Assembly: GCA_947561715.1 (NCBI GenBank)
Contig: OX387201.1
Span: 2,436,001-2,500,000 of the forward strand
Source: Ascidia mentula
Lineage: Eukaryota > Chordata > Ascidiacea > Phlebobranchia > Ascidiidae
Direction of reading: 5' to 3'
DNA: 64,000 nt
A model generated the notes under the pieces. The model had not been told where the DNA came from. It made no database searches and saw only the letters and a program-made list of their open reading frames with translations. A program made the translations under genes and the position numbers. Below, piece by piece: positions 1-64,000 of the stretch (positions within the stretch are counted from its first letter, which is position 1; each line of letters starts with the position of its first letter).

Positions 1-466
1 ATGCCGGGGAATCATCTCGCCACCGCCGGGGCACTTCGGAATGCGGCTTGTGACCACACCCGTTCCACATACAGTCTTTGATAAGTTTCTGTCCGGAACT
101 TTGGTCTTCATATTGGTTATCAGGAATGACGTGCTTACTGGTATCGACAAAGTCATTCGGTGGCGGGGTAAGTGGTGCAGCGCAATCCATAAGACTGTCG
201 CTGACTTGGGTTAATGTTTCAGTAGTGTTTGAGGTAAGTTCGCTTGCGTAAGTCACCGCGTCGTTATCAGATTCAACCGATCCATCGTGTTCAGGGGACA
301 AAGGTGGGGTTGGGATAAGTTCAAATTTTTTCCATATCTCTTCGCTGGGTGCAGCGCCTTGGCAAGGAATGCACGGTTGGTCATCGTCGACCCCAGTGTA
401 GAAGAATGGTAGCTGGCTGAGGTATTCCACCATGGAAAGATCGTGGTTCAATGCAGCAGGCTTCAT
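1..466 (-). CDS. myc: Myc proto-oncoprotein homologue, N-terminal exon (partial, runs off left edge)
   Basis: The minus-strand frame from the ATG at 466-464 is open to the left edge (155 codons). It encodes the N-terminal transactivation region of a Myc bHLH-zipper transcription factor, which acts in the nucleus with Max at E-boxes. Seen directly: residues about 42-58 read EEIWKKFELIPTPPLSP, which is Myc box I including the Thr/Ser phosphodegron (T53, S57 here). Residues 128-136 read LIKDCMWNG, which is Myc box II. Upstream, LPFFYTGVDDD (residues 19-29) fits Myc box 0. A splice acceptor (CAG at 524-522) lies 55 nt before the ATG, as in vertebrate MYC, whose main start is near the beginning of exon 2. 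The frame stays open upstream to the acceptor, so a longer isoform is possible. The bHLH-zipper exon would lie left of the window. No other family carries both boxes in this order. Confidence 0.94.
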   Translation of the reverse strand, partial: MKPAALNHDLSMVEYLSQLPFFYTGVDDDQPCIPCQGAAPSEEIWKKFELIPTPPLSPEHDGSVESDNDAVTYASELTSNTTETLTQVSDSLMDCAAPLTPPPNDFVDTSKHVIPDNQYEDQSSGQKLIKDCMWNGCGHKPHSEVPRRWRDDSPA

Positions 467-771
467 TATGCCAAACTGCTGCAGCCACGTAATCAAAACA
501 AACACTAACCAACCTTGAACACTGTAAAGCAACAAAAAACATTAATATTTGCCTGAACTTTTCAAACTATTGTCTGCACTACGAACTCTCAACTCATCTA
601 ACATCGGGTTGCTGTCGCTCTCGTCTCGCAGCCACCACGGCCTAGTAAGCTTTTGAGTAGGATTTACTAAGTTTGTGAAAGCCGTACTTCTGCACACTTA
701 AAAGCGCTAGCGAGATGTTGGAACGGTAGCGGCAGGCGGCAATGGTGTGATCCGCACTATACGGTCACTTG

Positions 772-804
772 CCTATATAAATCAACGGAAGTAAACGCGA
801 AAAA
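772..804 (-). promoter_or_regulatory. Candidate Myc core promoter (TATA-like plus E2F-like site)
   Basis: On the minus strand a TTTATATAG TATA-like element (about 774-782) follows, about 15 bp downstream, an E2F-like TTTTTCGCG (804-796) and an ETS-like ACTTCCG. It lies 250-280 bp upstream of the Myc acceptor, in a locally CpG-rich patch (about 600-900). Placement of a start site near 745 is inference; no transcript evidence is visible. Vertebrate MYC promoters are also E2F-responsive, which makes the combination plausible. Confidence 0.33.
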
Positions 805-1543
805 GGTGCGAGCGACTGCGTACTACAGCGCCGGGTTTCAACGCAAAAAACGGCCGATGGTCCGTTGAAAGATGATGACTTTTCGGCCATCTTAGTTGCT
901 CAATACATTTGTGTCAATTAAGATGTGCCTTTTTTTCTTCTGGTGCCTTTTTTCGATTGACCTGTCATCAAGATCCAGCACAGAGCCCATTAGACGATGT
1001 GGGGGCTACAGTTACTGGTTGACACTGTTTGGTTGTTTTACTCAATATAGGCCACATACGTGACAGTTGCGGTTATGTTAAAATTGTCTCGCAAGTTCAA
1101 TGCAGTTTGTCCTGCATTCAGATTAAAGCCAGTTATCATATCACAAACTGGTTATAACATATATAACATGTCACAAGGCCAACATATTTGCGAAAGCTGT
1201 TAATAAGGTGCATTGATTTATAATACGTAACACAGCAACACAAGTAAGTACAACAACTTATCAAACTTATTCAACCAAAAGCAATTCTATCAAACAAAAT
1301 ACCACATCTTTTGCTTAGCTTTTCTACAGTAGCTACTACTGTCTAACTAATATTACGACTACTGTCACAAATTTCTAAACGCATCATACATCACTAGTAG
1401 CAACAACAAAGAAATGTAAACAACCGAAAAAGCCAAAAACTGTCCTTACGAAGTTGTTAACAGAAGACAACGGACAAGGTTAAAAAGCTTGCAGACGTAG
1501 CGAATTACAAATGCAAAAGCGTTGGGCAAATCAGCTGTAAGCG

Positions 1544-1646
1544 TTTTCGCGCGAGATGATGCGGCTGCTCTCAAGTCTCGGCTATTCTCTTTCATGCTCC
1601 TCGCGCACTGACGTAGTTCATACACGCACAGCATTTTCCCGCCAAA
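1544..1646. promoter_or_regulatory. Pair of E2F-type sites upstream of Myc
   Basis: TTTTCGCGC at 1544-1552 and TTTTCCCGCCAAA at 1634-1646 match the E2F/DP consensus TTTSSCGC; the second has the symmetrical form. They lie about 1.1 kb upstream of the Myc start in a CpG-containing patch (about 1500-1950). Two good sites within 100 bp, plus the weaker one near 800, suggest cell-cycle input. This is sequence matching only. Confidence 0.35.
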
Positions 1647-3540
1647 TCTTGCCTTATCTACTCACGGGCAAGGGTCCAATTATTCCCGAAGCAAAAATAA
1701 GGAACTACCGGTAAAATTTCGCACCAAATCAACAATTTCAGCTCTAGTTGGTCTCCGTTTCAAACGTTTTTCATCCACAGCAGAGCAGAAGCGCGTCGGC
1801 GGCAGCTAAGCCAACTACTCGCTGTTTCGCAACCCCCGGTTAAATTACGCAATGTTATAGGCGGCGCCTCAAATGCCACGCGATTGAAAAGCACAGCCTA
1901 AAATAGGGAAAATCCCAGAACTCACGGCTGGTGCGCACGGCAGCGTCGCCCAGTGGCAAAATGTGTGCACTTGCACACATCGTCTCAAAACATTTTGCCG
2001 AGGAGTTGTAAGGATTTGTTTAATATAATTTGACAAACGTTTTGGCGTTTAAGTGAAATAGTACCAACAAAAATAACAAATATAGAAAAATTTCCTATAA
2101 TAGCTATGTTGCCGCGACCATTTGGTGATGTCATCTTTACGTCATGTGCGCATGACACACTGTAATAACAAACACAAGGAATTTCGGGCAAAGCAAATTA
2201 CGAAAGACTCCAATAACTCTAATCAAGGCATTTTCTCTGTCGTGCTCTGCCACAAACTCAACAGTGCTACTTACAAAAATGCAGCGGATACACAAGGTAT
2301 AAAGTTACCTTTCAAGACTTTTGTTAACTGCATGTTTGCTTAATGAGCAGCTTTTACTAACCTGCAGCGCCACAGCAATTCAATCCCTTTAATCCGAAGA
2401 CCATTTACTCGTTGAGTCCTGTACAGTTGCTTGAAACCCTTTCACTTGAAAAGGCGACTTAACACCGTATTACAAAACCAAACCACTGCACACAAACATG
2501 TCTGTTGTAACAAGCGGCAATCACAAAGGCATTGTTCAAAAATTCCGTTTCTTTGTGTATATGCATTATGACGTCAACAAAATAAAAGTATATTTCCCTA
2601 TTTTTATTGTTGTGAAAGGGGAAACGCACTTGCCAGGATACCGCAAAATCCGGGTTTAGTGTTGCACCTTCGATCCAAAGTAAAATTGTTTCATATTATC
2701 TCAATAAAAGCTTTATTTATAAAGTCTTTGGCAAAATGGCAACGGTAAAATATATCCATAGAGTAATTGGATCAAGGTATCTGTTTTCACACAGTTTTTT
2801 TGCAGTGCTGCGTCTGTCTTACGTGATAATAATTGTCTGGGACAATAGATGGTCATTTGTCCAACGAAGTACCATACCGTAGCTGCTAGGTGCTGAATTT
2901 CTCATTTCCTTCGAGTTTACTGTTACGCAATGACAGGAGAGCAATTAAATTGTCGAATTTCGTGCAAACTCATTTGCTTGGGAGGCCTGGTGGGTGATAA
3001 GGTGTCTTCCCAAATTGCAAACCAATTGAGAACACGCGGCGACGGTGTCAAGACGTTTGTCGCCGTGGACAAAAGCCGAAAAAAATTAAGCTTCTTTTGT
3101 GAGGCGCGTGTGACACACTTTGTAATGGACAGAAATTCGAGTGTCCACAACCTTGTGGACAAAGGCAGTAGCGTCGTGTCCATCCTATTGTTCTTCGGCT
3201 GCCAACAGCCAAGGTCACCTAACGCCAAAAGATGCATTGGCCTTCGCGGTGGCTTTAAGCTGACTTGAAAACCAAAGGGCAATGCGTTTGATGTTCCATT
3301 TCCTGGTCGAATGAAACATAGCCTGATGCTGTGACCTCCAACCGCAACCCCTCAAAATCGCACTGTTAAATACCGTTGCCAGGCCTGCAGCGCAAATTTG
3401 CGTCCGTCCCAGAAGTGGAGAACTGGGTCGTCTCTGTATGTATAGAGGCTGATAAGTTGTTTGTGGAAGCCTCTGAGCCCTGTATTTACAAACTGAAAAA
3501 GCACTCAAAACTAATGAAGGTGTTGTACCACAAGCGTAAT

Positions 3541-3611
3541 GTACATGTATGTTGCCTTTTTAAGTACTTAAGTCAATGACGTAAGTACTTAAAAAGGCAA
3601 CATACATGTAC
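3541..3611. repeat. Perfect 30-bp inverted repeat with 11-nt spacer
   Basis: Arm 1 (3541-3570, starting GTACATGTATGTTGCC) and arm 2 (3582-3611) are exact reverse complements over 30 bp. The 11-nt spacer is AGTCAATGACG. A direct repeat flanks the structure: ACTCAAAACTAATGAAGGTG at 3503-3522 recurs at 3610-3630 with one extra A. A foldback insertion or a template-switch event could produce this. There is no coding capacity. Confidence 0.9.
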
Positions 3612-6600
3612 TCAAAAACTAATGAAGGTGAAATTTGATACAACCATCTAATACACCTATTTCGATTCAATTAATATACTACACTTTCCTTTAACTTTTT
3701 GCAGAGGATAACGAAAGTGTTGAAACAAGGGAGTAAATTACGATTTTGTGCTGCTAAATGTACCAATGAAATCGTGTCGTTTGCCAGTCGTCCGACCGAC
3801 CAAGACCCGACTTTACCGACAAAGTTGTCGGAATTAAATCCCCCACAGAGGCCAAGGGAAGGCGTCAAATAGGCGCTTGTGATTGCTTACAGTCAATTTA
3901 AAGCACTTGCGGTGTACAATAGGAATCCGTAACCAAGACTTCGTGCGGCTGGCCGTCGCTTCCTAGATCAGGGCCCTAATGATGCCGCTATGTGCCATTT
4001 TGCACGGGTACCATGCCAACATCACTTGAGGGAATTTTAAACGTCGGTTATTCGTACCGTGGGAGCGGCGAGCTACTGGCCGCCGAGTAACTGTATTTTG
4101 AGCCCAAGGGATTGGTTGCAACACAGGGTTTGGTGCAAAAAGCCTTTAGGAATGTTTCTCACCGGATGTTGCAACATAAACTCGGCAGCGATCACTGCAT
4201 GTGTAGACTGCAATACGGTTTGCATCCGTGCGTTTATGTGCTTGTGCATAGACATCTCGTTGCATAAAAAAATCGACCAAGTTTTCGAACATTAGGTTTA
4301 CGTGAATCGGAAAACGCTAATTGGGCCTGTAAGAAGTAGCAATCATGTGCAAGATGATATTTTAACAATGAGCATCATCCGATGCGGCAAATTGGGTTAA
4401 GCGTGCTTGCCCTTAGAAATATTGCAGCTTTGTCGGAAATGACGACAAGGGGCCTTGCGACAAAAACGACCAGAACCTTCCACCAGAAGCTACAAAAGTT
4501 TCCTTCCTTTGAAGAAAACAGGCCTTTCACCATCCGCGACCTTTTAAACCGTAATTCTCCCAAATTAATTTCCTCGTCATAATAAAAACAAACACGAAAG
4601 CAATTTCCAGCGCTCAAATGAGTCCTCAAATGGTCGTTCCGGCGAGCATTTGATCCCAGCTGTGAAAACCCGGCAGGCAAAACGCCCTTCGACATCCCAC
4701 TTTCCATATCCATGACGATGAACTCCGTAATCAAGGCGACAAAGGGACGGTGATTAGATTAAGCCACAAAAGTTTGTTTGTACAGCAAGCGCGAACTGAT
4801 CCCAATGGCGCACCGGTAAGGTGTGGTACTTTGTATGGACGAAAGCGTAGAGAACCGACGGACTTTAAATCAAGAACCGAGTACAACTGGAATTTAAACT
4901 AGTAATACGGCCGATTGGTGTTGTTAACTTCATAGGTTAACCGCAGAAGTGGGTGGTATATACACCCGAAGAGGTCGCACTAAACTGTAGCCTTCAATTC
5001 CTATGCGTTAATTGTCGGAATTCGGGTTTATCTGCTGGCAATGTGCACAATGTTGTTTGTGGATTTATCAATTTGATGAAAAAGACTTCAATACCAGGAG
5101 GATGAACTGATGATTAAATGCATTTTTACAATTTGAGCAAAGCATTGGCACATTATCAAATTAATGATGTCGATTGTTTGAAATCAAGGCACTGTGCAAA
5201 CAGGCATTAACCAACCTTATGAGATAATCACACCCGCTAACCAAACTAAACGGGCGTTGTTTTTCCAAATGGCCAAGTGCCAGTGATTATTTTTTGAGCA
5301 AGAGGCGCTAATTCGCAGTCTTAACTTTGCCGTTACGCACCGTCAACTATCCTTCCACCGCGAAATCACACCGCGCTCTTATTTCCCCGCAAAAAATTCG
5401 GTCCCTCGAGCTCGCAAGGGTTACGACAAGTTCAATGCACCGAAGCGTGACGGGCAAAGGCCGCTTGCCACCCATGCTTACGTCACGCAAGCCTTGGGCT
5501 TACCGTGACGAGGATGCAGACGTTGGATTGGGATAATAAGCAGTGTTTACGCACTGAAGTAAACAGCTGGTTGGTTGGCTGCGATCAACCACGCTTTTCA
5601 TCTGTGGTCGCAGATACCTTGTTAGGGACCCCATTGCCGACGGAGGATCACAATTATTGTTATTGTGCTTACCACACGAAAATTCCTTTCTTGGGGGGCC
5701 TTATCGCATCGGTAAACGCGAGAAAGGCAAGAGAGAAGAGTGAGGGTGAATGAGGGGGTGTGAGAAAGTCAGGACTGAAACCGGTTTCGATAACGCGACG
5801 TGACGTAATGCGAGAAATATGCGAGAGAAAAACACGGAGGTCGCCGGAATTCAGAGATCTTTGCATTCTTCATGGCTCAGCCCAAATACCTATCCACAAA
5901 GATAAACGGTTTGCCGAACTTGTTCCTCGAATTCCTTCCCTCAAATATGTCTTTCTTACATAAAACACCCTAAAATATATGTGTGAGATTAAGAACGTAC
6001 CGATGTTACATGTTGAAATCGCAATTTCCAAGTAACGGAAGGAATCATGCATTGACGTAAGGAGTGATAACTGTCGGACTGACCTACAGATTATTTCGCT
6101 ATCATTCAAGATAGTAGGTTTACAGAATATATACATTTCGCCTATACGGCATTATCAGTATTGTTATATGAATAGAGGGGAGATCTTTATACAAACATTT
6201 GTATATTGCCGTTATGATTTATGCACGAAAATGGGATTGCACGAAAGCTCACTAATAATTACGCTGAAGTTATTAAATTTTGTCGCTACAGCGAAAATGC
6301 AAACCGTTATTGGTGTTTATACAATTTTTTTTTGACCCAAATGGAAGTTTATGACGTATTTGAATATTCGGATCCAGCCAAATCTTGATCTATCCTGTGT
6401 TGGCGCATCACTAGCTGTTTGGTCGTGGTAGGTAAGAGGTTAAGAGCACTTAAGGAACAAGCGGCTTTTCTCCTGAGCAGATGCGACACAAAGTCCACGT
6501 TCAACTCAAACACACGACACGAAGAAATGTCCAACTACGTGTCTGCTGGTCAAAACATCACTTTCAGAGCACAGTATTGTTTTTGCGCCCAACGGTGCAT

Positions 6601-8782
6601 TCAATGTAACCACCACATGTAAGACATTGACTTTTACGCGGTTAGGGGGTTAAGAGCCTCGTGGACATGATGGGAAATACAAACACACAAGAAACTACCC
6701 AGGAAATGGTAAATGTTTCGCATAAGTTGTGAAAGTAAAAAGCAGAGGCGTTTTAGAGTGAAAGGACGAAGCTGCTCAAAACAAGTCACTTAAAAGTCAC
6801 TGAGATACATTTAGGCATAGCAATAAACAAAAATATTTGGTACACGGAGAAAAGGAAATGTCGGACTTTGAAAACAAAGCAAATTACCATAAGATACAGT
6901 TGTTCAGAATACTCAATGAAACCTGACCCATTTCCAATAATGTCACTGACGGTAAAGCCTATTAAAAACAGTTTACCAACTCTTGTTTAAACATAAAACA
7001 ACATGCAACAGTGCACTTGATTCGGACGCCCCAAATAGCGTGTACTTCGCCCAGCGGCAGAACAATACTTTCACAATATAACAATCCTGGGAAGGCAAAA
7101 ATCCTGTACGAGCTCCCAAGTGTGGGACGAAGTGAAAATTTGATAGCGAGTTATCGTAAGGCTACCCAGACTAATTGGCTCTTCACGCTTGCCTTGCCTT
7201 TGATCCTCAAGTAAAGCACAACTCAAAGCCACCCCGAAAGCGGAAAAGACGCATCCCCACGTAAGGAGTGAAGTGACTGGTGGCATTGAGACCGTTTTAG
7301 ATCAGTCAAGAAGCCTCGTTTTGAAGGATGGACTTGAACGGACACAGTTGCAACATCCTTTCGACCCCTCGATGACCCTTGAGGCCCTCAAAGCGGCTGT
7401 CGTGTGCCCAGGATAAGTAAAACGCTGTACATTTACACTATTGGTGGTCGATTTTTAATTACCTTTGTCTGCTGTAACGCGTTGTAGCAAATGAAGAATT
7501 TATTTCAGTTACGTAAAAACAAGCCATCGAACCGAAAGAAGGATATTGAAACATATTGATTGAATTTAATGGAAAAAAAAGACAAATTGTTGAGGCTTTT
7601 TTAACAAATTAATATTCACACTGACCTGGACGAGAGTCTGCAAAATTTTACACAAACTGCGTCCGATGATCTTGAAACAATATCCAATCTTCTCTTGTTT
7701 TTTGCTGTTTCATAATTTTCGGTTTTCAAAATAAACAAATGCCGAATTTCAATGTCTGTTTTGTGCATGCGGAATAAAACTAACATAAAGTGGAAAGAAT
7801 GGTCAGATATTGCAACCGTCGAGGCGGTGACGGCCACAGTCTTCAGCAATTCAAAGTGAAGTTGCATTGGCACAAGTTTTGTTCAGTGTTTGACGCATGT
7901 AACTACTCAGCTACCTTTGATGGCCCCGCACACTTTGCCATCAAAATCATATCCCCAGTCAAACATAACAAGTCAAACACTGCTGGAGGAGGAATATTCA
8001 TATTAGGAACGAGAACCGTGTCGCCGACACCGCTGAGGAACGGAGCAGAAAAAATGATTAATTGCCGGCGGAAAGGTTCATTATCAGTTATGTACATAAT
8101 GGTGGGGCAAAGCTACGTGCCGATGAAGCCTTTACCTTGCCCGGGCCCCTTAAACGCTGGTACCACAGGACAGATAAGAAAGCATTTATAACCAACAGCA
8201 CCTGGATGCACTTGCATCAAATCTACTGGATGAGAGAATTTGTCAATTTTCACTTTGAACCATGGCCCCTGTCGGGGCCTTCTGGTGTCTTCACTGCACG
8301 AAAGAAACCGGTTCCATCCTACCATGCTCTGTTACCTCGTCAGCAAACAAGCATTAAAGAGGCCGTATCTCTCGCTATATAAAATATCGGTATTTCGTTT
8401 GCTTTCGTCGGGTTAGGACAGAGGTTGAATGTTTATCGAGCAAACGAAGGTCTGCTGCTGCGTTGTGTTTTACACTCGAGTAAAATCCTGGGTCATATGG
8501 ATTTGAAAGTAAATTTTACCACGCTTTAAAACGTTACTTTGATCTGTAACGCCGACCCTAACCCACGGTCCGACTCTTCAAAGGATTTTTGATCAGAGCT
8601 AAAAAGTAAAAGGGGAAATTAATCTGCCAAGTGTTTGTGAAGTCTAATCGCAAAAAGATTTTTGGGTGCAGCTTCGTGGTGAATCCGCCGTCGAGTGGGT
8701 CTACAAGCAGTTCCACAACACTTTCAACACAAAAACATCAAAAAAATGACACAGGCATATTTATTTACTACAGCTGGGGGAC

Positions 8783-8884
8783 CCTTCTGGCAGAAAGTGT
8801 CAACGTTTCGGTTGCCATGCAGCAGCGTTCATCAGGATGCGACAAAATGTGCAAAAACACAACAACACATTTTTGCCAGAAAAG
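8783..8884 (-). repeat. Hairpin-forming tract, possible dispersed-repeat fragment
   Basis: TTCTGGCAGAAAGTGT (from about 8784) and ACACATTTTTGCCAGAA (ending about 8881) form an imperfect inverted repeat whose outer 8 bp pair perfectly. On the minus strand the enclosed sequence contains CTGATGA followed by CGAAACG, a spacing reminiscent of hammerhead ribozyme cores found in some retroelements. The expected stem II does not form convincingly, so I call it only a structured, possibly repetitive tract. Confidence 0.3.
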
Positions 8885-9599
8885 CCGTTTCGTAATAATA
8901 ATTGACACACGTTGTTGCGCCGTACAGAAATCTTCATATTCTACACGACATGGTCGGTTCCAAAAACCCAAAATGATATCCCGCGGTGTGCACAGTTTGG
9001 CGGTGAGAGAAGAATAAATTTTTGCTTGCTCATACATTAGACAACGAAAAGCGGAAGGAGGAGGAGGATGGGACAATATTTGTTCATCGGGTTTTGTGAA
9101 ATGGAGTGCGTCCGGAAGAAGGAGACGTGCTGTTTTTCGCTTTGGCGTTTCCTACGCGTTTTTACGATCCGTTTCCGAATCGAGCAATAAATTCCTGCGG
9201 ATCAAAAGACTGTAAATGGGAAAGGTCAGATATCAGAAACCTGCCGACTTGACGTCGTAAGCTTTTGCGATCGTACCAACGTTGGTGCGTTATTTATTTA
9301 TAAGTTCCTTCCAATCTGATTGTAAGGAAAACATATAAATAAATAAAAAACTAATGTGACGTAAAACTGGGGTCCAGGGTGAAACAGATTTACAAATAAC
9401 GGTCCGTTGGGCTAAAATATTTGGGAAACACCTGCATGAAATGGCTTCGAAATGGTGAAAGTGAAAACCCACACGGTGAAATCAATTCAAACAAATTTAA
9501 CTCTTCCCGGCAAAAAAAGGATCCCCGACCAAAAAGTCACAATGAAGATACAAAACCGCAATAGAAAAAAACAGCAATGACTTTTCAAACACCGCAGTG

Positions 9600-9790
9600 T
9601 TTTTTGACCACACCGGGGTTTGAACCCTTGATATCCTGGCCACGAATCCCGATCAGGTTTTCTTCTTGGTATGTGGGTCGAGCACTTGACCAATGTTGCC
9701 AATCGCCCGGGCATGGTCAGTATACTTGGATGGATGACCGCAGGGTATTTTAAACACGGTTTAAAAGCATACCCCCTTCTCTGGCGCCCC
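9600..9790. mobile_element. SINE-like tract with tRNA-type and 5S-type promoter motifs
   Basis: On the minus strand GGTTCAAACCC (9626-9616) fits the RNA polymerase III B box. TGGTCAAGTGC (9692-9682) resembles an A box, about 60 bp upstream of it. On the plus strand ACTTGGATGGATGACCGC (9724-9741) strongly resembles box C of 5S rRNA genes, and the GC-rich sequence just before it resembles the rest of the 5S internal promoter. No intact tRNA or 5S gene can be folded from it. A degenerate SINE is the best reading. Ends and target duplications were not resolved. Confidence 0.4.
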
Positions 9791-12700
9791 ATGTGAATGT
9801 TGTGAACATGTCAATCTTCAGTTATCCGTCGTCATCCTCCAACGAGTTGTTATCGAATAGCGCAAACACTCCACGTAGTATCGCGATATCGGAGTGATAA
9901 AAATAGCTCACCGACAACAACTGCTTGGTGACGCTTTTACAAGGGGGGAAATACCCGCAGGTGACACGTGTAATGTTGGAGTTGGACTGAAAGCAGACGT
10001 GAAGTTGGCGATGGTGTTGTCCATTTTACAGCAAAAAGTTTTTTTTTGATTGTTGCAAATCTCCTATAAATATTTTTTCAGTCATTCAAATTCCCTTCTA
10101 AAATCCTATTATTTTTGTAAGCTCGATTTTCTTTTTTTCAATTACATGTTTTGTTTTGCCCAAATGTCATCGATATCAAACGGAATACCAGAAGTAATCA
10201 GACCAGGGTTCCCAGAACAGAAAAGTTTTGTCGTCGCAATAAACCAAATAACGACTTTTCTGATTGAAAATGACCTATGAAAACGTAAACCTTCCACAAT
10301 TATAAAGCGCATCTTGTTGATGACAAACATACAGCATACTACAACACGGGTGCAAATTTTCTCTAGCGAATAACGTCACATTGCCAGCGTCGTCACGAGG
10401 GGTTCTCGCCCAATCTGTTCCTTTCCCATTGAAAAAACAACAGACTTGAGACTCGTACATTAGGACTTCGACCTCGCGGTAAATTTCCAGTAAAGGTTTA
10501 CGCGAAGTCTTTTCTCCACTTAACACGATAATAATGCTGAATCAGTGTCTCTCGATATACGACGGCGACAGACAAGATTGATAAGCGCTATTTGCAAGCC
10601 AAATTTGCAGTCTCCGACGAGACAGTCTTACTTTGCTTTACCGGGAAGGTAATTTAGCACAAACAACACGTCCGTCGTATCACTGCACACACTTATTATC
10701 GACCAATGCGGGGTAAGGGCCGACGCGGCGTTTATGCAGTTATAACTTACTCTCTGACAGTTATACGCTTGCTCCCCCGCGAAGTTACACATGCCGAAGT
10801 TTAAACAACGCAAGTCCCTGTCGGTAGGTAGTGATGTTCGGTCGTTCCAGTGTTTGCCATCCATTTTACGGGAAGCTGAACGAGGCGAACAGAGGAATTA
10901 CGGCGTATTAATTACGCGAGCTGCCATTTTTACGGCGTGCCTGAGTCACCGAGATTTACATACGGCTTTATACGATTCATAAAAAACTAGGGCTTTGTAT
11001 TTGTGTCACATGATAAAACAATGTGTACAAAGCAGATGTGTCTGGAAATAAAAGATCCGATCTTCACTTCTATCGCTTTTAATGATTTGTTTTTGTACCA
11101 TGGTAAAATATAACCGTTCAATAAAAAAGGGTCAAGTTTAAAAATGCAAACACTGCGAATGATCGTTTCTTGTTAATCGGAAAACTATTTTTGTTTTTAG
11201 CTAATCTATATTATGCTTAAGCGGACCTTGTTGCACGAACAATGCCACAAACACACTGTATCGAACATAGTGGATGCTTAATTTGATCAGAATCCACCTC
11301 CCCGATTAGACGTTGTCTGATTGCCAGCGACACCAATATATCGAAACATGAAATAAACTCAATGCTTTGCAGCAAGAGTCATCTAGTTCATTGCAAATAA
11401 TATAAAAAACAATTTCGCCTGCATCATCAGATTCTTATGCAATTAAATCTTGTTTCAAGCAATTTAATTCTGGTCAAACAGGATAGGTGGTTGGTATATT
11501 TCTATGGCGAGATACAACTCTCAATCACAAAAGATGATCTGAGACGAATGAAGATTTGTACACGAACAAGATATTTCTTCCTGTACGCACGGTTGTGCTG
11601 GCAAAAAAACGTCCCCAACTTTTTGACATTAGCAGGGTGAAAAGGACAGCCCACGAAACGACGATTTATCGCTTCCACTTTTCGCACTTACATCAGGTTG
11701 CATGCGAAGTTTATATTGCCGATCAAACGGCGAAAGGACCAACATGTTAGCACAAGGCGCGTTACGATTGATGCACGTTTAATCGACCAAAACTCAAACA
11801 ACTTTGCCCACCCCGAGTGAGGAAGGAATCCTTTCGCAGCGGTTTGTTGGCAACGAGCGAGCGGGAGGAGATTTCAGGGCTGATTCATATACACGGTGAC
11901 GCGGTACTGCATGACTGGAGCTACAAACATGGTCGGGGGCGGTATATGAGGGATCACATGCTTGGAGTGGGAGCAAATATTGAACTCCTCAACACCTTCC
12001 GTTGAAACTCATTTTGTGGTTTGCTGGGTGAAGCTGGGCTGACCCCAAGTCGCTCAGGGCCTATTTCCAAAAAAACAAACGCTGCAAAGATAAAGTGATT
12101 AATGCTGTGTCCTACTTCTGAAGGCTTTTGGTTGCAGTGAACTTGAAGCATTTCATCCCACTCCAAATACCCTTTCCAGTGGGGATGTTTCAATTAATCA
12201 GTGTTTTTACGTCGAAAATTTATTCTCGTTTTTGACGATTCTGACCAATTTACCCATTTCCATTCAGGTTGGGTGTCAGCAAATGGCCTACATTAATTCC
12301 GCACACAAAAAAACTGTAAAGTATCTTATTATGTTTTCGATTTTGAATGTGATTTTATGCCAAGCACTAAGTAAGCCCATTAAATGTATGAACTGTATAA
12401 GCCGTGGATAAGATCCCCAATTACTATTTGCAGTGCTTTCATATATATGTTGTAAGACAGTCACTTGATATCATTATCAGTCGCCGTTGTCAAACGTCTA
12501 CGCAGCTTCCTCAGTTGCAGCACAGCGCACAACCTTATATGCTTGTGCATAAACACTTATTATTCCACAATTATCATACATCTGGCAAGCGCCGAGAACA
12601 CGCACAAGGGAGTGGTTTGAGGAGAAAATCTTCAGAGCATCCGAGTTTTTGGTGACTGAGGTCCCTGATGGTGGTGACACTTTTCCGTCGTGACTGAGAG

Positions 12701-15700
12701 TCACCGAAAGATTTGACAAGAAGTGTTATCGCCTTTTTCAAAAGAGGGCGCCTTGCACACCCAAGGGCATACACATTGATTTTACGTTCCAATGCCCAGG
12801 GGAAATATTACAATAACATTGGAAGTTACGTAATCGTGATAGGAGGGTATTACCGATGGCGCCGAACTGGGCACGTTTGGTTACAACGATAAACCGTGTT
12901 AATGCGCAAAATATATATGTATGAGGAAAGACACGTTCCGACAAAATGGAAACTTTGAATATGGCCGAGCAGCGTGTTACTTCACAAAAATTGTTTGTTT
13001 TTTTTGTTGCAAAAATTGACAAATTACATCTCTTTGTTCGGACCACAACAAATTTGCCCTTTTCTTTTTGAAATGGTCACTCATCCTGAAAATGTTTTGG
13101 GGAATCTTAGACGGTAGTAGGCCTTCTTGTAATGTGAAGTCAACACAGAGTTACAAAGTACAGATTAAAAAAAACAACGTTGGTTTAACCCACAAGTTTT
13201 GCTCGAAATTTTAGGGTGAGACGTACTTACACAAAGTCCACAGTTTAAATGCATCGTTAAGAGTCGTTAACTTTTGGGAGTGGACAAGATTGCTTATAGT
13301 AAGAGCCATAAGCACAAAAACAAGTCTCATATAGTGGCAAAAAAACTTGCAGTAATATTACATAGTGGTCCCCCCAAACAGTATTCATTAACATTTGGTC
13401 GCGAATTAAAAACAGGTTGGGACGGTCAACCCGCAGATACGGAAAAGGTGATTTACACTGTATGGAACCCGAGCAACGACCGCTATGACACTGAGGACGT
13501 TTTAAGAGCGCTGTAAAGGATCCCGACAGGCGCCGGCACTTGTTTGTGTCCGAAGTGTTTGATATGTTTCTGGTTCCGTTGGAAAACCCCCGGCCCTGTG
13601 GAATGTTCGCTCGCTTTCGATCTCAAATGCTTAAGCTTTGGTCGTTCGGGGATCGCCTGCTGTGAACATTGTTGGAGGGCCAACGACTGCGTTTCTCCTT
13701 TACCAATGTTGACTTAGAAGCGGTGGGAAGTTATACCGGCGCCAAGACACTGTGTTGATCCCGGGGTTGCGGTTGATTAAGACTTAAGGCTTGGCGATGC
13801 TCTGGCACATGTGGGTACAAGTGTTAAGCACAGAAGTGCAACTTTTTCTAATTACTGAACGCGTTGGGCGCAACACTATTATTTATAATAATCTGAACAC
13901 TTTTGAATGCACAGCAAAACGATTGCTACTGCTTAATTATTTACATCTGCTTGTTTAACATTTGCCAACAAACAGAGCGTGTATTTTAGAACAGATTGAA
14001 CTTGTTCCGGAAATGTTAACTTATATCCAAAGCGACCGATGCTATTTTTATTTCTTTGAAATTTTAACCATGAAATAACTTCCGCACAACCGTTGTGCTG
14101 TGAGAAACTGCTTTGCGATAAGACCGGAATGTGGACGTCTTATCACCGCAATTCATTGCGTCAAACACTATCAGAATTGTAAATTACAAACCGGATATTT
14201 GTTTCATCTGACGAAGAGCCATGTTTGCACTTCAAGTCTTTCTGTGAATGTCCGTGAGTCATATGTTTGTAAGTGGCATACAGACTGCAGAGGGCAAATA
14301 GAGAGTTGGTCGTTCACTTACTCATGCCCAAATAAAATTTTTACGGCGATGTTGATTTATACTTTTCAGATGGAACTCCAAAAACTCTAATTTCGAGCTC
14401 TTGTTTGAAAGACACATAACGCATACAACATATGTTGTTTGCACAAAAAATGTTGCACTTCCACCAAGCCGAAAGAAGAACATTTTTGTTTAATTTAAGT
14501 CAATATTAAATATGCAGCTTTAAAAACAAAACTTACGAACGCCCTTTGTTAGTCTAATACGTTCTTGGATTTGTAATTTACATATGTATATAAAATACAC
14601 CACAAATTTCGGGTTGGTAACTTTTTACATTTATCGTCAAAGCATTAAGCAGTATACGGCTGTAATGGATTATAGCCCATTACACATATATCTGAATAAT
14701 AAACAAGACATAAAGGATCCAAAGTTGTCCTCCTTGAATTGGCGCCGTTCATGACTCGAAGCTCTTCTCCGAACCAACTTCGACTGGCGCGAAATAAAGA
14801 GGCGAGGAAGACAAACACAAAGAAACTGCGGGGGGCGACGAACCTCATTCAAGGTTAATCGGCTGGAGCATCGGCAAAACCTTTGATGTGCCTACAATGC
14901 ATTCCAGAAGCTTCCGCGCCGCGACCGCAGGTTTCAATGGTCTGCCAAGGACAATTGTGTGTCCGTTCACACATTATCCATTATGCACCAGTCTTTTGAA
15001 GTGCAGCCTGCATTGATATTGAAGTGCATTTGACATAGTGTACCACTATTATAAACGACATAAAATCCAGATTGTACTGTAGGACGAATTGGTGTTTTTG
15101 TTCCCATTATTCCATTCATTCTACATGTAAATTGATTGCCAGATTACGTGTCAGGGTCGTGCAAGAGGGGAAATCCCGTTACAATGTTTCACTTGTAACA
15201 ACTGCACCAGTAAAGCTTTAATGGACAGCTTTTATTATCAGGACACAGGATCAGTCACTTGTAACAAGTTTCATCTTCTCTCAAATCGCCGAGGCGCCAG
15301 AAGTAGCGTATAGTTAAATAGCGACATATAGCGTCATTCGAAATACCCGATTCCATTCCGCTGGAGGACGCACATGAACAAATATATACAAATCGCTTCG
15401 ACGGGAAACACCTATCATAAGTTAATACTGACGAGTTAATGAGGGCACGGGATAACACAACAATTTAATACAGCAATAAACAATGGTAGAAACAACAAAA
15501 AGCTTGATTTAAACTTTTCACAAATTTCTTCGGCAGCTTCATAAAAAAATAATTGAAAAAAATGATTTGTGAATGAACGACGTTTTTCCCGCACAACGAG
15601 CTGTGCCACTAACGCTGATTAATTGCAAACACAATACATTTAATGTGACACGTACAGCGAGTCTGCAACACGAATCAATGGCAAAGCACAAAACACTCGG

Positions 15701-15838
15701 CACAATTGCATCAGGCAAATATTGATAAAAAGTCGTCCTGCTAACAACCTGGAAATCAAATCAACGACATCAACCTTCTTCGATACTCAAAACCGTGTCT
15801 TGGTTGAGAAAACTTAAACCGAGTTATTTCTTCCATCG

Positions 15839-16532
15839 TCATTCGTATAACGTGTCATATATTTCTTCCTCGTTGTTGGGTTCTTCAAGGTTTAACTGCT
15901 CGGACACAAAACCACCGTCAGTGTACAGCTATTGAAACGTTACTCAGTCATTTACAATAATTCAATTTATTCAACGCGCCGTGTCAGTCTCTATTCTATA
16001 CCTATAGTACTTGCTGGTGCACTGTTTTGATAAGGGACTGACTGTTAAACATTTATATTAGCACGAGCTTTTGCCAGCTTGATCTCGCTTCATCAGGTGC
16101 TGCAAATGACGTCCAAATCATTAAAATACGAATTTGAAATGCCGTCTGAAAGAGTTGCAGCTGCTAACAGTGTTAACATCAATGCACGTTCCGGGGTGTG
16201 GTTTAGCGCGTAAAGTCGTGTGCAGTAACGACAGCTATGAAATGATGTAAAACGCGCAAAAAGTGTTTGTTGACATGCTGCTATTTATGTTTCCATAAAA
16301 CGGAATACATATAAAATAATTTGCAGCTTTAATATAGATTTCGTTGGAATTTACCAACATTGCCCTGGTGTTAAGTTATATAACACACAGGTCCAGGTAA
16401 TGTTGTAATGGTTGTAGCATACCTGATCCCGTTTACGGCGTCGGTAGATTATGTACCCGATTGCAGTGGTAAGTAGCAACAACACGAAAAATCCCATTAC
16501 CGCAACAAGTGGGATATACCAATTATTTGGAC
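15839..16532 (-). other. Gene C transmembrane and cytoplasmic-tail exons
   Basis: Exon 16532-16423 encodes a hydrophobic span (IPLVAVMGFFVLLLLTTAIG then YIIY) followed by the basic stop-transfer RRRKRD, which sets an outside-in topology. Exon 15928-15839 encodes a 29-residue acidic tail with EEEIYDTLYE next to the stop. YDTL fits the YxxL form used by tyrosine sorting signals or SH2-binding sites. The tail is unrelated in sequence to those of genes A and B except for this tyrosine motif. The 0.5-kb intron between the two exons shows nothing else. Confidence 0.85.
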
Positions 16533-19500
16533 CTGGATAGGATAATAAACAAATGTGAGCCAAACAAACAAAACCAGATAATTTGTTGACCCAAGTAGTC
16601 AAAGTTTAAGGTTTTTTTTCATGGAGATATTGTTTGAAATTCAAAACAAACTGCTTTGAGCTTGTCAAAGGTGTTATCCAATTGCAGAAGTTTGTTAAGT
16701 AAACAACTAGTTGTTACACAAGTGATTAAGTTCAAAAGGACCGACGTAACTAACCAGCACTAGAAATGCAGGGAGACTCGTCGTCATTGAAACCAGGGAC
16801 ACAAACGCACACGTAACTCCCGACGGTGTTGTTGCACCTTTCATTTGCACGACACAGGGTTGCATTTACACATTCATCGACGTCAGTGCAGTGCATACCA
16901 TCACCAGTATATCCGTTTGTACAAGAACACGAGTAATTCCCGGGTAAGTTTGTGCAATTCGCGTTTGAGTGACAAGGCGTCTCCACGCACTCGTCCTTAT
17001 CCACGCATAAAGTTCCATTTGCCTGGAATCCGCCACCACACACACAAATGTAGCTGCCCAGGGTATTGTTGCATGTTGGATGACGGTGGCAGACGTCGTA
17101 GGATGTTCCGTCTTCTGGACACGGATTAAACTCACTTGCGTTGCTGATACACACGCTGGAGTTGATCATGCATTCGTCCAAGTCTTCACAATGAGTGCCG
17201 TTGCCTGCATGCAACCAGCAAAGCATAACATGAACCAAACCAAGATAATGAAAACCTCATTTCTAAACTTGTGTTTTAAAATTCTGTTTTAGCACCAGAC
17301 AAAGGTTTTGGGAACATCATTGAGTGGAATTAAAACATAGTTTTTAGATTTGCAGTTTTCAAAACAATATATTCATTAAGTCATAATCAACGGAAAGTTA
17401 TTATTAGCCCTGTGGATTATCGCGATTTCATCACAGGCAAAATTGTAAAACAAATTGAGCAATTTTCAAACTTGATTTAATCTGTCATTTATATATACCT
17501 GTGAATCCAACCCCACAATCACACGAATAGTTTCCAGGATGGTTCGAACAAATGGCGTTTTCATCGCAAGGAATATTCAGACACTCATTCACATCATCAC
17601 AAAAGCTCCCGTTCTTTTGAAATCCGTCGTCACATACACATGTGTAGTTGCCCACTGTGTTGTTGCAAGTCGGATGGCGGTGACAGAGTTGATAGGGCGA
17701 ACCATCTTCTGGACAACGCAAGAATCCTGTGCTGTTGCTTGTGCATACATCAGGATCCAGAACACATTCGTTTATGTCATTGCAAGAACTGTGACCACTA
17801 AAACCAGGTTTGCATACACAAATGTAGCTCCCTGCAGTGTTCCTACACAAGGTGTTTCCATCGCACAAACCACTGTACAGATCACACTCATTTATGTCGT
17901 AACAGACGGTACCGTTTCCAGTAAAGCCTACGTCACAATTACAGTCGAACGAGCCGTTTGTGTTGTGACAACTTGCAGCAGAACCACAAGATGAGGTTGA
18001 CGCGGGGTCAATGAGGCGTGACGAGCCACCGTCCGGCGATTGGCAAGTTTGGTCGCGCGCGACAAGTGACGTCGCCGTGTCGCACTCGTCAATATCAACG
18101 CACTTGGTCCCGTTGCCGTAGTAACCGCTGTTGCAGGTGCATTGAAATGATTTACTGCAGTTAAGGCAGACAGCGTTGGCATGGCAACAATCTAAAAAAT
18201 AGTGATTTTTTACAGTTTAAGAACTGTACAAGCAAAATGAGACAAATGGACACCTTATATTGCTAAAGCTTGTCTATTTCAAAAAGGATTTATTCTGATG
18301 ATTACACAGAGCAGACAGGTATATTTCGTCTAAATATATATTCTGATGTTAAACATGTGTTGAGCTGTCTGCTTGATTGCTATTTTCAGCTTTACACAGG
18401 AACTCTTGATATGGTTATCAATCCACAGTCTGCCAGCATAGCTTACCGATCATAGTTTATCTCACACAATTTTGTTGTTCTAACTTTTTTGCATCTAACC
18501 TTGAATCAAGTTTCTTGAGGTGGCCATTCCACATAGGTTGTTGCAAGCTGACACATGCACAGTAAAGTTCAAACAGTTTCCAATCTCCATCAAAAAAATA
18601 CTTGTGTCTGCACGATAGTTCCACAATTACAATATAAAAATCATACTTGCCCAAAACGATCTCTAATACTCCATTAAACATTATAATCAAACACATTGGT
18701 ACTATAATAGTCACAAAAGGCTGCATTGATAAGAGGTCTGTCTGAAACTCACATAATTCATATTATTGGAACAACGCATTTGAGTGATTTCATATCAAAT
18801 CACCCAATTTGAATCACATTTCTGACCTGACCCTTTTCAAATTCAATGAAATTTACACAGCAGCTTTACGATGATAAAATAACAAAAAGTTCCAAATTTT
18901 ACAAAAAATTACCAAGTACTTTTTGAGATATCGCACTATGAAATTGCCACAAGATGGCGATAGATATTTGTTTTTTTTGCTGATAACTTAGCTATTTCTA
19001 AATGGATTTCTACAATGTTGGGCTCATTTTGAAGGTAAAGGCAAGGCCTAACAGATTATACTTGTCACTTACAGATTTAGACAACAAAACTTTATTTACA
19101 ATGGAGTAAACAAAATTTTATCGTTAACGTTTGACGGTTCATAACATAAATGTCTCATCTCAAAAAAAAAATATTTTTGGTCAAAATGTTAACTTTTGAT
19201 GGGAAAATAAAAGCTTGACAACTTAAGAAGCGAACACATAAATGGTAATTTTTTTATACATTGCCTGTACTTGCATTTCTTATTAATCACATGCAATGAA
19301 AAACTGCTCAGTAAATATGTTATTTTCACAAGCAAAAGAATCTTTCCAACCCAACATATTTATATGAGCAGCATGGTAGAGCATATAAGATTAATATATT
19401 ACCTGGTAACAAAAGTTATGTGAGATAAACCACATTATACATATAAAAATCTCATTTAATGACATGTGCATTTATGTGTGTTATCATGATATAGCATTGT

Positions 19501-22500
19501 TTGTGAAGTTTTCTGACAATATGAGCAGTAATACCAGCTAAGTTTGTGATATTAAAAATTGGATTCTGGCCAGTTCAGGAAGGGCACAGCATGAGACTAA
19601 TAAGTGTCCAATGATTTGAAAGGTAAATGGAGGCACATAACCAGTTTCACAGCATGATATCTGGGAGTTAATTGACAAGTCAGAACTTTACAGCACAGCA
19701 TAAAGTAGCTGTTTTATTTCCATTCAACAATTAATATGAAGGAAAAGAATAAGACTTTTAATGTCAGTTAAGTTTGTCTATTAGGTTAAAGTGTATGTAT
19801 ATGAGTATATAAAAAAAGCTTCTACAGAAAAGATGGCTTGTGATATAGAAATTATACTAAATGAGTGCTGTGAAGGTAGTTCAACTTCACTGAATTATTT
19901 TCCAACTGCTGAAGAAGTGGAATTACTTCAGTATCGAATACCAACTGACACTGTGATCACTTCTGTTTGTCCTTGGAAAGATGTAGTGGGATATGTAACA
20001 GTGGAGTATGATACCAAATGGTGGCTGGCAATTGTAATCCAACAATGAAACAGATAACATCAAAGTAAAAATTTTGCATCCTGCTGGCCTGTCCCTATCA
20101 TTTGCCTATCCGTTAGCTGAAGATTCTTTAATGATCACAAAAGCAACCATTTTAACAAGTGTCAATCCAAAAACTGCAACAGAAAGAGTATACACACTTA
20201 TTCAGAAAGAACAACACCAAGCAACAGAAACCCTTCAACTGACGTTAAGAAAAAAATTAATCCTAACAGAAGAGTTTTTCAATATTTCTAGTTGTGTATT
20301 GCTTGTTTTTAGTGCCACATATGTATTTCATGTGTGAACTGTATTTGTACATACCGTGGAAAAATAAAATGGGAAATAGTAATTGCATGATATAGTGCAT
20401 GAAAGTGACATGGTGAAGTATAGCAAATGTACAAATATTGCTACCACCAAAAAACTGCTCTTAAATTTTACTGTATAATTTGCCTTTCCACGAAATTTGA
20501 AAAAAAGAGTAACTGTATGGCCTTGAGCAAGTGTACCAATTTTGAGGAAAATCCAAAAAGGTCATGCTTTATGGGTTGGGTGATTTGACATGAAATCACT
20601 CATTTATGCAAGAAGATAAAGTTCTAAAATTAGTTTCAAGAACTCTGTTGGGAAATTTAAAAGCAAGATTCACCTGTTGTTGCGAATGATGAATTCGTCA
20701 CAGAAGATGTGATGACAACTGTGTAGTCATTCGCACCAGTAACTGAACTCCATAAAAGAGATACAAATGTACAGGAGCTGATGACATTAAGACTTGAAAC
20801 ACTATCTGGAACTGACAAAAGGAAAAAAAAGCTTTTTTATTTTTTCTGATGAAATTAATGATGATACGGACTTCATACCTTACAGCATTACATTTGTACT
20901 TGCATTACCTCACAATTTTAATATATGATGCTTTTTAAAAGAACTTGCCATATTAAAACAAAAACAAGTTTTACTATAGTTTTAAAAAGAATACAGGAAC
21001 TGCTGCAAAATTTGCAAACTCCTACTTTAAACATACTTGTTGTTACCCTTTTCTCAACACTAGGTCCAATACCGCCTGCATTTCGGGCAGCTACACTAAC
21101 AATATATTTTCGTCCTGGTAGTAAACCAGTAACATTGTGACCTGTTGCATTCTGGGAAAGAATGAACTCCTTGAGGAAACAAATGCATTGACAATTATAA
21201 CCAACAAACATCCCATGAAATTTAACATTGGATGTTGTGCAATACCAAATGTCCACTGACCACCGCTCTCTTTTTGAGTACAGTTTCCAAAATTACTACA
21301 AGAACATATGAAGAAGCACCAAAAGCTGAATGCCATTCCAAAACAACATAACTGGAGCCAACATCCCTGATGGCAAATCCACTCACAGCACCAGGAGCTA
21401 AGGACATGAGAACAGATAATACTCTTTCACAGGAATGGTTTAAGGTGATTTTTTTTTTTTTTTTATTTATGTGAGCAAAAATGATGTGTTTGTCTTACAA
21501 AGTGCTGGTGACAGGTCAATGTATGAAAGGCAAATCATAAAGAATAAACATAAAAAATAAAATTATGAAGCACAAACTTATATGAACAACAAATTACTGT
21601 GTACTACAACAACTAACGTTCACCACTAATACCTGTGATTTGGTATATTGTGTTGCTTCTCAAATTCAGACCTTGCACAGTAGCAAAAATTGAATAATTG
21701 GTAGCTGGATTCAAACCATGAATTACTTCCAAACGGTTTGTTAAATTTCCCAAAACAAATGTTATGTTTCCATAGAGAGTGTTGATGACTGTTAACTAAA
21801 ATAAGTACATGGTAAGTTAACCAAAAAATTGACAGCCACAAAGGTACACTTACAATGTGGAAATATCTTCTGTCATGTATCGTAAAATATACATCAATGG
21901 AAGAAAAGGTTACAGAATCAGCTACAATATGAGGGATTGCTAAAAACAAAATCCTATAAAGAAAACCAATGACAAACACAGAACAAAAAACAAACTAACC
22001 TGTGCAGTTGACACCATCACCAGAGTAACCTGGCAAACACGTACAGTCAAAGCTTCCAACTACATTAGTGCAATTAGCATTGGGACTGCAATTATTGAGT
22101 CCCAAAACACATTCATTTGTGTCATAACAAGATGTTTCATTTCCAGTATATCCAGGATTGCATGTACAGTTAAAACTGCCAGGTAAATTGGTACAAGTTG
22201 CATTAGAGTCACATGTTGATAGAATGTTGCATTCATTAATATCTTGACAAGATGTTCCATTTCCAGTATATCCAGGATTGCATGTACAGTTAAAACTGCC
22301 AGGTAAATTGATACAAGTTGCATTAGAGTCACATGTGGATAGAATGTTGCATTCATTAATATCTTGACAAGATGTTCCATTTCCAGTATATCCAGGATTG
22401 CATGTACAGTTAAAACTGCCAGGTAAATTGACACAAGTTGCATTAGAGTCACATGTGGATAGAATGTTGCATTCATTAATATCTTGACAAGATGTTCCAT

Positions 22501-25500
22501 TTCCAGTATATCCAGGATTGCATGTACAGTTAAAACTGCCAGGTAAATTGATACAAGTTGCATTAGAGTCACATGTGGATAGAATGTTGCATTCATTAAT
22601 ATCTTGACAAGATGTTCCATTTCCAGTATATCCAGGATTGCATGTACAGTTAAAACTGCCAGGTAAATTGACACAAGTTGCATTAGAGTCACATGTGGAT
22701 AGAATGTTGCATTCATTAATATCTTGACAAGATGTTCCATTTCCAGTATATCCAGGATTGCATGTACAGTTAAAACTGCCAGGTAAATTGGTACAAGTTG
22801 CATTAGAGTCACATGTAGATGGAATGTTGCATTCATTAATATCTTGACAAGATGTTTCATTTTCAGTATACCCAGGATTGCATGTACAGTTAAAACTGCC
22901 AGGTAAATTGGTACAAGTTGCATTAGAGTCACATGTAGATGGAATGTTGCATTCATTAATATCTTGACAAGATGTTCCATTTTCAGTATACCCAGGATTG
23001 CATGTACAGTTAAAACTGCCAGGTAAATTGGTACAAGTTGCATTAGAGTCACATGTGGATGGAATGTTGCATTCATTAATATCTTGACAAGATGTTCCAT
23101 TTCCAGTATATCCAGGATTGCATGTACAGTTAAAACTGCCAGGTAAATTGTTACAAGTTGCATTAGAGTCACATGTGGATGGAATGTTGCATTCATTAAT
23201 ATCTTGACAAGATGTTCCATTTCCGGTATATCCAGGATTGCATGTACAGTTAAAACTGCCCACTAAATTCGTGCAACTTGCATTAGGGTCACATGTGGAT
23301 GGAATGTTGCATTCATTAATATCTTGACAAGATGCTCCATTTCCGGTATATCCAGGATTGCATGTACAGTTAAAACTGCCCACTAAATTCGTGCAATTTG
23401 CATTAGGGTAACATGTGGATGGAATGTTGCATTCATTAATATCTTGACAAGATGCTCCATTTCCGGTATATCCAGGATTGCATGTACAGTTAAAACTGCC
23501 AGGTATATTGGTACAAGTTGCATTAGAGTCACATGTGGATGGAATGTTGCATTCATTAATATCATGACAAAATGTTCCATTTCCAGTATATCCAGGATTG
23601 CATGTACAGTTAAAACTGCCAGGTAAACTGGTACAAGTTGCATTAGAGTCACATGTGGATGGAATGTTGCATTCATTAATATCTTGACAAAATGTTCCAT
23701 TTCCAGTATATCCAGGATTACATGTACAGTTAAAACTGCCAGGTAAATTGATACAAGTTGCATTAGAGTCACATGTGGATGGAATGTTGCATTCATTAAT
23801 ATCTTGACAAGATGTTCCATTTCCGGTATATCCAGGATTGCATGTACAGTTAAAACTGCCCACTAAATTCGTGCAACTTGCATTAGGGTCACATGTGGAT
23901 GGAATGTTGCATTCATTAATATCTTGACAAGATGCTCCATTTCCGGTATATCCAGGATTGCATGTACAGTTAAAACTGCCCACTAAATTCGTGCAATTTG
24001 CATTAGGGTAACATGTGGATGGAATGTTGCATTCATTAATATCTTGACAAGATGCTCCATTTCCGGTATATCCAGGATTGCATGTACAGTTAAAACTGCC
24101 CACTAAATTCGTGCAACTTGCATTAGAGTCACATGTGGATGGAATGTTGCATTCATTAATATCTTGACAAAATGTTCCATTTCCAGTATATCCAGGATTG
24201 CATGTACAGTTAAAACTGCCAGGTAAATTGATACAAGTTGCATTAGAGTCACATGTGGATGGAATGTTGCATTCATTAATATCTTGACAAGATGTTCCAT
24301 TTCCGGTATATCCAGGATTGCATGTACAGTTAAAACTGCCAGGTATATTGGTACAAGTTGCATTAGAGTCACATGTGGATGGAATGTTGCATTCATTAAT
24401 ATCATGACAAAATGTTCCATTTCCAGTATATCCAGGATTGCATGTACAGTTAAAACTGCCAGGTAAATTGGTACAAGTTGCATTAGAGTCACATGTGGAT
24501 GGAATGTTGCATTCATTAATATCTTGACAAAATGTTCCATTTCCAGTATATCCAGGATTGCATGTACAGTTAAAACTGCCAGGTAAATTGATACAAGTTG
24601 CATTAGAGTCACATGTGGATGGAATGTTGCATTCATTAATATCTTGACAAGATGTTCCATTTCCAGTATATCCAGGATTGCATGTACAGTTAAAACTGCC
24701 CACTAAATTCGTGCAATTTGCATTAAGGTAACATGTCGATGGAATGTTGCATTCATTAATATCTTGACAAGATGCTCCATTTCCGGTATATCCAGGATTG
24801 CATGTACAGTTAAAACTGCCAGGTAAATTGGTACAAGTTGCATTAGAGTCACATGTGGATGGAATGTTGCATTCATTAATATCTTGACAAGATGTTCCAT
24901 TTCCAGTATATCCAGGATTGCATGTACAGTTAAAACTGCCAGGTAAATTGGTACAAGTTGCATTAAAGTCACATATGGATGGAATGCTGCATTCATTAAT
25001 ATCTTGACAAAATGTTCCATTTCCAGTATATCCAGGATTGCATGTACAGTTAAAACTGCCAGGTAAATTGGTACAAGTTGCATTAGAGTCACATGTGGAT
25101 GGAATGTTGCAATCATTAATATCTTGACAAGATGCTCCATTTCCGGTATATCCAGGATTGCATGTACAGTTAAAACTGCCAGGTAAATTGGTACAAGTTG
25201 CATTAGAGTCACATGTGGATGGAATGTTGCATTCATTAATATCTTGACAAGATGTTCCATTTCCAGTATATCCAGGATTGCATGTACAGTTAAAACTGCC
25301 AGGTAAATTGGTACAAGTTGCATTAGAGTCACATATGGATGGAATGCTGCATTCATTAATATATTGACAAAATGTTCCATTTCCAGTATATCCAGGATTG
25401 CATGTACAGTTAAAACTGCCAGGTAAATTAGTACAAGTTGCATTAGAGTCACATGTGGATGGAATGTTGCATTCATTGATATCTTGACAAAATATTCCAT

Positions 25501-28500
25501 TTCCAGTATATCCAGGATTGCATGTACAGTTAAAACTGCCAGGTAAATTGGTACAAGTTGCATTAGAGTCACATGTGGATGGAATGTTGCATTCATTAAT
25601 ATCTTGACAATATGTTTCATTTCCAGTATATCCAGGATTGCATGTACAGTTAAAACTGCCAGGTAAATTGGTACAAGTTGCATTAGAGTCACATGTGGAT
25701 GGAATGTTGCATTCATTAATATCTTGACAAGATGTTCCATTTCCAGTATATCCAGGATTGCATGTACAGTTAAAACTGCCAGGTAAATTGGTACAAGTTG
25801 CATTAGAGTCACATGTGGATTGAATGTTGCATTCATTAATATCTTGACAAGTTGTTCCATTTCCGGTATATCCAGGATTGCATGTACAGTTAAAACTGAC
25901 AGGTAAATTGGTACAAGTTGCATTAGAGTCACATGTTGATAGAATGTTGCATTCATTTATATCTTGACAAGATGTTCCATTTCCAGTATATCCAGGATTG
26001 CATGTACAGTTAAAACTGCCAGGTAAATTGGTACAAGTTGCATTAGAGTCACATGTGGATGGAATGTTGCATTCATTAATATCTTGACAAAATGTTCCAT
26101 TTCCAGTATATCCAGGATTGCATGTACAGTTAAAATTGCCAGGTAAATTGGTACAAGTTGCATTAGAGTCACATGTGGATGGAATGTTGCATTCATTAAT
26201 ATCTTGACAAGATGTTCCATTTCCAGTATATCCAGGATTGCATGTACAGTTAAAACTGCCAGGTAAATTGGTACAAGTTGCATTAGAGTCACATGTGGAT
26301 AGAATGTTGCATTCATTTATATCTTGACAAGATGTTCCATTTCCAGTATATCCAGGATTGCATGTACAGTTAAAACTGCCAGGTAAATTGGTACAAGTTG
26401 CATTAGAGTCACATGTGGATAGAATGTTGCATTCATTAATATCTTGACAAGATGTTCCATTTCCGGTATATCCAGGAATGCATGTACAATTAAAACTGCC
26501 GGGTAAATTGGTACAAGTTGCATTAGAGTCACATGTGGATAGAATGTTGCATTCATTAATATCTTGACAAGATGTTCCATTTCCGGTATATCCAGGATTG
26601 CATGTACAATTAAAACTGCCGGGTAAATTGGTACAAGTTGCATTAGAGTCACATGTAGATAGAATGTTGCATTCATTAATATCTTGACAAGATGTGCCAT
26701 TTCCAGTATATCCAGGATTGCATGTACAGTTAAAACTGCCTTCAGTATTTCTGCAAGTTGCATAAGGGTGGCAATTATGAGTGTTTTCAGTGCATGGATT
26801 TGTATCTGAAAAATAATGAAACCTTATAGCCCCCTCTGCACAAAGTTGACATTTTTTATTGGGGCATATGTTTTTAGTTATAATTGTATCCTTTATCAGT
26901 TTATTCACTTCTTGTATTTAGGAAAATGTCAATAAGATATGAGTAAACCGTTTTATTTAGTGGTACGAACAGATCTGTCCTTTCTTGCTACATATCGAAA
27001 ATTATTATTTTCGTAGTTTAAATTCTATTTCAATAAGTACAGAAACTGATAAATAAGCCATTTACATAAATTTAACATTTCCTTTTTTTTTTGTGATAAA
27101 ATGTTGCACTGATGTTTGTTCATCAGTCACTCTTTGTGTGAAATTTTAGATTCTTGTATCGAGTTAAGTAAATATATTGAATTAACTATAGTGGTTTATG
27201 TTAAGCAAGTAGTAAATTGTAAAGCAACAGTATGAGAGTGCATGGGATGGGCAGTTAATTGTATTACAGTGAATGAAGGGGCCCAAGACTGTGGTCTGAA
27301 ACATTCCATAAACTGTCCGAGTTGATCCAGTAACTGATATTTCATATGTGTCTCCAGCTGTTAGATTTGGAAACACAACCTGGTGAAATATGTTCATAAA
27401 AACACCTGCACAATTGTATAGTGAATACTAATTGTATTCAAGCTATGTTTAATAAATAACACATTTTCTTGAATAAAAATAAATTTGTGTAATGATAAAC
27501 TTTAAAAGAACCAAGATAACCTGGTATAATTCAGAACTGTCGACTGCAACTTCATTTAAAGTTACAAGAGTTCCATTGACAGTAATATCAAACTGAGCAG
27601 CACGTGCAAGAATGCTTGAGGTAAATGTTATGACAAGTTGGTTATTAAAGGATGTCACATTGAGTTGTGATGGTAACAGTACTGGTGGACCTGAAAATAT
27701 AGAAAGAATAAAAACTAACAGATTATCGCAAAGTAAATGAAATATGTTTTTGTGGAACCAAACAAAACATCACTCAGTTATTTCAATAATACTATTCAAA
27801 GGGTAGTTGTATTACATTCAAATTTTGTCTCTCATGTCATGGAGTTGAGAAAACATCCCAAGAGCAACAATATTTTTTTGATTCGACAATACCTGCAGTA
27901 GTTAAAAATGTGTATTTGTGTTGGCTCGATGCTGAGTCATCTGCTGAATATCGTCTGTCATAGTTGTTGGACACATTAATACCATTGCATGCCTGGTACA
28001 AATAGTTTTGGCCAATTGCAAATATTTCACCAGGGAGAAACAAAACACTTAGATTTCCTCTTGTAGCTGTGAAAATCACAAAATAAGCAGAGTTTGAATA
28101 AAAAAGTTTGAAAGAGACCTTACCGTTTACATAAGTTTCAGTGACAATCAGTTCTTTTGAGCTTTGAGCCACATCAACGTCATTAGTTCCAGCAGCAAGA
28201 ATTGTACCAGAAGCCACAATACCAAATTTGTCATAGACTGTCAGTACTTCAGAAGCTTGGCTGCCTTGGCAAGTGGAATTTAATAGTATGAGAATGATAG
28301 TTGGTGATATATTTCCTGCAACGTATTGCCCACTTTGAGATCCTGCAAAAGTTGATGTACTTTAGTCAATACTAATGCATGATTGGACACTGTCCAAAGG
28401 TTTTACAGGTACATACAATAAAGCCTATATATCTGCTCTGAAATTCATCTTACAAATGTCTTGATTACAATTACAATCATTCTCAAACATTGACATTGAT

Positions 28501-31104
28501 TGTAGATGGAATTGAAACATTTTCGAAATGAATTTTAGAGCAGTTGTACAGACGTTTGCCGTGAAAAATGAATTTACCATAATACTGCACAACTGAGTTT
28601 TTATAAAGTGATGCATTAGCAGCTTCTAAGTTGAGGGTGGAGATATTGGGTGAAAGGTTTTGATCGCTTAAGAAAATCTCGTGTTGACAAGTAGTGTTAG
28701 TTAATGCCGGAAGAATTTTGATCCCAGCAACATTGCTTGACAAATTCCGATATGCATCAAGTAGGATCGATGAACTGCAGTTTTCAAATAACAAATCAAC
28801 TGCTCCAAATGCAGATATCATATCTATAAATCAGAGTTTTAGATGTTGGAACTTTGTAGAGATCAAACTGTGTAGATTTTTGCTGGTGTTAGTACTAATA
28901 TAAATTATTTAGACCAGGGGTCCACAACCTTTTGCACTACAGACCTGTAACATAGATGGATATTATTTCATGGACTGGCCATCTAAGACATGGTTTTTAG
29001 CAAGCAATGTCATACATAACAACAACAAGTTTTGGTGTGTGAATTAGATATTTTCAGATTTATTCTTTCTGTACCTACTGTGTATAAATATCTTATAGAC
29101 TGTTACTGGTTTATATTCCAAGGGTTGGGGACCCATAATATTGGCTTTTTTATTCTCAAATCTATTTATGAAAATGAAAACACAAAGCTCTGAGCTCTGA
29201 GCTCTGAGTTGTCAAAATTTCAAATCAGAACATTCAAAATTAACTCAGTTATGGATGAAAAAACAAAAAAAATATAAGACAACCCTTAAAATTAAAACAC
29301 ATATATTGATTAATTTTACATTAAAATTAGTTACTATATACCTGTGGTTACAGATTTAACAGAACCATAGGGACTTTGAATAGCAGTATAGGTATTTCCT
29401 GCAAGTTCAGATGCTCTTGCTCGTGCGTTGTAGTTTAAATTTGGAGACAAACCTGTGACTCTGAAAACCAACCATAATTTTTAAAATAATAAGGAGGTAA
29501 GTTCACTGACATCACAGACAAGCTGAATCAATGCCACTTTCACCCGAAAAAATATATGCATATTTTTGTGTTAACTGCAACAAAGTTTTGGCATTCCAAA
29601 TTTTTCTATCATATAATTTCATTCAAAATAAAAAATCCATACACACACGAACGATAAACATTAAACATACAATAACATAGGCAACAATCCTATAAAAACC
29701 ACACAGACAAATTAATTTAATTGCACCAACAAAAATATTAACTTTACATACATTGTTACATAATAGGAACCAACAACATTATCTGGTACTGTAACAACTC
29801 TTGTATCATTAGCATTGCTTGGATTTGTAACTTCCACTTCATAAGCAGTAACTCCTGGAATTTGCTCCAAAAATATTGTAATGAATGTAGGAGTTGTAAT
29901 GAAAGACAAAATCTCCACTCCATTTGGGGCTAAAAATGACAAATATTTAATGTCATGCTTAAAAATACGCTTATATTTTTACCTGTTCTTGCTGTAGTTT
30001 CAAAAACACTGGAAACAAAATTACCATTGATTGCAGAGACAGATACCTTGTAAAAAATGTTACTTCTTCTGCCTGTGACCTATGTGGCAATGATCAAAGA
30101 AAAATTACATGTACACGCACTTTATGTAATAATATCTAAGCAAATTCTTGCATGTATAATATCACATTATATGCAACCATTTTCCATTTGTTACACAATA
30201 ATGCAAAACATAACCAATATGCACAATGAGCAAATCGTTTAATATCTTGAAAACAATTTTGAATGTGTCTGTCACTGGTTAAACTTACAGGTATATTTGT
30301 TGTGGTATTAGTTGATATTGTTACACTGTCACCAGGTGTGTGAAATGCAACCACGGATATATTATAGGATACAGCACCGGGAACTGGCGTGATGTCAAGG
30401 GTGAAGCTGTTTGTGTTCTGGTTGGAAATGGTCACTGACGATGGTGCTGAATAGAAAATTCGTAACTTTACATCAGAAAGCATACAATTAAATTCGGTTT
30501 ATTGGTCACTACGTAGTTTGGACCAATGTATTGACAAATGTATTTCCATTACTATCTGGAATACTTATATAATGTTTCCATATGCTTAATACAGTGTGTC
30601 TTCTGTAAAATAGACTGGTATACGTGAGAATAAACCAATGTTTAAATTCATAACGTTATCAAATTTAAAAAGTGACGTTTGGGAAACTCCCTATTTTCAA
30701 CTTCGTAAAGCAATGTTACAGCTTTTCAAAATTTCTGCCCTTTCGCAATAAAACAACAAATCTGTACAATTTTTTTAATCGCTTGTTCTGGAGTTTTTCT
30801 GAATATCCAACATCGGTTAAAAATAATTTGTCGTCAAGCACACGTCGTATTCTGCTACGTTGGGCGATATTTTAAACCAAAATTTTTTCCCGCTTTAAAT
30901 CCCAAAAGTTTCAATATTATTGGATTAAATTGAACAGACACAAATCGCCACAAAGTACTTTTACCCAGAGAAATGTCGCCCGTTGTTGGTATCGTCGCCA
31001 AATATAGTGAACCGCAAAAAAACAGACAAACCTGGCAACTGGCTGAAGACGGTTGTCGAAGTGGTGACAATTATAAATATTGTGCAAATAAATCCACAGA
31101 TCAT
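15839..31104 (-). CDS. Gene C: giant FN3/cbEGF single-pass membrane protein (21 coding exons)
   Basis: Predicted 2,824-residue type I surface protein. Exons, 5' to 3': 31104-31032, 30446-30289, 30079-29983, 29929-29752, 29460-29342, 28823-28578, 28342-28124, 28066-27893, 27690-27521, 27379-27268, 26805-22000, 21939-21854, 21795-21633, 21397-21246, 21169-21037, 20811-20674, 18607-18500, 18191-17499, 17204-16755, 16532-16423, 15928-15839. All junctions have GT..AG ends, phases agree, and the summed length (8,475 nt) is divisible by three. The first exon is a signal peptide (MICGFICTIFIIVTT...). Next come two FN3 domains, an unrecognised three-exon module (28823-27893), one FN3, 40 cbEGFs in one exon, three FN3, eight membrane-proximal cbEGFs, a transmembrane exon and a 29-residue tail. 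FN3 hallmarks are clear (LEW; RKYIVSVAARNAGG). A mobile element sits in the 2-kb intron between exons 16 and 17. Ligand and role are unknown; an adhesion or receptor function is inferred from architecture. Confidence 0.86.
18782..20601. mobile_element. 1.82-kb DNA transposon with TIRs in a gene C intron
   Basis: The ends are inverted repeats. GAGTGATTTCATATCAAATC at 18782 is matched by the reverse complement ending at 20601, with one difference over the first 26 bp; weaker similarity continues for about 80 bp. ATTT occurs directly outside both ends (18778-18781 and 20602-20605), a possible 4-bp target duplication. The insertion is in the intron between the two halves of FN3-6 in gene C. It is absent from the corresponding introns of B (36525-36712) and A (52375-52547). 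The family was not assigned; the central plus-strand coding remnant is listed separately. Confidence 0.75.
19833..20337 (+). pseudogene. Coding remnant inside the TIR element
   Basis: Two plus-strand frames follow one another. The first (ATG at 19833) includes VGYVTVEYDTKWWLAIV. The second, in the next frame, continues naturally with DNIKVKILHPAGLSLSF and TSVNPKTATERVYTL. Together they read as one gene with a single frameshift near 20040. The pattern (Y-D-x-K-W-W-L, then L-H-P-x-G, then P-x-T-A-x-x-R-x-Y-x-L) recalls a domain in uncharacterised transposon-associated animal proteins. I cannot name the family. No transposase catalytic triad is visible. Confidence 0.45.
22000..26805 (-). repeat. 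Gene C giant exon: 40 tandem cbEGF repeats (120-bp units)
   Basis: One 4,806-nt exon, phase 1 at both ends, is made of a 41-residue first unit, 38 units of 40 residues and a 41-residue last unit. The typical unit is DINECNIPSTC, then DSNATCTNLPGSFNCTC, then NPGYTGNGTSCQ. It has six cysteines, the calcium-binding D-x-N-E-C start and the hydroxylation consensus C-x-N-x4-F-x-C-x-C. Most units have NAT, NCT and NGT N-glycosylation sequons, and CDSNATC fits the O-fucosylation consensus C2-x4-[ST]-C3. Units near the 5' end favour NILSTC, central ones NIPSTC, and a block (about 23221-24780) has NLVGSF variants. The last unit (VLGLNNCSPNANC) is divergent. No intron interrupts the array. Confidence 0.95.
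28915..29134. mobile_element. hAT-like MITE in gene C intron 5
   Basis: The roughly 220-bp non-coding element has termini CAGGGGTCCACAACC (28915) and GGTTGGGGACCC (to about 29134), imperfect inverted repeats of the CAGGGGTCCCCAACC type common in hAT elements. It lies in the intron between FN3-2 and the unrecognised module. The same insertion is present at 44760 in gene B, so it predates the duplication that separated B from C. Target duplication was not resolved. Confidence 0.55.
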
Positions 31105-33357
31105 TTTTTTGGCTTGTCAGACTTCAGCCATCTTCTCAAACGACTGTTAGGATCGGCATCGCATCCTAGCTAAAATTACATTTTTACCATAAGAAACATT
31201 AGGAAACAATGAAGTTTCGACTAAAACGGGGCGGCAAACTTTCAGTATTTTTTTTTCAAAATAAAACATGCGCCAACCCCAAAGATGTGGTTACAAAAAC
31301 GATAAATACAGGAACGATTGAATTTACACAAAAATATAATAACCATAGCGATTCCGTATAATATTAGATTTCTCAAATAATGTAAACATTTGCTACAGTT
31401 TCTCACAACTATTTGTGGCACACCAGCAGTCGTTAATTTCTTACTAGAACGGGGCTCTGTTCCTGTTTACTTTTACTGGTTGTAATTCGTCCTAAAGAAC
31501 ACTAACGTATTGCTATACAGGAGACTGAGGAAATTCTACTTAGTTATGCGATTCCACTCTTTGCCTTTTGAAATCATGTGAATTTTGCCTTGAAAAATAC
31601 AAAGTCCGTTTCTAGTCTAAATGCCCCCTTTTTCATCCAATATTAGCACATGTTTCCAACCTTTTCTTGCTAATTGCCGGCCATCTTTGCCTTGAAAGGA
31701 ATTGTGAAACAGCCCGAGTAACAACCGAAATTCTGAGCTAAATGCTACTCAGTGAACCATTACCCAACAAGTCTAGCTGCAGGCCTTCTTTATGTTAAGG
31801 TACTTACCCAGTCTGCAACCCCGCACCTTCGTTCGCACATAGTCACAAAAATAACTTTTTGCGTCAAGGGAAGTCCATACTTACGTTTACATAGATCAGC
31901 TTCCCACGAAGCAATAATTACGTTACGTTTGACTCAGTTTTGGATATTTAAACCCTTTTACTGCATGCTTATATATATATGCCAATTTTCAGGTTTTTGA
32001 AGTGTGGCCTATACAGATCACTGCCAACTCATACGAGCTCGTACGACTTCTTAGGAGACCAACGAATGTCAATAAAAGAGGGCCCATAAAAACCATTAAC
32101 CACCCAAGAAAATTTAAGAAAAAAAATATTTAACTGTGTTTTAACCAAAAATGACAATTATAGTTGGGACAAGGCCGGCACTTTGTTATGGCAAAAATGT
32201 TTAGTCATTTATAAAGAAAATATGACGTCAGGCGATTCGACAAAAACAACAGCAGCACAAAAAACACAATAATGTTTTGAAAAGTTGGGTGCTTTCAGCT
32301 CTCAAAAAACCCGCGACCGGAGTTTTTCTGCCACCAGCAAACTTGTGGGTTTAGGCACAAAACCAGTAGACCGTTACGTTTACCTGCTTGGCCGTGTAAT
32401 GTGAACCTAGGGACAAAAAACAAAGAACGCTGGTATCACAAAATACCTATAGGGTATTGCCGCAAAAGTTCAGACTATGTGTTGGGCGAGATACTGTGAC
32501 GTCTATGTAGCAGCACTAGAATTTTCTACTTGCGGATTCCATTTCGTAGTTTCTACCGCAATTACGCAGAGGGTAATCGCTTATATACCATACGTTGAAC
32601 TTCCTTTTAATATATTTTACTTCCATTCTGCAAGTACTAAAATCTAAAAAACTTAGATCAAATTCTAATATGGGCGAAACCTTTGTTAAAATCTAGAAAG
32701 GGCGTGAGAAACAAGAAATATAGCAACTAGTGAAAGGATTTTAGATTGATTTGTTGTTCAGTCATTCGTCGGCGACAAATGACTAGTACTTAAATAAGAA
32801 ACAGCGCAGGGATCGAAAAATTCAATTTGTCTTATTTCAAGAAACACTCCGACGATTATTGACGTCATTTTTTTTTTTTTTGATTATTGACGTCATCATA
32901 CGACAATAAGCAACAAAGGAGAAGAGCGACACCTAGAGTTTTCAACGGTATGCGATCAACCTCCACTTGTAGACGCGCTTGGGCAATTATACGAGAAATC
33001 GATACATGGGCATCAGCTACAGTCACACAATTAATATCTACTGATAAAAGCCGAGAAGCAGTAATACTGTTGAGTGATTGCAAGACAAAAGAGAGTTCAA
33101 ACATCGTGTATAACATACAACATGTAAACTGCACAAAGCACGAACAAAACAATTGTTGGTGTAATGGCTTGTTTCAAACAAACAACTTATATAACTGTCC
33201 TGTGGATTAACACTTGCACTTTTGTCACCACTGGCCATGCGTAATGATCGTAAACAATTTGCGTATTCTGCAATCTTAGACTCGTTAGTTACACTTTTTG
33301 CATAGCGACACAAAGTACGCAGTTCAAGGCCACTGTTGTGTGACTTTGAAGCCAGAG
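31105..33357. other. Spacer between gene B 3' end and gene C 5' end
   Basis: About 2.25 kb containing the gene C promoter side and the gene B 3' UTR. I see no coding exon and no clear AATAAA for gene B. It is duplicated as 46831-49214. The only clear extra feature is a T-tract insertion near 32870, listed separately. Confidence 0.6.
32854..32896 (-). mobile_element. Poly(A)-only retrotransposition scar with 15-bp target duplication
   Basis: GATTATTGACGTCAT occurs at 32854-32868 and again at 32882-32896, separated by 13 T residues. The paralogous spacer has a single uninterrupted copy (48737-48751). A homopolymer A tail (minus strand) bounded by a perfect target-site duplication is what target-primed reverse transcription leaves when almost nothing but the tail is integrated. 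It postdates the segmental duplication. Confidence 0.75.
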
Positions 33358-33728
33358 TTAGGAGGTGGAGCTGTCATCGTTTTCATCCGAGACTGGTTTG
33401 TTTTCTGTCGTCGCTTCGCTGTTACTAGTATCCAGTTTGTCGTATAAATCTCTGCCGGTTTTGATGCTGGTGGGGCGTGCAGTGTCTTCGGCAGGCTACG
33501 GAACGAGATCGCGGTATTTAAAAAATCCAATCGCGTAATAATTCGAAGCTTAAAGTTGGGTGAAACCTACAGTCGCATCTCTCAAACTCAGAGCGCGCCC
33601 AGCAAAAAAACACTTTACCTCGTTCTGTCGTCTTCGTCGGTAAACAACATATCCGACTGCAGCAGCGACAAGCAACACCCCGAACAATACCATGACAACG
33701 ATGAAGGGTATCAGCCAGCTAGCTAACC
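33358..33728 (-). other. Gene B transmembrane and cytoplasmic-tail exons
   Basis: Exon 33728-33619 encodes LASWLIPFIVVMVLFGVLLV plus AAAVGYVVY, then the basic RRRRQNE. Exon 33495-33358, entered in phase 0 after a TAG acceptor, encodes a 45-residue polar tail with RDLYDKLD at about tail residues 15-22 and an acidic/serine-rich end (DENDDSSTS). The tail matches gene A almost residue for residue but not gene C. Confidence 0.82.
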
Positions 33729-36700
33729 CTGAAAACAATACACAGGCCGTAAATAATGTGAGTGGTCGGTAAGCATCCAGTTCTGCCATAGGAAATTAGG
33801 GCCCGATTAAACAAAAATGAGGGCCCTATATTTTCCCAAAAATAGAGACCAAACACAATTTCAACTGGTCTTAAATTTTTTCATGGTAAATTGCGGGCAC
33901 TCATTTTTTGAGTCGCGTAAAGATTAGGCCAGATATGTCAAATGTGCCTATATGATCGGGCCTGTTCATAATCACCACCACTCCACACAAGATATATGTA
34001 GGCTTTCGTTTTATTCTTTGCAGATTGTAGAGCTAACCTCGAACCTAAACTAGTCCAACAAATGGCTTTTGGGACTTTAAATTATGACAGTCTTCATAAA
34101 ATGTAACATTGCAAGCTTACACTTAAGTTTGATAACTTGCATACTAAGGAACGTTTTGCACCCATTAAAAAAGTTTAGAGAGCATCGCTCCCATATTGGA
34201 TGCTATAGCGAGCAAAAAAAGCACGAAACAACAGCGGTATAATCAAGAATGATCGTTGGGGAAAACAATTATTTGACAAAACGCAACTTACCGGCTATCG
34301 CCACACAAGCAGATCCGCTGTCATGCAACCCAGGGTTACAGAGACACTGGTAGTTTCCAATTGTATTATTGCACCATCTGCCAGGTGGGCATATGCTGGC
34401 ATTTACGCACTCGTCGATGTCGAAGCAGTTGGATCCATTGCCGGAGAAACCACCACGGCAAACGCAAGTGGAGTTGCAGGATGTTTCCGAGCAGTCCGCG
34501 TTTCTGTTGCACGGATTCTCCGAACATCGACTATGCTCGCAATGCGTTCCATTGCCAGTTGAACCGTTACGACACAAACATTCGTAGCTCCCCAAGTTGT
34601 TTCGGCAATCCGCGCATTCGTGACAAGGAAAGACGGGCGCACTGCACTCATCGACGTCAATACAGTCCGTACCGTTAGGAATATAACCGCTTCTACACGA
34701 ACACGAGTAATTCCCGGGTAAGTTTGTACAATTCGCGTTTGAGTGACAAGGCGTCTCCGCGCACTCGTCCTCATCCACGCATAAAGTTTCATTTGCCTGG
34801 AATCCGCCACCACACACACAAGTGTAGCTGCCTAGGGTATTGTTGCATGTTGGATGACGGTGGCAGACGTCGTAGGATGTTCCGTCTTCTGGACACGGAT
34901 TAAACTCACTTGCGTTGCTGATACACACGCTGGAATTGATCATACATTCGTCCAAGTCTTCACAATGAGTGCCGTTGCCTGCAGTGGATCGTGTTTATTA
35001 TTTCGCTGTTTGGACATTTGGATAGACGAAGTTAAATTTTTTTAAAAGTTCATACGTTGTTAATTCTTTCATACAAATTATTTTAACATTTACAGTAAGG
35101 CCGAAACAGGAAGTTTGATCACTTTTAGTTCATATTTCGAAACATCAACCAAGTTTGACTAGTTTGTTAAACGTTTCCCCTGTGAGGAGGTAATTGGATC
35201 CAAATATTATTTTATCTTAGAGTAGACTTACTAAAATATCCAATCAACAAGCAACTTTTGATAATTTATTTAAATTCTCCCCTTTGTCATATATATGTAC
35301 CAAGGGCCGAGGTAAGGCCATTTTGTGCCAGTTGAAGTCACTTTAAAAAGCCATCATTATAAAAATGTTTTGGTTCCAGCAACCCTAACCGCTGTTTTGA
35401 TATTACTGTGTAATAACAGATAAAAGCCGGTGTAGTTTTAAAAAACAAGTTCTGCTTCCCGTTAAGGTTAAGCGCCCTAAACAGTCGCTTAGTTACCCTT
35501 CATTGAACACGCCAACCCTGGTTATACCTGTGAATCCAACCCCACAAACACACGAATAGTTTCCAGGATGGTTCGAACAAATGGCGTTTTCATCGCAAGG
35601 AATATTCAGACACTCATTCACATCAGCACAAAAACTCCCGTTATTTTGAAATCCGTCGTCACATACACACGTGTAGTTGCCCACTGTGTTGTTGCAAGTC
35701 GGCTGGCGGTGACAGAGTTGATAGGGCGAACCATCTTCTGGACAACGCAAGAATCCTGTGTTGTTGCTTGTGCATATATCAGGGTCCATAACACATTCGT
35801 TTATGTCGTCACACATCACGCCGTCCCAACTGAAACCAGTATTGCATACACAAGCGAAGCTTCCTATTGTGTTGTTGCACGAAAGGTTTCCAGGGCATGG
35901 ATTTGTTTCCAGTATGCACTCGTTAATGTCAGTACAATTAGAGCCATTTCCAGTAAAGCCTACGTCACAATCGCAATCGAACGAGCCGTTTGTGTTGTGA
36001 CAGTCTGCGATCGTGTCACACGAAAACGCTGCTGCGGGATCAATCAGGCGTGAGAAGTCACCGTCCGACGATTGGCAAATTTGGTCGCGCGCAGCAAATG
36101 ACGTCACCGTGTCGCACTCGTCAATATCAACACACGTGGTTCCGTTGCCGTAGTAACCGCTGTTGCAAGTGCATTGAAATGTTTCCGAGCAGTTCCGGCA
36201 CGTCGCGTTGGCATGACAACAATCTGTAAGGAAAGACAAGTGAATTTCAAATCCAGCAGAAGAAATTTATTTATTGACACCTATCCATAAAGAAAACAAA
36301 TTCAGTTGGAGGTATGTAGACCAAGCAGTTACTTAACTGGCCACATTACTCATAATAGTCAGCGCATTCATTGTACTTGAAGGCTATTTTCGTGCTTGAA
36401 TCTGGTCATACATTACCTTGAATTAATATAGTTGTTACTGGAGAACCACATAGATCGTTGCAGGCTGACACAGAAACTGTGTAATTCAAACAGTTCCCAA
36501 TGTCCATTAACATCACACTTGTATCTGTGGATTATACAGAGTAATTAGAAACATATCTGATAAAAGTTAACATAACACTTTGCTAGAATAAAACAGGATT
36601 GTCTTACAACCTAGGCCCGATAATGACAAATTATTCACAGTACTAAATATAGAAAGAAGTGGACAAATATATTGACATTGTTTTTTTTAAGAAAAAAATT

Positions 36701-39700
36701 AATTTTTTCTACCTGTTTGTATGAGAGATGTATTTGCTACTAAAGATAAAATCTCTATAGAGAAGTTTGATGCTCCAGCAGTTGTTCCCCAAGAAATAAA
36801 TACAAACGTACAGAAACTGGTAGCATCCAAACTTACAGTTCCCGGTCCTGGAAAAATGCTCAATGTTGAATTATTGTTTTACATTACACTTTATCATAAT
36901 GTTCACGTTTGGAAGGCACCAAACAATATTTCTTGCAATAGTAATATGTAAGCTACAAGTCTTACTTGTTGTGATACTTTTCTCGACAGGAGGTCCAGTA
37001 CCACCAGCGTTTCGCGCAGCCAGAGAAATGGTGTAAACCTGACCTGAAAGCAGCCCACTAACATTGTAACCTGTTGCATTCTGAGGAAGATTGATTTCCT
37101 AAAAAAAAGTAACACAGATGTTATTTTACACATTTTTCTCAAGAAAAGGTGAATATTAGGAAGTGCTTGTTAAAATAAAAAGAAATAATTCCATCTATAT
37201 GTTACTGTTGGTATATAAAATGTCGAAAAACACTGGTTAGGTGTAACTAAAGTTTGGATAAACACATTCACACTATTCCACTTTTTCCATGATTAAGAGA
37301 AGGCTATGCGTTAGTTTACCATATTTCCACCAGCCACCACTCTCTTCTTCCGTGCTGTAACCAAGGAAACTATAATAACATAAGAAGTTGCACCAATAGC
37401 TGACTTCCACTCCAAAATCACATAGTTGGAACCAATTTCCCTGATACCAAATCCACTCACATCACCAGGAGCTTAGGAAAAAGAGACACAGGAAAGGTGT
37501 TAGTAATGGTAACACATGTTATGCACAAAGTTGAATTTGTGGACAACCAAAAAATACACTATGTTAACAAGCAAATGATTTTTCCTTCGTCAATAATGCC
37601 AAACAAGCTAAAAATTTACAGTCTATCAAAGTAAAAAAGCATATTCTACCACAAAGGAAACATACTACCTGTTAGTTGGTACATTACGTCGCTGGTTAAA
37701 TTCCCACCATATACAGAAGCAACAATGGAGTAATTTGTGGAAGGTTCCAAACCACCTATGACTTCTAAATCACTGGTAACATTTTCCAAAACCTGACGGT
37801 CTCCAGTTGCAGTGTTAACAATAATTAACTACAAATAATTAATACATAAAAAAATACATTGCCAATGACCAAGAAATGTATCCAACCAACCGTGTGGAAA
37901 ACTCTTGGATCGCGAACCAAAAAGTTGACCGCAAACGAAGAAGAGTTAACAGAGTCAGGGGTGATATCAGGCTTCAAGATTCCTGAAGAAGAAATTTCAA
38001 ATACAAACAAACAAAAGGCATACAAGAGCATCAAACCAACCTGAGCAATTAATGCCATCACCAACATAATTTGGAAAGCAATAACAGTCATAGCTGCCAA
38101 CTGTGTTATTACACACAGCATTAGGGCTACAGTTATCTTGTCCTAAAAGACATTCATTAACATCTTGACACAATGTTCCATTTCCAGAGAATCCAGGATC
38201 ACATGTACAGCTAAAACTACCAGGTAAATTCGTACAATTTGCATTAGGGTCACATGTTGATGGAATGTTGCATTCATCAATATCTTGACAAAATGTTTCA
38301 TTTCCAGTATATCCAGGATCACATGTACAGTTAAAACTGCCCGGTAAATTAGTGCAATTTGCATTAGGGTCACATGTTGATGGAATGTTGCATTCATCAA
38401 TATCTTGACAAAATGTTTCATTTCCAGTATATCCAGGATTACATGTACAGTTAAAACTGCCCGGTAAATTCGTGCAATTTGCATTAGGGTCACATGTAGA
38501 TGAAGATAGACACTCATCAATATCTTGACAAAATGTTTCATTTCCAGTATATCCAGGATTACATGTACAGTTAAAACTGCCCGGTAAATTCCTGCAATTT
38601 GCATTAGGGTCACATGTTGATGGAATGTTGCATTCATCAATATCTTGACAAAATGTTTCATTTCCAGTATATCCAGGATTACATGTACAGTTAAAACTGC
38701 CTGGTAAATTCGTGCAATTTGCATTAGGGTCACATGTAGATGAAGATAGACATTCATCAATATCTTGACAAAATGTTTCATTTCCAGTATATCCAGGATT
38801 ACATGTACAGTTAAAACTGCCCGGTAAATTCCTGCAATTTGCATTAGGGTCACATGTAGATGAAGATAAACATTCATTAATATCTTGACAAAATGTTTCA
38901 TTTCCAGTATATCCAGGATTGCATGTACAGTTAAAACTGCCCGGTAAATTCGTGCAATTTGCATTAGGGTCACATGTTGATGGAATGTTGCATTCATCAA
39001 TATCTTGACAAAATGTTTCATTTCCAGTATATCCAGGATTACATGTACAGTTAAAACTGCCCGGTAAATTCGTGCAATTTGCATTAGGGTCACATGTAGA
39101 TGAAGATAGACATTCATCAATATCTTGACAAAATGTTCCATTTCTAGTATATCCAGGATTACATGTACAGTTAAAACTGCCCGGTAAATTCCTGCAATTT
39201 GCATTAGGGTCACATGTAGATGAAGATAGACATTCATTAATATCTTGACAAAATGTTTCATTTCCAGTATATCCAGGATTGCATGTACAGTTAAAACTGC
39301 CCGGTAAATTTGTGCAATTTGCATTAGGGTCACATGTAGATGAAGATAGACATTCATTAATATCTTGACAAAATGTTTCATTTCCAGTATATCCAGGATT
39401 ACATGTACAGTTAAAACTGCCCGGTAAATTCGTGCAATTTGCATTAGGGTCACATGTAGATGAATTTAGACATTCATCAATATCTTGACAAAATGTTTCA
39501 TTTCCAGTATATCCAGGATTGCATGTACAGTTAAAACTGCCGGGTAAATTCGTGCAATTTGCATTAGGGTCACATGTAGATGAAGATAGACATTCATTAA
39601 TATCTTGACAAAATGTTTCATTTCCAGTATATCCAGGATTACATGTACAGTTAAAACTGCCCACTAAATTCGAGCAGTTTGCATTAGGGTCACATGTAGA

Positions 39701-42700
39701 TGAATTTAGACATTCATCAATATCTTGACAAAGTGTTCCATTTCCAGTATATCCAGGATTGCATGTACAGTTAAAACTGCCTGGTAAATTCGTGCAATTT
39801 GCATTAGGGTCACATGTAGATGAATTTAGACATTCATCAATATCTTGACAAAATGTTCCATTTCTAGTATATCCAGGATTACATGTACAGTTAAAACTGC
39901 CCGGTAAATTCCTGCAATTTGCATTAGGGTCACATGTAGATGAAGATAGACATTCATTAATATCTTGACAAAATGTTTCATTTCCAGTATATCCAGGATT
40001 GCATGTACAGTTAAAACTGCCCGGTAAATTTGTGCAATTTGCATTAGGGTCACATGTAGATGAAGATAGACATTCATTAATATCTTGACAAAATGTTTCA
40101 TTTCCAGTATATCCAGGATTACATGTACAGTTAAAACTGCCCGGTAAATTCGTGCAATTTGCATTAGGGTCACATGTAGATGAATTTAGACATTCATCAA
40201 TATCTTGACAAAATGTTTCATTTCCAGTATATCCAGGATTGCATGTACAGTTAAAACTGCCGGGTAAATTCGTGCAATTTGCATTAGGGTCACATGTAGA
40301 TGAAGATAGACATTCATTAATATCTTGACAAAATGTTTCATTTCCAGTATATCCAGGATTACATGTACAGTTAAAACTGCCCACTAAATTCGAGCAGTTT
40401 GCATTAGGGTCACATGTAGATGAATTTAGACATTCATCATTATCTTGACAAAGTGTTCCATTTCCAGTATATCCAGGATTGCATGTACAGTTAAAACTGC
40501 CTGGTAAATTCGTGCAATTTGCATTAGGGTCACATGTAGATGAATTTAGACATTCATCAATATCTTGACAAAGTGTTCCATTTCCAGTATATCCAGGATT
40601 GCATGTACAGTTAAAACTGCCTGGTAAATTCGTGCAATTTGCATTAGGGTCACATGTAGATGAATTTAGACATTCATCAATATCTTGACAAAATGTTCCA
40701 TTTCTAGTATATCCAGGATTACATGTACAGTTAAAACTGCCCGGTAAATTCCTGCAATTTGCATTAGGGTCACATGTAGATGAAGATAGACATTCATCAA
40801 TATCTTGACAAAATGTTTCATTTCCAGTATATCCAGGATTGCATGTACAGTTAAAACTGCCCGGTAAATTCGTGCAATTTGCATTAGGGTCACATGTAGA
40901 TGAAGATAGACATTCATTAATATCTTGACAAAATGTTTCATTTCCAGTATATCCAGGATTGCATGTACAGCTAAAACTGCCCACCAAATTCGAGCAATTT
41001 GCATTAGGGTCACATGTAGATGAAGATAGACATTCATTAATATCTTCACAAAATGTTTCATTACCAGTATATCCAGGATTGCATGTACAGTTAAAACTGC
41101 CCACTAAATTCGTGCAATTTGCATTAGAGTCACATGTAGATGAAGATAGACATTCATTAATATCTTGACAAAATGTTTCATTTCCAGTATATCCAGGATT
41201 ACATGTACAGTTAAAACTGCCCACTAAATTCGTGCAATTTGAATTAGGGTCACATGTAGATGAAGATAGACATTCATTAATATCTTGACAAAATGTTTCA
41301 TTTCCAGTATATCCAGGATTACATGTACAGTTAAAACTGCCCACTAAATTCGTGCAATTTGAATTAGGGTCACATGTTGATGAATTTAGACATTCATTAA
41401 TATCTTGACAAAATGTTTCATTTCCAGTATATCCAGGATTACATGTACAGTTAAAACTGCCCACTAAATTCGAGCAGTTTGCATTAGGGTCACATGTTGA
41501 TGAATTTAGACAATCATCAATATCTTGACAAAGTGTTCCATTTCCAGTATATCCAGGATTGCATGTACAGTTAAAACTGCCCACTAAATTCGTGCAATTT
41601 GAATTAGGGTCACATGTAAATGAAGATAGACATTCATTAATATCTTGACAAAATGTTTCATTTCCAGTATATCCAGGATTACATGTACAGTTAAAACTGC
41701 CCACTAAATTCGAGCAGTTTGCATTAGGGTCACATGTTGATGAATTTAGACATTCATCAATATCTTGACAAAGTGTTCCATTTCCAGTATATCCAGGATT
41801 GCATGTACAGTTAAAACTGCCTGGTAAATTCGTGCAATTTGCATTAGGGTCACATGTAGATGAATTTAGACATTCATCAATATCTTGACAAAATGTTCCA
41901 TTTCCAGTATATCCAGGATTGCAAGTACAGTTGAAACTGCCCACTAAATTCGTGCAATTTGCATTAGGGTCACATGTAGATGAAGATAGACATTCATTAA
42001 TATCTTGACAAAATGTTTCATTTCCAGTATATCCAGGATTGCATGTACAGTTAAAACTGCCAGGTAAATTGATACAAGTTGCATTGGAGTCACATGTAGA
42101 TGGAATGTTGCATTCATTATTATCTTGACAAGATGTTCCATTTCCAGTATATCCAGGATTACATGTACAATTAAAACTGCCAGGTAAATTGGTACAAGTT
42201 GCATTGGAGTCACATGTAGATGGAATGTTGCATTCATTATTATCTTGACAAGATGTTCCATTTCCAGTATATCCAGGATTACATGTACAGTTAAAACTGC
42301 CAGGTAAATTGGTACAAGTTGCATTAGAGTCACATGTGGATAGAATGTTGCATTCATTATTATCTTGACAAGATGTTCCATTTCCAGTATATCCAGGATT
42401 GCATGTACAGTTAAAACTGCCAGGTAAATTGGTACAAGTTGCATTAGAGTCACATGTAGATGGAATGTTGCATTCATTAATATCTTGACAAGATGTTCCA
42501 TTTCCAGTATATCCAGGGTCACATGTACAGTTAAAACTGCCTTCAGTATTTGTACAAGTTGCATTAGGGTGGCAATTATGAGTGTTTTCAGTGCATGGAT
42601 TTGTATCTGAAAAATAATGAAACCTTGCCCCCTCTGCACAAAGTTGACATTTTTTATTGGGGCATTTGTTTTTAGTTATAATTGTATCCTTTATCAGTTT

Positions 42701-45700
42701 ATTCACTTCTTGTATTTAGGAAAATGTCAATAAGATGTAAGTAAACCGTTTTATTTAGTGGTACGAACAAATCTGCCCTTTCTTGCTACATATCGAAAAT
42801 TACTATTTTCGTAGTTTAAATTCTATTTCAATAAGTACAGAAACTGACAGTTAAGCCATTTACATAAAATTAACATTTCTGTTTTTTTTATGATAAAATG
42901 TTGCACTGACGTTTGTTCATCAGTCACTGTTTGTGTGAAATTTTGGATTCTTGTATCGAGTTAAGTAAATATATTGAATTAACTATAGTGGTTTATGTTA
43001 AGCAAGTAGTAAATTGTAAAGCAACAGTATGAGAGTGCATGGGATGGGCAGTTAATTGTATTACAGTGAATGAAGGGGCCCAAGACTGTGGTCTGAAACA
43101 TTCCATAAACTGTCCGAGTTGATCCAGTAACTGATATTTCATATGTGTCTCCAGCTGTTAGATTTGGAAACACAACCTGGTGAAATAAGTTCATAAAAAC
43201 ACCTGCACAATTGTATAGTGAAATTATATTTTGCTGTATCATTCTGTATTTAGACACAGATTTCTTCCACATAAATGTGGTTACTAATTGTATTCAAGCA
43301 ATGTTTAATAAATAACACATTTTTTGAATAAAAATAAATTTGTGTAATGATAAACTTTAAAAGAACCAAGATAACCTGGTATAATTCAGAACTGTCGACT
43401 ACAACTTCATTTAAAGTTACAAGACTTCCATTGACAGTAATATCAAACTGAGCAGCACGTGCAAGAATGCTTGAGGTAAATGTTATGACAAGTTGGTTAT
43501 TAAAGGATGTCACATTGAGTTGTGATGGTAACAGTACTGGTGGACCTGAAAATATAGAAAGAATAAAAACTAACAGATTATTGCAAAGTAAATGAAATAT
43601 GTTTGTGTGGAACCAAACAAAACATCACTTAGTGATTTCAATAATACTATTCAAAGGGTAGTTGTATTACATTCAAATTTTGTCTCTCATGTCATGGAGT
43701 TGAGAAAACATTCCAAAAGCAACAATATTGTTTTGATTCGACAATACCTGCAGTAGTTAAAAATGTGTATTTGTGTTGGCTCGATGCTGAGTCATCTGCT
43801 GAATATCGTCTGTCATAGTTGTTGGACCGATTAAGACCACTGCATGCCTGGTACAAATAGTTTTGGCCAATTGCATATATTTCACCAGGGAGGAACGAAA
43901 CACTTAGATTTCCACCTGTAACTGTAAAAATCACAAAATAAGCAGAGTTTGAATGAAAAAGTTGAAAGAGACCTTACCATTTACATAAGTTTCAGTGACA
44001 GTCAGTTCTTTTAAGCCTTGAGCCACATCACTCTCATTAGGTCCAGCAGCAAGAATTATACCAGAAGCCACAATACCAAATTTGTCATAGACTGTCAGTA
44101 CTTCAGAAGCTTGGCTGCCTTGGCAAGTGGAATTTAAAAATATAAGAATCATAGTACGCGATATATTTCCTGCAATGTATTCCCCATTTTGAGATCCTGC
44201 AAAAGTTAATGTACTTTAGTCAATACTAATGCATGATTGGACACTGTCCAAAGGTTTTACAGGTACATACAATATAGTCTATATATCTGCTCTGAAATTC
44301 ATTTTACAAATGTTTCGATCGCAACTACAAACATTGACATTGATTGTAGTTGGAATTGAAACGTTTGCGAAATGAATTTTAGAGCAGTAGTACAGGCATT
44401 TGTTGTAAAAAATGAATTTACCATAATTCTGCACAACTGAGTTTTTATAAAGTGATGCATTAGCAGCTTCTAAGTTGAGGGTGGAGATATTGGGTGAAAG
44501 GTTTTGATCGCTTAAGAAAATCTCGTGTTGACAAAGCGTAGTGTTAGTTAATGTCGGAAGAATTTTGATCCCAGCCACATTGCTCGACAATTTCCGATAT
44601 GCCTCAAGTAGGATAGATGAATTGCAGTTTCCAGGCAACAAATCAACTGCTCCAAATGCAGATATCATATCTGTAAATCATATTTTTAGATGTTGGAACT
44701 TTGTAGAGATCAAACTGTGTATTTTTGCTGGTGTTAGTACTAATATAAATTATTTACACCAGGGATCCCCATCCTTTTGCACTACAGACCTGTAATGTAG
44801 ATAAACATTATTTAATGGACTGGCCATCTAAGACATAGTTTTTACCAAATAATGTCATGCATAACAACAAGTTTTGGTGTGAAGATATTTTCTGATTTGT
44901 CCTTTCTGTACCTACTGGGTATAAATAAGTTATAGACTGGTACTGGTCTATATAATAATGTTTTTTTCGCCCATCTATTTATGAAAGTGAAAATACAAAG
45001 CTCTGGGCTGTCAAAATTTTAAATCAGAACATTCAAAAGTAACTCTGTATTGGTTAATTTCGCAATAAAATTAGTTACTATATACCTGTGGTTACAGACT
45101 TAACAGAACCATAGGGACTTTGAATAACAGTATAGGCATTTCCTGCAAGTTCAGATGCTCTTGCTTGTGCATTATAGTTTGAATTTGGAGACAGGCCCGT
45201 GACTCTGAATAAAAAACAAATAACAATACACAACCAACCATAATTTTTAAAATAATAAGGAGGTAAGTTCACTGACATCACAGACAAGTTCAATCAATGC
45301 TTTCACCCGAAAAAATGTATGTAAATTTTTTGTTGGCTCAACAAAGTTTAGGCATTCCAAATTTTTGTATCATATAATTTCATTCTAAATAAACAATCCG
45401 TACACACATGGACATTAAACATCAAACAAATAATAACATAGGCAACAATACTATGAAACTGACACAGACAAATTAATTTAATTGCACTAACAAAACTATT
45501 AACTTTACATACATCGTTACATAATAGGAACCAACAACATTATCTGGTACTGTAACAACTCTTGTATCATCATCATTGTTTGCATTCGTAACTTCCACTT
45601 CATAAGCAGTAACTCCTGGAATTTGCTCCAAAAATATTGTAATGAATGTAGGAGTTGTAATAAAAGACAAAATCTCCACTCCATTTGGGGCTAAAAATGA

Positions 45701-46830
45701 CAAATATTTAATGTCATGCTTAAAAATACGCTTATATTTTCACCTGTTCTTGCTGTAGTTTCAAAAACACTGGAAACAAAAGTACCATTGATTGCAGAGA
45801 CAGATACCTTGTAAAAAATGTTACTTCTTCTGCCTGTGACCTATGTGGCAATGATCAAAGAAAAATTGCATGTCCACACACCTTATGTATTTTTTCTATA
45901 CACCATTTTCTACATGTTACACAATAATGCAAAACATAACCAATATGCACGCTGAGCAAATCGTTTAATATCTCAAAAACAATTTTGAATGTGTCTGTCA
46001 CTGGTTAAACTTACAGGTAGATTTGTTGTGGTATTAGTTGATATTGTTACACTGTCACCAGGTGTGTGAAATGCAACCACGGACACATTATAGAATACAG
46101 CACCGAGAACTGGCGTGATGTCAAGGGTAAAGTTGTTTGTGTTCTGGTTGGAAACGTTCACTGACGATGGTGCTAGATCGAAAATTCGTAACTTTACATC
46201 AGAAAGCACACAATTAAATTCAGTTAATTAGTCACGTTACGTGGTTTGGACCAACGTATTGACAAATGTATTTCCCTTAATATCTGGAATACTTATATAA
46301 TGATTCCATATGCTTAATACAGTGTGTCTTCTGTAAAACACACTGGTATACGTGAGAATAAACCAATGTTTACATTCATAACGTTATCAAATTTAAAAAG
46401 TGACGTTTGGGAAACTCCCTATTTTCAACTTCGTAAAGCAATGTTACAGCTTTTTAAAATTTCTGCCCTTTCGCAATAAAACAACAAATCTGTACAATTT
46501 TTTAATCGCTTATGTTGGAGTTTTTCTGAATATCCAACATCGTTTAAAAACAATTTGTCGTCAAGCACACGTCGTATTTTGCTACGTTGGGCGATATTTT
46601 TAACCAAAATCTTTTCCCGCTTTAAATCCCAAAAGTTTCAATATTATTGGATTAAATTAAACAGACACAAATCGCCACAAAGTACTTTTACCCAGAGAAA
46701 TGTCGCCCGTTGTTGGTGTCGTCGCCAAATATAGTAAACCGCAAAAAACAGACAAACCTGGCAACTGGCTGAAGACGGTTGTCGAAGTGGTGACAATTAT
46801 GAATATTATGCAAATAAATCCACCGATCAT
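33358..46830 (-). CDS. Gene B: giant FN3/cbEGF single-pass membrane protein (21 coding exons)
   Basis: Predicted 2,841-residue paralogue of gene C with the same plan. Exons, 5' to 3': 46830-46758, 46172-46015, 45840-45744, 45690-45513, 45204-45086, 44670-44422, 44196-43978, 43921-43748, 43545-43376, 43176-43065, 42606-38041, 37982-37891, 37828-37669, 37471-37320, 37098-36966, 36847-36713, 36524-36417, 36223-35528, 34978-34292, 33728-33619, 33495-33358. Total is 8,526 nt, in frame throughout. It has a signal peptide (MIGGFICIIFIIVTT...), six FN3 domains, 38 cbEGFs in the giant exon, ten membrane-proximal cbEGFs (two more than gene C, from a 687-nt rather than 450-nt exon), one transmembrane span and a 45-residue tail. 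The 5' half is nearly identical to gene C and the 3' half to gene A, so it appears chimeric. Function is unknown beyond an inferred surface role. Confidence 0.86.
38041..42606 (-). repeat. Gene B giant exon: 38 tandem cbEGF repeats (120-bp units)
   Basis: The 4,566-nt exon, phase 1 at both ends, holds 36 central units of 40 residues between two 41-residue end units. The first five units (42606 to about 42005) are gene C-like (NIPSTCDSNATC). The rest follow a B-specific consensus, ECLSSSTCDPNANC or ECLNSSTCDPNANC with GNETFCQ or GNGTLCQ. The final unit (LLGQDNCSPNAVC) is closest to that of gene A. In most B units CDPNANC replaces CDSNATC, removing both the NAT sequon and the C2-x4-[ST]-C3 O-fucose consensus. 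Calcium-binding and hydroxylation signatures are kept. Confidence 0.95.
39121..40560 (-). repeat. Two near-identical 720-bp higher-order units in the gene B array
   Basis: The six-repeat block 39121-39840 is followed immediately by its copy 39841-40560. Read line against line, I find one difference (A at 39720, T at 40440, giving DIDEC versus DNDEC). Diagnostic variants such as TTTCTAGTAT (GYTRNG), CCTGCAATTT (CRNL) and CGAGCAGTTT recur in the same order. This is a very recent duplication of six cbEGFs. Confidence 0.92.
44760..44955. mobile_element. hAT-like MITE in gene B intron 5 (truncated copy)
   Basis: Orthologous to the element at 28915-29134. It starts CAGGGATCCCCATCC and shares the internal sequence (TTTTGCACTACAGACCTGTA), but the right terminal repeat is missing. 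The shared position shows insertion before the duplication. Confidence 0.5.
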
Positions 46831-49214
46831 TTTTTTGGCTGGTCAGAATTCAGCCATCTTCTCAAACGACTATTAGGATCGGCATCGCATCCTAGCTAAA
46901 TTTACATTTTTACCATAAGAAACATTAGGAAACAATGAAGTTTCGACTAAAACGGGGCGGCAAACTTTCAGTATTTTTTTTTCAAAATAAAACATGCGCC
47001 AACCCCAAAGATGTGGTTACAAGAACGATAAATACAGGAATGATTGAATTTACACGAAAATATAATAACCATAGCGATTCCGTATAATATTAGATTTCTC
47101 AAATAATGTAAACATTTGCTACAGTTTCTCACAACAATTTGTGACACACCAGCAGTCGTTAATTTCTTACTAGAACGGGGCTCTGTTCCTGTTTACTTTT
47201 ACTGGTTGTAATTCGTCCTAAAGAACACTAACGTATTGCTATACAGGAGACTGAGGAAATTCTACTTAGTTATGCGATTCCACTCTTTGCCTTTTGAAAT
47301 CATGTGAATTTTGCCTTGAAAAATACAAAGTCCGTTTCTAGTCTAAATGCCCCCTTTTTCATCCAATATTAGCAAATGTTTCCAACCTTTTCTTGCTGAT
47401 TGCTGGCAACCTTTGCCTTGAAAGGAATTGTGAAACAGCCCGAGTAACAACCGAAATTCTAAGCTAAATGCTACTCAGTGAACCATTACCCAACAAGTCT
47501 AGCTGTAGGCCTTCTTTATGTTAAGGTACTTACCCAGTCTGCAACCCCGCACCTTCGTTCGCACATAGTCACAAAAATAGTGCAAACTTTTTGCGTCCTG
47601 GAAAGTCCATACTTACGTTTACATAGATCGAAGCCATAATTACGTTACGTTTGTACTAAGTTTTGGATATTTAAACCCTTTTACTGCATGCTTATATGCC
47701 AATATTCGGGTTTTTTGAAGTGTGGCCTACCAATCAAAGCCAATTCATACGGGCTCGTTCGACACAGGGGACTAACGAATGTCAATAAAAGAGGGCCAAA
47801 AAAATCATTAACCCACCCAAAGAAATTTGATGTTAAGAAAATATTTAACTGTCCCAAAACGACAATTATAGTTGGGACAAGGCCGGCACTTTGTTATGGC
47901 AAAAATGTTCAGTCATTAATAAAGAACTATGACGTCAGGAGATTCGACGAAAAAAATCAGCACTACAAAAAACGCAATAATTTTTTTAAAGGTTGGGTGC
48001 TTTCAGCTCCCCCAAAAAAACGTGACCGGAGTTTTTCTGCGACCAGCAAACTTGTGGGTTGAGGCACAAAACCAGTAGACCGTTACGTTTACCAACTTGG
48101 TCGTGTGATGTGAACCTAGCCACAAAAAAACAAAGAACGCTGGTACAAAAAAAACCTAGGGCACTGCCGCAAATGTTGGGCGAAATACTGTGACGTCTAT
48201 GTAGCAGCACTAGAATTATCCACTTGCGGATTCCATTTCGTAGTTTTTACCGCAATTACGTAGAGAATAATCGCTTATATACTATACGTATTAATATATT
48301 TTACTTCTATTCTGAAAGTACTAGAATCGAATAAACTTAGTTCACATTTTAACGTGGGCGAAACCTTTGTTAAAATGTAAAAAGTCGTGAGGAACAAGAA
48401 ATGTAGCAACTAGTGAAAAGATTTTAGATTAATTTGTTTTTCAGTCATGCGTTGGCGACAAATGATTTGTATTCAAATGAGAATTAGCTCTAGGATCGAT
48501 GGATTCAAGGAGTGCTGAATTTTGATTTCTGGAATTGTCAACAATATTTTGCCCTTAATTAAAAAGCGTGCATTCAATCATCGACAGCCAAACGTACACC
48601 GGCAATAAGATCTATTGCCAAAAGAGATTAAACCATCATAATCCATGCAACAGATTGTTCCCTGAACTAACTTTTTAGAACTACTAGTTGACCTAAACGA
48701 AAAAGCAATTTGTATTATTTCAAGAAAAACTCCGACGATTATTGACGTCATCATACGACAATACGCAACAAACAAGAAGAGCGACACCTAGCGTTTTCAA
48801 CGGTATACGATCAACCTCCACTTGTAGACGCGCTTGGCCAATTATACGAGAAATCGATACATGGGCATCAGCTAAAGTCACACAATCAAGATCTACCGAC
48901 AAAAGCCGGGAAGCAGTAATACTGTTAAGTGATAGCAAGACAAAGGAGAGTTCAAACATCGTGTATAACATACAACATGTAAACTGCACAATGTACAAAC
49001 AAAACAATTGTTGGTGTAATGGCTTGTTTCGAACAAACAACTTACATAACCGTTCTATGGATTAACACTTGCACTTTTGTCACCACGGGCCATGCGTAAT
49101 GATCGTAAACAATTTGCACATTCTACAATCTTAGACTCGTTAGTTACACTTTTTGCATAGCGACACAAAGTACGCAGTTCAAGGCCACTGTTTTGTGTGA
49201 CTTTTAAGCCAGGG
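46831..49214. other. Spacer between gene A 3' end and gene B 5' end
   Basis: About 2.4 kb, the counterpart of 31105-33357. It holds the gene B promoter side and the gene A 3' UTR. No coding exon was recognised. The open frames in it (for example near 48742-49065) recur in the other spacer but contain no domain and look like chance frames. Confidence 0.6.
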
Positions 49215-49732
49215 TTAGGAGGTGGAGCTGTCATCGTTTTCATCCGAGACTGTTTTGTTTTCTGTCGTCGTTTCGCTGTTACTAACATCCAGTTTGTCGT
49301 ATAAATCTCTGCCGGTTTTGATGCTGGTGGGGCGTGCAGTGTCTTCGGCAGCCTACGGAACGAGATCGCGGTATTTAAAAAATCCAATCGCGTAATAATT
49401 CGAAGCTTAAAATTGGGTGAAACCTACAGTCGCATATCTTGCACAGTAAAAGTTAAAACTACTTTTTTAAATCGCTTTTAATTCTTGTAGCAAATCCTGT
49501 CAGCTCACAAAATCCAACGGACTTTGATTTGCTGTTTTGAGAAATTCACTAGAAGAAAGCGGGAAGGGCAAATAATTCTCTCAAACTCGGAGCGCGCCCA
49601 GCAAAAAAAAAAAACACTTTACCTCGTTCCGTCGTCTTCGTCGGTAAACAACATATCCGACTGCAGCAGCGACAAGCAACACCCCGAACAATACCATGAC
49701 AACGATGAAGGGTATGAGCCAGCTAGCTAACC
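49215..49732 (-). other. Gene A transmembrane and cytoplasmic-tail exons
   Basis: Exon 49732-49623 (110 nt, as in B and C) encodes the transmembrane span followed by RRRRRNE. Exon 49352-49215 encodes the 45-residue tail starting AAEDTARPTSIK and carrying RDLYDKLD; it differs from the gene B tail at a few residues (AAED/PAED, LDVSNSET/LDTSNSEA, ENKTVS/ENKPVS). The intron between them carries about 140 bp absent from gene B. Confidence 0.82.
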
Positions 49733-52700
49733 CTGAAACAATACACAGGCTGTAAATACTCTGAGTGGTCGGTAAGCAACCGGTTCTGCCAAAGAAAATT
49801 CGGGTCTGATTAAACAAAAATGAGGGTCCTATATTTCACTTAAAAAAGAGACCAAACAGAATTTCAACAGGACTAGAATTTTTTAGTCTTCATGGTAAGT
49901 TGCGGGGCACTCATTTTTTGAGTCGCGTAAAGATTAGGCCATGCAGATATGTCAAATGTACCTATGTGATCGGGCCTGTTCATAATCATCACCACTCCAT
50001 ACAAGATATATGTTTGCACTTGAGTTTGATAACTTGCTTACCAAGGAACGTTTTGCACCCATTAAAAAAGTTTAGAGAGCATTGCTTCCATATTGAATGA
50101 TAAAGCGAGCAAAAAAGAGCACAGAACAACAGCGGTATAATCAATAATGATCGTTGGGAAAAACAATTCGACAAAACGCAACTTACCGGCTATCGCCACA
50201 CAAGCAGATCCGCTGTCATGCAACCCAGGGTTACAGAGACACTGGTAGTTTCCAATTGTATTATTGCACCATCTGCCAGGTGGGCATATGCTGGCATTTA
50301 CGCACTCGTCGATGTCGAAGCAGTTGGATCCATTGCCGGTGTAACCGCCACGACAAACGCAAGTGGAGTTGCAGGATGTTTCCGAGCAGTCCGCGTTTCT
50401 GTTGCACGGATTCTCCGAACATCGACGATGCTCGCAATGCGTTCCATTGCCAGTTGAACCGTTACGACACAAACATTCGTAGCTGCCCAAGTTGTTTCGG
50501 CAATCCGCGCATTCGTGACAAGGGAAGACGGGCGCACTGCACTCATCGATGTCAATACAGTCCGTACCTTTAGGAATATAACCGCTTCTACACGAACACG
50601 AGTAATTCCCGGGTAAGTTTGTACAATTCGCGTTTGAGTGACAAGGCGTCTCCACGCACTCGTCCTTATCCACGCATAAAGTTTCATTTGCCTGGAATCC
50701 GCCGCCACACACACAAGTGTAGCTTCCCAGGGTATTGTTGCATGTTGGATGACGGTGGCAGACGTCGTAGGATGTTCCGTCTTCAGGACACGGATTAAAC
50801 TCACTTGCGTTGCTGATACACAAGCTGGAATTGATCATGCATTCGTCCAAGTCTTCACAATGAGTGCCGTTGCCTGCAGTGGATCGTGTTTATTATTTCG
50901 CTGTTTGGACATTTGGATAGACGAAGTTTAATTTTTTTAAAAGTTCATACGTTGTTAATTCTTCCATACAAATTATTTTAACATATACAGTAAGGCCGAA
51001 ACAGGAATTTTGGTCACTTTTAGTTTATATTTCTAAACATCAACGAGGCTTCACGAATTTGTGAACGTTTACCCTGTGGGATGGTAATTGGATCCAAATA
51101 TTTTTAATCTTGGAGTAGACTTGTTTTGATAATTCAAATTCCCTCCTATGTCATATTTTTACCAAGGGCCGACGCAAGGCCATTTTGTACCAGTTGATGT
51201 TACTTCAAAAAGTCATCATTATAAAAATGTTTTGGTACCAGCAACCCCAATCGCTGTTTTGATATTACTGTGTAATAATAACAGGTAAAAGTTCTGCGCT
51301 CTGTTAAGGTTAAGCGCCCTAAACAATCGCTTAGTTAGCCTTCATGGACACGCCAGCCCTGGTTATACCTGTGAATCCAACCCCACAATCACACGAATAG
51401 TTTCCAGGATGGTTCGAACAAATGGCGTTTTCATCGCAAGGAATGTTCAGACACTCATTCACATCAGCACAAAAGCTCCCGTTCCTTTGAAATCCGTCGT
51501 CACATACACACGTGTAGTTGCCCTCTGTGTTGTTGCAAGTCGGCTGGCGGTGACAGAGTTGATAGGGCGCACCATCTTCTGGACAACGCAAGAATCCTGT
51601 GCTGTTGCTTGTGCATATATCAGGTTCCATAACACATTCGTTTATGTCGTCACACAACACGCCGTCCCAAACGAAACCAGTATTGCATACACAAGCGAAG
51701 CTTCCTATTGTGTTGTTGCACGAAAGGTTTCCAGGGCATGGATTTGTTTCCAGTATGCACTCGTTAATGTCAGTACAATTAGAGCCATTTCCAGTAAAGC
51801 CTACGTCACAATCGCAATCGAACGAGCCGTTTGTGTTGTGACAGTCTGCGATCGTGTCACACGAAAACGCTGCTGCGGGATCAATCAGGCGTGAGAAGTC
51901 ACCGTCCGACGATTGGCAAATTTGGTCGCGCGCAGCAAATGACGTCACCGTGTCGCACTCGTCAATATCAACACACGTGGTTCCGTTGCCGTAGTAACCA
52001 CTGTTGCAAGTGCATTGAAATGTTTCTGAGCAGTTCCGGCACGTCGCGTTGGCATGACAACAATCTGCAAGGAAAGACAAGTGAATTTCAAATCCAGCAG
52101 AAGAAATTTATTTATTGACACCTATCCATAAAATCATATTTAAAGAAAACAAATTCAGTTGGTATGTAGACCAAGCAGTTACTTAACTGGCCACATTACT
52201 CATAATAGTCAGCGCATTCATTGTACTTGAAGGCTATTTTCGTGCTTGAATCTGGTCATACATTACCTTGAATTAATATAGTTGTTACTGGAGAACCACA
52301 TAGATCGTTGCAGGCTGACACAGAAACTGTGTAATTCAAACAGTTTCCAATGTCCAATAACATCACACTTGTATCTGTGGATAGTAGAGAGTAATTAGAA
52401 ACATATCTGATAAAAGTTAACACAACACGTTGCTAGATTAAAACAGGATTGTCTTACAATCTAGGTTTGATAATGGAAAATTATCCACAGTACTAAATAT
52501 AGAAAGAATTGAACTAATATATTGACAAAAAAATTAATTTGTCCTACCTGTTTGTACGAGAGATGTATTTGCTACTAAAGATGAAATCTCTATAGAGTAG
52601 TTTGATGCTCCGGCAGTTGTTCCCCAAGAAATAGATACAAATGTACAGAAACTGGTAGCATCCAAACTTACAGTTCCCGGTCCTGGAAAAATGATTGATG

Positions 52701-55700
52701 TTAAATTATTGTTTTACATTACACTTTATCATAATGCTTATGTTTTGTAAGGCAACAAACAATATTTTTGCAACAGTAATATGTTTGTCTGACGTGTTGT
52801 GATTCTTCTCTCAATGGAAGTTCCAGTGCCACCAGCGTTTCGCGCAGCCAGAGAAATGGTGTAACCCTGTCCTGAAAGCAGCCCACTAACATTGTAACCT
52901 GTTGCATTCTGAGGAAGATTGATTTCCTTAAAAGAAAGTAATGCAGATATTACTTAATTTTACTCAAAAAGAGGTGAATATAAGGAAGTGCTTGTTAAAA
53001 TAACAAAAAAAGATTTGTATGAGAAATAATTCCATCTTTATGTTACTATTGGTATATAATATGTCCCAAAACACCTGTAAAGTGTAACTAAAGTTTGGGT
53101 AAACACATTCACATTATTCCGCTTTTTTCCATGATTAAGAGAAGGTCATGCTTTAGTTTACCATATTTCCATCAGCCACCACTCTCTTCTTCCGTGCTGT
53201 AACCAAGGAAACTATAATAACATAAGAAGTTGCACCAACAGCTGACTTCCACTCCAAAATGACATAGTTGGAACCAATTTCCCTGATACCAAATCCACTC
53301 ACATCTCCAGGAGCTTGAGACAAAGAGACACAACAATGGTGTTAGTAATGGTAGCACATGCCATGCACAAGGTTCGCTATTGCTTGTTTATGTCACACAA
53401 TTGTATAAACCATTTTTATTTGCACAGACTACACTGTACATGAACTATACAAGCAAACATTACAATAGAATGGACACCAATAAAACCTTAGAGGTTATAG
53501 AGTCAGGCGCCAATAAGATGGTGATTTTCCTACAGAGAATCAAGCTCTGGCATAGGATTGCATTTAAAGAAAAATGTACAATTAAATACAGTAAATTAAT
53601 AAGCAAAAAACACATATGATATATAGTAAATGTGTTTTTCTCAATCAACATTAATTATCACTCAAGAGTTAACAATTTTAAATCTATAAAAGTAACAAAT
53701 ATATCTTACAACAAATGAAACATGTTACCTGTTAGTTGGTACATTACGTTGCTGGTTAAATTCCCATCATATACAGAAGCAACAATGGAGTAATTTGTAC
53801 CAGGTTCCAATCCACCAATGACTTCCAAATCACTTGTCACATTTTCCAAAACCCGACGGTCTCCAGTAACAGTGTTCACAATGAATAACTGCAAAAAAAA
53901 CGAATATGCAAAAAAATACAGTGTTTTGAACAGGAAATTTTTCCAACCAACCGTATGGAAAACTCTTGGATCACGAACCAAAAAGTTGACGGTAATTGAA
54001 GAAGAGTTCACAGAATCAGGGGTGATATCTGGTTTCAAGATTTCTAAAGAAGAAATTTCAAGTACAACCAAGCAAAAGTCAACAAGAACATCAAACTAAC
54101 CTGTGCAGTTTATGCCATCACCAAGGTAATTTATAAGGCAAACACAGTCATAGGTTCCAACTATATTAGTACAATTAGCATTAGGGCTACAGTTATCAAG
54201 TCCTAAAAAACATTCATTAATATCTTGACAAAATGTTCCATTGCCAGTGAAGCCAGAATTGCACATACACTCAAAGGAACCAGGCAAATTGGTACAGGTG
54301 GCAGTTGAATCACACATAGCTGTCGTGTTACATTCATTTATGTCATCACAAAACGTTCCATTCCCAGTAAATCCAGAATTGCAGGTACATTGAAAAGTGC
54401 CAGGTAGATTGGTACAAGTGGCATTTGAATCACACATAGCTGTAGTGTTGCATTCATTTATGTCATCACAAAATTTTCCATTCCCAGTAAATCCAGAATT
54501 GCAGGTACATTGAAAAGTGCCAGGTGAATTGGTACAAGTGGCATTTGAGTCACACATAGCTGTAGTGTTGCATTCATTTATGTCATCACAAAACATTCCA
54601 TTGCCAGTAAATCCAGAATTGCAGGTACATTGAAAAGTGCCAGGTGTATTGGTACAAGTGGCATTTGAGTCACACATAGCTGTCGTGTTGCATTCATTTA
54701 TGTCATCACAAAATATTCCATTCCCAGTAAATCCAGAATTGCAGGTACATTGAAAAGTGCCAGGTGTATTGGTACAAGTGGCGTTTGAGTCACACATAGC
54801 TGTAGTGTTGCATTCATCTATGTCATCACAAAACATTCCATTCCCAGTAAATCCAGAATTGCAGGTACATTGGAAAGTGCCAGGTGAATTGGTACAAGTG
54901 GCGTTTGAGTCACACATAGCTGTAGTGTTGCATTCATTTATGTCATCACAAAATATTCCATTCCCAGTAAATCCAGAATTGCAGGTACATTGAAAAGTGC
55001 CGGGTGTATTGGTACAAGTGGCATTTGAGTCACACATAGCTGTAGTGTCGCATTCATCTATGTCATCACAAAACATTCCATTCCCAGTAAATCCAGCATT
55101 GCAGGTACATTGAAAAGTGCCAGGTGTATTGGTACAAGTGGCATTTGAGTCACACATAGCTGTAGTGTTGCATTCATCTATGTCATCACAAAACATTCCA
55201 TTCCCAGTAAATCCAGAATTGCAGGTACATTGAAAAGTGCCAGGTGTATTGGTACAAGTGGCATTTGAGTCACACATACCTGTCGTGTTGCATTCATTTA
55301 TGTCATCACAAAATATTCCATTCCCAGTAAATCCAGAATTGCAGGTACATTGAAAAGTGCCAGGTGTATTGGTACAAGTGGCATTTGAGTCACACATAGC
55401 TGTAGTGTTGCATTCATCTATGTCATCACAAAACATTCCATTCCCAGTAAATCCAGAATTGCAGGTACATTGAAAAGTGCCAGGTGAATTGGTACATGTG
55501 GCATTTGAGTCACACATAGCTGTCGTGTTGCATTCATTTATGTCATCACAAAATGTTCCATTCCCAGTAAATCCAGAATTGCAGGTACATTGAAAAGTGC
55601 CAGGTGTATTGGTACAAGTGGCATTTGAGTCACACATAGCTGTCGTGTTGCATTCATTTATGTCATCACAAAATATTCCATTCCCAGTAAATCCAGAATT

Positions 55701-58700
55701 GCAGGTACATTGAAAAGTGCCAGGTGTATTGGTACAAGTGGCATTTGAGTCACACATAGCTGTCGTGTTGCATTCATTTATGTCATCACAAAATATTCCA
55801 TTCCCAGTAAATCCAGAATTGCAGGTACATTGGAAAGTGCCAGGTGAATTGGCACAAGTGGCATTTGAGTCACACATAGCTGTAGTGTTGCATTCATCTA
55901 TGTCATCACAAAATTTTCCATTCCCAGTAAATCCAGAATTGCAGGTACATTGAAAAGTGCCAGGTGTATTGGTACAAGTGGCATTTGAGTCACACATAGC
56001 TGTAGTGTTGCATTCATTTATGTCATCACAAAACATTCCATTGCCAGTAAATCCAGAATTGCAGGTACATTGGAAAGTGCCAGGTGAATTGGTACAAGTT
56101 GCATTTGAGTCACACATAGCTGTAGTGTTGCATTCATTTATGTCATCACAAAACATTCCATTCCCAGTAAATCCAGAATTGCAGGTACATTGGAAAGTGC
56201 CAGGTGTATTGGTACAAGTTGCATTTGAGTCACACATAGCTGTAGTGTTGCATTCATTTATGTCATCACAAAACATTCCATTGCCAGTAAATCCAGAATT
56301 GCAGGTACATTGGAAAGTGCCAGGTGAATTGGTACAAGTTGCATTTGAGTCACATTTAGCTGTAGTGTTGCATTCATTTATGTCATCACAAAACATTCCA
56401 TTGCCAGTAAATCCAGAATTGCAGGTACATTGGAAAGTGCCAGGTGAATTGGTACAAGTTGCATTTGAGTCACATTTAGCTGTAGTGTTGCATTCATTTA
56501 TGTCATCACAAAACATTCCATTGCCAGTAAATCCAGAATTGCAGGTACATTGGAAAGTGCCAGGTGAATTGGTACAAGTTGCATTTGAGTCACACATAGC
56601 TGTAGTGTTGCATTCATTTATGTCATCACAAAACATTCCATTGCCAGTAAATCCAGAATTGCAGGTACATTGGAAAGTGCCAGGTGAATTGGTACATGTG
56701 GCATTTGAGTCACACATAGCTGTAGTGTCGCATTCATTTATGTCATCACAAAATGTTCCATTTCCAGTATATCCAGAATTGCAGGTACATTGAAAAGTGC
56801 CAGGTGAATTGACACAAGTGGCATTTGAGTCACACATAGCTGTAGTGTCGCATTCATTTATGTCATCACAAAATGTTCCATTTCCAGTATATCCAGAATT
56901 GCAGGTACATTGAAAAGTGCCAGGTGAATTTGTACAAGTGGCATTTGAGTCACACATAGCTGTAGTGTCGCATTCATTTATGTCATCACAAAATGTTCCA
57001 TTTCCAGTATATCCAGAATTGCAGGTACATTGAAAAGTGCCAGGTGAATTGACACAAGTGGCATTTGAGTCACACATAGCTGTAGTGTCGCATTCATTTA
57101 TGTCATCACAAAATGTTCCATTCCCAGTAAATCCAGAATTGCAGGTACATTGAAAAGTGCCAGGTGAATTTGTACAAGTGGCATTTGAGTCACACATAGC
57201 TGTAGTGTCGCATTCATTTATGTCATCACAAAATGTTCCATTCCCAGTAAATCCAGAATTGCAGGTACATTGGAAAGTGCCAGGTGAATTTGTACAAGTA
57301 GCATTTGAGTCACACATAGCTGTAGTGTCGCATTCATTTATGTCATCACAAAATGTTCCATTCCCAGTAAATCCAGAATTGCAGGTACATTGGAAAGTGC
57401 CAGGTGAATTGGCACAAGTTGCATTTGAGTCACACATAGCTGTAGTGTTGCATTCATTTATGTCATCACAAAATGTTCCATTCCCAGTAAATCCAGAATT
57501 GCAGGTACATTGGAAAGTGCCAGGTGAATTGGTACAAGTGGCATTTGAGTCACACATAGCTGTAGTGTCGCATTCATTTATGTCATCACAAAATGTTCCA
57601 TTCCCAGTAAATCCAGAATTGCAGGTACATTGAAAAGTGCCAGGTGAATTTGTACAAGTGGCATTTGAGTCACACATAGCTGTAGTGTCACATTCATTTA
57701 TGTCATCACAAAATGTTCCATTCCCAGTAAATCCAGAATTGCAGGTACATTGGAAAGTGCCAGGTGAATTTGTACAAGTTGCATTTGAGTCACACATAGC
57801 TGTAGTGTCGCATTCATTTATGTCATCACAAAATGTTCCATTCCCAGTAAATCCAGAATTGCAGGTACATTGAAAAGTGCCAGGTGAATTTGTACAAGTG
57901 GCATTTGAGTCACACATAGCTGTAGTGTCGCATTCATTTATGTCATCACAAAATGTTCCATTCCCAGTAAATCCAGAATTGCAGGTACATTGGAAAGTGC
58001 CAGGTGAATTTGTACAAGTGGCATTTGAGTCACACATAGCTGTAGTGTCGCATTCATTTATGTCATCACAAAATGTTCCATTCCCAGTAAATCCAGAATT
58101 GCAGGTACATTGGAAAGTGCCAGGTGAATTTGTACAAGTGGCATTTGAGTCACACATAGCTGTAGTGTCGCATTCATTTATGTCATCACAAAATGTTCCA
58201 TTCCCAGTAAATCCAGAATTGCAGGTACATTGGAAAGTGCCAGGTGAATTGGCACAAGTTGCATTTGAGTCACACATAGCTGTAGTGTTGCATTCATTTA
58301 TGTCATCACAAAATGTTCCATTCCCAGTAAATCCAGAATTGCAGGTACATTGAAAAGTGCCAGGTGAATTTGTACAAGTGGCATTTGAGTCACACATAGC
58401 TGTAGTGTCGCATTCATTTATGTCATCACAAAATGTTCCATTCCCAGTAAATCCAGAATTGCAGGTACATTGGAAAGTGCCAGGTGAATTTGTACAAGTG
58501 GCATTTGAGTCACACATAGCTGTAGTGTCGCATTCATTTATGTCATCACAAAATGTTCCATTCCCAGTAAATCCAGAATTGCAGGTACATTGGAAAGTGC
58601 CAGGTGAATTGGCACAAGTTGCATTTGAGTCACACATAGCTGTAGTGTCGCATTCATTTATGTCATCACAAAATGTTCCATTCCCAGTAAATCCAGAATT

Positions 58701-61700
58701 GCAGGTACATTGGAAAGTGCCAGGTGAATTGGTACAAGTGGCATTTGAGTCACACATAGCTGTAGTGTCGCATTCATTTATGTCATCACAAAATGTTCCA
58801 TTCCCAGTAAATCCAGAATTGCAGGTACATTGAAAAGTGCCAGGTGAATTTGTACAAGTGGCATTTGAGTCACACATAGCTGTAGTGTCGCATTCATTTA
58901 TGTCATCACAAAATGTTCCATTCCCAGTAAATCCAGAATTGCAGGTACATTGGAAAGTGCCAGGTGAATTGGTACAAGTGGCATTTGAGTCACACATAGC
59001 TGTAGTGTCGCATTCATTTATGTCATCACAAAATGTTCCATTCCCAGTAAATCCAGAATTGCAGGTACATTGGAAAGTGCCAGGTGAATTTGTACAAGTG
59101 GCATTTGAGTCACACATAGCTGTAGTGTCGCATTCATTTATGTCATCACAAAATGTTCCATTCCCAGTAAATCCAGAATTGCAGGTACATTGGAAAGTGC
59201 CAGGTGAATTTGTACAAGTGGCATTTGAGTCACACATAGCTGTAGTGTCGCATTCATTTATGTCATCACAAAATGTTCCATTCCCAGTAAATCCAGAATT
59301 GCAGGTACATTGGAAAGTGCCAGGTGAATTGACACAAGTGGCATTTGAGTCACACATAGCTGTAGTGTCGCATTCATTTATGTCATCACAAAATGTTCCA
59401 TTCCCAGTAAATCCAGAATTGCAGGTACATTGGAAAGTGCCAGGTGAATTGACACAAGTTGCATTTGAGTCACACATAGCTGTAGTGTCGCATTCATTTA
59501 TGTCATCACAAAATGTTCCATTCCCAGTAAATCCAGAATTGCAGGTACATTGGAAAGTGCCAGGTGAATTTGTACAAGTGGCATTTGAGTCACACATAGC
59601 TGTAGTGTCGCATTCATTTATGTCATCACAAAATGTTCCATTCCCAGTAAATCCAGGATTGCAGGTACATTGAAAAGTTCCAGGTGAATTTGTACAAGTG
59701 GCATTTGAGTCACACATAGCTGTAGTGTCGCATTCATTTATGTCATCACAAAATGTTCCATTTCCAGTATATCCAGAATTGCAGGTACATTGAAAAGTGC
59801 CAGGTGAATTGACACAAGTGGCATTTGAGTCACACATAGCTGTAGTGTCGCATTCATTTATGTCATCACAAAATGTTCCATTCCCAGTAAATCCAGAATT
59901 GCAGGTACATTGAAAAGTGCCAGGTGAATTTGTACAAGTGGCATTTGAGTCACACATAGCTGTAGTGTCGCATTCATTTATGTCATCACAAAATGTTCCA
60001 TTCCCAGTAAATCCAGAATTGCAGGTACATTGGAAAGTGCCAGGTGAATTGGTACAAGTTGCATTTGAGTCACACATAGCTGTAGTGTCGCATTCATTTA
60101 TGTCATCACAAAATGTTCCATTCCCAGTAAATCCAGAATTGCAGGTACATTGGAAAGTGCCAGGTGAATTGACACAAGTGGCATTTGAGTCACACATAGC
60201 TGTAGTGTCGCATTCATTTATGTCATCACAAAATGTTCCATTCCCAGTAAATCCAGAATTGCAGGTACATTGGAAAGTGCCAGGTGAATTTGTACAAGTG
60301 GCATTTGAGTCACACATAGCTGTAGTGTCGCATTCATTTATGTCATCACAAAATGTTCCATTCCCAGTAAATCCAGAATTGCAGGTACATTGGAAAGTGC
60401 CAGGTGAATTTGTACAAGTGGCATTTGAGTCACACATAGCTGTAGTGTCGCATTCATTTATGTCATCACAAAATGTTCCATTCCCAGTAAATCCAGAATT
60501 GCAGGTACATTGGAAAGTGCCAGGTGAATTGACACAAGTGGCATTTGAGTCACACATAGCTGTAGTGTCGCATTCATTTATGTCATCACAAAATGTTCCA
60601 TTCCCAGTAAATCCAGAATTGCAGGTACATTGGAAAGTGCCAGGTGAATTGACACAAGTGGCATTTGAGTCACACATAGCTGTAGTGTCGCATTCATTTA
60701 TGTCATCACAAAATGTTCCATTCCCAGTAAATCCAGAATTGCAGGTACATTGGAAAGTGCCAGGTGAATTTGTACAAGTGGCATTTGAGTCACACATAGC
60801 TGTAGTGTCGCATTCATTTATGTCATCACAAAATGTTCCATTCCCAGTAAATCCAGGATTGCAGGTACATTGAAAAGTGCCAGGTGAATTTGTACAAGTT
60901 GCATTTGAGTCACACATAGCTGTAGTGTCGCATTCATTTATGTCATCACAAAATGTTCCATTTCCAGTATATCCAGAATTGCAGGTACATTGAAAAGTGC
61001 CAGGTGAATTGACACAAGTGGCATTTGAGTCACACATAGCTGTAGTGTCGCATTCATTTATGTCATCACAAAATGTTCCATTCCCAGTAAATCCAGAATT
61101 GCAGGTACATTGGAAAGTGCCAGGTGAATTTGTACAAGTGGCATTTGAGTCACACATAGCTGTAGTGTTGCATTCATTTATGTCATCACAAAATGTTCCA
61201 TTCCCAGTAAATCCAGAATTGCAGGTACATTGGGAAGTGCCAGGTGAATTTGTACAAGTTGCATTCGAGTCACACATAGCTGTAGTGTCGCATTCATTTA
61301 TGTCATCACAAAATGTTCCATTCCCAGTAAATCCAGAATTGCAGGTACATTGGAAAGTGCCAGGTGAATTTGTACAAGTGGCATTTGAGTCACACATAGC
61401 TGTAGTGTTGCATTCATTTATGTCATCACAAAATGTTCCATTCCCAGTAAATCCAGAATTGCAGGTACATTGAAAAGTGCCAGGTGAATTTGTACAAGTG
61501 GCATTTGAGTCACACATAGCTGTAGTGTCGCATTCATTTATGTCATCACAAAATGTTCCATTTCCAGTATATCCAGAATTGCAGGTACATTGGAAAGTGC
61601 CAGGTGAATTGGTACAAGTTGCATTTGGGTCACACATAGCTGTAGTGTTGCATTCATTTATGTCATCACAAAATGTTCCATTCCCAGTAAATCCAGAATT

Positions 61701-64000
61701 GCAGGTACATTGGAAACTGCCATTTGTGTTACTGCAAGTTGCATTGGAATCACAGTTATGTGTGTTTGTGGCGCACTCATTTATATCTAAAAAAAAAATT
61801 TTAATTTATTGTTTGTTGTCAATATATTGTCAATTAAATTTGGTAGTTTGCAGCTTGTGTGGATCTAACGTGACAACACATAATATTACAGTAATTTTTG
61901 TTTAGCAGGATGCTTGATTTTAAGGAAGATAGTCAAAATATTATTATTCTCTGATCTTGTGTCTTCACTGCTATAGACTCTTTTTGGAAACACTGCCTTG
62001 CCATAATGATTTGTTGCAATTGCAATATTTTTTTAATGCTTTACTTGTAATACCATATCTACTATTATCACAAAATTAAGTTACACAGACTGGAGAAAAA
62101 TTCCCTATATTCATGATGCGAGAAGGAGACCTCAATAACATGTTATGCATTTGTTTTTCCACTCTGCTGTTGGATTCCAAGCTAAAGCAAAGAGCATCCG
62201 ACCAAACCTATGATCTTATTTTTTATTGCAATTGGCTCATTTTCTTTTCAACCTTATTGTCAACCTGTGAATCATATTTCAAAATTCTTTGCCACTTGTC
62301 CCTAACGGCAATATTCTAATAATTGGCTGAATAAGTATTGGCAATAGTTGGCAATATGTCAACACAGAAAAAAAGCAGATAAGCTAAATATGAATACCAG
62401 CAGCCATTTAATGACTTTATTCAGCAGAAATCAAATGTGTAATAAAGTCATTAATTTACATTGTGGTCATTAAAATACTACAATCGACAACAAATCATAA
62501 TTTTAAATGTAATGACATAATCCCAATTTTGTTTTGTTATTATCAAGTTAATATCCCTCAATTTTGTTTGATGCAATTCCATTTTTTGCAATAATTCTAG
62601 CATTGTGCACGATTCCAAGTGTTTTTGTAAAATTGAAGCATGCCTACATTTTGTATTTGATGAGGCATATCACTAGTAATAAATCATACAGTTCAATATT
62701 AAATAAATTTGATACGATAGGTAATGTCAAACTATACATATGCAATGATAGCTAACCATTAACAGCAGAGCATGTATCTGATGTCGTTGTCTGATTACTG
62801 CCATCAGCAGCACGAACAGTGGCATTGACTGTAATCATGTATGCCCCAGTTGTCAAGTTTCCAAACTCAACCTGAACAAAAGGTTAAGATAGCATGTAAA
62901 AATTAGGAGATGTGTCAATGCAGAAAAGGTTGCAGCCTGCTTTATTCTGACTAAATCACAATATTTAATAACAGAATTAATATTAATTTTGGTCACAACA
63001 AGCACTTGTTCCGGACAAATAACAGTTTGTATCATTGCTGAAGCAACATAATTCTATTTTAGTGTTGCACCAAATTTTGCAATGTTTATTTCCTGCAAAC
63101 ATCAAAATTCATGCCTAACTACATAAGGGCTGTTGGTAAAAATTTTAGTAAAAAAATTAAAATCGATTTTCATAAACTCTGATGACAAAAGGGTTAAAAA
63201 AAGGATTTTCCAGGGTGCACACCAACTGAGTCTGCACAGGTTGTGTTACATTAATTTCCTCCCTAATATAAAAAAAATATTGATTCACTATGTAGTAAGC
63301 AACTAACAAACAAAAGAGATACCCGATAATTAGTGGAACTGTCCAACATGTTTTCCATCAAAACCATTGTTCTTGTCGTTGTTCCCCCACTTACACTGAT
63401 GGAATACCTTGTAGCTCGAGCAAGAATAGACGGGGAAAATTCAACAATAAGACCAGTTCCATTTGTGAATGAAGTTATATTGAACTGGGAACAGGTGAGT
63501 AGTGGGGGTTCTATGTAATAACATGTGGTTTAAGAATTACATTTTTCTAGAGCGGTGTTTTCTAAAATCTAGAATCAAATTAATTTTTCCTTCAGTATCT
63601 ATTATATTTTTATCGAATCTTTTGGTGCAAGGTTCATACTTCTTGCATTTTTAATATTTACGTGAAATTTTCCCACATGGCAATTGTAAAAAGTTAAGAA
63701 CCATTGATCTAGTGGCCACATACAAACCTCCAAATTTTTAAATTACCTGTTGTAATCAAAATTGAGAACCTATTTGAAGGGTCAGTCATAGACTGTTGTG
63801 CTGAATATAGGCGATCATAAAGGTTTGAACTTACACCACCATTGCAAGTTTCAACCAAGTGGTTTTGTTTGATGGCGTTTATTGTTCCTCTATTTAAAGG
63901 AAAGCTAAAATTTCCAAGACTATCTACAAAACTAGATGTTAATAAAACTTCACTCGGTGAAACATGCAAAACCTTACCTTGGACATGAGAATTGTTAAAT
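49215..64000 (-). CDS. Gene A: giant FN3/cbEGF single-pass membrane protein (5' end outside window)
   Basis: Third and largest paralogue. Exons visible, 5' to 3': beyond 64000-63978, 63923-63747, 63510-63323, 62871-62757, 61786-54101, 54043-53952, 53888-53729, 53313-53162, 52926-52794, 52682-52548, 52374-52267, 52064-51369, 50873-50187, 49732-49623, 49352-49215. Phases match genes B and C exon for exon, and the visible part encodes about 3,530 residues. The order is the end of the unrecognised module (NLYDRLYSA parallels NNYDRRYSA of C), FN3, 64 cbEGFs in one exon, three FN3, ten membrane-proximal cbEGFs, transmembrane exon and tail (RDLYDKLD). By analogy seven exons' worth of N-terminus are missing or partial, so the full protein may be near 3,900 residues. 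Exon 52926-52794 ends in a weak donor (C|GTCAGA). The 3' half is almost identical to gene B. Confidence 0.84.
54101..61786 (-). repeat. Gene A giant exon: 64 tandem cbEGF repeats (120-bp units)
   Basis: The 7,686-nt exon, phase 1 at both ends, holds 62 central units of 40 residues between 41-residue end units. The consensus is DINECDTTAMC or DINECNTTAMC, then DSNATCTNSPGTFQCTC, then NSGFTGNGTFCD. Two zones are visible. The 5' zone (about 56.7-61.8 kb) is almost uniform with GNGTFC. The 3' zone (about 54.2-56.7 kb) has GNGMFC, GNGIFC or GNGKFC and TNTPGTF variants. Each unit keeps calcium-binding, hydroxylation and O-fucose signatures and two or three N-glycosylation sequons. The first unit (ATNTHNCDSNATC) parallels the first units of B and C. 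Copy number should be treated cautiously because arrays this uniform are easily mis-assembled. Confidence 0.95.
59041..61080 (-). repeat. 1,200-bp higher-order periodicity in the gene A array
   Basis: Seven consecutive units at 59041-59880 recur in the same variant order at 60241-61080, ten units (1,200 bp) away. Markers include two adjacent GACACAAGT (CVNS) units, a unique CCAGGATT (CNPGF) unit and a TTTCCAGTAT (GYTG) unit. Only a few differences are seen, for example at 59679 and in the last base of two lines. Confidence 0.85.
61787..62756. other. Gene A intron before the giant exon
   Basis: A 970-bp AT-rich intron with no recognisable gene, element or repeat. The corresponding introns of C (26806-27267) and B (42607-43064) are about 460 bp, are close to each other in sequence and show no obvious similarity to this one. 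Confidence 0.6.

Follow-up and report, generated by a model that had tools for sequence, protein, structure and literature searches.

What does a run of giant FN3/cbEGF genes in the Ascidia mentula genome encode, and how did its members come to differ? The window analysed here is a stretch of 64,000 nucleotides. The first-pass annotation placed three tandem, head-to-tail genes with one exon plan in it, and this arrangement stands: the genes lie on the minus strand and are transcribed in the order A, B, C. The reading to which we give moderate credence is that they are lineage-expanded type I receptors with recombining cbEGF stalks, among which gene B is a hybrid produced by unequal crossing-over.

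Gene organization

Gene C (15839..31104, minus strand) has 21 exons and encodes 2,824 amino acids without an internal stop; the model reproduced both figures given earlier. Its head, at 27268..31104 on the same strand, comprises the signal peptide, FN3a, FN3b, a module designated MOD (three exons) and FN3c. The cbEGF array (22000..26805, minus) is a single exon of 40 six-Cys units, and the membrane-proximal part (15839..21939, minus) contains FN3d-f, cbEGF exons, the membrane span and the tail. Gene B (33358..46830, minus) also has 21 exons, encodes 2,841 amino acids and combines a C-like head with an A-like tail; its array at 38041..42606 (minus) has 38 units, of which units 1-5 are C-like and unit 38 is A-like. 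Gene A (49215..64000 in the window, minus) encodes 3,887 amino acids as a whole and contains a single-exon array of 64 units (54101..61786, minus). It is not complete within the window: the signal peptide, FN3a, FN3b, MOD1 and most of MOD2 are found at 64,001-67,290, the 5' end being at 67,290 (window coordinates).

Each of the three 21-exon models keeps its reading frame open through 8.5-11.7 kb of coding sequence up to a terminal stop. The shared plan is signal peptide, FN3, FN3, MOD, FN3-like and a one-exon cbEGF array, followed by three FN3-like domains, cbEGFs, a membrane span and a short tail. The earlier description of FN3 domains before and after the array needs correction in number: the FN3-like units are two, MOD and one before the array, and three after it. 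Intron phase is equal across the genes at 20/20 introns and every splice site is GT-AG, counts that are partly conditioned since the modelling script demanded GT-AG and the expected phases. Some borders were set by hand at the homologous place, namely those of MOD2 (A), MOD3 (B), FN3d2 (B, C), FN3e1 (C), FN3e2 (A, C), EGF2 (A, B), the signal peptides and the tails. Exon length is the same in all three genes for seven of the 21 exons; B and C agree in 9/10 pre-array exons, and A and B in all ten post-array exons. Two exons found by the script only, FN3b1 (178 bases) and FN3b2 (119 bases), occur in 7/7 modelled copies.

The four diverged comparisons (C-A head, C-A tail, B-A head, C-B tail) gave dN/dS of 0.33-0.36, with gene C at 0.36 against the A head, 0.35 against the A tail and 0.34 against the B tail; the close B-A tail pair gave 0.31. 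This constraint supports the coding status of the three genes.

Domain content and comparison with known proteins

A Pfam fn3 match was obtained in the gene C head (4.3e-10) and fn3 was detected in each FN3 block, the assignment of FN3c, FN3d and FN3f resting partly on position, exon pattern and a weak motif. MOD had no Pfam match above the cut-off, and a PDB sequence search with MOD1 gave no match above the cut-off either. Profiles of MOD1 and MOD2-3 gave no signal against the FN3 profiles of the cluster, but the comparison is uninformative on whether MOD is an FN3 domain because the FN3 profiles were barely linked to each other (best probability only 31%). AlphaFold, given a 6-row alignment, predicted MOD1 of gene B with pLDDT 80 (widely spread over five models, 53.8-80.3), pTM 0.69 and a strand-helix-strand-strand-helix-strand order. 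For MOD2-3, submitted as an unbroken translation of the window that includes a short intron, the prediction was poor (pLDDT 37).

The C array matches the EGF repeats of Notch, uromodulin, fibrillin and NELL2 in PDB by sequence; the likeness to these proteins is confined to EGF repeats, while domain order, tail and the FN3-MOD head differ. Notch has LNR repeats, a long ankyrin-bearing intracellular part and, in numerous EGF repeats, the O-glucosylation pattern C-x-S-x-[PA]-C. Fibrillin has TB (8-Cys) domains between cbEGF runs. Tenascin is secreted and consists of EGF repeats, an FN3 run and a fibrinogen-like C-terminus. The pieces scanned with Pfam were the heads of C and A, FN3d-f of A, MOD of A and B, EGF1 of C and B, EGF2 of A and single FN3 exons. 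In these pieces there was no LNR, TB (8-Cys) family, ZP domain or fibrinogen match. Notch, fibrillin, uromodulin and tenascin, set aside as poor fits by the first-pass annotation, hence remain so: the cbEGF repeats recall Notch, but the scanned pieces are without LNR and the tail exons are 29-45 amino acids long; uromodulin and UMODL1 have a ZP domain, absent from the same pieces; tenascin likewise mixes EGF and FN3, but here the order is another, with a membrane span and no fibrinogen in what was scanned. Ig and sushi domains did not appear above the curated cut-off in the pieces scanned, the weak Ig_ILCR1 hit in the FN3c region of A (E 0.0026) reaching 18.3 bits against a cut-off of 27.

The Botryllus fuhc locus (fuhc-sec, fuhc-tm, fester, FcoR) is likewise a cluster in a tunicate and includes both secreted and membrane-bound forms, but its ectodomains are described as having Ig, sushi and two EGF domains, of which only EGF reached the cut-off in the pieces scanned here (PMC12065747). 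Among the titles and abstract openings of the literature matches listed, there was no description of the present architecture.

The wider cluster and the cytoplasmic tails

The supposed three-copy cluster is larger than the window. Nine related copies, A, B and C and six more beyond it, lie over about 120 kb on chromosome 5. The genome uses the mitochondrial code of ascidians, in keeping with a tunicate. Visual inspection showed a membrane span in A, B, C and genes 5, 7, 8 and 9 but none at the end of genes 4 and 6. The proposal of an expanding tandem family, here of large type I membrane proteins, is supported. Gene 4 looks broken, with the MOD reading frame lost and no clear signal peptide. 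An EGF-less relative, with its own membrane span, is present on another chromosome. The heads of genes 8 and 9 match piecewise at 78-87% nucleotide identity and their array repeats are 80-86% identical to each other, whereas their tails gave no alignment at E 1e-3 and their stalks have 3 and about 100 repeats, respectively. Because these two genes are inverted, simple unequal crossing-over fails to explain this pair.

The tail of C ends EEEIYDTLYE, and the A and B tails contain YDKL. The core Yxx[ILV] is thus present in A and B (YDKL) and in C (EEEIYDTL), as in tails of the Botryllus FcoR receptors, which are reported to contain the core Yxx[ILV], a hemITAM or an ITIM (PMC12065747). No ITIM was found in the A, B and C tails, since position -2 from the tyrosine is acidic. 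Receptors with a hemITAM, DNGR-1 among them, are marked by phosphorylation of the tyrosine by Src kinases and by recruitment of SYK. In DNGR-1 (CLEC9A), EEEI is reported to precede the hemITAM tyrosine (motif IYTSL) and the isoleucine limits activation of the receptor (PMC12669754). By motif match the C tail may be called hemITAM-like, but the tail motifs are short: a triacidic Yxx[LIV] arose in 1.4% of shuffled C tails and Yxx[LIV] in 48%, and Yxx[LIV] in 10.6% of shuffled A tails.

The cbEGF arrays

The arrays are 120-bp tandem repeats with 94-96% matches, and each is homogenized: mean amino acid identity of equal-length units is 0.91 within C, 0.87 within B and 0.94 within A, against 0.62-0.80 between the arrays of these genes. 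The cbEGF hydroxylation pattern is found in 39/40 units of C, all 38 of B and 63/64 of A, and the O-fucose pattern in 39, 37 and 63 units, respectively. The O-glucosylation pattern C-x-S-x-[PA]-C is absent (0/40, 0/38 and 0/64), as is the EOGT sugar pattern in a pattern scan of the units. For C and gene 9, divergence in the array is greater at second than at third codon positions, so these two arrays carry no purifying signal.

Repeats of this kind could also belong to a structural matrix or coat. The long glycosylated cbEGF rods would then act as glue or spacers in the tunic, an epithelial surface layer or the coat of the egg, and the concerted evolution of the repeats would be no more than is seen in other coat proteins rich in repeats. 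Each array unit has one to four N-glycosylation sequons, mostly 2-4, which suits such a role. Ascidian egg-coat proteins likewise have EGF-like arrays (24 repeats in CiVC57, 12 in HrVC120, HrVC70 being a sperm receptor), and repeats 3-22 of abalone VERL are reported to be homogenized by concerted evolution (PMC9265791). The coat proteins HrVC120/HrVC70 and CiVC57, however, have a ZP domain (CiVC57 also von Willebrand) and 12-24 repeats (PMC9265791), while here the scanned pieces contained no ZP domain and the long arrays have 38-100 repeats. The tyrosine motifs in the A, B and C tails and the portability of the head, seen in the EGF-less relative, also argue against a coat, which is a possible but unlikely explanation.

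Neutral birth-and-death of non-essential genes, with arrays that recombine easily and no selection for recognition, appears improbable. The decay of gene 4 would agree with it, as would the giant cbEGF arrays elsewhere in the genome, at C67:20.20 Mb, where neither head nor FN3d-f matched, so that an array of this kind is nothing special by itself. The clear constraint in the diverged pairs and the long open coding sequences of A, B and C speak against this explanation.

Origin of gene B

Gene B is a hybrid whose two halves differ in ancestry. Synonymous divergence is low for the C-B heads (dS 0.064) and the B-A tails (0.081), as against 0.65-1.18 in the remaining four comparisons of heads or tails, and by domain the B head is 87-98% identical to the C head. 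The relationship is part of a duplicated block of 11.3-11.6 kb, its ends placed at the array edges, with one copy comprising the B head, intergenic DNA and the A tail (42560..54140) and the other the C head, intergenic DNA and the B tail (26760..38080). The copies are 93.5% identical (10,159/10,868 aligned bases). The switch in kinship sits on the far side of each array, where introns and flanks agree. Within the B array, nucleotide identity to C units is 0.94-1.00 for units 1-5 but falls to 0.86-0.89 for units 6-30, and unit 38 has 0.83 to A and 0.68 to C.

Since kinship switches at the arrays, as expected from an exchange through the stalk, we infer unequal crossing-over as the mechanism behind gene B. 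In gene conversion, B would be an ordinary duplicate with its head overwritten by C or its tail by A, and the uneven identity along the block (0.79-0.99 per 500 alignment columns) could reflect this. A tract of more than 11 kb in that position is less simple, however, and homologous sequence extends across some 2.3 kb between the genes, with the switch at arrays on both sides, which makes conversion quite improbable.

Differences between the heads are 51:23 nonsynonymous to synonymous and between the tails 46:41 (p 0.052), a borderline indication that heads evolve faster than tails. Positive selection on the heads was considered and rejected: dN/dS was not significantly above 1 in any of the five C-B head parts tested (FN3c lying outside this set), the 1.94 of FN3a corresponding to 8.5 and 1.5 differences.

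It is highly improbable that the models fuse unrelated exons and that head and array-plus-tail are separate genes: the joins are modelled ones and FN3c lacks a strong donor (ACT|GTAATA in B and C), but a phase-1 donor follows FN3c in 7/7 modelled copies (the search demanding that phase), inspection by eye of the B upstream sequence showed no signal-peptide start ahead of the array, and genes 8 and 9 repeat the same head-then-array order.

Implications

The anatomy of the family and the way it evolves make recognition receptors on a calcium-stiffened rod the best and likely reading. The distal FN3-FN3-MOD-FN3-like head would be kept far from the membrane by a long, heavily glycosylated cbEGF rod. 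Between rod and membrane come further FN3 and cbEGF domains, and a single membrane span leads to a short tail whose tyrosine motif may signal; recognition would then be the selected function. The near-identical 120-bp repeats may double as recombination sites, altering rod length and homogenizing each array, and unequal crossing-over between neighbours could couple the head of one gene to the tail of another. Gene B, with its C-like head and A-like tail, would be the product of such an exchange.

Immune recognition repeatedly makes use of paired receptors, which resemble each other in the ectodomain but differ in the tail. A tentative extension is that the stalk is a recombination hinge by which one ligand-binding head may be paired with different signalling tails, C and B forming a paired-receptor set (hemITAM-like versus YDKL tail) and genes 8 and 9 a second. 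Differing 5' and 3' ancestry within one gene, as in B, is also known from hybrid-gene families such as chicken BG. BG proteins have an Ig V-like region (PMC4046983), while here the exchange would lie within a giant cbEGF array, and FN3 domains and an unmatched module make up the head.

The six further copies, the EGF-less relative and the hybrid origin of B go beyond the first-pass annotation. Because ascidian allorecognition systems are diverse, with receptors known only in part, and genome and RNA-seq reads are published, this fast-changing cluster is directly testable. Even as a matrix protein it would be a clear case of stalk-length and head-tail evolution by way of a repeat array. The repetitive stalk seems to let neighbouring genes trade heads and tails, yielding a hybrid receptor-like gene.

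Gene models and domain content

Genes A, B and C, in tandem on the minus strand, share one plan: signal peptide, FN3a, FN3b, a three-exon module (MOD), FN3c, a cbEGF array in a single long exon, FN3d-f, further cbEGFs, membrane span and tail. Exon borders were read from the sequence, splice sites were set by script and partly by hand, and the exons were then joined into models of 2,824 (C), 2,841 (B) and 3,887 (A) residues with no internal stop in any of the three. The first-pass annotation had described three genes with a shared exon plan, which is real and even under-stated; the 2,824-residue protein it predicted has the length of the gene C model. All 20 introns have identical phases in the three genes. 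Introns at domain borders are in phase 1, as is typical where domains have been shuffled. Within domains the phase is 0 or 2 from FN3a to FN3e and 1 in FN3f and MOD, and the last intron, directly before the tail, is in phase 0. The weakest join in the models is that between FN3c and the array.

Pfam fn3 matched the head, or pre-array part, of C (E 4.3e-10) and A (E 2.9e-10) and FN3d-f of A (E 1.1e-13), and each of the three cbEGF exons that were scanned matched EGF families with E of 1e-26 or better; the assignment of FN3c, FN3d and FN3f rests partly on exon pattern. MOD (212-217 residues) gave nothing above the Pfam cut-off, and its first exon matched no PDB sequence. Neither MOD nor the domain order, which had not been recognised earlier either, has a counterpart in the libraries and literature searched. 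The domains themselves, tandem expansion and hybrid gene formation are of known kinds. The N-terminal half of a Myc protein is encoded at window 2-541 (minus strand; Pfam Myc_N, E 4e-20), and myc therefore adjoins the cluster on its downstream side.

The cbEGF arrays

Cysteine spacing is preserved across the units of the C, B and A arrays, with the calcium-binding start in 39/40, 33/38 and 63/64 units and the hydroxylation pattern in 39/40, 38/38 and 63/64, respectively. Among equal-length units, identity is 0.91 (C), 0.87 (B) and 0.94 (A) within arrays and 0.80 (C-B), 0.68 (C-A) and 0.62 (B-A) between them, and units are closest to their own array. Third codon positions are clearly the most variable only in the A array; the B array is nearly even, and second positions vary most in C and in gene 9, a copy beyond the window. 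The gene 9 array is an open frame of 4,113 codons. The open frame of a homogenised repeat is not independent evidence, because one open unit, once homogenised, suffices. Another giant one-exon cbEGF array (3,878-codon open frame) lies at C67:20,196,889-20,206,470 (plus strand), with no head or FN3d-f among the matches listed.

Hybrid origin of gene B

Gene B is a hybrid with a C-like head and an A-like tail. Before the array, dS is 0.064 between B and C, and A is distant from both (1.12-1.18); after it, dS is 0.081 between B and A, and C is distant (0.65). With the arrays masked, introns and flanks show the same switch of kinship as the coding parts: a single 5.3-kb B-C alignment spans the 5' half of B together with the flank upstream of it, and the 3' half and the downstream flank are covered by B-A alignments. 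Between window 42,560-54,140 and 26,760-38,080, blocks whose ends were placed at array edges, 10,159 of 10,868 aligned bases are the same. The B array itself keeps the trace: identity to C units reaches 0.94-1.00 in units 1-5 and 0.86-0.89 in units 6-30, and the last unit is A-like.

The simplest history is unequal crossing-over between the A and C arrays. Starting from A and C as neighbours, an exchange between the A array of one chromosome and the C array of the other would have produced a third gene with the head of C and the tail of A.

Further copies in the cluster

Exon-derived profiles run over a 230-kb region identified six more family copies beyond the window, at C69:2,500,001-2,573,000 on chromosome 5 (about 64,001-137,000 in window coordinates, used hereafter). 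Genes 4, 5 and 6 (about 72-86 kb) and gene 8 (95-107 kb) are on the minus strand, and genes 7 (88-92 kb) and 9 (115-137 kb) on the plus strand. Genes 4 to 7 carry the head and a small number of EGFs, for which the profiles gave 2 to 8 hits, and no hits for FN3d-f. Genes 8 and 9 retain head parts, an array (3 and 100 units), some FN3d or FN3e exons and additional cbEGFs. Membrane spans were seen by eye, without a predictor, in genes 5, 7, 8 and 9. Genes 4 and 6 look secreted, because both finish in a similar short sequence and no span was seen by eye among the translations listed. Gene 4 (about 72,300-75,110) is probably a pseudogene, since its MOD frame is shifted, FN3a is partial and the signal peptide is not clear. 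Similar short translated stretches at 9,565-9,750 (plus) and 109,780-109,944 (minus; 67% over 24 residues) are perhaps an interspersed repeat.

Genes 8 and 9 resemble the case of B, with heads (piecewise matches at 78-87%) and array repeats (80-86%) alike and tails that gave no alignment. Simple unequal crossing-over does not explain this pair, because the two are inverted.

Relatives elsewhere in the genome

The genome searched, in which the window is C69:2,436,001-2,500,000, comprised 195.8 Mb in 79 contigs, slightly less than the 197.0 Mb in 95 scaffolds of the published account (PMC11109543). In the COX1 frame of its mitochondrial contig, AGA/AGG codons occur 18 times, about 16 of them past the likely start; those that can be placed fall on glycine positions conserved in COX1, which fits the ascidian code (AGR = glycine).

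A genome-wide search with MOD gave no match outside the cluster. With the head, the search gave one relative, on another chromosome (C52 near 8.454 Mb, E 3.8e-7), besides weak matches at C52:8.644 Mb (E 0.007) and on C2 (E 0.8). The relative (C52:8,452,501-8,460,500) has FN3-like, MOD1, MOD3 and FN3c-like exons, a Ser/Thr-rich stretch and a membrane span, and the 8 kb of sequence covered gave no hit for EGF. The head is thus a portable unit, and the EGF stalk was either gained in the cluster or lost in this relative.

Possible function

The head would be the recognition part, held outward by the rod at about a hundred nanometres or more; a cbEGF is about 2.7-3 nm long. Giant single-exon cbEGF arrays elsewhere, such as that at C67:20.20 Mb, count against such a receptor role. 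The main rival is a coat role, because ascidian egg-coat proteins likewise use EGF arrays (PMC9265791).

The tails of A and B carry DLYDKL and that of C ends in EEEIYDTLYE; a proline-rich stretch marks the tail of gene 8, and the tails of genes 7 and 9 are short. The C tail is like that of DNGR-1, where EEEI also precedes the tyrosine and this isoleucine limits activation (PMC12669754). All three tails have tyrosine motifs of the sort that Botryllus receptors are described as using (PMC12065747). These likenesses are suggestive only, because shuffling the C tail yields the triacidic tyrosine pattern in 1.4% of cases, and Yxx[LIV] by itself is common. Since the duplication that gave B, heads may have diverged faster than tails, with dN/dS of 0.70 (not different from 1) versus 0.31 (contrast p 0.052).

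The most valuable point for this family is the repeat stalk as a putative site of exchange between heads and tails.
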